Origin: Bacteroidota bacterium
GTDB taxonomy: Bacteria; Bacteroidota; Ignavibacteria; UBA10030; BY39
DNA: 64,000 bases
Direction of reading: 5' to 3'
Assembly: GCA_030682385.1 (NCBI GenBank)
Contig: JAUXOG010000013.1
Coordinates: 1 to 64,000, forward strand
Under the pieces are notes generated by a model. The model was not told the origin of the DNA. It ran no database searches and saw only the letters and a program-made list of their open reading frames with translations. Shown here in pieces: positions 1-64,000 of this stretch; the stretch's first letter is position 1; each line of letters begins with the position of its first letter. The position numbers and the translations under genes are program-made.

Positions 1-1924
1 AAATTTCAATATCAAGTAGTGGCGAATAATTTTTTAAATAAAATATTGTGTATCTATCGACATCATTTGCGCTCAAGAAAGATTTATCTTCAACCTGAGC
101 TAATCCAGTTAGTCCGGGTTTTAACAGTGTAATTTCGTTAACAACATTCTCTATCGGAGATCCGACCAAACTATATTTACCGGATATAACTTTCGGCAGT
201 AAATAATAATAAAATTTTTGCTTAAATGCTTTCTTGAATGGAAATAAGATAACAATAATTACCGACGCTATCACTATATCGAAAACACGTTTCGTAATTT
301 GATATATTTTAGAATCTAACTTGTAGTCGATTTCGATTAACGGCAGGTCGTTCAAATTATCGATATGTGTTTTGCCGATGATTACTTCTAAACTATTTGG
401 TACCATTCGATAATTTACTTTACGTATTTTTGACCTGCCGATAACGGATAATATATCTTTATACGATAACTCATCGGTCGAAAACAACACATCGCTGATT
501 TTGTATCCTTCAATTATTTTACCGATAGTACTCACACTTCCGATAATTTCAATGCCATCTATTTTATTACCGATTTGTTTTCGATTCAAGTCGATAAATC
601 CTATAACATTATAGTCATAACGCATCGGTAAACGAAGTTTTTGCAAAAGTTGCCGGGCATTTGCAGATGTGCCTACTATCAAAGTTCTTCTTCCTCCAAA
701 ACCACTCTGACCAATTTTACTGTATCGCAATAATATCTTAATAATCAATCTCCACATCGATAGTAATACAACTGAAATCACAGCAGAATAAATTACAACA
801 ATTCGGCTAAACGCGAACTGTTTGAAAAAATATGTGAGTGCCGAAATAATTGTGAACCCAATAATTACCGAAAGTATTATCCGTGTGATTGAGTTTTTAT
901 GTTTACTATATCCTCCTGAAAAGTAATTGGTGGTAACAACAGCCAATGCCGGTATTAAAGCCATTGGCAAAAGGGCATAGTCGGGTATATTGACAGTTTT
1001 ACCGAATCGAAAATAAAAACCTAGAACGATAGAAAAGTTAATTAAAACCCAATCTGTCAGAGGTATAATCGAAGACTTTATAAGTCTGGTGAAAGACGCT
1101 AACCACGACCGAAATACGATAGCCAGGTGTAATATGAAAAGGATGAGAGTGGAGTGGTTGAGATGTTTCCTGACAAAAATGTGCATAGCATTGTAAAACA
1201 TTTTGATGTCGTCAAGGCTGCTCTGTTTTGTGCTCTCACCTTTGTAATGGATAATTTGAGTTTTGTGGTAGTACATAACCTTCCAACCCGCTTTGATGAT
1301 TCGATAGCACCAATCGAGGTCTTCGCCATACATAAAATAGGATTCGTCGAGTTTGCCAACTTGTTCGTAAACATCACGCCGTAAAAACATAAACGAACCG
1401 CTGACAGCTTCTACCTCATAAGTTTCATTCGGGTTTAAATAAGTTAAATTATACTTACCGAATAATTTAGTATTAGGGAATAAAGCACTCAAACCCGAAA
1501 CTTTAGTAAACGCCGACCAAGGAGTCGGTATGCTGCGCCGGCAGGCAAGTTGTAAACTGCCATCAGGATTCAGAATTTTACAACCGGCAAGCCCGATTTG
1601 CGGATTGTTTTCGAGATATTCAATTAGCGAAGTCAGTGTATCTTCTTGAACAATCGTGTCGGGATTTATCAAAAGTATATATTTCCCTGAAGATTGCGTT
1701 AGTGCAATGTTGTTAGCAGCGGCAAATCCTAAATTAGTTTGATTTATGATAAGTTTGACATCAGGAAATTTTGCCTGAACTAATTCAACGCTGCCATCAT
1801 CCGAAGCGTTGTCAACAACGAAGATTTCCCCCTCGATGTTTCGCAATGCTTTATGGATTGAAAGCAGTGCGTTCTCTAAAAAAGAACGAACATTGTAGTT
1901 TACTATTATTACCGTGAGTTGCAT
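1..1924 (-). CDS. GT2 glycosyltransferase fused to a polyprenyl-phosphate sugar phosphotransferase-like (WcaJ-like) domain; partial, runs off the left edge
   Basis: Hand translation from ATG at 1924: MQLTVIIVNYNVRSFLENALLSIHKALRNIEGEIFVVDNASDDGS..., then TM segments, a Rossmann-like region (GGRRTLIVGTSANARQLLQKL) and KRVFDIVIAS...GKYSLVGSP...KPGLTGLAQV. The lines I checked by hand along the frame were open. It is absent from the ORF track, probably because it is incomplete. Confidence 0.85.
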   Translation of the reverse strand, partial: MQLTVIIVNYNVRSFLENALLSIHKALRNIEGEIFVVDNASDDGSVELVQAKFPDVKLIINQTNLGFAAANNIALTQSSGKYILLINPDTIVQEDTLTSLIEYLENNPQIGLAGCKILNPDGSLQLACRRSIPTPWSAFTKVSGLSALFPNTKLFGKYNLTYLNPNETYEVEAVSGSFMFLRRDVYEQVGKLDESYFMYGEDLDWCYRIIKAGWKVMYYHKTQIIHYKGESTKQSSLDDIKMFYNAMHIFVRKHLNHSTLILFILHLAIVFRSWLASFTRLIKSSIIPLTDWVLINFSIVLGFYFRFGKTVNIPDYALLPMALIPALAVVTTNYFSGGYSKHKNSITRIILSVIIGFTIISALTYFFKQFAFSRIVVIYSAVISVVLLSMWRLIIKILLRYSKIGQSGFGGRRTLIVGTSANARQLLQKLRLPMRYDYNVIGFIDLNRKQIGNKIDGIEIIGSVSTIGKIIEGYKISDVLFSTDELSYKDILSVIGRSKIRKVNYRMVPNSLEVIIGKTHIDNLNDLPLIEIDYKLDSKIYQITKRVFDIVIASVIIVILFPFKKAFKQKFYYYLLPKVISGKYSLVGSPIENVVNEITLLKPGLTGLAQVEDKSFLSANDVDRYTIFYLKNYSPLLDIEI

Positions 1925-1927
1925 TAA

Positions 1928-2644
1928 TTAAATTTTGCCAAACAAACTTTGAAATTTTAGTTTCCATACCAAAAACACTGCTTCGTAAATAATATTTTTG
2001 GACATTTTTGAAGTACCGTGTGTTCGATCTACAAAAATAATCGGGTGTTCTACAATTTTAAATCCCTTTTTCCAAGCTTTGAAATTCATTTCGATCTGGA
2101 AAGCATAACCATTCGAGTGGATTGCATCCAAATCTATTGCTTCTAAAACTTTTCGACGAAAACACTTGAACCCACCTGTAGTGTCTTTAATCGACATGCC
2201 GGTGATAATTCGTGTATATAAACTTGCACCGTAGGATAAAATCAATCTTCGTATGGGCCAGTTTAAAATTCTAACACCATCTATGTATCGTGAACCCAAA
2301 ACAACATCAAAGTCCTTTATCTTTTTTAAAAAGTTAGGAATTTCGTTCGGGTCATGCGAGAAATCGGCATCCATCTCCATCACGTAATCGAATTTTTTCT
2401 CGATAGCATATTTGAAACCTGCAACGTATGCGGTTCCTAATCCCATTTTGCCGGATCGCTTAATCAAGTGTATTCGAGAATTACCGGCTTGCATACGTTC
2501 GACTATCGATCCCGTGCCATCGGGTGAGTTGTCGTCCACAATCAGCATTTCGACTTCGGAGTCTTGAGATAAGACTGCATTTATAAGCCGTTCGGCGTTA
2601 TCGGCTTCGTTGTAAGTTGGTGTTATGACTAATGTTTTTGGCAT
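1928..2644 (-). CDS. Polyprenol-phosphate mannosyltransferase-like GT2 (DPM1 family)
   Basis: MPKTLVITPTYNEADNAERLINAVL...IVDDNSPDGTG...MDADFSHDP. Confidence 0.85.
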   Translation of the reverse strand: MPKTLVITPTYNEADNAERLINAVLSQDSEVEMLIVDDNSPDGTGSIVERMQAGNSRIHLIKRSGKMGLGTAYVAGFKYAIEKKFDYVMEMDADFSHDPNEIPNFLKKIKDFDVVLGSRYIDGVRILNWPIRRLILSYGASLYTRIITGMSIKDTTGGFKCFRRKVLEAIDLDAIHSNGYAFQIEMNFKAWKKGFKIVEHPIIFVDRTHGTSKMSKNIIYEAVFLVWKLKFQSLFGKI

Positions 2645-2664
2645 AAACTAATTCCAAATGGTTG

Positions 2665-3771
2665 TTAGATTGTGTTTAAAAAATTTTTAACTTCGCTGGC
2701 AATGTATTCCTGCATCTCAAAAGTAAGTTCAGTGTGCATCGGAAGTGAAATTACTTCGTCGGTCATCTGTTCGGTAACCGGTAATTTTAAATTGGGCGAT
2801 ACCAGATTGACGTATGCTTGCTGCTTGTGAAGAGGAACAGGATAATAAATTGCGTGAGGAATACCTTTCGATTTTAAATGTTCTGCTAACTTGTCCCGCT
2901 GCGGAACGCGTAGCGTGTATTGATGGAAAATATGTTTAGCATAGTCTTTCACTTTGGGTGTAATCGCTGGTGTGTTCTCGAAAAGCTTATTATAAATTCC
3001 GGCTGCTTTACGGCGGGCTTCGTTCCAATTGTCCAAATATTTTAACTTAACATTTAGTACGGCAGCTTGTATTGAATCGAGTCGGCTGTTAACTCCGAGA
3101 ATTTCATGATAATATCGTACTTTAGAGCCGTGTAAAATAATCATTCTTAATTTTTCCGCAAGCTGGTCGTTGTTTGTTACAACCATTCCGGCATCTCCGT
3201 ATGCACCAAGGTTTTTGCTCGGGAAGAAGCTAATAGAGCCGATATCGCCGATTGTGCTAACCTTCTTGCCTTTATAGTCCGTGCCCATTGCTTGTGCAGT
3301 ATCCTCAATTATATGCAAACCATATTTTTTTGCAATTTGCATTATGGGATCCATATCTACCGAATGGCCATAAAGGTGGACGGGTATAATTGCTTTAGCA
3401 TTTTTTGTTATAGCCGCTTCGATTTTTGTAGCGTCGATATTAAATGTATCGGGTTCAATGTCAACATAAATAGGTTTTGCACCTAACAATGCAATAGTTT
3501 CCACAGTCGCAACGAAAGTAAATGAAGTTGTTATTACTTCGTCTCCGGGCCCGATGTTAAGAGCCATTAGAGCGACCTGTAACGCATCAGTCCCTGAGGC
3601 GCAACCAATTGCATGTTTCACTCCTAAATATTTTGCGGTATTGGACTCGAAATCCGAAACCGTTTTGCCAAGTATGAAGTGTCCGGTATCGAGTACTGAA
3701 TGAATTGCTGCATCAATTTCTGGTTTTATTTTTTTGTATTGATTAACTAAGTCAACGAGTTGTAAGTTCAT
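2665..3771 (-). CDS. DegT/DnrJ/EryC1/StrS family PLP-dependent sugar aminotransferase
   Basis: GCASGTDALQVALMALNIGPGDEVIT, EDTAQAMG, FFPSKNLGAYGDAGM. Confidence 0.9.
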   Translation of the reverse strand: MNLQLVDLVNQYKKIKPEIDAAIHSVLDTGHFILGKTVSDFESNTAKYLGVKHAIGCASGTDALQVALMALNIGPGDEVITTSFTFVATVETIALLGAKPIYVDIEPDTFNIDATKIEAAITKNAKAIIPVHLYGHSVDMDPIMQIAKKYGLHIIEDTAQAMGTDYKGKKVSTIGDIGSISFFPSKNLGAYGDAGMVVTNNDQLAEKLRMIILHGSKVRYYHEILGVNSRLDSIQAAVLNVKLKYLDNWNEARRKAAGIYNKLFENTPAITPKVKDYAKHIFHQYTLRVPQRDKLAEHLKSKGIPHAIYYPVPLHKQQAYVNLVSPNLKLPVTEQMTDEVISLPMHTELTFEMQEYIASEVKNFLNTI

Positions 3772-3863
3772 AGTTTTTATTTTCCATTTTATTCTTTATG
3801 TTTGTTGTATTGAATAATCAATAATTTGTCATGTTGAGGAGGCTGACCAATAAGTTTGTTTTC

Positions 3864-4012
3864 TCGTTACATTCTTCGACTTGTCGTCGAAGAACACTCG
3901 AAAACCGACAGGGTATGCAGGTTCTCGAGTGCGATTTCGTAGAAATCGTGTATCGAGAGAACATTTTAGTCAACCACAAACTTTGTCGAAACACTTGTGG
4001 TGAGTGTAACGA
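3864..4012. repeat. Cloverleaf-like intergenic structured repeat (closing stem plus nested hairpins)
   Basis: Closing stem tcgttaca(3864-3871)/tgtaacga(4005-4012). Inner inverted repeats: ttcttcgac/gtcgaagaa (3872-3880/3886-3894), cactcgaaaac/gttctcgagtg (3895-3905/3921-3931, 10/11), cgatttc/gaaatcg (3932-3938/3942-3948), accacaa/ttgtggt (3973-3979/3995-4001). Confidence 0.7.
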
Positions 4013-4034
4013 ACAATGTTTTAGAACTTAAAAA

Positions 4035-4078
4035 CACCCTTCGACTTCGTTCCGTTTTACGGGACTTCGCTCAGGGTG
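4035..4078. repeat. Inverted repeat CACCCT...AGGGTG with TTCGACTTCG/ACTTCGCTC interior
   Basis: caccct(4035-4040)/agggtg(4073-4078), immediately 3' of the cloverleaf element. Confidence 0.5.
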
Positions 4079-4141
4079 ACTATCTACAAATTTTTTCAGA
4101 TGTCTCTTGTTGGCATTCCATAATATGAATATTTAGATTTT

Positions 4142-5539
4142 TTAATGTCCTTTACCTAATAAAACCACTGCTATAGTATGGAAGAGTATTTTGAAATCCA
4201 TTCTTAAGGACATGTTCTCAATATAAAATAAATCGTACTGCACTTTCTTCTTAACGTCTTCAATGCTTTCATCGTATTTATGTTTTACTTGTGCCCATCC
4301 GGTAATACCGGGTCGAATTTTTAGCCGCCGCTTGTAAAGAGGTATTTCCTTTGTGAGTTGTTCCACAAAAAAAGGCCGCTCTGGTCTCGGACCGATTAGA
4401 CTCATGTGTCCATCTAAAACATTTATGAATTGTGGGATTTCGTCCAACCTTAGTTTGCGTAAAAATTTTCCTACGCGTGTAGCTCTGGCGTCATCCTTGT
4501 TCGCCCATACCGGTCCCGATTTATGCTCGGCGTTTTCAACCATCGAACGGAACTTTATTATCTTGAAATATTTTTCATCTTTTCCTACACGTTCCTGAGT
4601 ATAAAATATCGGTCCTTTCGATTCGAGTTTAATTGCGATAGCCAAAATAATCCAAATCGGTAATCCAAGAAAAAGTATTAAGAATGATACACATATGTCT
4701 ATTAATCTTTTAACAGCGTGTTCCCACGGCTGCATTAACTCGGTAGAGATTTCAATTAACGGAAAACCGTAAATTTGGTTTGTGCGCGCCTGCCCGCTTA
4801 TGATATCGTATAAGTCTGGTATTATCTTAATTCTAACATCGTTACCGTTGCACGCAGCGATTACATTCAACAATTTATCGTGCTCAGTTGAATCGAGGGC
4901 TATAAGAACGTCTTTCACCTTGTAATGTTCGCTTATTGTGGGTAGGTCTTTTATAGTACCGAATACACTTACACCTTTGTAATTTGCATCTTCTTTCTCA
5001 GTTGAAACAAATCCGATAACATTGTGTCCTAACGCTGGATATTGTTTGAGTCGGTCAAACAACTCTATCGCTTTCTCATTCCAGCCTACAATGATTGTAT
5101 TGTTCAATCCGATACCGCGTAATAGCAGACTCCGTTGGAATGTATGATATAACAATCTGCCGGTGGAAGTAAACCCTAAAAGTAAAGACCAGTAGATTAA
5201 TATCAGAAAACGTGAGTGCATCGGAGAGCCAACGCTCTGGTCGTCCATGAATATTATGAAGAACAAGAATAAGGTACCGAAAACAGAAGCTTTAGCGAGA
5301 GCAATAAATTCATCGAGACGTGATTGAGCACGCCATGTGCGATACAACCCGAAGAAGAAAAAAATGAACAGCCAATAGACTAAAATGATTATCATTGGCA
5401 GCCATAAATCGGGTTCGATGGCATAGGATACCCAACCGCTTCGAATTCTGAACAAATAATAAGCGAACCAAGCTAAATTAATAGCTAAGAAGTCTATCAG
5501 TAATAAAAAGTATTTTTCTTTTGAAAATCGACCTTGCAT
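4142..5539 (-). CDS. Exopolysaccharide biosynthesis polyprenyl glycosylphosphotransferase (WcaJ/WbaP-like), catalytic domain intact
   Basis: KRLIDICVSFLILFLGLP...FKIIKFRSM...KLRLDEIPQFINVLDGHMSLIGPRPERP...RPGITGWAQV. Confidence 0.92.
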   Translation of the reverse strand: MQGRFSKEKYFLLLIDFLAINLAWFAYYLFRIRSGWVSYAIEPDLWLPMIIILVYWLFIFFFFGLYRTWRAQSRLDEFIALAKASVFGTLFLFFIIFMDDQSVGSPMHSRFLILIYWSLLLGFTSTGRLLYHTFQRSLLLRGIGLNNTIIVGWNEKAIELFDRLKQYPALGHNVIGFVSTEKEDANYKGVSVFGTIKDLPTISEHYKVKDVLIALDSTEHDKLLNVIAACNGNDVRIKIIPDLYDIISGQARTNQIYGFPLIEISTELMQPWEHAVKRLIDICVSFLILFLGLPIWIILAIAIKLESKGPIFYTQERVGKDEKYFKIIKFRSMVENAEHKSGPVWANKDDARATRVGKFLRKLRLDEIPQFINVLDGHMSLIGPRPERPFFVEQLTKEIPLYKRRLKIRPGITGWAQVKHKYDESIEDVKKKVQYDLFYIENMSLRMDFKILFHTIAVVLLGKGH

Positions 5540-5846
5540 AATTAGTATTAAGATAAAAGATTATCGTAAAGATTACAAACCATTGAGAGAACTCTTGTAA
5601 ACCTTACAGAGCCACTCACAAATTTCAAAAACTACTTTCGTATGACATCCCAAGTTGGGCGTTTACGTCGAAAAGATGAATCTTGCAAATCCTACAAAAT
5701 ACGTTGTATTCATTGCAATAAAATAATATAGTAATCTGAATATATCAAGACTAATTTTCTTCAGTTAAAAAAGGAATCCGATCGCGACTATAATTGTTGG
5801 AAATTAGGAGATAGTCTTCCATCAAAAATATTCAATGTACTTTTCT

Positions 5847-7088
5847 TTAATAACATTCAGTAGAAATATTTTTTAATATATTAAAGTAACTCATTGCAGA
5901 CTTCTCAAGTGTGTAATGATCCTCAAAATATTGTCGACCGTTTGCCCCCTCTTTACGAATCCTTTCCGCGTCAGCATAATAAGAACGTATTATATTGGCT
6001 AACGAGTCAGCATCATTCTGTTCTATACTGACTCCACAGTTGGCAGCGCGGATAATATTAGCAACTTCAGAAGTAGACTCAACTAAAGCTATCACTGGTT
6101 TCCCGCTCGCCAAAATAGAATAGAATTTGCTAGGCATTGATAGACCATCGATTCCCTTTTCCAAAGCTACAATTGAAATATCAGAACAGGTAAGGCTAAA
6201 AGGGAGAATATTACGAGGTTGATATGGGAAAAACTGAATATTTGATAAACCCATCTCCTCTGTCATTTTCATTAAACCGGGTTGTTTTGCCCCATCTCCA
6301 ATGAATATAAAACAGATGTTCTCATGTTTCAACTTGTTAGCTGACAGTATTATCGTCTCTAAGGGATGAGAAAGACCGAAGTTACCAGAATAGAGCACAA
6401 TAAATTTATCTCTTAAACTATGTTGTACAGCAAATGGATTATCATCTTTACTAATAACCTTAATGAAATTACCATTAACCCAATTATGTATAACAAAGAT
6501 TTTATCACTGTTACTCAATCGGTATTTATGAAATTTCTTAACAAGTGTATTACGCATTGATTCACTCAAGACTACAACTGCCGAAGCTTTTTGATAAATA
6601 AGTTTGTTGATCAAATTCCATCCCCTATAAAAATACCCTCCTTTTTTTAGATAATTCAACTGAACGGCTATATCAGGATATATATCATTCACAAGCCAGA
6701 CATATTTCCTTTTTTTTAAGATAGAAAAAAAATATCCGATAAACGGAAGAAATGGTGGATTAGAAACGAGCATCAGTATAGAATCATTGGGTTGCCTCAG
6801 TAACTTTATAAAAACAGATATAAAAAATAATAAAGAATTTGTAATTCTACCGAGTAAAAAATTTTTATCAAACCTTGTCGCCCATGTACGATATATTATC
6901 ACTCCATCTACAACTTCAGTGGCGATGGTTTTTTTATTGCCCGAATATGATGGTTGCGCTGTAAGGACAACGACCTTACAACCCAACCTACTTAATTCTA
7001 TCGATAATTCACTTAATAATTGGCCCGTTGCTGCAACGTCAGGGTAAAAATATTGAGAAACAATTTGAATTTTGATTTGAGAATTCAT
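5847..7088 (-). CDS. GT4 family glycosyltransferase (WcaI/WbuB-like)
   Basis: QIVSQYFYPDVAATGQLLSELSIELSRLGCKVVVLTAQPSY; GSTSEV-type donor-site region (ALVESTSEVANIIRAANCG). Confidence 0.85.
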   Translation of the reverse strand: MNSQIKIQIVSQYFYPDVAATGQLLSELSIELSRLGCKVVVLTAQPSYSGNKKTIATEVVDGVIIYRTWATRFDKNFLLGRITNSLLFFISVFIKLLRQPNDSILMLVSNPPFLPFIGYFFSILKKRKYVWLVNDIYPDIAVQLNYLKKGGYFYRGWNLINKLIYQKASAVVVLSESMRNTLVKKFHKYRLSNSDKIFVIHNWVNGNFIKVISKDDNPFAVQHSLRDKFIVLYSGNFGLSHPLETIILSANKLKHENICFIFIGDGAKQPGLMKMTEEMGLSNIQFFPYQPRNILPFSLTCSDISIVALEKGIDGLSMPSKFYSILASGKPVIALVESTSEVANIIRAANCGVSIEQNDADSLANIIRSYYADAERIRKEGANGRQYFEDHYTLEKSAMSYFNILKNISTECY

Positions 7089-7107
7089 ATGATTTATTTA
7101 GTAATAA

Positions 7108-8088
7108 TTATTTTTTCGCGAGTATTCCATCTCGCAAACCCTGCCAGATCGCCCATAGCTGTTTAGGTGTTTTTCGAGGATAATTAAAAAGATTTATTAA
7201 GATTACGAGTGACTTAATTGCAGAAATTAAAACAGTAAAGATTATCACATAAAAACGATAATACCATGGTTCCGTTTCAAAAGCCCATATTCGATTTCGT
7301 GTATGATAATACAGATATAATTCGGTGTAGTTTAGCCATCCCTTCCCGCCACCACTCTTATGATAAGCCACTGCTGAAGGGACATAAACGATTTTATATT
7401 TTGATGAGATACGCAGAGAATATTCAACATCTTCAAAATACATAAAATATTTCTCATCAAAAAGCCCGGCTTCTTCTAACATACTATTACGCATGAGAAC
7501 TAATACCCCGCAGGCAAAATCTGTATAACATAGACTTTCAGCCTTCTGCATAAATTTTAAATAATTACCTTTGTTCACTCCAGTACAAAGCCACCAATTC
7601 ATTTTCCCGGCTGAAGAGAATATTTCATTTGGCACAGACTGATAATATACCTTACAAGTAACCATACCGACAGCAGATTGCTTCTCTGCACTATTTACCA
7701 TCGGTTCAAGAAAGGTTGGTTCAACAATTACATCGTTGTTAATAACTAGAACATAGTCAGTACCCTTCTCCACAGCAAAGCGTATCCCCAAATTGTTTCC
7801 TGCAGCATATCCGGTATTCTCCTCTATGAGTATTATAGGCAAGTTCGGAAATTCCGCTTTAAGCCGTAGGCCACTGTCATCTGGAGAGCCATTATCCACT
7901 AACACAAAACTCAGGTTAGAGTAGGTTGAATTCTGAAGTGATCGAATACATTTGACTGTATCTTCATAACCATTATAGTTTAGAATAACGGCCGTCACTC
8001 TAGGAAGCTCGTCTTTTCGCTGTTTTATATTTTCATTGGCACAATTCATATTACGTTGAATTTTTGAAAACGGATTATAGTATTTCAT
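7108..8088 (-). CDS. GT2 family glycosyltransferase (rhamnosyltransferase-like)
   Basis: VTAVILNYNGYEDTVKCIRSL...LVDNGSPDDSG...FDEKYFMYFEDVEYSLR. Confidence 0.85.
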   Translation of the reverse strand: MKYYNPFSKIQRNMNCANENIKQRKDELPRVTAVILNYNGYEDTVKCIRSLQNSTYSNLSFVLVDNGSPDDSGLRLKAEFPNLPIILIEENTGYAAGNNLGIRFAVEKGTDYVLVINNDVIVEPTFLEPMVNSAEKQSAVGMVTCKVYYQSVPNEIFSSAGKMNWWLCTGVNKGNYLKFMQKAESLCYTDFACGVLVLMRNSMLEEAGLFDEKYFMYFEDVEYSLRISSKYKIVYVPSAVAYHKSGGGKGWLNYTELYLYYHTRNRIWAFETEPWYYRFYVIIFTVLISAIKSLVILINLFNYPRKTPKQLWAIWQGLRDGILAKK

Positions 8089-8115
8089 GTATAAAAACGT
8101 TCATTATTTCTATAT

Positions 8116-8901
8116 CTAAATTCTTCGAGCGAGTATTAATCTTATGAAATTATTAAATTCTTCCTCAGTTCCTTCCCGTCGAATTCCATTCTTAATTGTG
8201 TAGTAAACAAAGAAACCATAATTTCTCAATAGAAAATACCAATGAGGTTTGCGATGTCTACTATAGCTCAAATTTGGGTCAAGATCCTCAATGAAATCGT
8301 CACTGTTTTCTATATCAGCAAACCATCCATAGGGAGGGTGGTACCCCGCCTTAATAATTTTTAGAGTATGGTCAACATGTTCGTGGAAATTCTTATAAAA
8401 TTCATCCATCAATCCAATTTTTTCGATAATCGATCGATGATAATATGAAAATGCACCAACAGGATATTGGTAGAACACTACTCGATCCCTTGGAGATACT
8501 TTAATCACTTTTCTTGGATTCGGTGTTCCCGTTACTGTTTTATTAGCAGGTCCATGGAGACCATAATTTAGATGGGGCAACGATGCATTCTCTGCTATAC
8601 GAATGTAATTGTTAAAAACGTTTATATTTTTTATCTTTATGTCGTCCTCGCATAAAAAGATGTGTTCACATTCTTCATCCAACAGGTATCGCAAAGCATC
8701 GTTCTTTGAAATTCCAACTCCTTTATTTTTGCGGTGTTGAATAATCTTGGTTATTATCTGAGGATATGAACTCTCTGGATAAGGCTCACCATCATTGACT
8801 ACAACTAATCGTTCAACGGGTGGAATGCTATTGATACAATTGATAAACAATGGTAACCGATTAAACGTTATAACTCCTACTCCAATTCGACCTTTGATCA
8901 T
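8116..8901 (-). CDS. GT2-like glycosyltransferase
   Basis: MIKGRIGVGVITFNRLPLFINCINSIPPVERLVVVNDGEP...FLCEDDIKI. Start moved from 8976 to the internal ATG at 8901, which overlaps the upstream stop as ATGA. Confidence 0.75.
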   Translation of the reverse strand: MIKGRIGVGVITFNRLPLFINCINSIPPVERLVVVNDGEPYPESSYPQIITKIIQHRKNKGVGISKNDALRYLLDEECEHIFLCEDDIKIKNINVFNNYIRIAENASLPHLNYGLHGPANKTVTGTPNPRKVIKVSPRDRVVFYQYPVGAFSYYHRSIIEKIGLMDEFYKNFHEHVDHTLKIIKAGYHPPYGWFADIENSDDFIEDLDPNLSYSRHRKPHWYFLLRNYGFFVYYTIKNGIRREGTEEEFNNFIRLILARRI

Positions 8902-9917
8902 TGCTGTTTGTTCTCCGAATTTTGTAATTCTTGAAGAAGTATCCGCGAGGTAACAGCGCGAGGATACTTTAGACATGATTTACATAGCATAATTGCAGTC
9001 TCTTTATCACCTTCATTCATAAGTAGTAGAGCACTCATCCAACTAACAAACGCACGAGGTAGTATATAGTGTTTTGGGAAAAGAGTTTTTGATAACCTAA
9101 AAAGAGCGACATGAAAATAGGGAGGGAGTCTAAGATAGAGCAATAATCTGTTTTTTAGTCTTTTCCTTTTATCTGTATCCAAGGTAGTTATGTATCGCTT
9201 TCCATATCGAATCTGTATCTCAGCAGTCTCAACGGCCGTTTTTTCTATGTCTTGATATTCTTTATTGGATTTATCCTTACATAAATAATATGACCCGAGA
9301 ATCTGGGGAAAATGAAGTATGGGATATTTCTCTGCCACCCTGCATACAAAATCATAATCACCTGCTACTTCATAATTCTCATCAAACCATATTTGATCTT
9401 GAAAATGGAGTGAGGCTTTCCATACAGCTTGAGGACCAACTATATGACCTGCCAAGAGTCGAAGACGACTATACCGAGGTCTCTTCATAATTGCAGAATC
9501 CTTCGTGTCATTAAACAAAGCATTGGGCTCATCTGAAATAACCTGATCTGCATATACTAACCCAACATTAGGATTAGACTTCATAGTTTTTGTTAATATC
9601 TCAAGTGCGTTTGGATGAAGACGATCATCCGTGTTTGCGTTTGTAATATACTTTCCTTTTGCAAGTTTAATTCCTCGGTTCCAAGCTTGATAAATCGTTT
9701 CGCGTTGAGTTGTCGATATGTAGTAAATATTTGAATACCGTTTTTGGAATTCCTTTACAATTTCTTCTTCTTTTTGTTGTGAGCCACTATTGATAACAAT
9801 AATTTCTATCTGTGGAAATATCGTTTGGTCGACGAGATTTTCTAAACGTCCTTGCATAAACGCTTCTGAATTATAGGTGGAAATAATTGCTGAAATTAAT
9901 GTTGATTGCTGGCTCAT
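8898..9917 (-). CDS. GT2 family glycosyltransferase
   Basis: ISAIISTYNSEAFMQGRLENLVDQTI...NANTDDRLHPNAL. Confidence 0.85.
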   Translation of the reverse strand: MSQQSTLISAIISTYNSEAFMQGRLENLVDQTIFPQIEIIVINSGSQQKEEEIVKEFQKRYSNIYYISTTQRETIYQAWNRGIKLAKGKYITNANTDDRLHPNALEILTKTMKSNPNVGLVYADQVISDEPNALFNDTKDSAIMKRPRYSRLRLLAGHIVGPQAVWKASLHFQDQIWFDENYEVAGDYDFVCRVAEKYPILHFPQILGSYYLCKDKSNKEYQDIEKTAVETAEIQIRYGKRYITTLDTDKRKRLKNRLLLYLRLPPYFHVALFRLSKTLFPKHYILPRAFVSWMSALLLMNEGDKETAIMLCKSCLKYPRAVTSRILLQELQNSENKQQ

Positions 9918-10660
9918 GCCTTCTCCAAAATCTTCAATGATGATTCATTAACGAATATTGCATCACCTTGAAGAACCATTCCATTTTGAGGATTGTACAT
10001 CTGATCATAATTTCCGATAAAATGGAATCCTTTCTTAACCAAGAAATCATATACTTCAGAAAAGGTGCTCTGGCCCTGATAAAGTGAGAAATAATTTGTT
10101 TCAACAATTACGACGTCGATCAATGGGAGTGTTTGCTCAGTGCCCCTGAGAACATGGAGTTCATATCCTTGTACATCTATTTTTGCTAAAACACCTCCTT
10201 TTAAACTATAGCCTCTGAGTAGCAGATCTAAAGTTGAAATCTTGATCGATTCTTCCTGAGTATGTTTTGTATATGGGAACGCTATCTCATGTAGTTTTTC
10301 CGCTCTAAGGAGTGAGGAGCTTGGTGAGAATGCATTACAATGGAATATTCTATCTCCATCTTCATCACCAAGTGCATAAGGAATGACAGACAAGGAAGGG
10401 ATACTTTGTTGAAGTTTAAAAAGTTTCTTCACACACTCATAGTGTGGCTCGAAAGCAATGATCGATGCTGACGGAATAACACGATGAATCATTTCCGTGA
10501 ATAAGCCTTCATTCGCGCCAATATCAAGAACTGTGTTGATGTTAAGTTGTTTCAACCATTTATCACTGTTCTGCCGTGTTATACGCTCAACAGCATTCAA
10601 CCGATATACTTCCACGCCAAACTTCTTTAACCAACGATTTATGTAAGTAAGTTTTCTCAT
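9914..10660 (-). CDS. FkbM family methyltransferase
   Basis: INTVLDIGANEGLFTEMIHRVIPSASIIAFEPHYE...AKIDVQGYELHVLRG. Confidence 0.88.
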   Translation of the reverse strand: MRKLTYINRWLKKFGVEVYRLNAVERITRQNSDKWLKQLNINTVLDIGANEGLFTEMIHRVIPSASIIAFEPHYECVKKLFKLQQSIPSLSVIPYALGDEDGDRIFHCNAFSPSSSLLRAEKLHEIAFPYTKHTQEESIKISTLDLLLRGYSLKGGVLAKIDVQGYELHVLRGTEQTLPLIDVVIVETNYFSLYQGQSTFSEVYDFLVKKGFHFIGNYDQMYNPQNGMVLQGDAIFVNESSLKILEKA

Positions 10661-12213
10661 AATATAACTCTATTATGTTTTTTTATTAACACTCGTGAAG
10701 TTAATGCAGCAAATAAGTTCGATCCACCTAAAATGCGTTGGATATCCTTTTCATGAATGAAATCAAAATATCTTATTAAAAGTGTAAATAAAAAAAGATT
10801 TAACGTAGTGGTAAGTACTATCGTTGACCATTGACCTAAGTGCAACCATACTATGATAATATCAATCAGAATAAGAACGATTGCCATAATTGAAATTGAG
10901 ATGAATCTTCTGAATGACATGAACCCAGGCTTTCCTAAAACTCGAATTTGAAAGAACCAGCTAAGAAAAAAAGAATTGAGTAACGCAAGGCCGAACGCAA
11001 TAAGAGCACCCCTGAATCCAAAATAGGGCACTAATATCGCAAAAGCAATAAAATTGATAAAGACATTCGATGCTTGAAGCTTTACAGTCTTACCAGGATG
11101 CCCCTTTACAATAAAAAATTGATATAGAGGAAGAAAAATCAACGCTATCAAATAACTTACCGATATAAATGTAATGGCCTCAGCGATAGGTTGGATATCC
11201 TTTCCGATCCATACAATTGCTACTGGTTTGGCAATGAATATGATAGTAACCACACAAAATACAATAAATGGAAAAAGTAAACGTTCTAAGTCTTCAATAA
11301 TCCCCTTGATTTGGCCATTGTCTCTCAAAGAGGCTAATAACGGTAAAACTGGATATAGTAGACGTTCTAAAATACTAAGGAATAGACTTTTAACTTTTAT
11401 ACCAATATCAAAAAAGACAACAGAATCAAGATTGACAAATCTTGCGATGAGCAGTTTATTTAAGGGCTCAAAGATCAATCCCAATATACTACTTGCATAG
11501 ACTTTCCCTCCATAAATAATATGCTTCAGGGCAATTCTTTTAAAATCTACCTTCAGTCCAACGACTGACAATCCACCCCATTTCTTTATAGCAACATATG
11601 TTAAAAAAAACCACCAAATGCTCGTAGTTATGAGAATTCCTGCACCGACTAAATCTAATGTTGGGGAAAGCATCAATATCAACAGTACAATTCCACGATT
11701 AGATATACTATAAAGAATCTGAAAACCGTTTGACCAATGCACCAAGCTCAAGGAATCCAGAATTGCTGTTGAGATTTGGCCCAACAAAAGAAAAACATTC
11801 GTGACAACAAGATATCTAAAGCATGCAATTGTTGTTTCGTCGATAAGATTTGTTGGTATTTGAAGTACCGATTGAAGCAATGGCCGGCTTAATAGAAAAG
11901 CCATTATGACGAGTAATCCAAGAAGGGACAGCATAAGAATAAAAGCCACGAGAATATCATTATCCGATTCGCGAGTCTTTCCCTGTTCAGCTAAGTGCTT
12001 AATGAGAGAAGCATTCAACCCCAGATTTGCAACAACGCCAAAATATCCAACGATAGACAGAAGTATAAAAACACCATATACTTCAACCCCAAGTTGCTGG
12101 ATCGCCACCGGGATCGTTAAGACGATTAAAAAAGAATTAACGATGACCTGGATGACTCCCGTGATCGACCCTTTTAATAAGTTTTTCTTCGTCAGATTCA
12201 ATAATCTCTCCAT
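10657..12213 (-). CDS. Wzx-like polysaccharide flippase (MATE/MOP superfamily)
   Basis: Polytopic; LLKGSITGVIQVIVNSFLIVLTIPVAIQQLGVEVYGVFILLS N-terminus typical of O-antigen/EPS flippases. Confidence 0.85.
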   Translation of the reverse strand: MERLLNLTKKNLLKGSITGVIQVIVNSFLIVLTIPVAIQQLGVEVYGVFILLSIVGYFGVVANLGLNASLIKHLAEQGKTRESDNDILVAFILMLSLLGLLVIMAFLLSRPLLQSVLQIPTNLIDETTIACFRYLVVTNVFLLLGQISTAILDSLSLVHWSNGFQILYSISNRGIVLLILMLSPTLDLVGAGILITTSIWWFFLTYVAIKKWGGLSVVGLKVDFKRIALKHIIYGGKVYASSILGLIFEPLNKLLIARFVNLDSVVFFDIGIKVKSLFLSILERLLYPVLPLLASLRDNGQIKGIIEDLERLLFPFIVFCVVTIIFIAKPVAIVWIGKDIQPIAEAITFISVSYLIALIFLPLYQFFIVKGHPGKTVKLQASNVFINFIAFAILVPYFGFRGALIAFGLALLNSFFLSWFFQIRVLGKPGFMSFRRFISISIMAIVLILIDIIIVWLHLGQWSTIVLTTTLNLFLFTLLIRYFDFIHEKDIQRILGGSNLFAALTSRVLIKKHNRVIL

Positions 12214-12226
12214 CTAATTACGATAT

Positions 12227-13660
12227 TCATCGCCAAGTTCTCATCGATCCTATTAATCTGGTTCTAGCAACGTTATCCGCTTGATGTCCTAAAGCAACAA
12301 GCAATCCTATGATGATTGCAAAATTAATAATTCCATGCCCCAAAAGCCAGGCATCAGTAACAAACATCGAAATGGAAATATATATTAATGTAGAAATCAA
12401 TGCCAGACCGAGCATTTTTTCCTCTTTATCTTTAAGATGTTGCAGATTATGAAATGAATAACGAAGAGAAGATATCAAAAAAAATAAAAACCCTAATAAC
12501 CCAAGAACACCGGTCTCCACTAATAAAGCTAGATAACCAACATGAGGAGTTCTACCTTTTACATACAGATCAAATAATACCTTAGGAATTGTACGATAAT
12601 ACTGAGAAGAATATGGAAAAGAGTAAATACCTATACCAATTAAAGGATGTGCCTCGAATGCCTGTATTGCAGTATGCCAGATAAGAAGCCGACTTCCGAT
12701 AGAACCGGTAGGATATCCCGCTTCGTTAAAAAACTGGTTTTTGTCCTTACTAATTTCGGCTGTAGGTTTAACGATATCTGGATTATTTTGTTTTATAGCC
12801 GAGAATAAAAGAATCATAATTGCAAACCCGACGCCCCCGATTAAAACAAACTTACTTCTGGACAGATTGAAATGAGATGCTTTTAGAGTTAAATATATAC
12901 CGATTATGATTAGACAAATTATTATAACAATCATGCTATTTCGAGTTTGTGTCGCAATATTTCCAAGAGTGCATATTGAGAAAATAAAAAAATATACTAC
13001 CCGTTTTAAACCTTTGCTAAGGGCCAGGAACACAAAGGATACCACTACACCAATCCCTGAATAATCGGTAAACATTATACCTGCAATACCAAAAGATCTT
13101 TTGCCAGTAATCAATGTTTCAAACAGCGCTTCGATTGATGCTGCTACAACAAGTGCCAGGAAGAATGACAAGGTTTTGCGAATTTCCTTTACTGAAGATA
13201 TTGTTGTACCGAGTATTGCGATAATCAAAAAAAAGGCGATCAGATTATAAATCAAGACAACACTTGGAAACCACTGAGCAATATTAACCATAGAAGGTAC
13301 GACAGCAATCAAAAAAACTAAAATTGGAAATGTCAGGGAGTGTTTCAAGTTTGAATAGGGTGTACTGTAATGTGTGATTAAATACGATGCAATAAATAGT
13401 AAGGAGAACCAACCGGCTGCGCTAAAGCCATAGTGCAAATCAACGAATAACATAAATATTAATAAATACTTCATCTCCGAAAAACGAAGAATGAAAATAA
13501 ATAATATTGGTATAGAAAAGAACAGCATTACTATTGTGATGTGTGGAGCAGTGAAATAAATTGTATATATAGCTGCGAGTGACATTAATACACTAGCGAA
13601 AAACACACCCGCGTTTTCGTGTATTGAACTATATAATCTATTAATTGCTGTTCGAATCAT
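12227..13660 (-). CDS. O-antigen ligase/polymerase family (Wzy-like) membrane protein
   Basis: Polytopic, with RLLIWHTAIQAFEAHPLIGIGIYSFPYSSQYY...GRTPHVGYLALLVETGVLGLLGFL (O-antigen ligase/polymerase signature). Confidence 0.8.
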   Translation of the reverse strand: MIRTAINRLYSSIHENAGVFFASVLMSLAAIYTIYFTAPHITIVMLFFSIPILFIFILRFSEMKYLLIFMLFVDLHYGFSAAGWFSLLFIASYLITHYSTPYSNLKHSLTFPILVFLIAVVPSMVNIAQWFPSVVLIYNLIAFFLIIAILGTTISSVKEIRKTLSFFLALVVAASIEALFETLITGKRSFGIAGIMFTDYSGIGVVVSFVFLALSKGLKRVVYFFIFSICTLGNIATQTRNSMIVIIICLIIIGIYLTLKASHFNLSRSKFVLIGGVGFAIMILLFSAIKQNNPDIVKPTAEISKDKNQFFNEAGYPTGSIGSRLLIWHTAIQAFEAHPLIGIGIYSFPYSSQYYRTIPKVLFDLYVKGRTPHVGYLALLVETGVLGLLGFLFFLISSLRYSFHNLQHLKDKEEKMLGLALISTLIYISISMFVTDAWLLGHGIINFAIIIGLLVALGHQADNVARTRLIGSMRTWR

Positions 13661-14855
13661 TGTTGGATGTTCGTCTTGATGGATTATACAGAAGTTTTCC
13701 CAATTGGAGTAATCGTGGATTGGTTATCAATCTAATTTTTTCATTTATATAGTAGAAAAGTATAATACTACATATTACAAATAAAGCTATTCCGAAGGAA
13801 AAGAACGTTCGAGGTGGATAACTTCTTTTTGCAGGAGTTATTGCTTTATCAACTACCTGTAGTATTGGATAATCCTTCTTTTCATCAATCTTGGCTTGCT
13901 CGTACAAAGGAGTAAGAAATTTTAATAAAGTGCCACTAATTTCTACAGTTCGAAAGAGTCGTAAATAATCCATCGAAATATTTGGCATCGACTTCAATGG
14001 AAGCATAAGGCCCCCTCGTTGACCTTTCTGATTTAATTCATCCAACTTGCGCTGATATTCTTCAAGTTCCATACGTGTGTTAACAACGACTGGAGATACT
14101 TGATCATATGTTTTTTCAAGGATTCCTAACTGGATTTGTTTCGATATTACATTTGTTTCAAGTGTAGAATAAAGTGACATAATTTCTTTGATTTGTGAAG
14201 TCATCTCAAGCATCCCAGTTTTTTCCTGAAATAATTTAAGAGAATCTTCTGATTTTTGTAAATCAGCTTTCAAATCAACTAATCGTTGTTCCAGGAACAG
14301 TCTGCTTTCACGGGATTTTGATATTCTGAGATTTATAACTCGATTATTAAGCAATTCAACAATGGTATTCGTAATAGCCGCTACACGCTTTGGCTCTGTA
14401 TCGATAAAAGTGATTTGGACCGCCCCATCTTCGGTTTCTGCGATTTTAATTTTTTTTCTTATTTTCGCTAATGCTTTTTCTCGATCCCGGGCATTTGTTG
14501 AATCGCAACCATAGGTTTGGTACAGGTCATAACTGGAGAGAATCGATTCAAGAGAAGAGCGACTATAAATTAGTGTATTATATTTATCCATTTCAACTCT
14601 TGACTGTGCTGATCCTAACTTCATCGGCAGTATATCAAAAGATTTAGAGAGGCTTCCAAGTAGTCCCGGAGTTTCATCGACCGTACTCACAATTGTCGAA
14701 GTTGCTTCATATTGGTCATCAATAAACAATAAAATTCCTAAATATGAAATAATGAGTGAAACAGTAAATGCCAATATCAATTTATTTTTCTTAGTCGCTA
14801 CGAGTAGGAAAAGATCGAGTATGTCGAAGTTTCTCTGTGCTTTATTTTCTTCCAT
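13641..14855 (-). CDS. Wzz/chain-length-determinant family protein, no fused kinase domain
   Basis: N-terminal TM, coiled-coil middle, Pro-rich C-terminal TM region (VVDKAITPAKRSYPPRTFFSFGIALFVI). Confidence 0.8.
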   Translation of the reverse strand: MEENKAQRNFDILDLFLLVATKKNKLILAFTVSLIISYLGILLFIDDQYEATSTIVSTVDETPGLLGSLSKSFDILPMKLGSAQSRVEMDKYNTLIYSRSSLESILSSYDLYQTYGCDSTNARDREKALAKIRKKIKIAETEDGAVQITFIDTEPKRVAAITNTIVELLNNRVINLRISKSRESRLFLEQRLVDLKADLQKSEDSLKLFQEKTGMLEMTSQIKEIMSLYSTLETNVISKQIQLGILEKTYDQVSPVVVNTRMELEEYQRKLDELNQKGQRGGLMLPLKSMPNISMDYLRLFRTVEISGTLLKFLTPLYEQAKIDEKKDYPILQVVDKAITPAKRSYPPRTFFSFGIALFVICSIILFYYINEKIRLITNPRLLQLGKLLYNPSRRTSNNDSNSN

Positions 14856-14872
14856 AATATATTTCCGAGGTT

Positions 14873-16528
14873 TTATTTCGTTACCTGTACAATTAATACT
14901 GCTATTCCTATCACAACACTTAAAATACTCGCAGTTTGGCTTAAAACCGTTGTATAATATGCGAATGATCTTTCAGGAGTTTTTGGTATCCAGATGTAAT
15001 CACCCTCCTCGATCGTTGTTTCATCCGGGTCTAACCATTGTTTAGTTTTACTTTTAATTATTTTAACATCACCTTTTCGGGCTGCGTCTGTAAATCCACC
15101 GCATTTGGAAGTATAATATGCCACGGTTCCATCCTTTATAAATGGTATATGACCGGGTGAAATTACCTGCCCAAAAACATAAATAGTGTTTTTTAACGAA
15201 GGTATTTGGATATAGTCGCCATCTTTGATTAATACATCTTGCGATTTATCATTTTGTAAAAAGAGTTTCTCAAAATCGACGTTTACAATTTCTTTTTGAA
15301 TTCTGAGTTCTGTTTCGATTTGATATGATGCGCTGTCGTCTGGTGAAATGCTGCCGCGCATACTCATTATCCGCTCGATATCCATTTCGCGGGGCGAAAC
15401 AGACCGTCGGTAAAGTTCTGCCGATTTTAAGGATGCGAACTCTGTAAAACCACCGGCTGCTCGAATCGCATCGGATAAACGACTGTTATTTTTGGTAATA
15501 GGATACGTACCGGGATATTTAACATCGCCACCGATATATACTACAAAATCTTCTCTCAACTCTAATTTTTGTTTAACAACAATTCTGTCGCCCGGTTCAA
15601 GTGGAATATTTTTAGAATTTCCGTCCGAAATATCGCTCAGTTTTAGTATTTTCGTTTCCAGTATTTTTGCTTCGCTATCGAGGCGTGAGAATTCGATGCT
15701 GTCTAAATTCGCTAAACGTGTACAACCGAGAGCTATTTTCAGAGCATCGGTAATGCTGTCGCCTTCTACATATTCGAATCTTCCCGGATTATTCACTTCG
15801 CCGTAAACACCAATTACATTTTTAGATGGATTTTTTCTAGGAACAATAACTACATCTCCTTCGCGAAGATACGGATTGTGCTTGTCTTCCTTGGTAGCTA
15901 AAAACTTTGGTATATCGATTCTGGTGGTTGAGCCGTCCCTTCGTTTTAAAATTATGTTGCGTGTTGACATTCTCTCGATAGTCGCTGAAAGCTCTCCTTG
16001 AGTTTGCCGTTGTGCTACCATATTTGCTGATTGTATTGCTTTATCGACACGATCTACAGCTGACAAAGTATATAACGCCGGATTTAATACATTCCCTGAT
16101 ACTGTAACTATAATCGGTCGCGGCTCGATTAGAGTGATTGTTAGCTCACTTGTAAGATATTTTTTTCGAACTTCGCTGTAAACTATTTTTTTAACATCGG
16201 CCAATGTTTTATCGGCAACTTTTATTTCTCCTACTGTCGGAATTATTAATGTGCCTTCGGGGGTAACTGTCAGGACGAAATTAACAGCAGGACTTATCCA
16301 GATATTTAAAGCAATTTTATCGGAAGGTCCTACAAAATATTTTTCTGCCTCGACCACACCCTCTAAAGCCACCTGTTGTGGTTGTTGCATGAATTGTTGA
16401 GCTTGTCGGGATTTTGAATCGAAGCTATCAAATATATTGGTTGCTTCCTTATCTCTGCTTAACTGCCCAAAAACAGCGGATGTAAAAAGTAATAGCAGAA
16501 AAAAAACTTTGTTTTTAATGTTAATCAA
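14873..16528 (-). CDS. Polysaccharide export protein (Wza/BexD family, SLBB domains)
   Basis: YFVGPSDKIALNIW...SVVIPTVGEIKV; several SLBB-like segments (GVYGEVNNPGRFEYVEGDSITDALKIALG, YIGGDVKYPGTYPI). Confidence 0.88.
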   Translation of the reverse strand: MINIKNKVFFLLLLFTSAVFGQLSRDKEATNIFDSFDSKSRQAQQFMQQPQQVALEGVVEAEKYFVGPSDKIALNIWISPAVNFVLTVTPEGTLIIPTVGEIKVADKTLADVKKIVYSEVRKKYLTSELTITLIEPRPIIVTVSGNVLNPALYTLSAVDRVDKAIQSANMVAQRQTQGELSATIERMSTRNIILKRRDGSTTRIDIPKFLATKEDKHNPYLREGDVVIVPRKNPSKNVIGVYGEVNNPGRFEYVEGDSITDALKIALGCTRLANLDSIEFSRLDSEAKILETKILKLSDISDGNSKNIPLEPGDRIVVKQKLELREDFVVYIGGDVKYPGTYPITKNNSRLSDAIRAAGGFTEFASLKSAELYRRSVSPREMDIERIMSMRGSISPDDSASYQIETELRIQKEIVNVDFEKLFLQNDKSQDVLIKDGDYIQIPSLKNTIYVFGQVISPGHIPFIKDGTVAYYTSKCGGFTDAARKGDVKIIKSKTKQWLDPDETTIEEGDYIWIPKTPERSFAYYTTVLSQTASILSVVIGIAVLIVQVTK

Positions 16529-16542
16529 TGTTCAGTTCCTCA

Positions 16543-17553
16543 TTATCTATTTTCGTACATGTTTTTGTAATATTCTTGATACTTGCCGCTGATAATTCGT
16601 TGCCACCAGTCTTTGTTGTTTAAATACCATTCGATTGTTTCGGCGATACCTTCTTCAAATGTATAACGCGGCTGCCAGCCAAGTTCATTTTTGATTTTAG
16701 TCGCATCTATTGCGTATCGTAAATCGTGTCCCGGACGGTCTTTAACATAAGTAATCAAACTCTCCGGTTTGTTCAATTTAGCTAAGAGTAGTTTAACGAT
16801 ATCGATGTTTTTCCATTCGTTGTTACCACCGATGTTGTAAACCTCACTTATCTTTCCGTTATGCAAAACAACATCGATAGCTTCGCAGTGGTCCAGCACG
16901 TGCAACCAGTCGCGGACGTTTGTACCTTGCCCGTAAACGGGGAGAGGTTTATCGTTGAGTGCGTTTGCGATCATAAGCGGGATTAATTTTTCAGGGAATT
17001 GGTAATGTCCGTAATTGTTTGAACAGCGGGTAATTAGAACCGGGGTTCCAAAGGTATGCTGATAAGCCAAAGCAAGTAAATCAGCTCCGGTTTTGCTTGC
17101 CGCATAAGGACTGTTAGGATGCAGCGGAGTTTCTTCTGTAAATTTTCCTGAGCTTCCTAACGATCCGTAAACTTCATCAGTCGAGACTTGAAGAAATATT
17201 TTTATTCCTTTTTCTTTAGCAGCATCGAGAAGAACTTGTGTACCGAGAACATTTGTTTGGACAAAAATCGCTGCACCTAATATGCTGCGGTCAACGTGTG
17301 ACTCAGCCGCAAAGTTTACCACCGTATCGATTTGATATTTTTCTATCACATTTGTAACGGTTTCCTTGTCGCAGATATCGCCTCTTTCAAAATGGTAGTT
17401 CGGATTTGATTCGATGCTTTTCAGGTTTTCTAAATTGCCGGCATAAGTCAGTTTATCAAAATTTACTATCTTGTAATCGGGATGCTTTTCAAGAATATAG
17501 TGGATAAAGTTGCTGCCAATAAATCCGGCGCCGCCTGTTACTAAAATCGTCAT
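16543..17553 (-). CDS. rfbB: dTDP-glucose 4,6-dehydratase
   Basis: MTILVTGGAGFIGSNFIHYILEKHPDYKIVNFDKLTYAGNLENL; YAASKTGADLL. Start moved from 17574 to 17553 because the first 7 codons lie in a heptamer array. Confidence 0.9.
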   Translation of the reverse strand: MTILVTGGAGFIGSNFIHYILEKHPDYKIVNFDKLTYAGNLENLKSIESNPNYHFERGDICDKETVTNVIEKYQIDTVVNFAAESHVDRSILGAAIFVQTNVLGTQVLLDAAKEKGIKIFLQVSTDEVYGSLGSSGKFTEETPLHPNSPYAASKTGADLLALAYQHTFGTPVLITRCSNNYGHYQFPEKLIPLMIANALNDKPLPVYGQGTNVRDWLHVLDHCEAIDVVLHNGKISEVYNIGGNNEWKNIDIVKLLLAKLNKPESLITYVKDRPGHDLRYAIDATKIKNELGWQPRYTFEEGIAETIEWYLNNKDWWQRIISGKYQEYYKNMYENR

Positions 17554-17585
17554 TTGCTCTCTGTTATTCGTCATTTGTAATTAGT
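17544..17585. repeat. Period-7 array, about 6 units, consensus NATTNGT (+ strand)
   Basis: AAATCGT CATTTGC TCTCTGT TATTCGT CATTTGT AATTAGT, contiguous; spans the epimerase stop and rfbB start. Confidence 0.55.
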
Positions 17586-18054
17586 CTATTTTGAATATTG
17601 TGTTAGGGTCGTGTTCGTGGCGGATTTCGTCAACTTTTTCTTTTTTCCCCATACCCATAAAAAGTCGGTTTGGGTAGTTGGTGACCATACCTAATTTATC
17701 GCCGATATTTTTATACGCATGAACGATTCCCGGCGGAACCAGGATCGATTTTGGTTCATCCTCGCCGGCAGTGATTATCATTTTGTGAAGGTAAGTGGGG
17801 GAATCCTTCCTATTATCCCAAAGATAAATTTTAAACGTTGAGGGACCGATGAAGCCGAATAAATCTGCCTGATCGACGTGTTCGTGAGGGCCCCTTGCAA
17901 CTTGAGGATTTGTCATTGAAATGTAAGACATTACGGGATGAAATTCTGTAAGAAGTTCGTCGTTGCGAAAAGTTTCAATAAGCCAACCGCGTTGGTCTGA
18001 ATATTTACCGAGTATTTTAACTGCTACACCATTGATTGGGGCGTTTTTGAACAT
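17581..18054 (-). CDS. RmlC-like cupin (dTDP-4-dehydrorhamnose 3,5-epimerase family, divergent)
   Basis: VKILGKYSDQRGWLIETFRNDEL...RGPHEHVDQADLFGFIGPSTFKIYLWDNR...VPPGIVHAYKN. Confidence 0.75.
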   Translation of the reverse strand: MFKNAPINGVAVKILGKYSDQRGWLIETFRNDELLTEFHPVMSYISMTNPQVARGPHEHVDQADLFGFIGPSTFKIYLWDNRKDSPTYLHKMIITAGEDEPKSILVPPGIVHAYKNIGDKLGMVTNYPNRLFMGMGKKEKVDEIRHEHDPNTIFKID

Positions 18055-18204
18055 CCTGATTCCTAAATAGTTTGAAAATCTGCTTGAAAATATGAAAAAA
18101 AGCTGTAAAAAACAATGGTAGCAATATGTTCGGTAAGTATTCCTTTATAATTTATTGAATAATCTGTGAAATGAATCTACAAAATGCCCAAATTAAAATC
18201 AAAT

Positions 18205-18241
18205 GGGCTGATTAATATATTTATCTTTTATCAATCAGCCC
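18205..18241 (-). terminator. Putative hairpin terminator 3' of the double-receiver gene
   Basis: gggctgatt(18205-18213)/aatcagccc(18233-18241), perfect 9 bp; minus-strand read is followed by ATTTGATTTT. Confidence 0.6.
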
Positions 18242-18256
18242 TGATACAATTTTGGA

Positions 18257-19411
18257 TTATGCAACTAATACTTCTTGAGTTTTTTTGGTTAATTCGGCAG
18301 GTGTGAAAGGTTTTGGAATGATATCGGATGCGCCTAAGTTTATCGCTTCGATTGCATTCTCAATAGAAGCATATCCGGAAATTATTATTACAGGAATTTC
18401 GGGCCAATTGCTTTTAATTGACTGCAAAACTTCGATACCGCTCCGCTTTGGCATCTTTAAATCTAATAATATTAAATCGTATCTATTGAGTTTCATCTTT
18501 TGCAATGCTGCATCTACGTCGAATGCTTCTTCAACGGCGCAGCTTTGTTTAGATAAAATTCTTCGGACACTGTGGCAAACTATAGGTTCATCGTCAATTA
18601 CTAAAACTGAATGCTTCGCCGTTGCATCCCTGCCCCACAATGCTGCTAATGGTATATCGGATCTGCTGAGACAATTAATGTAATCTGAACTTGTTGCTTG
18701 CTCAACTTCCGAAATGCTGAATGGCAGGTCGGCATCGATTATCTCGGATGTATTTCTTTTTACTTTAACGACTTTTGCACGTTCTTTCTTTTCGAGCGGA
18801 CATTCACCAACACACTCACGGCCTTCAGTGATAACTCGACGGCATTCTCGTTTTCCTAAATTACAATATGCCTTGATTGCTGCTTTCTTTGCAAGCGGTA
18901 TATCGGAATGAGTGAGGGCTTCAACATATTCTATCGAGGTTGCTTTGGCTACTTCGTTTTTATTGAATGGCATATCCACATCAATTATTTCGGAAGTATG
19001 GTCGTCAACTTTGGGTTCAACTTTTCGTTGTTCAATCTTTATTTGTCGTTGGGTTAAAGCTTTTTTTGTGGCTTCAGCCAATTCATCGGGAGTGAACGGC
19101 TTGGGTAAGTAGCTCGAAGCGCCAAGCTTTGTTGCCTTAACTGCTGTTTCGATGGATGCGTAGCCGGTAATCATTATTACTTCGAGTTCAGGATAATGAT
19201 CGCGGATAATCTGCATCAATTCCATTCCGTTAGTTTTAGGCATCATCAAGTCAGTAATCACTAAATCAAATGAGGTTTGATTAATTTTTTTGACTGCATC
19301 TTCAACATTCAATGCATTATCGATTTCATATCCTTTGCGGGAGAGAATTTTTTTGATGCTCTGACAAACAATTTCTTCGTCGTCAACCACTAATATTTTT
19401 TCAGTTATCAT
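18257..19411 (-). CDS. Response regulator with two receiver domains, a duplicated ~36-aa linker motif and a four-Cys cluster
   Basis: Two REC domains ([12 protein letters not shown]...DLMMP...ITGYAS...PKPFTP; SVLVIDDEPIVC...DLKMP...ISGYAS...PKPFTP). Linker copies TSEIIDVDMPFNKNEVAKATSIEYVEALTHSDIPLA and TSEIIDADLPFSISEVEQATSSDYINCLSRSDIPLA. Confidence 0.88.
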   Translation of the reverse strand: MITEKILVVDDEEIVCQSIKKILSRKGYEIDNALNVEDAVKKINQTSFDLVITDLMMPKTNGMELMQIIRDHYPELEVIMITGYASIETAVKATKLGASSYLPKPFTPDELAEATKKALTQRQIKIEQRKVEPKVDDHTSEIIDVDMPFNKNEVAKATSIEYVEALTHSDIPLAKKAAIKAYCNLGKRECRRVITEGRECVGECPLEKKERAKVVKVKRNTSEIIDADLPFSISEVEQATSSDYINCLSRSDIPLAALWGRDATAKHSVLVIDDEPIVCHSVRRILSKQSCAVEEAFDVDAALQKMKLNRYDLILLDLKMPKRSGIEVLQSIKSNWPEIPVIIISGYASIENAIEAINLGASDIIPKPFTPAELTKKTQEVLVA

Positions 19412-19465
19412 TTTATTTTTCCTTTTGGTTTTTGTTTAATATCATTTTTATAATACATCAATAAC

Positions 19466-19481
19466 TGCAACGGCTATGCCA
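19466..19481 (-). promoter_or_regulatory. Sigma-54 (-24/-12) promoter for the double-receiver gene
   Basis: Minus strand TGGCATAGCCGTTGCA matches TGGCAYRNNNNTTGCW at every position; 55 bp from the ATG at 19411. Confidence 0.75.
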
Positions 19482-19665
19482 TCGATATTGTAGCTGGAAA
19501 TGATTAGCTATAACCAATTATATTATAATGAGTTATGGGTGGAAAGGTTATGGTGATGTGAGTAAATAAAAGTTTTTAGAGTTACCCAAAAAAATTAGAA
19601 TATGCTGAAAAGAGGTGAGTTTGCGAAAATTATGTGGATAAAAAAAATATACACCTGCATATAAA

Positions 19666-21060
19666 TTACTTGTTAATACCGTATTTCCGCATCAAGGCTT
19701 GAAAGTTGGAACGCTGCATCTCAACATCGCGCGCAGCTTTCGTTACATTCCAGTTGTTGCGGATAAGAGCTTCTTCCACAAACATTTTTTCTATCTCTTG
19801 AATGGAGGCTTCGCGGATTTGCTTTTTTAGCTTTTTCAGTTCATCAGTACCTTTTGGAATGATGGAACTGACTTGTGTTTCGCTTTTGAACAGGGCGGCT
19901 GAAATATGAACAGGTAAAATTTCGTCTCCGTCAACTAATATTGTCAACCGCTCAATTGTGTGTTCAAGTTCGCGAACATTTCCGGGCCAATGATAATTTA
20001 GTAATACTTCAAATGCTTCAGGTCCGATTTTAGGAATTGGTTTTGCTAATTTACCGCAAGAAAATTTTAGAAATTGTTTTATCAGTTCAGGAATATCATC
20101 TTTCCTTTCACGAAGCGATGGTAGTTTAATCGGGAAAACATTCAGCCGGTAATAAAGGTCTTCGCGGAATTTTCCTTCGCTCACTAAGTTCTTCAAATTT
20201 TGGTTGGTGGCAAAGATCAATCGAACATCAACATTATTAATTTTTGTGCTGCCAACCGGAAGAATTTCCTTGGTTTGCAAAACGCGTAATAATCGTGACT
20301 GGACTTCAAGCGATAAGTTGCCGATTTCATCTAAGAAAATTGTTCCGTTATTAGCAGCTTCAAACAAACCTTGTTTATCGGAGGTCGCTCCAGTGAATGA
20401 ACCTTTCATGTGTCCGAACAATTCGCTCTCCAATAAAGTGCTCGATAGTGTCGATAAATCTATTGCAAAAAACATTTTGTCTTTTCGGTTGCTGCAATTA
20501 TGTATTGCTCGTGCTGTTAAATCTTTGCCGGTTCCACTTTCGCCGATTATTAAAACGGTGCAATCGGTAGGGGCAACTTTCCGAATTAAATTAAACACCT
20601 CAATCATTTTAGGACTTTCACCAATAAAGCCTTCGTATCCGGAAGTTTCTGAAAATGTGGTATCATCTATCATACGCTGCATCAGTTTGCGTTTTTCTAA
20701 TGCGCGGTTTAGAACTGCTAATAATTCGGCAGGCGTGAATGGTTTGGGAAGGAAATCGAAAGCACCCGAACGCATCGTCTCGACTGCTGCTGCAATAGTA
20801 GCATAACCCGTTATAATGATTACGACAGTTTCAGGATACCACTGTTTGATTGTGGCTAAAACCTCAAATCCGCTTATATCCAACATTTTTAAATCGGTGA
20901 AGACCACATCGAAAGATTCGGATTGTAAAAGTGCGAGCGCTTGTTTACCCGATGTGCTGTATTTTACTTTGTGTCCTGCACGCAAAAATATTTTTTCACA
21001 ACTTTTACAGATTACTAATTCATCGTCAACGACTAATATTTTAGCTGTCATTTGTTTCAA
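19666..21060 (-). CDS. NtrC-family sigma-54-dependent response regulator (REC-AAA+-Fis HTH)
   Basis: REC domain, GESGTGKDLTARAIH Walker A, ESELFGHMKGSFTGA loop, C-terminal NWNVTKAARDVEMQRSNFQALMRKYGI HTH. Confidence 0.95.
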   Translation of the reverse strand: MKQMTAKILVVDDELVICKSCEKIFLRAGHKVKYSTSGKQALALLQSESFDVVFTDLKMLDISGFEVLATIKQWYPETVVIIITGYATIAAAVETMRSGAFDFLPKPFTPAELLAVLNRALEKRKLMQRMIDDTTFSETSGYEGFIGESPKMIEVFNLIRKVAPTDCTVLIIGESGTGKDLTARAIHNCSNRKDKMFFAIDLSTLSSTLLESELFGHMKGSFTGATSDKQGLFEAANNGTIFLDEIGNLSLEVQSRLLRVLQTKEILPVGSTKINNVDVRLIFATNQNLKNLVSEGKFREDLYYRLNVFPIKLPSLRERKDDIPELIKQFLKFSCGKLAKPIPKIGPEAFEVLLNYHWPGNVRELEHTIERLTILVDGDEILPVHISAALFKSETQVSSIIPKGTDELKKLKKQIREASIQEIEKMFVEEALIRNNWNVTKAARDVEMQRSNFQALMRKYGINK

Positions 21061-23035
21061 TTTCTAATAATTTTATTGGTAGATAAATAGTGAACGTGGT
21101 TCCGCTTCCTGTTATACTCTCGACATTAATAGTCCCGCCGTGCTGCTCAATAATTCCGTAGCTGATAGAAAGTCCTAATCCTGTGCCGTGTTCTTTTGTA
21201 GTGAAGAACGGGTCGAATATATTTTCCCGTATGTGTTCAGGTATTCCGGGTCCAGTATCTTCAATGGAGATTACAATCGAATCGCCATTAGTATCCATTT
21301 GGGAATCAATTGTTAAATCGCCGCCACGTGTCATTGCTTCAGAGGCATTTAAAATTATGTTTATTAAAACTTGCTGCACCTGGTCGGGGTCAACCATTAT
21401 ATCAGGAATATCAGCGGAGAGATGTTTTTCAATTTTTATGTTTCGAAATGAAGTTTGATTTCTAACCAGAAGAATTATATTTTCGATTAAAGTGTTGATA
21501 TTGGTCGGCTTTTTTTGAGGCGCAATTTGTTTTGCAAAATCGAGCAACCGCTTTACGATTTCGCGGCAGCGGATTGTTTCTTTTACGATAACTTCGACAT
21601 CTTCACGTTTCGGGTCGCCTTCTGGTAAATCTTCTAACAATAAGCTGCTGTTAGTGAGAACTCCTGTTAACGGGTTATTTATTTCGTGTGCAACCCCTGC
21701 GGCAAGTTTTCCTAACGATGCAAGTTTTTCGGAACGGAATAATTGAGAGTGGATTTTTTTGATCTCATTCGTCCGTTCTTCAACTTTTTTCTCGAGTTTG
21801 TTACCCCATTCTTCTAATTCAAGTTTCTCATTCTCAAGCTCTCTTGCCATATAATTCAATGAGGATGCGAGTCGTTCAATTTCGCGAGGAGCTTTAAGTT
21901 TAAGGTCGTGATTGTAATTACCCGCTGTTATTTCCACTGCGATTTCTTCTAATTGTTTAAGCGGTTTTGATATTTTTTTTGCTTGATGAATTGAAACTAA
22001 AACTATTAAAAAAATACCAACCAATGTGATTCCAAGGAATGTAATCAACGTATTTCGTAATAAATCGTTGAAGGGTTCTTTAAGAATTCCCACATAAAGA
22101 ATTCCGATAATTTTATTTTGAATATCTCTGATCGGTTCATAAGCCCCAATGTACCAGGTATTAACTACAAACGCATCTCCGATCCAACGTTTACCATCTC
22201 TCAATACGGCATCGTTTACTTCTTCAGAAACGAGTGTCGCGATAGCCACAGTACCGTCCTCGTTTTTTACGTTAGTTGAAATTCGCAGGTCGTTTTGAAA
22301 TATCGTAGCTGTGCTGACCTCTTTGCCTTTATATAATTGCCGCTCCTGCATAATGGTTTTAATTTTATCTACGATCTCGAAATTTCTATTCAACAAAATC
22401 CCGCCAATTAATACACCTTGAAAAACATTCGAGTCATCGAAAATCGGGACGGCTGCTTTCAACATCATTCCTGATTTTTCTGAAAGCGATGTTCGGGGTT
22501 TAGCCTTTGGTGTTGGAGTTATTTCCATGTGAGCTTGGTTGGCAAGGTCGGCTGATTCTTTAAATAATTGACCTCCTGATATCACATCAGTTCCTCTTAC
22601 GATCTGTTTCGTTTTTATCACTCGCTCAACGAAGGTATCGTTCAACAAATTATCGCCGAACGAATTCGGGTTTCTACCGCGTGAAATAACTTTTCCTCCT
22701 TTATCTACAACCGTTAAGATGTCGAGTTGTTCACGCTTAAGAGTTCTTAACAAATCTTTCTGTAAAAATACTTTATCGTTTTCGCCGACAGCTTTTATTA
22801 CTAAACTTCGGGCTGCTGTAAGTCGAATGATGCTTTCGATGTGTGAGATTTTGTTTTGGTAAATTTCACGCGCTGTACTTAAATCGGAGACTACTTTCGT
22901 TTCGGCGCGAGTAATAATCTGGTCGTAAATTAATTTCACCCCCACGATGCTTGTGATTACTGCGGGAATAATAATAGCAATCGTGAAATAAATAATTAAT
23001 TGAGATTGGATGCTTTTGGCTGTAAGTGGCTTCAT
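21041..23035 (-). CDS. Membrane sensor histidine kinase (Cache-type sensor, HAMP, HisKA, HATPase)
   Basis: Extracytoplasmic region with [28 protein letters not shown]-like segment, [45 protein letters not shown]. Overlaps the regulator start by 20 bp. Confidence 0.93.
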
Positions 23036-23165
23036 TTAAAAATTACATACAATAATTCTGTTGAAAAATGCAGAAAAGTATATGAAAAAGCAAATATTTG
23101 CAAATATGTGCTTATTTCTTATATTCCTAAGCAAAATAAAGATTGAAATAAAAAAGGACATAAAT

Positions 23166-23211
23166 GACTAAAGCGACTTTAAACAGTCCTTTTAGTCCTT
23201 AAAGTCCCATA
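23166..23211. repeat. Nonamer-like tandem/inverted repeat
   Basis: AGTCCTTTT AGTCCTTAA AGTCCCATA in tandem (23185-23211); also gactttaa(23175-23182)/ttaaagtc(23199-23206) and gactaaa(23166-23172)/tttagtc(23191-23197). Confidence 0.5.
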
Positions 23212-23361
23212 AAATATAGTAATTATTGCAATGCGAAAAATGTAAAAAGTATAAGAATATAATTTATAACAATATGAAGTAACCATCGAAGTAAAATTAT
23301 GGAAGAACCAAAAATAAACGTACAACCAGCAATCGGTGAATTTAAATGTAAAGAAACAATA

Positions 23362-24117
23362 TCAAATAATCTCAATCGCCTCGCCAGGTATCCATCCAAC
23401 TTTTCCGTCGGCTAAACGGATTTTTTTCCATTTATCTACGTTATCCAAAATTTCTACTTTTACTCCTTCGTGCAAAATAAATAGGTCAGTACCGCTTTCA
23501 TCGGGTGAACTTTTGATTGCAACATTAGCCGCAAATACGATTGCTTCGCTTGTGCTGTGTTCGATTTTGTTTTGTTGTATCGCAAATATAAAAGTAACGA
23601 GTGCAAATAAAATTAAAAATGTCCCACTGAAAAAACTTAAACGTCTAACAAACGATTTGCTTGTTATTCTAAAGGCAGCGATGCAAAATAATCCAATCCA
23701 CAGAGCAATTATGCTGAATATAGACCAAGACGCTAAAGATGTTAATCCGCTTAATGCTTGCCACCATTCAAAGATGAACAAACGGGGGAGAGGTTCAATT
23801 TTATCGACAACCTTGAGATTAGCGATTTTGAGATTGTAGCTTATATCATCATCGTTTGGTGATAAACGCTTTGCACGTTCGTAGTATAAAATTGAAGCCG
23901 GCAAATTATCGAGTTTGAAGTTGGCGTTTGCGAGATTGTAGTAAAGGTCGGAGTGGGCGTAACCGTTCTTGATTATGTTTTCGTAAATTGCGATTGCTTT
24001 CGAATACTCACCATCACGATAAAACTGAGTTGCTTGATTATATTGATGGCTCACCTCGTCAGCCAACGAAATCGCCGGTAACAGGACAAGTGAAATTAAC
24101 AGAAGTAAATATTTCAT
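23362..24117 (-). CDS. batE: BatE-like protein (TPR plus SH3-type domain)
   Basis: QATQFYRDGEYSKAIAIYENIIKNGYAHSDLYYNLANANFKLDNLPASILYYERA; C-terminal SH3-like LHEGVKVEILDNVDKWKKIRLADGKVGWI. Confidence 0.8.
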   Translation of the reverse strand: MKYLLLLISLVLLPAISLADEVSHQYNQATQFYRDGEYSKAIAIYENIIKNGYAHSDLYYNLANANFKLDNLPASILYYERAKRLSPNDDDISYNLKIANLKVVDKIEPLPRLFIFEWWQALSGLTSLASWSIFSIIALWIGLFCIAAFRITSKSFVRRLSFFSGTFLILFALVTFIFAIQQNKIEHSTSEAIVFAANVAIKSSPDESGTDLFILHEGVKVEILDNVDKWKKIRLADGKVGWIPGEAIEII

Positions 24118-25928
24118 TTAATTTCCTCCTCGATTGTCGAAATTAAATCAACAGTATCGTTATAAATATTTTGCATATCGAGTCTATCCGATGAGGGAGC
24201 GAAACGTGCAAACTCGCAATGGTCGAGTGTAATCAGAATTTTGTTGATTGATTCGTCGCTAACATTTCGTGCCTTTAGTGAAGTGCTAACAGTATCCTTT
24301 GATAGTTCTGAAAGTTGAATTCCAAGTTTATCTCCAACATATCCCCAAAGAGCTTTCGAGAGTTCTTCGTAAAATTCATCTCTCTTTTTAGCTGATAGTA
24401 AATGCTTTGTAGTTGCAAGCCGTTTCTTTGCAATTTTAGTTGCACGTTTACTTTTGAAACGGATTACATCGCTTACATTTTGTTCATAACGTTTATACAA
24501 AAATATAAATCCGAAAAATAAAAATATCGGTGCAATGCTTAAAGTAATAAAAAGTCCTGACCCAAAAAATGTCTCTCCGTGTTTTTTAAATTTTACCGGT
24601 TCACTTTTGATGAAACGGATATCCTGACCTAACAATTTTATCTCCTCCTTGCTCAAACCTGCGGCCGGTGCCGGAACGATTTCAGTCCCTTTCGTAACAT
24701 TGATATTAAAGTCGGGTGAAGTAAATGAAACATACTCCTTTTTATCCGGATCGAAGTAGGCAAACGAGAAGGAAGATATTTTTTGATTCCCCTGCCGTCG
24801 TGGTATTATCAGATATTCAAAAGTCCGGCTGCCCGAGATGGTATTGGTTGACTGTGAAATGTTGTCTGAAATTTTTGGTTCATAAATTTCGAGGTCAGTC
24901 GGGAAGTTTATTTTCAGAGGTTGAATCAACTTCAGGTTACCCCTTCCCGAAATTTTTACTCTAAGAGTTACGGGTTCATTCGACTTTGTTTCAGTTTTAT
25001 CGAGCCAAAATTCGGTAGAAAATTTTCCAACGGCGCCGCTAAATCCCGGTGGTGGATTCGGCGGTAGGGGACGGACATTTATTTTGAGGCTGTTACTTTT
25101 TGATTTGTGTTCTACGTTTTGGACATTCCCGAAGAACTGATCGAAAACATCGCCGCCGCGTCTTCTAGTTTGAACCTGCACTATGAAATCGGCTTCCATC
25201 GGATCGATCTCTAGTGTTCCGCTTTGCTGTGAAAATAGAGCTGTTTTCTTTAGCGTTGCAACTTTGTATTGGACTCCGTTTAAAACTTCATTTTCAAATT
25301 GAGGATTTTTGGGTAAAGCAATTTCTTGCGCCCAAAAGCCGGTCAATGCTGGTACTTTACTAACACCATAATTTGTAATGTTAACACGTGTGTAAAGTTT
25401 GTAAGTTGCTGTAATTTGTTCGCCCTGATAAATGTTTGATTTATCGACACTTACACGAATGAAAAGGTTGTCGCTGATTTGTTTTGAGATACTTGCATCT
25501 TCCTGCGATTGCGACGGCTGCTGCTTCGGTTGCACTGACCCTTTGGTCACTTCAATAGTGATGCTGTTTGATTGAATCTTCTTGCTGCCCGATTCTATGG
25601 AAGCTGCACCGATTGTGAATTTACCTTCAGAGCGTGGCTGGAGGATGTAGGAATAAGAAATCGATTGCGACATCGCTCCATTAATGAATTGCATACTTGT
25701 TGATTGGTTGGGGCCCGACAAAACTAAAAAATCGGTAAAAGCCGGTGGTTGAAAATTTTTTCCCGATCCTTCCAAAGTGAAAGTAATTTCTAGTTGTTCG
25801 CCTGTTGTTATTTTGTTTCTGTTCATAGATGCAGAGAATTGAGACAAAGCAACTTCATTCATCAAGAATATTAATACAAAATGCAAAATAATTATTTGTA
25901 ATTTGCTATTTGTTATTTTGTATTTCAT
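24114..25928 (-). CDS. batD: BatD-like protein
   Basis: ASMNRNKITTGEQLEITFTLEGSGKNFQPPAF; GRGNLKLI; position between BatC and BatE. Confidence 0.82.
   Translation of the reverse strand: MKYKITNSKLQIIILHFVLIFLMNEVALSQFSASMNRNKITTGEQLEITFTLEGSGKNFQPPAFTDFLVLSGPNQSTSMQFINGAMSQSISYSYILQPRSEGKFTIGAASIESGSKKIQSNSITIEVTKGSVQPKQQPSQSQEDASISKQISDNLFIRVSVDKSNIYQGEQITATYKLYTRVNITNYGVSKVPALTGFWAQEIALPKNPQFENEVLNGVQYKVATLKKTALFSQQSGTLEIDPMEADFIVQVQTRRRGGDVFDQFFGNVQNVEHKSKSNSLKINVRPLPPNPPPGFSGAVGKFSTEFWLDKTETKSNEPVTLRVKISGRGNLKLIQPLKINFPTDLEIYEPKISDNISQSTNTISGSRTFEYLIIPRRQGNQKISSFSFAYFDPDKKEYVSFTSPDFNINVTKGTEIVPAPAAGLSKEEIKLLGQDIRFIKSEPVKFKKHGETFFGSGLFITLSIAPIFLFFGFIFLYKRYEQNVSDVIRFKSKRATKIAKKRLATTKHLLSAKKRDEFYEELSKALWGYVGDKLGIQLSELSKDTVSTSLKARNVSDESINKILITLDHCEFARFAPSSDRLDMQNIYNDTVDLISTIEEEIK
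25891..25925. repeat. Period-7 array, 5 units NNNATTT, in the first codons of batD
   Basis: ATTATTT GTAATTT GCTATTT GTTATTT TGTATTT (+ strand). Confidence 0.5.
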
Positions 25929-25931
25929 CTT

Positions 25932-26633
25932 TTACCAATCCTTCTCAATTGTGATTCTTGCCGGAGCTTTCTTTTTTAGCTTTTTCTGAACATCCTTCTC
26001 TTCGTTTTTCAATGCTTCGAGAAGTCGTTCGGCGTCTTCTTTTGAAATTTTCTGTTCCTGTTGTTTGGCTTGTTGCTGCTTTTGTTCTTCTTGCTTTTCT
26101 TTATTCTGTTGTTCCTGATTTTGTTGATCTTGTTTTTGGTCTTCCTTTTTGTCTTGCTTCTGCTGTTCCTGTTTTTCTTGCTTCTGGTCTTTCTTGTCTT
26201 GTTTTTGTTGCTGCTGCTGTTGAAGCATCATCTTTGCGTATTCTAAATTGTATTTAGTATCTACATCTTTTGGGTTTAACTTGAGAGCGTTTTTATAAGC
26301 TTCGATGCTTTCAGGAAATTTTTGTGTTTTCAACAATGAATTCCCAAGATTGTGGAATGCTTTCGCGCGGGTTTCTTTGTCCATTTCTTTTGTAGCTGCG
26401 ATTTTAAACTTCTCAGCCGCTTCTTCATATTTTTCTTGTTTATATAAAGCATCACCTAAATTAAATGTGCCGTATTGTGAATCTTTGTTTTTCTCTAATG
26501 ATTTACGATAATTCACTTCAGCATCAATATATTTATTTTCTTTATACTTGCGGTTACCTTCGTTAATGATAGACCTTTCCGATTGCGAGTAAGCTGAACT
26601 TGCGGCGATTAATATGAAGATAATTAATTTCAT
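25932..26633 (-). CDS. batC: BatC-like TPR protein with a long Gln/Lys/Glu-rich low-complexity region
   Basis: TPRs (AFHNLGNSLLKTQKFPESIEAYKNALKLNPKDVDTKYNLEYA), Q/K/E tract, C-terminal ITIEKDW. Start moved from 26672 to ATG 26633 (MKLIIFILIAASSAYSQ), overlapping the batB stop as ATGA. Confidence 0.82.
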   Translation of the reverse strand: MKLIIFILIAASSAYSQSERSIINEGNRKYKENKYIDAEVNYRKSLEKNKDSQYGTFNLGDALYKQEKYEEAAEKFKIAATKEMDKETRAKAFHNLGNSLLKTQKFPESIEAYKNALKLNPKDVDTKYNLEYAKMMLQQQQQQKQDKKDQKQEKQEQQKQDKKEDQKQDQQNQEQQNKEKQEEQKQQQAKQQEQKISKEDAERLLEALKNEEKDVQKKLKKKAPARITIEKDW

Positions 26634-27670
26634 TTGTTTGCATCTCCGAATAAATTCCATTTCGAAAGCCATTTATTTTTGCGGTCTGAAATAAAAAATT
26701 CAATCACTAATAACAAAAGTGCGATTGCCAAAAAATATTGAAAACGGTCTTCGTAGTCGGTAAATATTTTTGCGGCATATTCTTTTTTCTCCATCGCCGA
26801 AATTTCTTGCAGAACAAGCTCTAACTCATTTTGCTGATTCGTTGCGCGGATATATTTACCGTTACCTGTCGATGCTATTTGTTGCAAAGCCGATTCATCT
26901 AATTTTGTAACAACTATGTTCCCCTCTCTGTCTTTACGGAAACCGACTTGCACATTGTTTTGATAAACCGGAATTGGCGCCCCCATCGGTGAACCCATTC
27001 CAATCGTGTGTATAATTACGCCTTGTTCGGCAGCGTTTTTTGCCTCGCTGATGGCGTCGTCTTCGTGGTTTTCACCATCTGAAATTACTACGAGGACTTT
27101 ATATTTCTTCTCACTTCCGACGAAAGATTTCATAGCGAGCCGGATTGCCGAACCGATTGCCGTACCTTGAATCGGAATAATATCGGTATCTATTGAACTT
27201 AAAAATAATTTTGCAGCCGAGTAATCGGGAGTTAACGGCAATTGCAGATAAGCATCGCCGGCAAACACAATCAAGCCAATCCTGTCGTTTTGTAGCTTAT
27301 CTATCAAACGGGATATTGCCTGTTTCGTGCTTTCGAGTCGGTTCGGTTTGATATCTTCTGCTTTCATACTGTTCGAAACATCGATTGCAATTATGATATC
27401 GACCCCCTCACGTTTAATTTCTTCTAACTTCGAACCGACCTGCAAATTTGCGAGTCCGAAAATTGTAAAAACCAATGCTGTAATTAATAATAAAAATTTA
27501 ACAGCATATTTGTATTTCGGAGAATCGGGTATCAATCGGCTTATTAAGTTGAGGTCGCCGAAATCAATTAGCGCTTTTTTCTTTTTTCTCATCGCATACC
27601 AATAAATAAGAACGAACATTGGGATGAGAAGTAAAGCGTATAAAAATTCTATGTTAGCGAAACGAATCAT
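26630..27670 (-). CDS. batB: BatB-like VWA domain membrane protein
   Basis: MIDAS DVSNSMKAEDIKPNRL; GLIVFAGDAYLQLPLTPDY; flanking TM helices. Confidence 0.88.
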   Translation of the reverse strand: MIRFANIEFLYALLLIPMFVLIYWYAMRKKKKALIDFGDLNLISRLIPDSPKYKYAVKFLLLITALVFTIFGLANLQVGSKLEEIKREGVDIIIAIDVSNSMKAEDIKPNRLESTKQAISRLIDKLQNDRIGLIVFAGDAYLQLPLTPDYSAAKLFLSSIDTDIIPIQGTAIGSAIRLAMKSFVGSEKKYKVLVVISDGENHEDDAISEAKNAAEQGVIIHTIGMGSPMGAPIPVYQNNVQVGFRKDREGNIVVTKLDESALQQIASTGNGKYIRATNQQNELELVLQEISAMEKKEYAAKIFTDYEDRFQYFLAIALLLLVIEFFISDRKNKWLSKWNLFGDANK

Positions 27671-27675
27671 TTTCT

Positions 27676-27759
27676 AATGGTCAATAGTGAAAGTCGATTA
27701 ATAATTAGCAATTAATAATTGTTTATAATGAAATCCAAAATCCAAAATCATAAATCATC
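27676..27759. repeat. Period-7 array, 12 contiguous units, filling the batA-batB intergenic gap
   Basis: AATGGTC AATAGTG AAAGTCG ATTAATA ATTAGCA ATTAATA ATTGTTT ATAATGA AATCCAA AATCCAA AATCATA AATCATC (84 bp = 12 x 7). Confidence 0.7.
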
Positions 27760-28752
27760 CTACGGGTTTATCCTGAATATCGTGTATCTGAATAATAATT
27801 CCAACAGGAGAAACAATCCTGCGAACAATGCTGCCATTGTGAATTGTTCCGATTTGCGTCTGAATTCCGTTACTTCGATTTTAGTTTTTTCTAATTTATC
27901 AATTTCCTGATAGATTGCTTTTAGTTTTTTGTTATCGGTTGCACGAAAATATTTACCGCCGGTCATTTCAGAAATCTTTTTCATCAACTCTTCATCAATT
28001 TGAACAGGAACATTTTGGTATTGAGTTCCGAACGGAGTTTGAACAGGGTAAGGTGCAAGCCCGATTGTTCCAACTCCGATTGTATAAACCCGAATACCGA
28101 AAGATTGAGCAATCTGTGATGCGGTAAGCGGGTCGATGAAACCGCGATTGTTGACGCCATCAGTTAACAAAATTATAACTTTGCTTTTAGCTTTGCTATC
28201 TTTTAATCTGCTCACCGATGTTGCAAGTCCCATTCCGATTGCGGTTCCGTCTTCAATCATTCCGCTTTTAACATCCTTCAATAAATTCTTAACAACAGCG
28301 CGGTCGGTTGTAAGCGGACATTGCGTAAAACTTTCGCCGGCAAAAATAACAAGTCCGATTCGGTCGTTCTCTCTGCCGTCGATAAAATCGAGAGCCACTT
28401 GTTTTGCCGCATCAATGCGGTTGGGTCGCAAGTCCTCAGCTAACATACTACCGGAAATGTCGGTTGCAAGAACAATATCGATACCTTCAGTAGTAACATT
28501 TTCGCTTCGGGTTGATGATTGCGGACGGGCGAGAGCAATTACGAGCAATGTGAAAGTAAAAATTCTGAATGCAAAAAGGAGATGCCGAAACCTCTGCCGC
28601 CACGAACGGGGTGTAAATTCAAAACTTTCCAATGTAGAAACTTGCATTTCAACATACTGCTGACGGTTGCGTTTCCAATACCAGTAAATGAAAACTGGTA
28701 TCAATAATAGCAGATAGAAAAAGTAAGGAGATGCAAAAGTTATGTTGCTCAT
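27760..28752 (-). CDS. batA: BatA-like VWA domain membrane protein
   Basis: MIDAS ATDISGSMLAEDLRPNRID; GLVIFAGESFTQCPLT; TM helices. Confidence 0.9.
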   Translation of the reverse strand: MSNITFASPYFFYLLLLIPVFIYWYWKRNRQQYVEMQVSTLESFEFTPRSWRQRFRHLLFAFRIFTFTLLVIALARPQSSTRSENVTTEGIDIVLATDISGSMLAEDLRPNRIDAAKQVALDFIDGRENDRIGLVIFAGESFTQCPLTTDRAVVKNLLKDVKSGMIEDGTAIGMGLATSVSRLKDSKAKSKVIILLTDGVNNRGFIDPLTASQIAQSFGIRVYTIGVGTIGLAPYPVQTPFGTQYQNVPVQIDEELMKKISEMTGGKYFRATDNKKLKAIYQEIDKLEKTKIEVTEFRRKSEQFTMAALFAGLFLLLELLFRYTIFRINP

Positions 28753-29810
28753 ACTTTTTCCTCCTCTAAAATTTTTAGGGGAATCGTTTTTTCGACGAAT
28801 TCAAAAGCTTGCTTCATACTTACATCGTTTTCATTCGGGAGCGGTTGCTGTTTTGCAAATTTTACGAAGTCGGCAAGTGTGAGCATCTCACTTAATAGAG
28901 ATTGCAACTGTCCGTTAAATTCTGAATGATGCAAGAAGTCAGCTAATATTTCATCGGTTGTGGATTCCATCGCTTTGATACTGAAACGGTCTTCGATGTA
29001 TGTTCGAACTACATCGGTCAGTTTGCTGTGGTAGAGTTTTACCTCGCCGCGCTGCCAGAGCTTTTCAGCTTCAAGAGACCGGAGCGCATCGAGTGCAATT
29101 TCGTAGGGTGGTCGTTTGGGCTCACTGAAAATTTTCCAGATGTCTTTTTGCTGTCGCTTTTTTATTAAGTAATAAATTAAAAAACCAATAAGTAGTGCAG
29201 CAATGGAACCTATTAAGTAGGGAAGTATTTCGGCAAATGTTATCGGCACACTCAACGGCGGTTTTATATCTTTAATATCCTGTGCTTGGTCAACCCCAAC
29301 ACCGTGAACAAAAATTGGGATCGGAGAGGTGGAAGCGAAATAAAGAGTTGTATCACTTTTTAAAATGTATCCGAAATCCAACGAGGGAATTACGAATGTT
29401 CCCGTGTCGTAAGCTGAAATTGTTAAAATTGTTTTCTCGATTATTTTATTTTCGGATTTTGTAATTGCTGGTTGCGATCGTTCAATCAACTCCAAACCTT
29501 CAAGTGAATCTAAAATTGCGGGATAAGAAAATTTTGTATCGGGTGGATATTCTAATTCGATATGAAGTTTTATCCAATCGCCGATTAATATATTATTCGA
29601 ATCAACACGTGCCGAGACGTGAACGCCTTGAGCAAAGAGCGGAGAGCTTTGAGCTATGAGCGGAGAGCTAAGAGCAAAGAGCAGGAAGCTAAGAGCTATG
29701 AGCAGTGAGCGTTGAGCTATGAGCGTGGAGCGTTGAGCAATGAGCTTCGAGCATAGAGCAAAGAAAATGATGATGTATTTTCTGAATTCGATATTTGTCG
29801 GTTTTACCAT
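28749..29810 (-). CDS. Bat-operon membrane protein (BatD/DUF4381-like) with a repeat-derived N-terminal signal region
   Basis: Located between batA and DUF58; N-terminus KLIAQRSTLIAQRSLLIALSFLLFALSSPLIAQSSPLFAQG; single TM (YLIGSIAALLIGFLIYYLIKKR). Confidence 0.7.
   Translation of the reverse strand: MVKPTNIEFRKYIIIFFALCSKLIAQRSTLIAQRSLLIALSFLLFALSSPLIAQSSPLFAQGVHVSARVDSNNILIGDWIKLHIELEYPPDTKFSYPAILDSLEGLELIERSQPAITKSENKIIEKTILTISAYDTGTFVIPSLDFGYILKSDTTLYFASTSPIPIFVHGVGVDQAQDIKDIKPPLSVPITFAEILPYLIGSIAALLIGFLIYYLIKKRQQKDIWKIFSEPKRPPYEIALDALRSLEAEKLWQRGEVKLYHSKLTDVVRTYIEDRFSIKAMESTTDEILADFLHHSEFNGQLQSLLSEMLTLADFVKFAKQQPLPNENDVSMKQAFEFVEKTIPLKILEEEKV
29628..29760. repeat. Period-7 array, 19 contiguous units NNGAGCN, inside coding sequence
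   Basis: TTGAGCA AAGAGCG GAGAGCT TTGAGCT ATGAGCG GAGAGCT AAGAGCA AAGAGCA GGAAGCT AAGAGCT ATGAGCA GTGAGCG TTGAGCT ATGAGCG TGGAGCG TTGAGCA ATGAGCT TCGAGCA TAGAGCA (133 bp). Confidence 0.95.
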
Positions 29811-30679
29811 CTTTTTTCTCTAATCCTGAAAAAATTCATCAGCGGTTGAACATACGATTGATCGGTTCGGATGTTGATGCTATCCACACCGCTTTTGCGG
29901 AAAATAGATTTTAAGTTTTCTTCTGTTTGCTGCCGCCATTTTTTGTAATTATCGCGCACTTGCTTTTTCGCAGTATCAACCCAAATTACGTTACCGGTTT
30001 CGGCATCAGCAAGGCGCATCAAACCGACTGCCGGTAATTCTTGTTCACGCTGGTCGTAGATATTGATTGCAACTACATCGTGTTTTTTGTTTGCAATTTT
30101 AAGAGCATCCTCAAATCCCTTATCCATAAAATCAGAAATAACGAAAGCAATACTCCGTTTTTTTATTGCACTTCGAAGATAACGTAGCGCTTCTGTAATG
30201 TTAGTTTTTTTGTGTTGTGGTTGAAAATCGAGCAATTCACGGATGATGCGAAGTATGTGAGTTCGGCCTTTTTTGGGAGGAATAAATTTCTCGATAATGT
30301 CGCTAAAAAAGATAATTCCGACTTTATCGTTGTTTTGAATTGCCGAGAAGGCAAGCACCGCACAAAGTTCGATTGCTAAATCTTTTTTCATTTGCACAGC
30401 GGTTCCGAATTCGCCCGATCCACTTACATCAACAAGAATCATAACAGTAAGTTCGCGTTCCTCTTCGAATATTTTTACATACGGATGATTGAAACGGGCT
30501 GTAACATTCCAGTCGATTGATCGGATATCGTCGCCAATCTGATATTCCCGCACTTCGCTGAAAGCCATACCTCGTCCTTTGAACACGCTGTGGTATTCGC
30601 CTGAAAAAATCTGATTAGCCAATCCGCGGGTTTTGATCTCTATTTTTCTAACTTTTTTTATTAACTCAGTTGTTTCCAT
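29804..30679 (-). CDS. DUF58 domain protein
   Basis: GEYHSVFKGRGMAFSEVREYQIGDDIRSIDWNVTARFNHPYVKIFEEERELTVMILVDVSGSGEFG. Confidence 0.92.
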   Translation of the reverse strand: METTELIKKVRKIEIKTRGLANQIFSGEYHSVFKGRGMAFSEVREYQIGDDIRSIDWNVTARFNHPYVKIFEEERELTVMILVDVSGSGEFGTAVQMKKDLAIELCAVLAFSAIQNNDKVGIIFFSDIIEKFIPPKKGRTHILRIIRELLDFQPQHKKTNITEALRYLRSAIKKRSIAFVISDFMDKGFEDALKIANKKHDVVAINIYDQREQELPAVGLMRLADAETGNVIWVDTAKKQVRDNYKKWRQQTEENLKSIFRKSGVDSINIRTDQSYVQPLMNFFRIREKRW

Positions 30680-30683
30680 ATCT

Positions 30684-30718
30684 TTAGTTATTAGTCAGAT
30701 GTCATCGGTCATTAGACA
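30684..30718. repeat. Period-7 array, 5 units (NNNGTCA type)
   Basis: TTAGTTA TTAGTCA GATGTCA TCGGTCA TTAGACA. Confidence 0.55.
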
Positions 30719-30735
30719 ATAATGCTTTTGTCAAT

Positions 30736-31056
30736 TTATTTTTCTTCTATCCTGTTTTTTATGCAATTAATATAAGCGTTGAGTTTAGGTGCAAGCAATT
30801 GCATATAGTTTTGAATTTCTTTCTCTTCGTCAATCGTAAAAAGTTTTCGTTTGGATGAACGCCGCAACCAGTGTTGTGTCTCATAAAGTGAGCCTCGAGA
30901 ATAGTAACAAAAATGTATATTTTTTTTATATGCGTATCTTCCGTAGCCTTCGGCAATGTTTGCACCAATTGAGTCGGCAGCTTTAATCATTTGTATTCCG
31001 ATAGTGGCACTATAGAACCATTTCCATTTTGTACATATATCCCAAATTACGGTACC
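30736..31056 (-). pseudogene. N-terminally truncated S23-like four-helix-bundle protein remnant
   Basis: Frame open from 31056 (GTVIWDICTKWKWFYSATIGIQMIKAADSIGANIAEGYGRYAYKKNIHFCYYSRGSLYETQHWLRR...) to the stop at 30736. The track's start (30990) is mid-domain, and no upstream ATG exists before moxR. Confidence 0.6.
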
Positions 31057-32033
31057 TCAATCGTATTCAAAATCTCATTCACAATGTCTTCGGAATTCAC
31101 ATTTTCTGCTTCAGCTTCATAAGTAACCGCGATGCGATGGCGGAGGACATCGTGGCAAACTGCCCGCACATCTTCGGGTATGACGTATCCGCGGCGTTTG
31201 ATGAATGCAAATGCTTTTGCTGCTAATGCAAGGTTAATTGTTGCACGGGGCGAACCGCCATAGCTGATAAGTTGTGCTAAATTTTCGAGTTTAAAATTCT
31301 TAGGTTCTCGAGTTGCGAAAACTATATCTAAAATATATTTCTCAATTTTTTCATCCATATAAACTTCTTGAACAACATTCCGCGCCTTCAATATGTCCTC
31401 CGGATTTATTACAGCTTTGACTTTCGGAAGCGAGTCGGTAATGTTTTGCCGCATAATCAGTCGTTCTTCATCACGATTTGGATAAACAATTTTAATCTTT
31501 AACATAAAACGATCGACTTGCGCTTCGGGAAGAGGGTATGTCCCTTCCTGCTCAATCGGGTTTTGAGTCGCCAAAACAAGGAAAGGCTCATCAAGCTGAA
31601 ATGTCTGTTCGCCAATTGTAACTTGCCTTTCTTGCATTGCTTCGAGCAGGGCGCTTTGAACTTTTGCCGGTGCGCGGTTAATTTCATCCGCCAAAATAAA
31701 ATTAGCAAAGATGGGTCCTTTTTTTACTGCGAACTCTTCTTTCCGCTGACTATAAATCATCGTTCCGATTAAATCTGCGGGAAGCAGGTCGGGGGTAAAT
31801 TGGATTCTCTGAAATTTTGATTGTATCGTTGCTGCCAGAGTTTTTATTGCGAGTGTTTTTGCTAATCCCGGAACACCTTCTAATAAAAGATGTCCGTTCG
31901 ATAGTAAGCCAATAAGCAATCGTTCCACCATATATTTCTGTCCGACTATCACTTTGCCGATTTCCATAGTCAACATATCGACGAAGGCGCTTTCGCGTTG
32001 AATTTTTTCGTTCAATAATTTTATGTCTGTCAT
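31047..32033 (-). CDS. moxR: MoxR-family AAA+ ATPase
   Basis: GHLLLEGVPGLAKTLAIKTLA, FTPDLLPADLIGT, ILADEINRAPAKVQSALLEAMQE. Start moved from 32099 to 32033 (MTDIKLLNEK), preceded by an AGGAG-like Shine-Dalgarno. Confidence 0.93.
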   Translation of the reverse strand: MTDIKLLNEKIQRESAFVDMLTMEIGKVIVGQKYMVERLLIGLLSNGHLLLEGVPGLAKTLAIKTLAATIQSKFQRIQFTPDLLPADLIGTMIYSQRKEEFAVKKGPIFANFILADEINRAPAKVQSALLEAMQERQVTIGEQTFQLDEPFLVLATQNPIEQEGTYPLPEAQVDRFMLKIKIVYPNRDEERLIMRQNITDSLPKVKAVINPEDILKARNVVQEVYMDEKIEKYILDIVFATREPKNFKLENLAQLISYGGSPRATINLALAAKAFAFIKRRGYVIPEDVRAVCHDVLRHRIAVTYEAEAENVNSEDIVNEILNTIEVP

Positions 32034-32117
32034 TAGAACTCCTGTAATATTTTTTTTCTTTAAATGATAAATGGACTCAGAAACAAATAAGTCCATCATG
32101 CTTATGAAAGCGTTACA

Positions 32118-32146
32118 ATTATATAAAAAAAAGATGAATTTTTCAA
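32118..32146 (-). promoter_or_regulatory. Sigma-70-like promoter for the moxR-bat operon
   Basis: Minus strand TTGAAA-N17-TATAAT. Confidence 0.6.
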
Positions 32147-32287
32147 CTTGGGCTATTCTACGAAGTCGGATAAATAGAGTTTCATTTTAGAAAAATTCCA
32201 GGTAGGACAATTATCACAAAATCCGAATTCCGAATTCTCGACGGGTCGAGTCGTCTACCGAAACCAGCAATCTTCAATTTCTTACCG

Positions 32288-32316
32288 TTGCAATCCTTAT
32301 AAAAATCATTTATATT
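32288..32316 (+). promoter_or_regulatory. Sigma-70-like promoter, UPF0173 hydrolase
   Basis: TTGCAA-N17-TATATT, 46 bp from the ATG at 32362. Confidence 0.6.
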
Positions 32317-32361
32317 TGAACGTGCTTTATCAAACAAATTTTTCATAACAACGGAGGTTAT

Positions 32362-33039
32362 ATGTTGAAAATTACATATTACGGTCATTCGGTTTTTTTG
32401 TTGGATGATGGAAAAACTAAATTGATTATCGATCCTTTTATTGAAGGGAATCCGCTTTCTCCTATCAAAGAAAAGGATGTGAATGTAAATTACATCGTAG
32501 TAACTCACGGACACGGCGATCATCTTGGCGATGCTGTTGCTATTTCGAAACGCTGCGATGCCCCGATTATCGCTGTGAACGAGTTAGCAAATTATGTTGC
32601 AAGCAAAGGTGCCAAAGCCCACAACATGCACATAGGTGGTGGATTTAATTTTCCATTCGGTCGTGTGAAATTTACAATCGCGCATCACGGTTCTTCTTCT
32701 GGCGAAGGAACTTACACGGGTGAACCATCGGGTGTTTTAGTTACAATGAGTGGTAAAACAGTTTATCACACCGGAGATACAGGATTATTTTCGGATATGA
32801 AATTGATTGGCGAGATGAACCCTGTGGATATTTTGCTTCTTCCGATTGGCGACAACTTCACGATGGGAATTGATGATGCGGTGAAAGCAGTTGAATTAGT
32901 AAATCCTAAATTTGTAGTGCCGATGCATTATAATACTTTCCCTGTGATTGAAGCCGACCCGAATGTTTTTATTGCAAAGGTAAAAGCAAATGGATTTAAT
33001 GGAAAAGTTTTTAATTTTGGTGAAACAGTTGAATTTTAA
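32362..33039 (+). CDS. UPF0173-type metal-dependent hydrolase (metallo-beta-lactamase fold)
   Basis: ITYYGHSVFLLDDGKTKLIIDPFIEGNP...VTHGHGDHLGDAV...HTGDTGLFSDMKLIGE. Confidence 0.92.
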   Translation: MLKITYYGHSVFLLDDGKTKLIIDPFIEGNPLSPIKEKDVNVNYIVVTHGHGDHLGDAVAISKRCDAPIIAVNELANYVASKGAKAHNMHIGGGFNFPFGRVKFTIAHHGSSSGEGTYTGEPSGVLVTMSGKTVYHTGDTGLFSDMKLIGEMNPVDILLLPIGDNFTMGIDDAVKAVELVNPKFVVPMHYNTFPVIEADPNVFIAKVKANGFNGKVFNFGETVEF

Positions 33040-33054
33040 GATTGAGATAACGAG

Positions 33055-33858
33055 TTGAGTAAAGTAGTAACAGTAGCAAATCAAAAGGGTGGAGTTGGTA
33101 AAACAACTACCACAATAAATTTAGCAGCATGTGTAGCAGCGGCTGAAGTTCCGGTTCTGATAATAGATAACGATCCGCAAGCTAATGCTACTTCGGGATT
33201 AGGATTTGATGCTCGAAACGGCGGGAAAAATATTTACGATGTATTAATCAACGATGTAAATCCGTTCGAGGTGATACAGCAAACAAGTATGCCGTTTCTT
33301 TCGCTCCTGCCATCGAGTATAAATTTAGTAGGTGCAGAAATCGAAATGGTAGAAATGGAGAATCGTGAAAAATTGCTTGCGAATGTTGTAGATAGTATCA
33401 AAAATAAGTATAGTTATATTTTTATCGATTGTCCGCCTTCGTTAGGATTGATAACATTGAATTCACTTGTTGCTGCCGATTCAGTTTTGATTCCGGTGCA
33501 GTGCGAGTATTATGCACTTGAAGGGCTGACTCAATTATTGAATACAATCAACATCGTAAAGAAAAACCTGAATCAAAAGTTGGAGATAGAAGGCGTTCTG
33601 ATGACTATGTTCGATGGGAGGCTGCGTCTTTCGAATCAAATTGTTGAAGAGGTTAAAAAATATTTTGGCAACAAAGTTTATCAAACAATTGTGAACAGAA
33701 ATGTTCGCTTGAGCGAAGCCCCCAGTTACGGTAAACCGATTTTGTTATACGATGCTTTATCGAGCGGCTCGAAAAATTATATGAATTTAGCACAAGAATT
33801 TTTGTTAAGAAACAATCATTTTCAAACAGAACAGGTAAATAAAGATGTCGAAAATTAA
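33055..33858 (+). CDS. parA: ParA/Soj chromosome-partitioning ATPase (TTG start)
   Basis: MSKVVTVANQKGGVGKTTTTINLAACVAA; IDCPPSLGLITLNSL. Confidence 0.95.
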   Translation: MSKVVTVANQKGGVGKTTTTINLAACVAAAEVPVLIIDNDPQANATSGLGFDARNGGKNIYDVLINDVNPFEVIQQTSMPFLSLLPSSINLVGAEIEMVEMENREKLLANVVDSIKNKYSYIFIDCPPSLGLITLNSLVAADSVLIPVQCEYYALEGLTQLLNTINIVKKNLNQKLEIEGVLMTMFDGRLRLSNQIVEEVKKYFGNKVYQTIVNRNVRLSEAPSYGKPILLYDALSSGSKNYMNLAQEFLLRNNHFQTEQVNKDVEN

Positions 33859-34771
33859 AGGCGGGCTCGGAAAAGGACTTGCTGCATTAATCCGTCCATC
33901 AGCAACAGATGAAGAAACTCCAGCGGTAGTTGAGAGAGAAGTAATAGTTCAAACGGTAACTCGTGAAACTGAAGGCATAATCTTAATAGATGTTGATAAA
34001 ATAAAACCGAATCCGTTTCAACCTCGTGCCGATTTTGATGTGCAAGCGCTTGATGAATTAAAGAAATCGATTATCGAAAAAGGAATTATCCAACCGATAA
34101 CTGTGCGCCGGAAAGACGGATACTTCGAGTTGATTGCCGGTGAACGAAGAGTGAGAGCTTCGACTGATGCAGGAATCAAACAAATTCCGGCTTACATAAT
34201 CGATGTTAAAACCGATGAAGATATGTTGGAGTTAGCACTTGTCGAAAATCTCCAGCGCGAACATTTGAATTCTATTGAAATTGCAATTTCTTATCAACGT
34301 TTAATCACAGATTGTAATCTCACTTACGAAGAAGTTGCAAAGAGAATCGGGAAGGACAGGACTACAGTAATCAATTTTGTCAGATTGCTGCGGTTACCCG
34401 ATGAAGTTCAGCGCTCGCTCAGGAAGGGACAAATTACGGCAGGGCACGCACGGATGTTAGTAAGTTTACCCGACGAAAAGTTCCAGATGAAATTGTTCCA
34501 TAAGATTATTAAGAACGATTTGAATGTCCGTCAGGTTGAAAAATTAGTCCGCGACATTAATAAAAAGCCCGAAACTGAATCTAAAATAGTTGAATTTGTT
34601 TCTGATTCGCCTTTCTCTGATATCGAGCAAAAGCTTCGGCAGATATTTGGAACGAAAGTAAAATTGCATCACCGAGCTGATGGAAAAGGTGAAATACTGA
34701 TTGAGTATTATTCGAACGACGATTTAGATCGTTTAATTGAAATAATGATGGTAATGAAAAACCATTCTTGA
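33845..34771 (+). CDS. parB: ParB/Spo0J partition protein
   Basis: GLGKGLAALI; IKPNPFQPRADFD; GERRVRAS; ALVENLQREHLNSIE. Confidence 0.95.
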   Translation: MSKIKGGLGKGLAALIRPSATDEETPAVVEREVIVQTVTRETEGIILIDVDKIKPNPFQPRADFDVQALDELKKSIIEKGIIQPITVRRKDGYFELIAGERRVRASTDAGIKQIPAYIIDVKTDEDMLELALVENLQREHLNSIEIAISYQRLITDCNLTYEEVAKRIGKDRTTVINFVRLLRLPDEVQRSLRKGQITAGHARMLVSLPDEKFQMKLFHKIIKNDLNVRQVEKLVRDINKKPETESKIVEFVSDSPFSDIEQKLRQIFGTKVKLHHRADGKGEILIEYYSNDDLDRLIEIMMVMKNHS

Positions 34772-34785
34772 AAGGAAATTAAAAA

Positions 34786-35175
34786 ATGAGAAAAAAAATT
34801 TATACCGAGAATGCACCCGCGCCTATTGGTCCTTACAGCCAGGCAATAATTGGTTCAGGTTGTTTTCTATTTACAGCAGGGCAGATACCGATTGATCCCG
34901 CATCGGGACAAATTGTTACCGGTGATATAAAAGCACAAACCAATCAGGTATTAAAAAACTTAGCCGCAATTTTAGATACCGGTGGTGCAACTCTACAATC
35001 GGTTCTGAAAACAACTGTCTATCTAACAGATATGAACGAGTTTGCCGGAATGAATGAAGTTTACGGAGAATTTTTTTCGGATTCTCCACCCGCCAGAACA
35101 ACAGTACAAGTATCACGACTACCACGAGATGTGAAAGTGGAAATAGAAGCAGTGGCATTAATAGTGAACGCCTAA
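34786..35175 (+). CDS. ridA: RidA-family enamine/imine deaminase
   Basis: [12 protein letters not shown]...[14 protein letters not shown]...[21 protein letters not shown]. Confidence 0.93.
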
Positions 35176-35193
35176 TTAAATACGACTCGAATT

Positions 35194-35760
35194 ATGTTTC
35201 AACCGAAAATACTTGGCTGTATTTTGTTTTTATTATTTTTTTTTATAGGTGCTGATGCTCAACCAAGTTTGTTCAATGACTTGAGCTTGAAAGATGATTC
35301 ATTGCAAGTAGTCGCCAAAGGATTAAATCAAGTTGAGGTATTTAAGACCGACACAAAATCAACCACGCTGGCGATGTTGTTATCAGCCGGTTTACCGGGT
35401 GCCGGACAGTTCTACAACGAATCATACTGGAAGATACCGGTGATTCTCGGTTTAGCAGGTTACTGGGGTTATGAATGGGTAGGATTAAATAGGGAGTATA
35501 AAAATTATAAAAACCTTTATTCAGAAAGTTTAATCAAACTCCCGCCTTCAGGAAATTACCAGTATCGAACTATACGCGATTTTTACAGAGGCGAGCGGGA
35601 TAAGTTTGCCTGGTATTTAGGTATTTTATATGTAGTAAATATATTGGATGCTTATGTTGATGCAAGCTTGTTTGAGTTTAGCGTTGATGATAATTTGGCG
35701 AATTCTACATATCTCAATTATTCTGCTGGCTTGAAATTAAGGATTTTTTTTTCAAACTAA
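35194..35760 (+). CDS. DUF5683-like membrane/periplasmic protein
   Basis: Signal peptide; AMLLSAGLPGAGQFYNESYWKIPVILGLAGYWGYEW; YLGILYVVNILDAYVDASLFEF. Confidence 0.75.
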   Translation: MFQPKILGCILFLLFFFIGADAQPSLFNDLSLKDDSLQVVAKGLNQVEVFKTDTKSTTLAMLLSAGLPGAGQFYNESYWKIPVILGLAGYWGYEWVGLNREYKNYKNLYSESLIKLPPSGNYQYRTIRDFYRGERDKFAWYLGILYVVNILDAYVDASLFEFSVDDNLANSTYLNYSAGLKLRIFFSN

Positions 35761-35768
35761 AGTAATAG

Positions 35769-35797
35769 TTGACAATAACGATATAAAGCATTATATT
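35769..35797 (+). promoter_or_regulatory. Sigma-70-like promoter
   Basis: TTGACA-N17-TATATT, 52 bp from the ATG at 35849. Confidence 0.7.
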
Positions 35798-35848
35798 ATC
35801 GCAGTTAGCTGTACATATATCTCAACAAAAAAAGAAAGGATCCAAAGA

Positions 35849-37195
35849 ATGAAAAAATTTACAATTACTTTTGTATCATTCGCAATTTTATTAGTAATTT
35901 TTAGCAACCCTTTAACTGCTAAAATTTCAATTAACCAATTGGATTTTGGTAATGTGTATGTCGAATCTACTTGGATAGACACCGTTTCCGTTTTCTCTGT
36001 ATCTCCAAATGATTTAAATTTTGGAAGTGTGTATTTAGAATCGATATCGACGGACAGCGTTATAGTTACAAATACCGGAGGTGGAAATTTAAATATTACT
36101 TCTGTTTATCCTACAAATAACCAGTTTAGCGTATTGCCTGCGAACGCTGTGGTAGCACCATTAACAAGCCAAAAGTTTGCTATAACTTTTGCACCTACTA
36201 CGGGAGGATTAAAATCTGGTTATATCGTATTTTTACACGATGGAGCCACAGGTCGTGATTCAGTTTCAGTTAGTGGCACAGGCATAATTACAATTGCCGG
36301 AGCCAGGGCATTACCAAATGCTTCCGAAGTAATCATAGAAGGTGTCATCACTCGTGGTTTAGGTGCATTCACACGCATACAAGATGCAACTGCCGGCATT
36401 GTCATCCGTCAAACAAGCGGTTCGTTTTTTGACGCAATAGTATCCGGGGATTTACGGGCTGGCGATAAAATTAGAGTTACAGGAAAAACTTCTGAGTACA
36501 TGTCTTTAAAACAAATCAATGCGGCTGATTTATTAAGCTGGGAACGACTTTCGCGGGATAATACATTGCCACCCCCACAACTTGTAACTCTTGCAGAAAT
36601 TGCTGCTAATGGCGAGCAATACGAAAGCGAACTCATCAAAGTAACTGATATGATTATCGATCCCGCGGGTGATTTGAATTTTCTTCCCGCAAAAACTTAT
36701 TCTAATATCACTGACCCTTCAAGCCCGACAAGCTTAGTTGTTTTACGGACTCCTAATGCCGCCGATTCAGACATTGATGGTACACCAATCCCGACAGCAA
36801 AATGTATATTTACTGGTGTGTTGGGACAGTTTCATTCTACCAATCCGGCGGCTGGATACCAACTAAGCCCTGTGCTTGCATCAGATGTAACAATACAGGT
36901 AAATGTCAGTGAACCTAACGTATTACCGGATAAATTTTCGTTGAATGGTAACTATCCTAATCCGTTTAACCCAGCTACTAAAATATCTTTCGATCTTCCT
37001 AAGTCAACGAATATTAGTCTTACGGTTTATAATTTATTAGGACAGAAAGTAAAAGACTTAATCACCAATAAAAATTATGGAGCTGGGAGACATGAAGTTT
37101 CATTCGATGCTTCCGGTTATTCAACCGGTGTATATCTTTACAAATTATCATCACCCGAATTTACGGCTGTTAAGAAGATGATCCTTAGTAAGTAA
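35849..37195 (+). CDS. Secreted protein with ASH/choice-of-anchor-type N-terminus and C-terminal T9SS type-A sorting domain
   Basis: Signal peptide; LDFGNVYVES/LNFGSVYLES; C-terminal LNGNYPNPFNPATKISFDLPKSTNISLTVYNLLGQKVKDL...GVYLYKL. Confidence 0.85.
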   Translation: MKKFTITFVSFAILLVIFSNPLTAKISINQLDFGNVYVESTWIDTVSVFSVSPNDLNFGSVYLESISTDSVIVTNTGGGNLNITSVYPTNNQFSVLPANAVVAPLTSQKFAITFAPTTGGLKSGYIVFLHDGATGRDSVSVSGTGIITIAGARALPNASEVIIEGVITRGLGAFTRIQDATAGIVIRQTSGSFFDAIVSGDLRAGDKIRVTGKTSEYMSLKQINAADLLSWERLSRDNTLPPPQLVTLAEIAANGEQYESELIKVTDMIIDPAGDLNFLPAKTYSNITDPSSPTSLVVLRTPNAADSDIDGTPIPTAKCIFTGVLGQFHSTNPAAGYQLSPVLASDVTIQVNVSEPNVLPDKFSLNGNYPNPFNPATKISFDLPKSTNISLTVYNLLGQKVKDLITNKNYGAGRHEVSFDASGYSTGVYLYKLSSPEFTAVKKMILSK

Positions 37196-37226
37196 AAAAT
37201 ATTGGTTAGTTAAAATCTTTGTTAAT

Positions 37227-37268
37227 AAAAGCCGGCTTATTGAAAGATGGACCGGCTTTTCTATTTTA
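37227..37268 (+). terminator. Rho-independent-like terminator
   Basis: AAAAGCCGG(37227-37235)/CCGGCTTTT(37252-37260), then CTATTTT. Confidence 0.75.
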
Positions 37269-37325
37269 GAAAGAATTAAGTATATTTCTCAAAATTATTA
37301 AACACTGATATGATCGAGGAATAAA

Positions 37326-38318
37326 ATGCTCAACTATATTTGGCTTTCATTAATTGTAATCGGAATATTAGTCGCAGTTACAATTGATTTCAGAGATATT
37401 TCGACCGACAAGTTCCGCAATGGAGAAGAAATACAAACAGAGTTAATTTTTGATTCTCCGACTCCACAACTTGAAAAGGGGAAACACTACAAGTGTAATA
37501 TTTTTATACCAGCGTCCGAGATGCAGAAAATTTATGGAATACAATTATCTCAAAATCTTGTTCAGGAAGCTGAGATAATAGTCTCGAATTCGGGTGAAGC
37601 AGTTATAAAAATTACGACTGATGAACAAAGTCCGACAATCTGGAGAGAGCACGCCGGCGCTCAACGCAAAAATGGCGACATACTGCAAGGAAAAGTACGT
37701 ATCACTCGGATGTCGGAAAACGGTTTCGTTGCAGTATTAATCCTTGACGCTGTAAAATTTGTAAAATTAAATTCAGTTACAAACGACGGAATTGTTCGTT
37801 ACGCAAAAACAGCGGTCGAGTTGGCAATTGGATTAATCGGTATCATGGCGCTCTGGTTAGGGGTGATGAAAATCGCCGAAGCATCGGGATTAATTACAAA
37901 ACTTGCAGGTTTTCTGAAACCTGTTACAACTCGCTTGTTCCCCGATGTTCCGCCCGATCATCCTGCAATGGGGGCAATGATTATGAATATCTCTGCAAAT
38001 ATTCTCGGACTTGCAAATGCGGCGACACCACTTGGTTTGAAGGCAATGGAGGAACTCAACAAGCTCAATAAAAAATTAGGAACTGCAACCGATGCGATGT
38101 GCACTTTTCTGGTTATCAATACGAGTAATGTTCAGTTAATACCTGCAACTGTCATCGCCATACGGGCTGCCGCCGGTTCCACAAATCCTACTGAGATTTT
38201 AGGTGCGGTAATAGTGGCGACTACAGTCAGTACGATAGTAGGAGTAACGGTTGTGAAGTTATTTGCTCGATTAAAAATATTCCGGAAACAGTTGGAAGCG
38301 GTGAGCGGTGAGCTATGA
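37326..38318 (+). CDS. Nucleoside-recognition (Gate) domain protein, SpmA-like
   Basis: GIMALWLGVMKIAEASGLITKLAGFLKPVTTRLFPDVPPDHPAMGAMIMNISANILGLANAATPLGLKAMEELNKLN. Its stop codon lies inside a heptamer array. Confidence 0.88.
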   Translation: MLNYIWLSLIVIGILVAVTIDFRDISTDKFRNGEEIQTELIFDSPTPQLEKGKHYKCNIFIPASEMQKIYGIQLSQNLVQEAEIIVSNSGEAVIKITTDEQSPTIWREHAGAQRKNGDILQGKVRITRMSENGFVAVLILDAVKFVKLNSVTNDGIVRYAKTAVELAIGLIGIMALWLGVMKIAEASGLITKLAGFLKPVTTRLFPDVPPDHPAMGAMIMNISANILGLANAATPLGLKAMEELNKLNKKLGTATDAMCTFLVINTSNVQLIPATVIAIRAAAGSTNPTEILGAVIVATTVSTIVGVTVVKLFARLKIFRKQLEAVSGEL

Positions 38319-38349
38319 GCATAGAGCTGAGAGCTATAAGCAATGAGCC
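38294..38349. repeat. Period-7 array, 8 units, GAGC orientation (left flank of S23 gene)
   Basis: GGAAGCG GTGAGCG GTGAGCT ATGAGCA TAGAGCT GAGAGCT ATAAGCA ATGAGCC (then a degenerate ACGAACG). Confidence 0.85.
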
Positions 38350-38415
38350 ACGAACGTTTGTTATAGATGAAAAATAAATGAATCAACCAAAATTAAAATA
38401 ACTATGGAGGAGCAG

Positions 38416-38763
38416 ATGTTTAGATTTGAAAATCTTGATATATGGAAAAGGTCTATAGAAGTTACAGATCAAATATTTGATATAGCTGACTCATTAGAAG
38501 ACAGGCGAAAATATAAATTTGCGGAACAATTACGTGGAGCAGTTTTATCAATAACGAATAATATTGCTGAAGGGTCGGGCAGTAACTCGAAAAGAGAATT
38601 TAGGCAATTTCTCAATTACTCACATCGGTCAGTTTCAGAAACTGCAAATATGATAATCCTTTGTTTAAGAAGAAAATATATAGATGAAAGAACGAATCGC
38701 CAACATCTAAATCAATTAGAAGAAATAAGTAAAATGATCACGGGTTTTTCTAAATCACTATAA
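38416..38763 (+). CDS. S23-like four-helix-bundle protein
   Basis: MFRFENLDIWKRSIEVTDQIFDIADSLEDRRKYKFAEQLRGAVLSITNNIAEGSGSNSKREFRQFLNYSHRSVSETANM. Start moved from 38404. Confidence 0.85.
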   Translation: MFRFENLDIWKRSIEVTDQIFDIADSLEDRRKYKFAEQLRGAVLSITNNIAEGSGSNSKREFRQFLNYSHRSVSETANMIILCLRRKYIDERTNRQHLNQLEEISKMITGFSKSL

Positions 38764-38845
38764 CTCGAAACTAATAGCTCAAAGCTCCAAGCTCAACACT
38801 CAATGCTCAATGCTCAATGCTCATAGCTCAAAACTCAAGGCTCAA
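38762..38845. repeat. Period-7 array, 10-12 units, GCTC orientation (right flank of S23 gene)
   Basis: AACTCGA AACTAAT AGCTCAA AGCTCCA AGCTCAA CACTCAA TGCTCAA TGCTCAA TGCTCAT AGCTCAA AACTCAA GGCTCAA. Confidence 0.9.
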
Positions 38846-38846
38846 T

Positions 38847-39389
38847 ATGCAAACATTCATAAACATAACTCAAACATTATCGGTAATCGCAATTCCTTCA
38901 ATTATTTTTTTCATAGTTACTTACGGTATAATCAAAAAGGTAAAGATATACGAAGTCTTCGTCGAAGGTGCTAAAGAAGGATTCAATGTTGGAGTTCGCA
39001 TCATTCCATATCTCGTTGCTATGTTGGTTGCAATCGGAATATTTCGGGCGAGCGGAGCGATGGATTTTTTAGCATTAATCATTTCTCCAATTACAAATTT
39101 AATAGGTATGCCTGCTGAAGCATTGCCGATGGCTATTATGCGTCCGCTATCAGGTTCGGGCGCTTTAGGTGTGATGAGTGAGACCATAAATACCCACGGT
39201 GCTGATTCTTTAATCGGTCGGATGGTTTCAGTTATGATGGGCAGCGGCGAGACAACCTTCTATGTATTGGCAATTTATTTCGGTTCTGTAAGTATTACAA
39301 AAACAAGGCACGCAGTTCCCGCCGGAATTATTGCCGATGTTGCTGGAATAATAACTTTGGTATGGCTTGTGAACCTAATTTTTGGATAA
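38847..39389 (+). CDS. Nucleoside-recognition domain protein, SpmB-like
   Basis: VKIYEVFVEGAKEGFNVGVRIIPYLVAMLVAIGIFRASGAMD...MRPLSGSGALGVMSE...GSGETTFYVLAIYFGSV. Start moved from 38817, which lies inside the repeat, to ATG 38847. Confidence 0.88.
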   Translation: MQTFINITQTLSVIAIPSIIFFIVTYGIIKKVKIYEVFVEGAKEGFNVGVRIIPYLVAMLVAIGIFRASGAMDFLALIISPITNLIGMPAEALPMAIMRPLSGSGALGVMSETINTHGADSLIGRMVSVMMGSGETTFYVLAIYFGSVSITKTRHAVPAGIIADVAGIITLVWLVNLIFG

Positions 39390-39418
39390 ATAAATATTTA
39401 CCAAATCGACTTTTTTCC

Positions 39419-39447
39419 TTGATTTTTTAAAACTTCTTGCCTATATT
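39419..39447 (+). promoter_or_regulatory. Sigma-70-like promoter
   Basis: TTGATT-N17-TATATT, 50 bp from the ATG at 39497. Confidence 0.6.
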
Positions 39448-39496
39448 GACGAAGGTTTTTTGGAAAAACTAATTACTAATCGTATTTAAAAGAACA

Positions 39497-40408
39497 ATGC
39501 ATTTATTAAATAAGCTGATTGTAGCAACAATTCCTGCCATTCCACGCCCGCTTGTCCGTTTTTTTGCCAACCGTTATATCGCTGGTGAAGAATTGAGCGA
39601 CGCCGTGAAGACCGTGAAAAGCTTCAATAAACTTAATATGGTCGCAACGATGGATGTGCTTGGCGAGTCGATAACTAAAAAAGAAGAAGCCGAAAGTGCA
39701 ACTCACGCTGCTCTCCAAACCCTTAAAATTATTAGTGATGAAAAACTTAATTCCAATTTATCAATCAAACTTACTCAATTAGGTTTGCAGCTCGATAAAA
39801 ATTATTGTCTCGAAAATGTACGTAAAATTGTTCGGACTGCTAGCGAGTTTAATAATTTTGTACGCATAGATATGGAAGACTCAAGTTGTACCGATGATAC
39901 TCTCGATATTTATATCAAGGTCAGGGAAGAGTATAAGAATGTCGGAATAGTTTTACAGTCATACTTGCATCGCACAGAAACGGATGCTGTAAAATTGATG
40001 GACCGTGGGTTTATGAATTTCCGTTTATGCAAAGGAATATACGTTGAACCTGAAACCATCGCGTTTAAGAAAAAGCAGGAAATAAATAATAACTTCAACA
40101 AAGTTTTAAAGACGATGTTGGAACGAAAAGCATACGTAGGCATTGCAACTCACGATGAAGAATTAGTTGATTTTGCATACAAGTTAATTTCCGATATGAA
40201 ATTACAAAAAAACGAGTATGAGTTTCAGATGTTGTTAGGTGTCCGCCCGGAATTGCGTTCACAGATTGTACGAGCAGGGCACCGGTTGCGGGTTTATGTC
40301 CCATACGGACATCACTGGTATAAATATTCAATAAGAAGGTTCAAAGAAAATCCGCAAATAGCCGGTTATGTATTCAAGAGTTTGTTCACAAGTAATAAAA
40401 TAAATTAA
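39497..40408 (+). CDS. Proline dehydrogenase family protein
   Basis: RPLVRFFANRYIAGEEL; DVLGESITKKEEAE; RIDMEDSSCTDDTLDIY; RLCKGIYVEPETIAF; ATHDEELV; LRVYVPYGHHWYKYSIRR. Confidence 0.9.
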   Translation: MHLLNKLIVATIPAIPRPLVRFFANRYIAGEELSDAVKTVKSFNKLNMVATMDVLGESITKKEEAESATHAALQTLKIISDEKLNSNLSIKLTQLGLQLDKNYCLENVRKIVRTASEFNNFVRIDMEDSSCTDDTLDIYIKVREEYKNVGIVLQSYLHRTETDAVKLMDRGFMNFRLCKGIYVEPETIAFKKKQEINNNFNKVLKTMLERKAYVGIATHDEELVDFAYKLISDMKLQKNEYEFQMLLGVRPELRSQIVRAGHRLRVYVPYGHHWYKYSIRRFKENPQIAGYVFKSLFTSNKIN

Positions 40409-40440
40409 CTAAATTAAAAATCATTTAAGGAGAAAAACTT

Positions 40441-42465
40441 ATGGCAGATGTAACAGCCAAAGGTCCGGGTCCAAGATACCAACCTTATGTCCCGATTACA
40501 ACCGATATGAAAGAATTTACACTAAAGGCGTTGATAATCGGACTTATATTAAGTGTAGTATTAGGAGCAGCCAATGCCTATTTGGGCTTAAAAGCAGGTA
40601 TGACTATAGCAGCCACATATCCTGCCGCCGTTATAGGTATGGCTTTGTTAAGAATTTTTAAAGGGTCGATACTTGAAGAAAATTTCGCACGTACTGTTGG
40701 TTCGATAGGCGAATCAGTTGCCGCAGGAGCGATTTTTACCATTCCAGCTTTTTATATCGCTGGTATCTGGCCCGATTTTGCTACAACAGGGCATTACCTC
40801 GAATCAACGGCAATTATGATTGCCGGTGGTGTGTTGGGTATAATGTTCGTTGCATTATTACGACGTGTGATGGTCGAGGATGTTGAGTTACCATTTCCAG
40901 AATCAGTAGCCGCAAGTGAAATTCATAAAGCTGGACGCAGCGGTGGAACGGGTGCCAAATTTTTATTCGGCGCAATGGGAATCGGTGCCTTGATTCAAGC
41001 CCTCGGTCAATTCAAATTTTTTGCTACGTCGTGGGAAAAATTTATTACGTTCTCGAAAACAACAATTGGACTCAAAGCAACAGGTGAAGCAACCGCTCAA
41101 GGCGGTATCTTGTTAAGCTCGCCAGGTGTAAGTCCCGCTTACATCGGAGTTGGTTATATTATCGGTCCTAAACTTGCATCGCTAAACTTCAGCGGTGGAT
41201 TGCTTGCATGGGGTCTTTTTGTTCCAATAATTATGTACTTCTTATCCCCAACTTTATTTCCTGATGGAACTGTCGTAACTGACGAGACATGGATGGCAGC
41301 CGCTGTGAATATTTGGAAATTTATCGTTCGTCCAATAGCTATTGGCGGTATGTTGGTGGGTGCAGGGTTCACTCTTTTCAGAATGCGCAAGAGTTTACTG
41401 ACTGGTATTAAAAGATCAATCGGGGATGTGAAGAAAGCTGCCACCGGTGGACACACTACTGTAAGAACAGAACAAGATTTAAGTTTCAAATGGATCATGA
41501 TTGGCATCGCTGTAGCCGCAGTAGCTACATTTTTCATTTACAATCATTTTGCACAGGATGTCGTTGCTGCATTAGTCGCGACAGTTGTTATGATAATTGC
41601 CGGTTTCTTTTTTGCGGCTGTTTCCGGTTACTTGGTTGGCATTATCGGTTCAAGTAACAATCCCATTAGTGGATTGACATTATCGACCTTACTTGTTGCT
41701 GCATTGTTGATGGTTTTATTAGGAATGACAGGTAGCACGGGTGTTGCAGCTGTGCTTGGTGTTGCGGCTGTTGTTTGTGTCGCTGCTGCTGTTGCCGGTG
41801 AAATGTTGCAAGATTTAAAAGTCGGTCATATTTTAGGAGGAACACCATGGAAGATGCAGGTTGGAGATTTATTTGGTGTTGCATTAGCAGGTATTGTAAT
41901 GTTTATCCCGCTCGTTGTTCTGCATCAGGGCGATATAAATATGGGCGGTACAGGTTTCGGCGGTAAAAACCTGCCTGCACCGCAAGCAAGTTTGATGGCT
42001 TTACTTTCTCAAGGTATTGTTGGTGGACAAATGGCATGGCCCCTGATTATTGTTGGTATGTTGATGGGCTTTGGCTTCGTCCTGATGCAAGTTAAAAGTC
42101 CGATGCTCGTAAGTGTAGGAATGTACCTACCACTGGAAACTACATTTGCAATTTTTATCGGCGGTTTATTTAAAGGTGTAGTCGAGAGATTCAACTTAAA
42201 ACGACAACATAACGATGCTCAAAAAGCTCGCATCGAAAATACAGGTGTATTGCTCGCTGCCGGTCTGATTGCCGGCGAGGCTTTAATCGGGCTTTTGTTC
42301 GCGGCTCTGGCGTTTGGTGATATTCCGTTGTTAGCAATTTTTGCTCAGCCATCTTTCCTTACGAGCTTGGTAATATTTGCCATCATCGCTTGGATACTTA
42401 TCCAAATACCGTTGAAAAATGCGGGCAAACCGGATGAGCCGGCTCCACCAACAGCAGTAATGTAA
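40441..42465 (+). CDS. OPT family oligopeptide transporter
   Basis: About 674 aa polytopic; EFTLKALIIGLILSVVLGAANAYLGLKAGMTIAATYPAAVIGMALLR; GSSNNPISGLTLSTLL. Confidence 0.92.
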   Translation: MADVTAKGPGPRYQPYVPITTDMKEFTLKALIIGLILSVVLGAANAYLGLKAGMTIAATYPAAVIGMALLRIFKGSILEENFARTVGSIGESVAAGAIFTIPAFYIAGIWPDFATTGHYLESTAIMIAGGVLGIMFVALLRRVMVEDVELPFPESVAASEIHKAGRSGGTGAKFLFGAMGIGALIQALGQFKFFATSWEKFITFSKTTIGLKATGEATAQGGILLSSPGVSPAYIGVGYIIGPKLASLNFSGGLLAWGLFVPIIMYFLSPTLFPDGTVVTDETWMAAAVNIWKFIVRPIAIGGMLVGAGFTLFRMRKSLLTGIKRSIGDVKKAATGGHTTVRTEQDLSFKWIMIGIAVAAVATFFIYNHFAQDVVAALVATVVMIIAGFFFAAVSGYLVGIIGSSNNPISGLTLSTLLVAALLMVLLGMTGSTGVAAVLGVAAVVCVAAAVAGEMLQDLKVGHILGGTPWKMQVGDLFGVALAGIVMFIPLVVLHQGDINMGGTGFGGKNLPAPQASLMALLSQGIVGGQMAWPLIIVGMLMGFGFVLMQVKSPMLVSVGMYLPLETTFAIFIGGLFKGVVERFNLKRQHNDAQKARIENTGVLLAAGLIAGEALIGLLFAALAFGDIPLLAIFAQPSFLTSLVIFAIIAWILIQIPLKNAGKPDEPAPPTAVM

Positions 42466-42473
42466 TTTTTAGG

Positions 42474-42836
42474 ATGAAGATGTTTAAAAAGAAAAAATCG
42501 GAATATGATGGATTAAATATTCTTGACTTAATACCAATTCGTATGTTTGAATTTGAAGTTCAGGAAGATGAAAAAGTTACTCTGTTAATTCCCAAATTCA
42601 GAGATAAAATTCTTGGAAAATATCTTCAACCTGTAATAAAAAAGAAATTTTATAAGGTAAAGTTAGATTCATTGGGAAGTTTTGTATGGACACAATGTGA
42701 TGGACGTACAACCGTAAACGAAATAGCGGAACGGCTTCGGCAGAAATTTGGCGCCGAAGCCGAACCGGCTGTCGATAGAGTAGCAAAATTTATACAACAC
42801 TTATATCGTGGTGATTGTGTGAAGTTCAGTATTTAA
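42474..42836 (+). CDS. PqqD-family (RiPP recognition element-like) protein
   Basis: LDSLGSFVWTQCDGRTTVNEIAERLRQKFGAEAEPAVDRVAKFIQHLYRGDCVKF. Confidence 0.78.
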   Translation: MKMFKKKKSEYDGLNILDLIPIRMFEFEVQEDEKVTLLIPKFRDKILGKYLQPVIKKKFYKVKLDSLGSFVWTQCDGRTTVNEIAERLRQKFGAEAEPAVDRVAKFIQHLYRGDCVKFSI

Positions 42837-42838
42837 GT

Positions 42839-43153
42839 ATGATTTCAAAAAAAACTATAAAAAATATCATCAAAGAAATTGTTGATGCATGCGATCCGGA
42901 GTTGGTAATTCTTTTTGGTTCTTATGGAAGAGAAAAACCGAAAAAGGATAGCGATTTGGATATTTTTGTGGTGGCTGATTTACCTGGTTCAGCATCAGAG
43001 AAAAATCAATTCGTAAACAGGGCGATTACCGCAAGTGGATTTGGAATTGATATCGTGATTAGAAGTCGCGAGCAAGTGAAGAAAGCTTTGAAGGGGAGAG
43101 ATTGGTTCATCCAAGAGATCTTCGCTGAAGGGAAAAAGATGTATGCACGCTGA
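42839..43153 (+). CDS. MNT-type minimal nucleotidyltransferase
   Basis: LVILFGSYGREKPKKDSDLDIFVV (GSx9-11DxD). Start moved from 42815 to ATG 42839. Confidence 0.88.
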   Translation: MISKKTIKNIIKEIVDACDPELVILFGSYGREKPKKDSDLDIFVVADLPGSASEKNQFVNRAITASGFGIDIVIRSREQVKKALKGRDWFIQEIFAEGKKMYAR

Positions 43154-43547
43154 TGCCTCTCCGTGGATTGAAAAAGCTGAAGGTGATTATGAAGGAGCAA
43201 TATATCTTTCAAAAAAAAAGTCGAAAAGAATCGCTCACATAATATGTTTTTCCTGTCAGCAAGCAGCAGAAAAGTATCTCAAGGCATATCTTGTGGAAAA
43301 GGATATACGATTTTCAAAAACGCATTTCTTGAAACGAGAACTTCTTCCATTATGCGAAAAAGTAGATAGCGAATTTAAAGTGCTCACTTCATATCTGGAA
43401 GCTCTTGATCCATATTCCGTTGAATTCCGCTATCCTGGAGAGGAAATTTCAGGAGATGATGTTCGGATTGCAGTAGTGGCGGTTAAGAAAGTTAGAAAAT
43501 TTATCCGTGGTAAGCTAGGTTTAGAAAAACAACGAAGATTATTATAA
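43143..43547 (+). CDS. HEPN domain protein
   Basis: SPWIEKAEGDYEGAIYLSKKK...FSCQQAAEKYLKAYLVEKDIRFSKTHFLKRELLPLCEK; overlaps the MNT gene by 11 bp. Confidence 0.88.
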   Translation: MHADASPWIEKAEGDYEGAIYLSKKKSKRIAHIICFSCQQAAEKYLKAYLVEKDIRFSKTHFLKRELLPLCEKVDSEFKVLTSYLEALDPYSVEFRYPGEEISGDDVRIAVVAVKKVRKFIRGKLGLEKQRRLL

Positions 43548-43574
43548 ACTATTTTTATTAAAAGGAAAACTATT

Positions 43575-45029
43575 ATGTCAAAAGCAATTGAAGGATTAAA
43601 ACCAGAATTAGTCTGGAAATACTTTGCTGAAATTTGTCAGATCCCCCACGGATCCAAAAATGAAACAGCAATAATTGAGTATATGCTGAAAACTGCCGAG
43701 AAACTTGGCTTGTCGGCAAAAAAAGATAGCTTCGGTAACGTGGCAGTCTTTAAAGCAGGAACTGCCGGAAAAGAAAAAGCTCCCACGGTAATTTTACAAG
43801 GTCATCTCGATATGGTGTGCGAAAAAAACAAAGATAAAGTACACGACTTCGAGAAAGATCCTATTGAATTAATTCGCGAAGGCAACGTCCTTAGAGCAAA
43901 TGGAACGACTTTAGGCGCCGATAACGGAATCGGAGTAGCAATATCACTTGCGATTATGGCAGATAAAACTCTCGTTCACGGTCAGATCGAATTTTTATTT
44001 ACAGTTGATGAAGAAACCGGATTAACCGGTGCCCAAAATTTAAAGGGTGATTTTTTAAACGGTAAAATAATGATCAATTTAGATTCGGAGGAAGAAGGCG
44101 CACTTTACGTTGGATGTTCCGGCGGTAAGGATTCATTAGCTACACTTCCTATTGAATGGGAAGATGCACCGGCAGGTTATGTACCGTTGCAAATTACTCT
44201 GTCGGGACTTCGCGGCGGCCATTCCGGCTTAGATATTCAAACCGGACGTGGTAATGCTATCAAATTATTGAATCGTATCCTCTGGAATTTAAATAATAAA
44301 ATCGGTATTTGTATCGCAAAATTTGAATCAGGAAATAAACGAAATGCTATCCCGCGAGAAGGCGAAGTTACAATATTTGTTCCTCCCGACAAAGTTTCGG
44401 AAGTCGAAAGCTCAGTCCGGAATTTCGATTCCATATTTAAAGCTGAATACAGTGTAGTGGATAAAGGTGTAACTGTTAAAGTGGAAAAAGTAGATGCAAC
44501 TAGTAAGGTATTTACGAAAAATTTCGCCGACCGTTTGTTAAACTTGCTATACGCTTTACCTCACGGAGTAATTGCAATGAGTCAGGATATAAAAGATTTG
44601 GTTGAAACCTCAACTAACCTGGCGATTGTAAACACTACCGATAAAGCTATAACAATCAGCACGAGTCAAAGAAGTTCAATCGAAAGTTCTAAAATGGATA
44701 TCGTGAGTCAAGTCCGATCTGCGATGTTATTAGCAGGAGCGAAGGTTGAACATTCGGATGGTTATCCTGGCTGGAAACCGAATATGAGTTCAAAAATTTT
44801 AATTACCGCAAAAAGTGCTTATAAAAATCTTTATGGGAATGAACCTCATATCAAAGCTATCCATGCAGGTTTGGAGTGCGGAATTATCGGCGAAAAATTT
44901 CCAGGTATGGATATGATTTCGATGGGACCGACTCTCGAAGCGGTTCATTCGCCCGACGAGAAGATTTATATAGATACGGTTGAAAAGTTTTGGAAGTATC
45001 TATTAGAAATATTAAAGAATGTGAACTAA
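43575..45029 (+). CDS. pepD: Aminoacyl-histidine dipeptidase (PepD family)
   Basis: VWKYFAEICQIPHGSKNE; LQGHLDMVCEKN; TLGADNGIGVA; NLDSEEEGALYVGCSGG; GLRGGHSGLDI; AIHAGLECGII. Confidence 0.92.
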   Translation: MSKAIEGLKPELVWKYFAEICQIPHGSKNETAIIEYMLKTAEKLGLSAKKDSFGNVAVFKAGTAGKEKAPTVILQGHLDMVCEKNKDKVHDFEKDPIELIREGNVLRANGTTLGADNGIGVAISLAIMADKTLVHGQIEFLFTVDEETGLTGAQNLKGDFLNGKIMINLDSEEEGALYVGCSGGKDSLATLPIEWEDAPAGYVPLQITLSGLRGGHSGLDIQTGRGNAIKLLNRILWNLNNKIGICIAKFESGNKRNAIPREGEVTIFVPPDKVSEVESSVRNFDSIFKAEYSVVDKGVTVKVEKVDATSKVFTKNFADRLLNLLYALPHGVIAMSQDIKDLVETSTNLAIVNTTDKAITISTSQRSSIESSKMDIVSQVRSAMLLAGAKVEHSDGYPGWKPNMSSKILITAKSAYKNLYGNEPHIKAIHAGLECGIIGEKFPGMDMISMGPTLEAVHSPDEKIYIDTVEKFWKYLLEILKNVN

Positions 45030-45060
45030 TTCTTAAACTCAAATATCAACATTATAGTCG

Positions 45061-45096
45061 CCACGGATAATTTCGTTATCCGTGGTTTTTATTTTT
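45061..45096 (+). terminator. Rho-independent terminator
   Basis: CCACGGATAA(45061-45070)-TTTCG-TTATCCGTGG(45076-45085)-TTTTTATTTTT. Confidence 0.85.
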
Positions 45097-45099
45097 ATT

Positions 45100-46506
45100 A
45101 TGCAAAACAACAATGAAATAATTTTAAAAATCGATTCATTATCCTCCGAAGGCAAAGGCGTAGCTCGTTCCGATGGAAAAGTTTTCTTTGTCGATGGCGG
45201 CGTGCCCGGTGATGTCGTTCGTTGTATCGAGGTCAGGTCGAAAAAAACATACAGCAATGTACGTGTAATCGAAATTCTCGAACCCTCTCAACATCGCGTC
45301 CAGCCAAGATGCAAGTATTTCGGTACTTGCGGAGGGTGCAAACTTCAATATCTCGATTACAAATCCCAGTTGGAGTTTAAATACAAAAACGTTGTGGATG
45401 CGTTCGAAAGAATCGGAGGTATCAAAAATCCAAATGTTTTACCGGTTATCGGTTCCGGCGACGATTATTTTTATCGGAATAAGATGGAGTTTACTTTCTC
45501 GAATCAAAAATGGCTTACTAGGGAAGAGATAGATTCGGGAAATGAAATAGAAAAAACATTTGGATTGGGGCTGCACATTCCGAAAGTGTTCGATAAAGTT
45601 TTGGATATCAATGAATGCTGGCTGCAAAAGGAACAGACAAATAAAATAATCAATTTTACGCGTGAGTTTGTTCGTGAAAACGAACTTACAATTTATACTA
45701 CAAAAACTCATGAAGGTTATTTACGGCATTTGGTTATTCGGACAAGTGAGGCAACCGGCGAAATAATGGTTAACCTCGTTACTACATACGATAAACCGGC
45801 TATGATGAAAAAATATTCAGAGCTGTTAACTCAAAATGTTCCCGAAGTAACGACCGTTGTGAATAATGTTACAAGTCGGAAATCGATGGTTGCTGTGGGA
45901 GAAACTGAAAGAGTTTATCACGGGAGCGGATTTATATACGAAAAATTGGGTGGTTATAAATTTCGCATTTCAGCAAACTCATTTTTTCAAACTAACTCGA
46001 AACAAGCGGAACGGCTTTATTCAGTTGTTAAAAACTTTGCGACATTGAAGGGTGATGAGGTCGTTTATGACCTTTACAGCGGGACGGGTTCTATAGCACT
46101 GTATATTTCTGATTCAGCCTCAGAGGTTGTCGGAATCGAAGTAGTCGAAAGTGCAATTCAAGATGCAAAATTAAATGCCGAACTAAACCAAATTGATAAT
46201 TGCCATTTCATACAGGGCGACCTGAAAGAAAAATTAACAAAGGAAACTGAATGGCTAAATCATCATCCAAAACCTGATGTAATTATTCTCGACCCGCCTC
46301 GCAGCGGTATGCATCCAAAAGTTGTAACTGAAATTGCGGTGCTTAAACCCAATCGCATTATTTATGTGAGTTGTAATCCAACAACACAAGCCCGCGACAT
46401 ACGCACTCTTATTGAAAGTGGTTATATTCTTGAAGCTATTCAACCAGTCGATATGTTCCCCCATACTTTTCATATTGAAACAGTTGCATTGCTAACATGC
46501 CCTTAA
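45100..46506 (+). CDS. TRAM/RumA-type 23S rRNA (uracil-5-)-methyltransferase (RlmD/RlmCD-like)
   Basis: IDSLSSEGKGVARSDGKVFFVDGGVPGD (TRAM); CKYFGTCGGCKLQ Cys cluster; YDLYSGTGSIALY; DPPRSGMHPK; YVSCNPTTQARD. Start moved from 45082, which lies inside the terminator. Confidence 0.92.
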   Translation: MQNNNEIILKIDSLSSEGKGVARSDGKVFFVDGGVPGDVVRCIEVRSKKTYSNVRVIEILEPSQHRVQPRCKYFGTCGGCKLQYLDYKSQLEFKYKNVVDAFERIGGIKNPNVLPVIGSGDDYFYRNKMEFTFSNQKWLTREEIDSGNEIEKTFGLGLHIPKVFDKVLDINECWLQKEQTNKIINFTREFVRENELTIYTTKTHEGYLRHLVIRTSEATGEIMVNLVTTYDKPAMMKKYSELLTQNVPEVTTVVNNVTSRKSMVAVGETERVYHGSGFIYEKLGGYKFRISANSFFQTNSKQAERLYSVVKNFATLKGDEVVYDLYSGTGSIALYISDSASEVVGIEVVESAIQDAKLNAELNQIDNCHFIQGDLKEKLTKETEWLNHHPKPDVIILDPPRSGMHPKVVTEIAVLKPNRIIYVSCNPTTQARDIRTLIESGYILEAIQPVDMFPHTFHIETVALLTCP

Positions 46507-46560
46507 TTTCTTCGTTTTTAGAGGAAAATATTTAAAAAATAACGATATGATTAAAAAGTC

Positions 46561-46588
46561 TTGCGTTTTTGGAAATTTTTCTTATATT
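46561..46588 (+). promoter_or_regulatory. Sigma-70-like promoter
   Basis: TTGCGT-N16-TATATT upstream of the gene at 46727 (long leader). Confidence 0.45.
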
Positions 46589-46726
46589 GTACTAAGATTT
46601 TTTAAAAATGAATAAACTAAATGAGACATCTGAAAATATTTTTACCAAGTAACTGTTTCAACGGTTCATAAACAATTTATCAGAGATCTCTAAATATAAA
46701 TCAGTGGCTTTGGAGGCTGGTAGTAT

Positions 46727-49213
46727 ATGCTTTTTTATAAGAATTATATTTTTTGCGTCATCTACTTGTTTTTGGTGAATATACTTTTTGCAGGAAGTAG
46801 TCCTAAAAATATTGTAGCATCCCGCACGAACTCTTCACCCATAATAGATGGGTTATTGGATGAGGCGACTTGGTTAAAAGCCGTTCCGATGTCCGATTTT
46901 GTTCAATACGATCCTGTAGAAGGCGCTGAACCTACAGAAAAGACTACGGTCAGAGTTTTGTATGATGATTATGCTTTGTACTTTGGTGTCATTTGCAGCG
47001 ACGCGAATCCGGAAGGTATAAGAAAACAATTGACCCGGCGTGATAGAAGTAGCGAAGCAGATCGGTTCAGCATTACAATCGATTCATATAATGATGGACA
47101 GACAGGATTTGTTTTTGCAGGAACTGTTTCGGGAGTTCAATCGGATGGAGTATTGTATCATGATGGAGCAATGTACGATATTCAATGGGATGCAGTATGG
47201 AATTATGCTGCGAAAATTAATAGTGATGGGTGGTCGGCTGAATTCGAATTACCTTTCAGCGCCCTGCGTTTCACAAACCAGGAAGGAGAAATAGTATGGG
47301 GGATAAATTTCAGACGCTACATTGCGCGCAAAAAGGAATTCGCTGAATGGGTAATGATACCACGCAGAGAAACAGGACGCATTTCAAAGATCGGAAACCT
47401 CTCGGGGATAATCGATATAAAACCATCACTGCATCTGTCAGTCCTCCCTTATGCAGTTTCACACCTTAATTTCGACCAGCAACAAAAACCACATACATTA
47501 AAAAAAGTATTTTACAAGGACGTCGGCGTTGATATTAAATACGGAATCACAAATAATTTTACAGTTGATGCAGCTATCAATCCTGATTTCGGACAGGTCG
47601 AAGTTGACCAAGAGGTGATGAACTTGACTGTATTCGAAACTATTTTCCCGGAGAAGCGTCCTTTCTTTTTAGAGGGGAGTCATATTTTTTCATTCGGAGT
47701 TACACCCGATCAGCAACAATTGAATTTATTTTATTCCCGACGCATTGGGAGAGTTCCTAGATATAATTATATAATTGAAGCTTATAGAGGATTTGGTTCA
47801 ATATCTGAAATTACAAATTTACCGAAAAATACAACAATCATTGGGGCTGCTAAACTAACAGGAAGGACTGAATCGGGCTTAACTGTTGGCGCACTATCAA
47901 CTGTTACAGAGGGTGAACTAGCTGTTTACAAAGATTTATTATTTGAAAGAAAAACAAAAATTGTTGAACCACGCGCCAACTATAATGTGTTGCGTTTATC
48001 TCAGGATGTTCTAACGAATTCATCTATCGGATTTATGGCAACAAGTGCATTCCTCGACAACCAATCGCCAAATATTAGCGGTGGTGCTGATTGGAATTTA
48101 AGATTTTTTGATAATACCTACGCCTTCGACGGATATCTAACTGGTTCACAGTTTTCAGCTAGGGATGATTTCCTTCGTTATCACCAAAAATATCATGGTA
48201 GTGCGGGTAAATTATTTTTTGGAAAAATTGCGGGCGAAAACTGGCTTTATAATACAAGTTTTGATTTTGCCTCGAAAAAATTCAACATCAATGAACTCGG
48301 TTTATATAACCGACCACGAGAGTTCGGTGGTAGGTCGCATTTAGTTTACAAAGATGATCAAGCGGAGGGAATTTTTCTACGTTATCTATTGATGTTAGGT
48401 ACAGATTACAGGTGGAACTATGAAGCATATAATACTTCAAAAAATATAAGTTTAGCTTCTAATTTCATTCTTAAAAATTTTTGGTCTGTTACCTTACACG
48501 TAATTAATGAATTGCCGGCATATCAAGGAGAAGAACGAGGCATAATTGGTTTATATAAAAAACCTTCAGTCCTTTCGCTGCAATCTGAAATTTCATCGGA
48601 TACACGAATGCCCGTGAGTTTTAAAACACACCTGATCTATGAAGTAGATTCAAAATCGAAAAAAGAAATTGTCGGTTCTTTAAACTTAACTTTGCGTCCT
48701 TTAACCTGGCTTGAGTTTGTTCCGATGTTCACATTCGCAAAGCGTTGGAAAGAAGAAACCGGTGTATTTTTAGGGGGATCTTTTCTTACTGCGGACGATA
48801 CTATTACGGGAAAACCATACACTCTTTTTGGCGATAGGGATTTAGATTATTTTGATGTCGCCTTGCGCGGAATAATTACATTACGAACAAATTTAAGTTT
48901 ACAATATTTTACACAAGTCTTTCTATATAAATGGCATTACCGGAATTTCAAAAAAATTATTGACCCTGACCATTTAGAAATTATCGATTACAATTTTTAT
49001 TTTAAAAATTTAACTTTTAAAGCTTTGAATGCTAATATTGTTGTGCGGTGGGAATTCTTACCGGGCAGCACTTTATTTTTTGCCTGGACGCAAGCCCGCC
49101 AAAACTTGGAGCCATTGTTCTTTTCAAAAGTAACGAAAGATTTTTCAAATGCTTTCGATATTCCACCCGATAATGTTTTTTTACTAAAACTAAATTATTG
49201 GTTGAATTTATAA
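46727..49213 (+). CDS. CBM9-like/DUF5916 outer-membrane-associated protein
   Basis: SPIIDGLLDEATWLKAVPMSDFVQYDPVEGAEPTEKTTVRVLYDDYALYFGVICSD...INPDFGQVEVDQEVMNLTVFETIFPEKRPFFLEG. Confidence 0.88.
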   Translation: MLFYKNYIFCVIYLFLVNILFAGSSPKNIVASRTNSSPIIDGLLDEATWLKAVPMSDFVQYDPVEGAEPTEKTTVRVLYDDYALYFGVICSDANPEGIRKQLTRRDRSSEADRFSITIDSYNDGQTGFVFAGTVSGVQSDGVLYHDGAMYDIQWDAVWNYAAKINSDGWSAEFELPFSALRFTNQEGEIVWGINFRRYIARKKEFAEWVMIPRRETGRISKIGNLSGIIDIKPSLHLSVLPYAVSHLNFDQQQKPHTLKKVFYKDVGVDIKYGITNNFTVDAAINPDFGQVEVDQEVMNLTVFETIFPEKRPFFLEGSHIFSFGVTPDQQQLNLFYSRRIGRVPRYNYIIEAYRGFGSISEITNLPKNTTIIGAAKLTGRTESGLTVGALSTVTEGELAVYKDLLFERKTKIVEPRANYNVLRLSQDVLTNSSIGFMATSAFLDNQSPNISGGADWNLRFFDNTYAFDGYLTGSQFSARDDFLRYHQKYHGSAGKLFFGKIAGENWLYNTSFDFASKKFNINELGLYNRPREFGGRSHLVYKDDQAEGIFLRYLLMLGTDYRWNYEAYNTSKNISLASNFILKNFWSVTLHVINELPAYQGEERGIIGLYKKPSVLSLQSEISSDTRMPVSFKTHLIYEVDSKSKKEIVGSLNLTLRPLTWLEFVPMFTFAKRWKEETGVFLGGSFLTADDTITGKPYTLFGDRDLDYFDVALRGIITLRTNLSLQYFTQVFLYKWHYRNFKKIIDPDHLEIIDYNFYFKNLTFKALNANIVVRWEFLPGSTLFFAWTQARQNLEPLFFSKVTKDFSNAFDIPPDNVFLLKLNYWLNL

Positions 49214-49217
49214 TCAG

Positions 49218-49667
49218 ATGAGTAACCAAAATAATTTCGCCGAACAGATTGCTGAACTTACTTTTAACCTTCTTCTCAATTGCCAGGAAAAAGAGAGCAG
49301 GTTATCTGAACAGTTAAATTTAACTGTATCCGAATTCAGGACTTTACGATATTTCCGGAAGGATATTAGCTTAAATATAAAGGAATTGACAATTCGAGTT
49401 CGTTTAAGCGGGAGTCGTCTCACACGAATTTTAGATGGGTTAGAAAAGAAAAATATCCTCACTCGCTCAATTGATAAGCGGGATCGAAGAAGTATCATCG
49501 TTACTCTGTCTCCGTCGGGGGTTGAAATCGTTCGTACTCTTGAAAGCAAATTCATCGAAATCCATAAAGAAATTTTGAAAGAAATCCCCTCATCTCAACA
49601 TGATTCAATTACAGGAGGATTGAGACAGTTGTTGCAATCGTTAGAAAGTTGGTTAAAAGTTTCTTAA
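49218..49667 (+). CDS. MarR-family transcriptional regulator
   Basis: LNLTVSEFRTLRYFRKDISLNIKELTIRVRLSGSRLTRILDGLEKKNILTRSIDKRDRRSIIVTLSPSG. Confidence 0.9.
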   Translation: MSNQNNFAEQIAELTFNLLLNCQEKESRLSEQLNLTVSEFRTLRYFRKDISLNIKELTIRVRLSGSRLTRILDGLEKKNILTRSIDKRDRRSIIVTLSPSGVEIVRTLESKFIEIHKEILKEIPSSQHDSITGGLRQLLQSLESWLKVS

Positions 49668-49674
49668 TATTTCA

Positions 49675-49703
49675 TTGCAAATCTAATCATTTTATCGTAT
49701 ATT
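49675..49703 (+). promoter_or_regulatory. Sigma-70-like promoter for lepA
   Basis: TTGCAA-N17-TATATT; 46 bp from the lepA ATG. Confidence 0.6.
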
Positions 49704-49705
49704 TT

Positions 49706-49738
49706 AACCGCCCGCCATTGGCGGTTATTTTATTTTTA
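49706..49738 (+). terminator. Hairpin plus T-rich tract (terminator or lepA 5' leader hairpin)
   Basis: AACCGCC(49706-49712)/GGCGGTT(49720-49726), then ATTTTATTTTT; starts 3 bp after the -10 box. Confidence 0.6.
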
Positions 49739-49748
49739 GAACGGTTAA

Positions 49749-51545
49749 ATGGAAAACAACAGAAACTTTTGCATAATTGCACATATAGATCACGGTAAAT
49801 CAACTATAGCCGACCGGCTACTAGAACGCACCGGAACCATCACTCTGCGTGAAATGAAGGTAAACCAAGTTCTCGACGATATGGCTCTTGAACAAGAACG
49901 TGGTATCACGATTAAACTTCACGCCATTCAAATGAGTTACAAGGCGAACGATAAGAAGACTTATACTTTGAACTTGATTGATACACCGGGGCATGTCGAT
50001 TTTTCGTATGAAGTTTCTCGCTCGCTTGCCGCTTGCGAAGGTGCTTTGTTAGTTGTAGATGCCTCGCAAGGTGTCGAAGCACAAACAATCAGCAATTTAT
50101 ATCTTGCAATAGATGCTGGATTAGAAATTATACCGGTTATCAACAAAATCGATTTACCGAGTTCGATGATCGAATCGGTCAAACATCAAATTATGGATTT
50201 GATAGGATGCCGCGAAGATGAAATTATCTTAACAAGTGCCAAGCAAAAAATCGGAATAGATGAAATCCTGGAGGCAATCGTTGCCAGGATTCCAGCGCCA
50301 AAGGGTGATGTCGATGTTCCGTTACGCGCTCTGATATTCGATTCTATTTTTGATATTTATCGAGGCGCCGTGGTGTACCTTCGAGTTTTCGAAGGTTCAT
50401 TAAAGGAAGGCGACAAGGTAAAATTTTTCGCAAACAACAAAATTTTTGATGCTGAAGAAGTTGGTGTATTGGAAATGAAACGGGTTCGTACTGGCTCGCT
50501 GAAAGCGGGCGATGTGGGTTACCTCGTTGCAGGTGTTAAAGACGTTCACGATACAAAAGTGGGCGATACAATTACCAATGCCGATAACCCGGCTTCAGAA
50601 CGCCTGCCCGGATATAAAGAGGTGAAGTCGATGGTGTTTGCCGGCTTGTACCCAACTAATGCTGACGATTTTGCATTGCTACGTGATTCACTCGAAAAAC
50701 TTCAGCTCAACGATGCTGCACTTATTTTTGAACCTGAGACATCATCAGCTCTCGGCTTCGGTTTTCGCTGTGGCTTTCTTGGCTTGCTTCACATGGAAAT
50801 TGTGCAGGAACGACTTGAACGCGAATACAATCAAAATTTAATAACAACAGTCCCAAACGTCGAGTATCGTGTTACGACTCATAAAGGCGATGTTGTCTTG
50901 GTCGATAATCCAGCGCTGATGCCGGAAATCGGAGATATCGAACGTGTCGAAGAACCTTATATTGCCGCTCAAATTATTACACCGACAGAATATATTGGAA
51001 ATATAATGAAGCTTTGCACAGAGCGCCGTGCAATTTATAAAAACACAACTTACCTTGATCCGACCCGTGCTGATCTGAGATACGAGATTCCGCTGTCTGA
51101 AATTATATTCGACTTTTATGATAAACTTAAATCAACTACACGCGGTTACGCATCGTTCGATTATGATTTTTTAGATTATCGCGAATCGGATTTAGTAAAG
51201 TTGGATATCTTGTTAAATAGTGAATCGGTTGATGCACTATCCACCATAGTCCATCGCGATAAATCTTACGAATGGGGTAAAAAACTTTGTGCCCGATTAC
51301 GCAAACTTATACCTCGTCAGATGTTTGAGGTTGTGATTCAAGCCGCAATCGGAAGTAAAATAATATCACGCGACACTATTTCAGCGATGCGTAAAAACGT
51401 TATTGCCAAATGTTATGGCGGAGATATCTCGCGTAAACGCAAACTGCTCGAAAAACAAAAAGAAGGTAAGAAGCGTATGAAGCAGGTAGGCAGAGTCGAA
51501 ATTCCGCAAGAAGCTTTTTTGGCTGTGCTTTCAATTGAAGAATAA
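49749..51545 (+). CDS. lepA: Elongation factor 4 (LepA)
   Basis: [64 protein letters not shown]-terminal [38 protein letters not shown]. Confidence 0.98.
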
Positions 51546-51560
51546 AAAATTTTATTAACT

Positions 51561-52472
51561 ATGAACAAAACAGAAACAAAACAACATCCATCCAAAACTC
51601 GAAAAGAAGAGAAAACTTTTAAAGAAAAAACTATTCACTGGTTCAAAGAAACCGGTACAATACTAGGAATATTTTTAATTTTAAATAGTTTTGTAATTGC
51701 TTCATTTCAGGTTCCGACCGGCTCGATGGAGAACGAAATTTACGGCGGCGATTTTTTACTTGTGAACAAATTTGTTTTTGGCGGTACTACCCCGCGTACT
51801 ATTCCTTTCACCGATACAAAAATACCTCACTTCAAACTTCCTGCTTTATGGAGCGTTGAACGCGGCGATGTTATTGTATTTGCTTTTCCCGGCAACCGGG
51901 AAGAAGTAGAAGCTGAACCGTTTGCATATTACTTGAAACGCGCTGTGGCAATTGCCGGCGATACTTTGGAAATTCGAGACCGTGTTGTTTTCGTGAACGG
52001 CGAACCAGCTCCAATCCCACGAAACATACATTTCAATACCGGAATGACTAAACCGAAAGGAGAAACTGACGACAGGATATTTCCGCCGAGAGCTCCCTTT
52101 AATGAAGATAATTACGGTCCTATAAGAATTCCCAAAAAAGGGGATATAATTGAATTGGGTATCCATAATTATGCTACGTGGAAAATATTCATCGAACGCG
52201 AAGGTCATAAAGTTACATACGATACTCGAGGAGTATTTATCGATGGTAATTTACAAAATACATACGTCGTAGAAAGAGATTATGTTTTTGGTATGGGAGA
52301 TAACCGCGATAACAGCCTTGATAGCCGCTTCTGGGGATTTATCCCGACTTCTGAGGTAGTTGGCACACCTCTCATTTTATACTGGTCGTGGGATCCGCAT
52401 ATTTCAATATTGGATTTTAGCAGAAAGTTAAGTACCATCAGATTTAATCGTGTAGGAAAACTCGTTAAGTAA
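51561..52472 (+). CDS. lepB: Signal peptidase I (copy 1)
   Basis: ASFQVPTGSMENEIYGGDFLLVNKF; YYLKRAVAIAGD; GMGDNRDNSLDSRFWGFI. Confidence 0.95.
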   Translation: MNKTETKQHPSKTRKEEKTFKEKTIHWFKETGTILGIFLILNSFVIASFQVPTGSMENEIYGGDFLLVNKFVFGGTTPRTIPFTDTKIPHFKLPALWSVERGDVIVFAFPGNREEVEAEPFAYYLKRAVAIAGDTLEIRDRVVFVNGEPAPIPRNIHFNTGMTKPKGETDDRIFPPRAPFNEDNYGPIRIPKKGDIIELGIHNYATWKIFIEREGHKVTYDTRGVFIDGNLQNTYVVERDYVFGMGDNRDNSLDSRFWGFIPTSEVVGTPLILYWSWDPHISILDFSRKLSTIRFNRVGKLVK

Positions 52473-52474
52473 TT

Positions 52475-53287
52475 GTGAGTGAGCAAGAAAATAAATTAAG
52501 TTGGCTGCGCGAACATCTTTTAATAATATTTATTACGATTATTGCAGGATTGTTTTTAAGGACTTTTTTTATAGAAGTTTACCGTATTCCCACATCATCT
52601 ATGGCAAACACAATTTTGGAAGGCGATTATTTACTTGTTAATAAATTCATTTACAACTTTAAAAGTCCTAAATATTTTCCCTTCACCGATACAGAAATTA
52701 AGCGATTATCCATTCCAACTTTTCGGAAACCTCAACGGGGCGACATCGTGGTTTTCTATCATCCGGAAAACAGCAACGAAATCGAAAACTCCAACAGCGT
52801 CAGTTTCATCAAACGTTGTGTTGCGATAGCCGGCGATACAGTTCAAATTATCAATAACGTTTTATATATCAATGGCGCTGCATTTCCTGAAATTCAAACA
52901 TCAGCGAATCATTCCTCCTACAACTACGGACCGGTGGTCGTTCCTAAAAAAGGTGATGTCTTATCAATCAATAAATCGAATATAGCTGATTGGAAATTGT
53001 TTATCGAACGGGAAGGACATGCTGTTAGTTTATCTGATAACGATTTAATTTTAGTGGACGGAATAAAAACAGACATTTATACAATCGAGAGGAATTATTA
53101 CTTTATGCTGGGCGATAATCGAAACAACAGTTCCGATAGCCGCGACTGGGGATTTTTACCGGATGAAAATATAATAGGCAAAGCTCTATTTGTATTTTGG
53201 TCGTGGAATCAAGAACTCACTCTCAGTAATTTTATGGAAAAATTTGCAAGTATCCGTTGGAATCGAATCGGGATGCTGATTAATTAA
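52475..53287 (+). CDS. lepB: Signal peptidase I (copy 2, GTG start)
   Basis: VYRIPTSSMANTILEGDYLLVNKF; FIKRCVAIAGD; MLGDNRNNSSDSRDWGFL. Confidence 0.94.
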   Translation: MSEQENKLSWLREHLLIIFITIIAGLFLRTFFIEVYRIPTSSMANTILEGDYLLVNKFIYNFKSPKYFPFTDTEIKRLSIPTFRKPQRGDIVVFYHPENSNEIENSNSVSFIKRCVAIAGDTVQIINNVLYINGAAFPEIQTSANHSSYNYGPVVVPKKGDVLSINKSNIADWKLFIEREGHAVSLSDNDLILVDGIKTDIYTIERNYYFMLGDNRNNSSDSRDWGFLPDENIIGKALFVFWSWNQELTLSNFMEKFASIRWNRIGMLIN

Positions 53288-53294
53288 ACTAATT

Positions 53295-54431
53295 ATGGCG
53301 GGAATTTATTTACATATTCCATTCTGTGAACGCAAGTGCATCTATTGCGACTTTTATTCTGAAACAAACCACAAAGACCATAGCGTATTCGTCAAGTTCT
53401 TGTTAAAAGAAATTGAACTTTATAGCGATTATCATAATCTTGAAGAAATACAAACTATTTATTTCGGCGGTGGAACGCCGAGTCTGCTTCACCCATTGCA
53501 AATATCCGAAATTATAAATGCTATACAAAAATTATTTAAGGTAAATCAACAAGCCGAAATTACACTCGAAGTAAATCCCGGTACTGTCGATCTCCAAAAA
53601 CTCAAAGAGTATAAAAATTCAGGAATCAATCGTCTCAGTATTGGAGTGCAATCGTTTAATGACGACGACCTGAAATTTCTTTCGCGTATTCATTCTGTTG
53701 CAGATGGGTTACGGTGCATATCTGATGCGAAAGAAGCCGGATTCGAGAACATCGGTATCGATTTAATTTATTCCCTGCCAACACAAACGATCGAAAGTTT
53801 ACTTTATAATCTACAAATAGCGATTGATGCCAAAGTCAATCATATATCGGCTTATAGTTTGATAGTTGAGGAAGGAACGCAGTTGCATCAACTCGTAAAG
53901 AATAAAAGCATTCTGATGGTTGATGAAGCAATCGAAACACAGATGATGGATATTACAATCGATGGATTGAAATCGGCTGGTTTTGACCACTACGAAATAT
54001 CCAATTTTGCAAAACCCGGTTACGAATCAAAACATAACAGTAATTACTGGAATCATTCGAATTACCTTGGGTTTGGGCCATCTGCCCATTCGTTCTGGAA
54101 AAACAAACGTTGGTGGAATATTGATACGATATTCAGTTATTATAGCCGGCTTGAAAATAATTTGCTGCCTATTTCTGAAACTGAAAATTTAAACACCGAG
54201 CAATTAATTAACGAAAAATTTATGTTAGGTTTGCGCAGCCGAGGTGTGGATTTTAAGTTGTTGAATGAAGAATTTAACCACGATTATAAATTACAATTTG
54301 AAAATCTCATACACAAACTTACATCGAATCAATTAGCTTCATACGAAAACGGTCATCTACGTTTAACCAAAAGTGGGATTATGATTGCTGATGAAATAAG
54401 CAGGATGTTCATCTTGCGAAATTCTGTTTAA
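53295..54431 (+). CDS. hemW: HemW-like radical SAM protein
   Basis: GIYLHIPFCERKCIYCDFYS; TIYFGGGTPSLL; ISAYSLIVEEGT; HYEISNFAKPGYESKHNSNYW. Confidence 0.95.
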   Translation: MAGIYLHIPFCERKCIYCDFYSETNHKDHSVFVKFLLKEIELYSDYHNLEEIQTIYFGGGTPSLLHPLQISEIINAIQKLFKVNQQAEITLEVNPGTVDLQKLKEYKNSGINRLSIGVQSFNDDDLKFLSRIHSVADGLRCISDAKEAGFENIGIDLIYSLPTQTIESLLYNLQIAIDAKVNHISAYSLIVEEGTQLHQLVKNKSILMVDEAIETQMMDITIDGLKSAGFDHYEISNFAKPGYESKHNSNYWNHSNYLGFGPSAHSFWKNKRWWNIDTIFSYYSRLENNLLPISETENLNTEQLINEKFMLGLRSRGVDFKLLNEEFNHDYKLQFENLIHKLTSNQLASYENGHLRLTKSGIMIADEISRMFILRNSV

Positions 54432-54442
54432 TAATCTATATT
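54414..54442 (+). promoter_or_regulatory. Sigma-70-like promoter
   Basis: TTGCGA-N17-TATATT, 30 bp from the ATG at 54472. Confidence 0.55.
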
Positions 54443-54471
54443 TAAGAAAAATTTAACCAAATGAGGAAGTA

Positions 54472-57165
54472 ATGCAACAAAAAAACTGGTATCATAGAAT
54501 TTCTGCAATCGGAGTTTTATTGGCTTCGTTTATTGTTTATTATATAACAACACCTCCGACTTTAGTATTTTGGGATGTTGGCGAATTCATTGCCGCTGCA
54601 TTCTTATTGCAGGTACCTCATCCTCCGGGTTCTCCGTTTTTCTTACTCTTGGGTCGCATAGCAAGTATGCTGCCTCTTTCAGGCGATATAGCTGTACGTG
54701 TTCACTTAATGTCGGGTATTTCAAGTGCACTTACTGTTATGTTTCTGTATTTAATTATAGTCAGGTTGATTGTTTCATTCCGCGGTAATCCGGTTTCAGT
54801 GTTAGATAAATTGTCAGTTTATGGAGCTTCTGTAATCGGTGCTTTATCATTAGCTTTTGGTACAACTTTCTGGTTCAGTGCTACCGAAGCTGAAGTTTAT
54901 GGGGTGAGTATGTTATTCGTAGCCATAATCGTTTGGTTAATTATGCGCTGGTACGACCATCACCAGGAACCGCATAACGAAAAATATATTTTCTTAATTG
55001 CATATCTGATCGGACTATCAATCGGTGTCCATTTATTAGCGGTTCTTACTGTGTTCACTGTGGCAATGATTTATTATTTCAGAAAATATGAATTCCAAAC
55101 TAATTCGTTCATTAAATTGGGTATAATTTCAGTCATCATTTTCTTTGGAATATATCCCGGAGTAGTTAAATATTTCCCGATAATGTTGAACGGGGAATTC
55201 AGAGGGATAAAGAACGATTTAATTTCCTACATTCCTGTTTTATTGATATTGGGTTCTTTCTACGGAATATATTATTCCATCAAAAATAAGATAAAGATTT
55301 TAAATATTACTTTAATTTCGTTTTTACTTATAGTAATAGGTTATTCGACTTACACATTAGTTCTTATCAGAGCCAATGTTCCCGATATGCCGATGAATGA
55401 AAATGATCCGAGTAATTTGTCGCGGCTTGTCAGTTACTTAAGTCGCGAACAATATGGCGATGCCCCAGTGATGCAGCGACGCTACAGTCAGGAACCAATG
55501 CATGCACAAACTTGGCAAAATTATACAAGCGATATACATTTTATGTTCAAGTATCAAATAAACCATATGTACATTCGTTATCTTAGTTGGAATTATATTG
55601 GGATAGAAGGCGACTGGCAGGATGCAGGTGTTAGCTGGAAATATACTTTTGGAATCCCATTCTTACTCGGTTTACTCGGAATCTATTATCATTTTCGTAA
55701 GGATTGGAAAATGGCTTTACCTTTTCTCGCGATGTTCATTGTAATGGGAGTTGTGTTGGCACTTTATCAAAATCAACAGCAGCCACAACCGCGTGAGCGC
55801 GATTATTTTTATGTAGGTTCGTTTTTCGTTTTTTCAATCTGGATATCTTTAGGTATCATTGCTATCATCGATTTTATAAAAAAATATTTAAAGAAAGAAA
55901 ATTTGTTTTCAATCGGAACCGGAGGTGTGCTTGCATTATTTTTCATCGCGATACCGGTTAATTTTTTAAAAGTCAACTGGCACGGACTCGACAGAAGCAA
56001 TAATTATGTCGCTTGGGATTACTCGTATAACATTTTACAAACATGTGAGAAAGATGCAATTCTATTTACTAACGGTGATAACGATACATTTCCCCTATGG
56101 TATCTCCAGGATGTGGAAGGAGTCCGCCGTGATATTCGAATTGTTAATTTGAGTTTGGTGAATACAAACTGGTACATCAAGCAGTTAAAAAATTACCGAC
56201 CGCACGGCGCTAAAAAAGTAGCTATAAGTTTTTCCGATTCACAAATCGATCAACTTCAGCCGATTGTTTGGGAAACTCGCCAGATGAACATACCTGTTCC
56301 CAAAAATGTGTTCGAAAAATTTGGTGTTACCGATACTGCTCTGATAAACAAAGGCAGAATATCTTTCACGATGGCGAACACAGTAACGTTCGGCGAGCAT
56401 AAAGTAATTCGGGTTCAAGATATATTAGTGCGCGATATTATAATGTCGAACAAATGGGAGCGTCCGGTTTATTTTGCAACCACAGTATCGCCTGATAGTA
56501 AAATTGGATTGGATAATTACATGTGGATGGATGGTTTAGCTTGGCGATTTAAACCTGTTGCTGCAACGCAGGAGACAGGTATCCACACGGAAATTATGGA
56601 TTCTAATTTTATGTCTGAAAATACTGTTCCCTCCAAAGAACCGCAATACGGCTACCTGTATCGTGGATTAAATGATACTACTTCATATTTCGATGAAAAT
56701 ATCACACGTCTTACAGTAAACTACCGTTCAGGATTTGTAAGGTTAGCTTTGCAGTATTTCAACGTTGAGAAGAATACCGAAAAAGCCTTGAAAGTTTTAG
56801 ATCGGATGGAAGAAGCTATGCCATTGAAGGGAATTTCTTTCGACTGGCGGTTAGCTTCAGATGTTATGTCGATTTATTCACGGCTTGGCAATGTAGAAAA
56901 ACGAAATATGTATGCCGATTATTTAGAAAAAGAATGCTGGAAAATGATTAATACTAATCAAGCTGATATGAATTCTTACTACAATCCGTATCGCGTTCTG
57001 CTCGAAATTTATGACAGTAACAACAATTATGAAAAGGCAATAGAAGTTCTGAACCGCATTGGAGTATTTTATCCGAACGATCCTTCTATCACAGGCAGGA
57101 TTGCAGAACTGCAAGCCCGGCAAAAAGCTGCTGCCGAGCACAAAGATTCGGTCTCTAAACCATAA
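54472..57165 (+). CDS. DUF2723 family membrane protein (protein O-mannosyltransferase-like) with C-terminal TPR-like region
   Basis: TPPTLVFWDVGEFIAAAFLLQVPHPPGSPFFLLLGRIASMLP; QPQPRERDYFYVGSFFVF; LFTNGDNDTFPLWYLQDVEGVRRDIRIVNLSL. Confidence 0.92.
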   Translation: MQQKNWYHRISAIGVLLASFIVYYITTPPTLVFWDVGEFIAAAFLLQVPHPPGSPFFLLLGRIASMLPLSGDIAVRVHLMSGISSALTVMFLYLIIVRLIVSFRGNPVSVLDKLSVYGASVIGALSLAFGTTFWFSATEAEVYGVSMLFVAIIVWLIMRWYDHHQEPHNEKYIFLIAYLIGLSIGVHLLAVLTVFTVAMIYYFRKYEFQTNSFIKLGIISVIIFFGIYPGVVKYFPIMLNGEFRGIKNDLISYIPVLLILGSFYGIYYSIKNKIKILNITLISFLLIVIGYSTYTLVLIRANVPDMPMNENDPSNLSRLVSYLSREQYGDAPVMQRRYSQEPMHAQTWQNYTSDIHFMFKYQINHMYIRYLSWNYIGIEGDWQDAGVSWKYTFGIPFLLGLLGIYYHFRKDWKMALPFLAMFIVMGVVLALYQNQQQPQPRERDYFYVGSFFVFSIWISLGIIAIIDFIKKYLKKENLFSIGTGGVLALFFIAIPVNFLKVNWHGLDRSNNYVAWDYSYNILQTCEKDAILFTNGDNDTFPLWYLQDVEGVRRDIRIVNLSLVNTNWYIKQLKNYRPHGAKKVAISFSDSQIDQLQPIVWETRQMNIPVPKNVFEKFGVTDTALINKGRISFTMANTVTFGEHKVIRVQDILVRDIIMSNKWERPVYFATTVSPDSKIGLDNYMWMDGLAWRFKPVAATQETGIHTEIMDSNFMSENTVPSKEPQYGYLYRGLNDTTSYFDENITRLTVNYRSGFVRLALQYFNVEKNTEKALKVLDRMEEAMPLKGISFDWRLASDVMSIYSRLGNVEKRNMYADYLEKECWKMINTNQADMNSYYNPYRVLLEIYDSNNNYEKAIEVLNRIGVFYPNDPSITGRIAELQARQKAAAEHKDSVSKP

Positions 57166-57185
57166 TTTTTGTAACCAGCTAAAGC

Positions 57186-58301
57186 GTGAAGATATTAATT
57201 TTTAACTGGCAGGATATCAGGAATCCTCTTTCGGGTGGAGCTGAAGTTCACCTGCATGAAATATTTTCACGCATTGCTCAGTTAGGGCATGAAGTTACTC
57301 TCTATTGTTCATCATTTAAGGGGGCAAAGAGGGAAGAAAATATTGGCGGTATTAGAGTTATTAGAGAGGGAGGACGGTATCTTTTTAATTTCCGTGTTGT
57401 CTATAAATACTTAACAACATTTCGAAAGGGAAAATATGATATCGTTATTGATGATATGAACAAGATTCCTTTTTTTACTCCACTCTATGTCCGAAAACCA
57501 TTGTTCTTCATTATCCATCATCTCTTTAATAAGAGTATATTTTTAGAAGCTCCTTTGCCGATGGCGCTATATGTTTTTTTAATGGAAAAGATTGGAATTT
57601 ATATTTGTAAAAAAAGTGGAGTGCCGGTCATTGTAGTCTCGCCAAGCACCAAAGCTGAGATGATTGAAAAAGGAATCGAATCACAGAAAATTTATTTTGC
57701 CTATAATTGCGTTGACCATAAGCTTTATAAGCCGGAAGAAAATAACAGAAGCTCAACAAAGTTAATCGGTTATTTCGGCAGGATAAAGAAATACAAATCA
57801 ATTGAACATTTGCTGCAAACTTTTGCAATCGTAATTAAGGAATATCCTGACCTTAAACTTGTTATTATTGGCGAGGGTGATAACCGGATTAATCTGCAAA
57901 ATTTATCTAAAGAATTAGGGATAGAAAAAAATGTTGAATTTACCGGGTTTGTGGACGAAGTAACAAAAGTAAATCTGTTACAACAAATGTGGTTTCTTGT
58001 TAATACTTCTTCAAAAGAAGGATGGGGATTAACAGTTATTGAAGCAAACGCTTGCAAGACACCGGTAATTGCGAGTAATGTACCGGGACTACGAGATTCA
58101 GTCAAGGACGGGGAAACAGGATTGCTTTATGAATATGGGAATATTCCGGAGCTTGCAACAAAAATTAAATTGCTGCTTGACGATAATTCACTTCGACAGA
58201 AGTTATCTGCAAACGCATATCAATGGGCAAAAACTTTTGATTGGGATGTTGCTGCAAGAACAACTATTGAACTTCTCAATAGTAACTTATTGAAAAAGTA
58301 A
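57186..58301 (+). CDS. GT4 family glycosyltransferase
   Basis: NWQDIRNPLSGGAEVHLHEIFSRIAQLGHEVTLYCSSF; STKLIGYFGRIKKYKSIEHLL; SSKEGWGLTVIEANACKTPVIASNVPGLRDSV. Confidence 0.92.
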   Translation: MKILIFNWQDIRNPLSGGAEVHLHEIFSRIAQLGHEVTLYCSSFKGAKREENIGGIRVIREGGRYLFNFRVVYKYLTTFRKGKYDIVIDDMNKIPFFTPLYVRKPLFFIIHHLFNKSIFLEAPLPMALYVFLMEKIGIYICKKSGVPVIVVSPSTKAEMIEKGIESQKIYFAYNCVDHKLYKPEENNRSSTKLIGYFGRIKKYKSIEHLLQTFAIVIKEYPDLKLVIIGEGDNRINLQNLSKELGIEKNVEFTGFVDEVTKVNLLQQMWFLVNTSSKEGWGLTVIEANACKTPVIASNVPGLRDSVKDGETGLLYEYGNIPELATKIKLLLDDNSLRQKLSANAYQWAKTFDWDVAARTTIELLNSNLLKK

Positions 58302-58312
58302 AGGTCTGAAAG

Positions 58313-59308
58313 ATGAAAATGGGCGAAAATAAAAGAATCCTGTTTTCATCCACAATTTACACTTCTTTTATTAAAGAAGATTTTAACATTCTCGAAAAAC
58401 ATTTCGTAGTTCATAGGATAATCGGCAGCGGATTTATTCACATCATCAAATTATTGTTTTCTGTTCCGAAAGCAGAAGTTACATTTACCTGGTTTGCCTC
58501 AGTTTACTCGGCATTCGTTGTTTTCTTCTCCCGATTGTTTGGAAAAAAATCTGTAATTGTCATTGGAGGTGTTGACGTTGCTGATTATAAGGAAATCAAT
58601 TACGGCATCTGGTTAAGCTGGTGGAAATCGAAATTTGTCCGTTACGCTATCCGTAATGCCGATAAAATATTATCTGTCGATCCGTTCTTAATTGCCGAAG
58701 CAAAGCGCCTTGCAAATTATGACGGGAAAAATATAGTTTATCTTCCGACCGGTTACGATTATAATTTCTGGAAACCGGAAGGGAAAAAGGAAGATTATAT
58801 TTTGAGTGTCGGGGCTTGCGAAGATGAATGGCGTATGATGAAAAAAGGTTTCGACAAGTTGATCGAAGCGGCTGTTGAACTTCCCGAAATACAATTTAAA
58901 ATCATCGGAATAAAAGAGGAGTTATTCAAAAAAATCAAACCGTATCTCCCTAAAAATGTTGAAGTAATCACATTCGTCGAACGGGAAACACTGCTGAAGT
59001 ATTATCAGAAAGCAAAAGTATATACACAAATTTCCTTTACCGAAGGATTACCTAACTCGTTATGTGAAGCAATGTTATGCGAATGTATTCCGGTCGGAAC
59101 GAACCGCGGCGGCATACCGACAGGCATTGGGAAAACGGGCTTCATAATTGAATATGGTGATATAGGAGCTATGAAGGAAGCTTTCAGAAATGCAATTAAA
59201 CTTCCAAGCGAAACAGGGAAAAAAGCACGTCAGCACGTGGTTGAAAATTTTCCAATTCATAAAAGAGAAAGTTCTCTCAAGGCAATCATTCAGGATTTAA
59301 CAAAGTGA
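58313..59308 (+). CDS. GT4-like glycosyltransferase
   Basis: FFSRLFGKKSVIVIGGVDVADYKEINYGIW; QISFTEGLPNSLCEAMLCECIPVGTNRGGIPTGIG. Confidence 0.85.
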   Translation: MKMGENKRILFSSTIYTSFIKEDFNILEKHFVVHRIIGSGFIHIIKLLFSVPKAEVTFTWFASVYSAFVVFFSRLFGKKSVIVIGGVDVADYKEINYGIWLSWWKSKFVRYAIRNADKILSVDPFLIAEAKRLANYDGKNIVYLPTGYDYNFWKPEGKKEDYILSVGACEDEWRMMKKGFDKLIEAAVELPEIQFKIIGIKEELFKKIKPYLPKNVEVITFVERETLLKYYQKAKVYTQISFTEGLPNSLCEAMLCECIPVGTNRGGIPTGIGKTGFIIEYGDIGAMKEAFRNAIKLPSETGKKARQHVVENFPIHKRESSLKAIIQDLTK

Positions 59309-60705
59309 CGAGAGTTTCAAAAAATATTCTCTCGCTCGCAATCAGCGAAGGAGGCAGCCGACTCATTGGTTTCGTTACAACTGTATATTTAGTACGTTCA
59401 TTGAGTATGCACGATTTCGGATTAATCAGCATAGCAATCGCGGTATTCGGATATGCTCTGCTTTTCGCGGCACACTGGTTTAATACTTATGGAATAAGAC
59501 AGGTGGCTTCGGGAACAAACAGCGATTTCGTAGGCAATTTTATTTCGCTCCGATTTATTTTATCGGTCTTAATTATTATTATTGTCTCAATTATTTCAGT
59601 TATTATTGTTACTGATTATCGACTATCCACTTTAATTATTTATTTTACAATCAGCATCATTCCGGGCGCGTTGTTTTTAGATTGGTATTTTCAAGGTAGA
59701 GAAGATTTAGTTCCGGTATCAATCAGCAAACTTATCATATCGTTTGTTTATCTTTTATTTCTATTATTATTTCTAAATCATAATTCAATTATGGTAGTGC
59801 CGCTTTCGTTTTTATTCGCAAATGTCGCTGGTCTTATTTTAATTTTCGTTTGGTTTAATTCAAAGTATGGATTCATAAAATTATCTATTTCAATTTCCAG
59901 ATGGAAAATAATTATTAAAGAATCGTTTGCCGTTTCTTTTGCATCGACATTGGCTCAATTAAATGTGAATTTGCCGGTGCTGGTAGTGGGAATAATTTTA
60001 ACCGCTTCGGATGTGGCAATCTTCAACGTTGCGAGTAAGTTTGTATTTGTTCTTTTGATAGCGGATAGATTATTTTATTCGATTTATTTTCCGGCTATCA
60101 CAAGAATATATTCTCAAAACCAAAATAAAATATCTGAAATTATTAACTTCGTCTTACGATGGTTAATCTTATTTATTTTACCGTTGAGTTTATTCTGCAT
60201 CATCGCTGCTGAACCGCTTATTAAATTAGTTTTTGGAATTCAATACACAAATTCAATTATCATATTCCAGGTTCTCATCGGCTATTTCTTGATCACGATA
60301 CTGAATTCCGTTTTAGGTTACACATTAGTGGCAATCAAACAGGAAAAATATTTTGCACGAACTATTTATTTCGGAGCGATTGCAAATTTAATCCTCGTTC
60401 TTCTCTTAACTTATCACTTTGGCTTACTCGGAACCGCAATCGCAATTGTAACTGTCGAATTGCTAATCCTGATTGCTTTCAAATTATATCTTAAAAAATT
60501 TGTAGAAGTAGATATAATAAATTATATTTTAAAAGGAATGCCTGCACTGGCTGCTATGGGCTTAACTATTTACTATACAATAACATACAACGTTGCCCTC
60601 TCAATTATTGCGGGCTTAATAGTTTATTCCGTTTTAATTTATCTGTTCAAATGTGTTTATAAATCAGATATTCTAAAAATTAAAGAACTGCTATTATGGA
60701 AATAA
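59305..60705 (+). CDS. Wzx-like polysaccharide flippase
   Basis: NILSLAISEGGSRLIGFVTTVYLVRSLSMHDFGLISIAIAVFGYAL; polytopic. Confidence 0.88.
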   Translation: MTRVSKNILSLAISEGGSRLIGFVTTVYLVRSLSMHDFGLISIAIAVFGYALLFAAHWFNTYGIRQVASGTNSDFVGNFISLRFILSVLIIIIVSIISVIIVTDYRLSTLIIYFTISIIPGALFLDWYFQGREDLVPVSISKLIISFVYLLFLLLFLNHNSIMVVPLSFLFANVAGLILIFVWFNSKYGFIKLSISISRWKIIIKESFAVSFASTLAQLNVNLPVLVVGIILTASDVAIFNVASKFVFVLLIADRLFYSIYFPAITRIYSQNQNKISEIINFVLRWLILFILPLSLFCIIAAEPLIKLVFGIQYTNSIIIFQVLIGYFLITILNSVLGYTLVAIKQEKYFARTIYFGAIANLILVLLLTYHFGLLGTAIAIVTVELLILIAFKLYLKKFVEVDIINYILKGMPALAAMGLTIYYTITYNVALSIIAGLIVYSVLIYLFKCVYKSDILKIKELLLWK

Positions 60706-62234
60706 AAATTGGAATAATAGGAAAGTCGGATGGGTGGGAAAGTGTGTTATCTCAAATCGGAATTCCTTTTTCGATTTGTAGTAATGTTGATGAGGTAAAA
60801 TTAAACAGCTTTCCGATAATAGTTCTTTCGGATGATATTACAACGCATCAGTTACTCGCTGTAAAAAAATATATTGAAACAGGCGGATGTGTGATTTGCT
60901 CGGCTGCTGTGATTGATAATATATCACTTGAAAGATCAAAAAGAGATTATATCAAGTATCTTGTTTCCGATTTACTAGGAGTTTTTGCTGATTCCGAGAT
61001 TATAGATGTTTATACTGATGCCACAATATCAGAAGGTGCCAGTCATTTAAAGACTGATAAGAATATTCCTGCTGTTCTGGCGAGTAAATTCGGAGATGGT
61101 TTTGTTGTAATATTGCCATTCGATGTTGATGCTTTATTTGAAAATACAAACTCGAAAAAGAAAAACTTTTATTTGGAAGGGAAGCGGCTGCCGTTCGAAA
61201 ATGTTTCGTTGGTGTCGAAAGGTTCACTTCGACGCTTAATTACAAAATCTATCGAGTTGATTTATTCGCATTGTAATTTACATTTTGGACACAAGTGGTA
61301 TTACCCGGATGGTCATAAATCGGTTTTTATTTTTCGTGTAGATACTGATTACGGCACTGAGGAGCAGGTCGATTCTTTGTATAAACTTTCGCAGATGTAT
61401 CAGATTCCGATAACATGGTTTGTGGATGTTAAGTCGCAGCAAAAATGGATTAGCAAATACTCTGAAATGCAAAATCATGAAATTGGAGTTCATTGCTACG
61501 AGCATACGGTGTATGAATCTTACGCCGATAACTACTCAAACATTCGCAAAGCTTTAGAAATTATGAAAGCAAACGGAATCAATTCGAAAGGTTTTGCGGC
61601 GCCGTTTGGAAAATGGAATCCCGCACTCGGACAAGCAGTTCGAGATTTGGATTTTGAGTATTCTTCCGAGTTTGCTTATGACTATGATAACTTACCTTCA
61701 TTCACGAACTATTCTACTTTGCAAATACCTGTTCATCCAATTTGTATCGGAAGTTTGAGAAGACAGGGTTACACAGCCGGAGAAATGATAGCATATTATG
61801 AAAATGAGATCGAGAAAAAATTAAAACTGAATGAGCCAATCATTTTATATCACCATCCGACAAATGAAAATATTGATGTAGTAGAAAAGATTTTTCAGAG
61901 ATTGCACTCAATCGATATCCCTAAACTTACAATGCACCAATTTGCCGAGTGGTGGAATAAAAGGGAAAAAGCAAATGTTATAATTCAGCAGGATGGAACA
62001 ATACTGAATGTAAACACTGAGCATGCGATTCCGGAATTAAGATTAAGATTGGCATCTCCTGCCGGAAAAGAAACAATAACCGCATCAGAGCCGTCGATTG
62101 AATTAGATAAAATTAGTTGGCAGGAAAAAGAAATCCCGCTTCCTTTGCCGAAGGATATTCATCGTATAAGAAAGTTTAATATCTGGATGCTCATAAATAA
62201 AATTGAAGATTATTTTTTCACAGGTAGAAAATGA
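60696..62234 (+). CDS. Two-domain polysaccharide deacetylase (N-terminal Rossmann/glutaminase-like domain plus NodB-like domain)
   Basis: FIFRVDTDYGTEEQVDSLYKLSQMYQIPITWFVDV; HEIGVHCYEH; KGFAAPFGKWNPAL; PIILYHHPT. Confidence 0.82.
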   Translation: MEIKIGIIGKSDGWESVLSQIGIPFSICSNVDEVKLNSFPIIVLSDDITTHQLLAVKKYIETGGCVICSAAVIDNISLERSKRDYIKYLVSDLLGVFADSEIIDVYTDATISEGASHLKTDKNIPAVLASKFGDGFVVILPFDVDALFENTNSKKKNFYLEGKRLPFENVSLVSKGSLRRLITKSIELIYSHCNLHFGHKWYYPDGHKSVFIFRVDTDYGTEEQVDSLYKLSQMYQIPITWFVDVKSQQKWISKYSEMQNHEIGVHCYEHTVYESYADNYSNIRKALEIMKANGINSKGFAAPFGKWNPALGQAVRDLDFEYSSEFAYDYDNLPSFTNYSTLQIPVHPICIGSLRRQGYTAGEMIAYYENEIEKKLKLNEPIILYHHPTNENIDVVEKIFQRLHSIDIPKLTMHQFAEWWNKREKANVIIQQDGTILNVNTEHAIPELRLRLASPAGKETITASEPSIELDKISWQEKEIPLPLPKDIHRIRKFNIWMLINKIEDYFFTGRK

Positions 62235-63250
62235 AAGTATTTTTAGCGACATATCAATCCGTAATGATGCTGAAAGGCGGACCTCGCACTCAGGTGCTTG
62301 AAACCAAAGCCGCTTTGGAAAAGTTGGGGGTGGAGGTGCATCTGTTCGATATGTGGCAAACGCTTAAGAAAGGCGACTGCGATATTTTTCACATTTTCGG
62401 CAGCGGGATAGCTACTTACCACTTTGCTCGTGAAGTGGCGAAGTTGGGAATCAAATTAGTCGTATCTCCGATCTTTTTTTCACGACACTCATCTCAATAT
62501 ATCAAACGGGTGTTGTGGTTCGACAAGACCGTTCTTAAAAAAATACGCGGTGTATGGACTGACTATGGATTTGTTTCAGAGATGTGCAAATGGGTTGATG
62601 CTGTTCTGCCAAACACGAAAAAGGAGGCAGAGCTGATTGAGTTAGGACTTGGCGTTCAAAGAGAGAAAATACATGTTGTTCCGAACGGCGTCAACGAAAG
62701 GTTCCTAAATGCAGACCCCTCGCTGTTTGTTAAAACCTACGGAATCTCAAATTTTATTTTAAACGTTGGACACATCGGACCTGGTAGAAAAAACGTTCTT
62801 CGACTTGTTCGTGCTTTGAACCTGATTGACAAACCGGCTGTAATTATTGGCAGGATGGAAGCGGGAAAAGAGTTGGATGCCATTCGTAAAGAAGCGGGCA
62901 AAAAAATTTTATTGTTGGATAATATCCTGAACGATTCTGATTTGCTCGCCTCTGCCTATGCCGCATGCGATGTTTTTGTATTGCCTTCTTTGTTTGAGAC
63001 ACCCGGTATTGCCGCTTTAGAAGCCGGACTTGCAGGTGCAAAAATTGTGATAACAAAATATGGCGGAACGGAAGAATATTTCGGAGATTATGCAGAGTAT
63101 ATTGAACCGACTTCGGTTGATTCGATTGCTGAGGGGATTAGAAAAGCCATTGCACGACCGAAGGATGCACGACTACGAGAACTTATTAAAGATAGTTATT
63201 TATGGAGCAAAGTCGGTGAAGCAACGCTGGAAGTGTATCGGAAATTATAG
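62231..63250 (+). CDS. GT4 family glycosyltransferase
   Basis: VVPNGVNERFLNADPSLF; VGHIGPGRKNVLRLVRAL; FVLPSLFETPGIAALEAGLAGAKIVITKYGGTEEYFG. Confidence 0.9.
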   Translation: MKVFLATYQSVMMLKGGPRTQVLETKAALEKLGVEVHLFDMWQTLKKGDCDIFHIFGSGIATYHFAREVAKLGIKLVVSPIFFSRHSSQYIKRVLWFDKTVLKKIRGVWTDYGFVSEMCKWVDAVLPNTKKEAELIELGLGVQREKIHVVPNGVNERFLNADPSLFVKTYGISNFILNVGHIGPGRKNVLRLVRALNLIDKPAVIIGRMEAGKELDAIRKEAGKKILLLDNILNDSDLLASAYAACDVFVLPSLFETPGIAALEAGLAGAKIVITKYGGTEEYFGDYAEYIEPTSVDSIAEGIRKAIARPKDARLRELIKDSYLWSKVGEATLEVYRKL

Positions 63251-63286
63251 ATTGTTTATTAAGCAACTGCTCGTTTTACAAAAAAT

Positions 63287-63315
63287 TTGACACTATGTAT
63301 TAATAGTCTTATATT
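63287..63315 (+). promoter_or_regulatory. Sigma-70-like promoter
   Basis: TTGACA-N17-TATATT, 69 bp from the ATG at 63384. Confidence 0.7.
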
Positions 63316-63383
63316 GGTTTCAAGAAATTTAGCTGCAAATAAACGATTGTAATAAATTTTAACTCTCACAAAAGGGGTAATGT

Positions 63384-64000
63384 ATGAGTAAAATAATAAT
63401 AGCTTTATTTTTAACTGGTATATTCAACATCCTATTTTCTCAAGAAAATGAAACGAGAGTCCGGCCTTTTAAAAAACCTACTGACAAAGACCAACGACAA
63501 GTAGTGAATGTCAATAATCTGCAATTAACTGTAACTAATTATGGAGTTCTAGGCGCAAGGAATGCTTTCTGGCCCACACAGTTCTCAGCGGAATATCCCA
63601 GATATACACGGATTGAACACTTGTATCAAGGCGGGATATATTTTGGTGCTATCTCAAGGATGCGTGGAAGAGCCGGCGTATCTACGGGTTGCTCAGACAG
63701 GTCAGGAAGTGGTGTAACAGGCACTCATTACGAATTTTCATCTGAACCCGGTGCACAGATTACTAAAAGATCAACCGATTCTACTTCTGGGTATCCAACG
63801 GAAGGCGCAGTAAGTGAGCTTGATTTTGTATGTGATTACACTGATAAATACACACGCGATCCGGTAACGGCCGACACAATCCCTTATCATATGCCACTGG
63901 GTATAACTGTTCGACAAGAAAGTTATGCTTGGAATAAAGATGTTGCAGAGTCATTTGTAATTATTAGTTATACTTTTAAAAATACCGGCTACCGCGACCC
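63384..64000 (+). CDS. Secreted protein, partial (runs off the right edge)
   Basis: Hand translation MSKIIIALFLTGIFNILFSQENETRVRPFKKPTDKDQRQVVNVNNLQLTVTNYGVLGARNAFWPTQFSAEYPRYTRIEHLYQGGIYFGAISRMRGRAGVSTG...; frame open to 64000. SD-like AAAGGGG upstream. Confidence 0.82.
   Translation, partial: MSKIIIALFLTGIFNILFSQENETRVRPFKKPTDKDQRQVVNVNNLQLTVTNYGVLGARNAFWPTQFSAEYPRYTRIEHLYQGGIYFGAISRMRGRAGVSTGCSDRSGSGVTGTHYEFSSEPGAQITKRSTDSTSGYPTEGAVSELDFVCDYTDKYTRDPVTADTIPYHMPLGITVRQESYAWNKDVAESFVIISYTFKNTGYRD

Follow-up and report, generated by a model that had tools for sequence, protein, structure and literature searches.

The window, by which we mean the whole stretch of 64,000 nucleotides that was analysed, carries short degenerate tandem arrays at several gene junctions. 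Two of these arrays enclose a gene of the S23 family (PF05635, the 23S rRNA intervening-sequence protein), and a third adjoins a truncated copy of such a gene. The features, in order of position, are:

17563-17585, plus strand: weak and marginal array GTnATTn (3.3 units) where genes 16543-17574 and 17581-18054 meet.
25894-25932, plus strand: solo array ATTTGnn (5.6 units) where the BatD gene begins, adjoining the stop of a TPR gene.
27697-27720, plus strand: short array ATTAnnA of 3.4 units, beside the AAATCnn array at the batB-batA junction.
27731-27758, plus strand: solo array AAATCnn of 4 units, batB-batA junction.
29630-29764, plus strand: solo array of 19 units GAGCnnn, within the part of gene 28749-29810 (minus strand) that encodes the N-terminus (signal peptide).
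30684-30721, minus strand: surviving downstream arm of a truncated S23 element, TTAGTCA family.
30736-31047, minus strand: 5'-truncated second S23 gene between moxR and a DUF58 gene; PF05635 match at 30778-31047.
37326-38318, plus strand: spmA-like gene (Gate domain), which the intact S23 element follows.
38297-38353, plus strand: left-hand arm of the intact element, some 8 heptamers with an AGCnnnG (GAGC) core, predicted to pair as RNA with the right arm.
38404-38763, plus strand: S23 / four-helix-bundle gene (PF05635, Pfam E=4.5e-31).
38762-38845, plus strand: right-hand arm of the intact element, with 12 heptamers of the consensus AGCTCAA, the GAGC motif reverse-complemented.
38847-39389, plus strand: spmB-like gene (Gate domain), which follows the element; its listed ORF opens at 38817, within the right arm.

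The arrays at 38297-38353 (GAGC) and 38762-38845 (GCTC) form an inverted pair around the S23 gene. The encoded protein scores 107.7 bits against the PF05635 profile (cut-off 33.8), and the more likely start of its gene is the ATG at 38416, behind GGAGGAG, rather than 38404. S23 is the sole ORF of this element, in which no Pfam transposase family was matched. The element is sited between spmA and spmB and not within a 23S rRNA gene; no rRNA match was found in the window, nor any known RNA family from Rfam on the arms and loci tested. The left arm supplies the stop codon of spmA, whose ORF ends within the arm at 38318, and the start codon of spmB (38847) lies directly 3' of the right arm. In the predicted fold of the element transcript (z=-3.0) the arms pair round the entire S23 ORF and exclude the spmB start codon. 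What remains of the downstream arm of the truncated second S23 copy is the array at 30684.

An earlier note on this DNA had listed seven arrays with units of exactly seven nucleotides. A lag-7 self-match scan of the window recovers six of them, those at 25891, 27722-27766, 29628, 38294 and 38762 and, at a looser threshold, that at 30684. The array at 17544 is the weakest of the seven (about 3.3 units) and marginal, being picked up in a lag-14 scan only. The adjacent lags gave one region (lag 6) and none (lag 8). Other stretches of the same genome, 148 kb in total, contain 13 lag-7 regions against 0.6 in shuffles, and a pattern of five successive GAGCNNN units has 41 matches genome-wide against none for the reversed control, which shows that the arrays are genuine and occur throughout the genome. 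The clustering round the regulator/Bat/Spm region that had been proposed does not hold, since arrays are found across the genome, including one (C101:66469) just beyond the window.

A fixed core with variable spacers is well seen in the 19-unit array at 29630-29764, where four core columns are conserved at 0.95-1.0 and three spacer columns at 0.37-0.47. A unit of exactly seven describes the window arrays and is not universal, as period-8 and rare period-6 versions occur elsewhere. Similarly, the claimed position at gene junctions stands in so far as ORF interiors are avoided (8 of 45 arrays inside, 36 expected), but tandem junctions show no array enrichment relative to other junctions. The cores NNGAGCN and NGCTCNN, which had been taken as separate, are reverse complements and represent one motif in two orientations, and this is the key to the nature of the pair at 38294 and 38762. 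The suggestion of a shared mechanism or of selection on spacing was a good lead but missed that the arrays may be arms of S23 elements; the analogy with cyanobacterial STRRs pointed in a useful direction too, as the same kind of arrays flank S23 genes in plasmids of Nostoc and Calothrix.

PF05635 has ten matches in the genome to which the window belongs, nine of them above the cut-off. A period-7 array lies near all nine of these S23 genes, often on both sides and then mutually inverted; one locus (L043) has period-8 arrays to either side and, at a greater distance, a period-7 array. The wider samples comprised 30 loci from 30 related genomes, 27 loci from the wider phylum, 80 named loci that span some 25 phyla (Cyanobacteria, CPR and two archaea among them) and 37 viral-assigned contigs. 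Of the 141 S23 genes scored, which represent about 25 phyla and include archaeal ones, 88% are accompanied by a period-7 or period-8 array no more than 150 bp away on at least one side, and 60% by one on each side. The corresponding values for control ORFs, chosen at least 500 bp from S23 at the same loci (n=97), are 18% and 0%. In three independent sets the arrays are concentrated within 150 bp of S23 and far rarer elsewhere, with a period of 7, sometimes 8 and rarely 6. Most of the viral-assigned contigs have arrays near S23 as well, and some S23 loci are without arms.

Most of the S23 arms consist of four to six units. The upstream arm matches the reverse complement of its own downstream arm above the 95th percentile of mismatched pairs at 48 of 63 loci (p=7e-27), while direct rather than inverted arms exceed the same threshold at 9 of the 63. 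Own arms also pair better as RNA than mismatched arms do, and the best period is common to both arms of a locus. Loci with period 8 group together on the S23 tree, with 7 changes against 14.5 in shuffled data and none of 500 shuffles as low. The arm motif correlates weakly with the S23 sequence overall (r=0.15), and motifs are much more alike above 65% identity. For 86 arms of at least five units, the mean unevenness of column conservation lies above all 200 redistributions, a result that applies to trimmed arms, over-extended arms showing no pattern. Neighbouring genes are mostly co-directional with S23, on the upstream side in 71 of 95 cases and on the downstream side in 69 of 96. The distance from the right arm to the next ATG is at most 10 nt in 26 of 64 cases.

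In our interpretation, the arrays are probably the end arms, some intact and others residual, of small mobile elements that form one family and consist of an arm, an S23 gene and an inverted arm. The general layout would be a left arm, typically of four to six degenerate heptamers, a single S23 gene and a right arm with the same repeat reverse-complemented. In our reading the element carries no transposase of its own, and its arms persist as solo arrays.

The least secure part of this interpretation concerns the solo arrays, which may be relics of elements whose S23 gene was lost or arms that moved alone. Array density is 1 in 322 kb in genomes without S23 against 23 in 338 kb in S23-rich genomes, where the spread is very uneven and 13 of the 23 lie in one stretch. 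The batB-batA junction holds a full S23 element in one relative (G014), inverted pairs without S23 in two others (G011 and G006), and arrays in the window and two near relatives; it is an ordinary junction in most genomes. At the 25891 site the congener G001, with about 90% DNA identity, has another core (AATCTnn) in the same place, which means that the arrays change far more rapidly than the sequence on either side of them. The array at 29630-29764 differs or is missing in relatives. In the window's own genome about 300 solo arrays, a figure extrapolated from a 148 kb sample, compare with 10 S23 genes, and no inverted partners were found near these arrays, which are therefore truly solo.

This surplus of solo arrays over S23 genes, together with their position next to start codons, would suit a reading of the arrays along the lines of the published Beggiatoaceae proposal (PMC4679880). 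We regard such a reading as unlikely: the cores vary within one genome and, at the same site, between congeners, the arrays are nearly missing from genomes without S23, and the window junctions have no common gene function.

Filled and empty forms of the same junctions provide insight into insertion and decay. The spacing between spmA and spmB is 4-46 bp in most relatives, three genomes from three families have an S23 element with GAGC arms at this junction, and G001 has a scar, apparently the 3' end of S23. At the moxR-DUF58 junction G001 possesses an intact S23 element with both arms and the window a remnant, in which the decay of the element has left a truncated S23 gene and an arm behind. 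In the cyanobacterial plasmids (Nostoc, Calothrix), four filled and empty sites could be compared near base resolution and reveal a unit of about 0.5 kb at operon stop/start junctions. The empty form of site B reads GAGGTAATGGGATTTG, with stop and start overlapping, and the filled form reads GAGGTAATG, the element and ATGGGATTTG, so that both flanking genes survive. TTCTA stands on both sides of the element at site A, the candidate duplication at site B is ATG, and some junction bases are replaced at sites C and D; a consistent target-site duplication was not found across the four sites. For site C, a plasmid with 94% identity to the filled one has similar inverted arms but lacks S23. Near-duplicate viral contigs yielded no element boundaries.

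It is quite improbable, in our estimation, that the arrays are ordinary slipped-strand heptamer microsatellites, tolerated between genes, into which S23 genes insert. Slippage would account for changes by whole units between relatives, as seen in the 27676 array of G001 and at two loci (L345 and L346) whose right arms differ by exactly one CTGTTCC unit, and for the avoidance of gene interiors. Insertion into an array, however, predicts direct flanks, and the observed flanks are inverted. The empty sites A, B and D contain no array, which rules out the landing of S23 in a pre-existing array there, and none of the 97 control ORFs from the same loci has arrays on both sides. Fixed cores with free spacers are not expected from uniform decay. 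For the S23-flanking arrays slippage is already contradicted.

As the mover of the S23 elements, HUH (Y1) transposases acting in trans are our best current guess, and a weak one. The copy numbers of Y1/HUH and S23 are correlated (rho 0.73), a result that withstands within-family permutation, and DDE transposases show a weak correlation (rho 0.25). The Y1 genes have REP-like hairpins of their own, for which reason the correlation may reflect only general mobile-element load. None of the ten Y1 genes of the window's own genome has period-7 arms, which rules them out as carriers of the arrays.

The heptamers might alternatively be made by a host or phage polymerase, a telomerase-like or DGR-like reverse transcriptase, with S23 as its cofactor. 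The DGR accessory protein Avd is related to PF05635 in fold and by remote homology (PMC10053308), and the arms of one locus (L074), with period-6 CCTAAA units, look like telomere repeats. We nevertheless hold this to be very improbable and dropped reverse transcriptase as the generator, because only 12 of 60 relatives have it and its presence is unrelated to the number of S23 copies across these genomes (rho -0.01, not significant in within-family permutation). Selection for G-quadruplex formation merits hardly any credence and is refuted as a general explanation: although some arms are G-rich (GGGGAGT, GGGTGTA) and G4 formation of GGGNATC repeats has been measured (PMC4692102), most arms, including every window arm, are without G-tracts (GAGC, TTAGC, AAATC, GAAT), the window arrays have no runs of at least three G in successive units, and the published orientation rule is equally predicted by left and right arms.

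If the arrays are arms of S23 elements, their pairing in the transcript would loop out the whole S23 gene, and the operon would keep working. A pentameric S23 protein may touch the arms with one subunit per repeat unit. Such a contact would hold spacing and core fixed, let the spacers drift and explain the lineage-specific period of 7 or 8. The solved relatives 2gsc and 2rld have five chains per entry, and Xcc0516, in the account of Lin 2006 that is given in PMC4990558, is a ring of five four-helix bundles. It is possible, and we propose it only tentatively, that a ladder of 7-nt (or 8-nt) steps in the inverted arms is read by the S23 pentamer, that these transposase-less elements are a near-universal class without a name so far and insert at operon stop/start junctions, and that they account, as termini or remnants, for a large part of the prokaryotic intergenic heptamers, including the cyanobacterial STRRs.

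Repeats of seven nucleotides have been described from cyanobacteria, Beggiatoaceae and Xanthomonas and also in general; in many prokaryotes tandem heptamers are reported as the most abundant intergenic tandem DNA repeats, with "no clear clue" to what the period does (Mori et al., gky890). The cyanobacterial STRRs have been described as free repeats. The arrays studied here share with them the tandem 7-nt units, the intergenic position and the scatter over the genome, the sequences are alike, and in the Nostoc and Calothrix plasmids such repeats are S23 arms. TAACTGA in Beggiatoaceae and GGGNATC in Xanthomonas and Nostoc are also intergenic heptamers at starts and stops, but differ as near-uniform single motifs published as regulatory or G4 sequences. 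Xanthomonas has 70-75 inverted repeat pairs that were left unexplained (PMC4692102). The orientation rule for GGGNATC, with the G-rich strand after stops and the C-rich strand before starts, is what left and right S23 arms predict.

Among mobile elements, REP/REPIN sequences with RAYT (Y1 HUH) and MITEs resemble the S23 elements in short inverted units, non-autonomous copies and, putatively, spread in trans. In REP/RAYT systems, however, the same repeats flank the transposase gene, whereas the Y1 genes here have hairpins of their own and no heptamer arms. A classical TIR transposon encodes its own transposase, whereas the only ORF of the S23 element is S23. TRAP-type RNA-binding rings are ring proteins that recognise short motifs set at even distances, with spacers of any sequence between them. 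Their fold is unrelated to that of S23, and the likeness lies in a ring that would read spaced motifs, the binding by S23 being putative.

The intervening sequences (IVS) of 23S rRNA in Leptospira and Coxiella likewise hold an S23 ORF in an insertion of about 0.43 kb bounded by inverted repeats, and the S23 elements have in common with them terminal inverted repeats predicted to pair in RNA around this ORF. In Coxiella, two to three tandem heptamers (GACAGAT) precede the S23 ORF, their count depending on the strain (PMC4990558); beyond this, no general link between S23 and heptamers was found in the literature searched, preprints and most subscription papers being outside the search. The S23-bearing IVS, known as a selfish element, partly anticipates the finding of S23 within an insertion bounded by inverted repeats. 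It lies in rRNA, whereas elements of the window type lie between protein genes in operons and have degenerate heptamer ladders as arms. New are the operon placement, the degenerate 7- or 8-nt ladders as arms, the breadth over bacteria and archaea and the explanation offered for free arrays. The intergenic heptamers of many bacteria would thereby receive a first concrete origin, linked to a single protein family and a single unit of insertion, and the S23 / four-helix-bundle family, which has no known function although the structure of Xcc0516 was solved in 2006, would gain a context. The rRNA intervening sequences would thereby be extended to a general class of operon-inserted element.

Among 60 related genomes, the copy number of S23 genes (PF05635, each in an S23 element lying between a left arm and an inverted right arm, typically degenerate heptamer arrays) is tracked by that of Y1 (HUH) transposase genes, with a rho of 0.73, and this relation also holds within families. 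Reverse transcriptase copy number does not track that of S23 in the same 60 genomes. REP-like, GC-rich hairpins such as ACTCCGCCCTGAAGGGCGGAGT border the Y1 genes of the window's genome (L290-L297) and are distinct from the heptamer arrays.

In one gene of the Bat operon, the stretch that encodes the signal peptide contains heptamer arrays, with differing motifs, both in the window (29620-29770) and in many relatives (L261-L272); arrays at this position are therefore translated. The TPR gene of the same operon possesses internal imperfect repeats of 12, 24 and 54 nt (26082-26221), which encode a Gln/Lys-rich segment and are unrelated to the heptamer arrays. The congeneric genome G001 has about 6.8 kb (its contig C12, 5304-12148) that the window lacks at the corresponding junction (23094-23385).

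Armed S23 elements are likewise carried by IMG/VR contigs classed as viral (L303-L342). The arm heptamer in two of these contigs, L339 and L340, is the self-complementary CAACGTT/GAACGTT, and several further copies of the array lie within a few kb. At another locus (L103), the right arm and its flanking sequence occur 3' of S23 as three tandem copies with a spacing of about 91 bp.

Arm periods other than seven were also observed. Both arms of the S23 element L074 in the related genome G018 have a period of 6, and their unit, CCTAAA, resembles a telomere repeat. Upstream of S23 in L105 lies a long period-8 array, CAACTGGT, of more than 12 units, which is almost perfect and thereby differs from the usual, degenerate S23 arms.

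Plasmid pNsp_c of Nostoc sp. ATCC 53789 (L349) possesses inverted arms of the GGGAAC type, about 150 bp apart and without S23, at the position that S23 occupies in close relatives. This S23-less arm pair is a MITE-like form.
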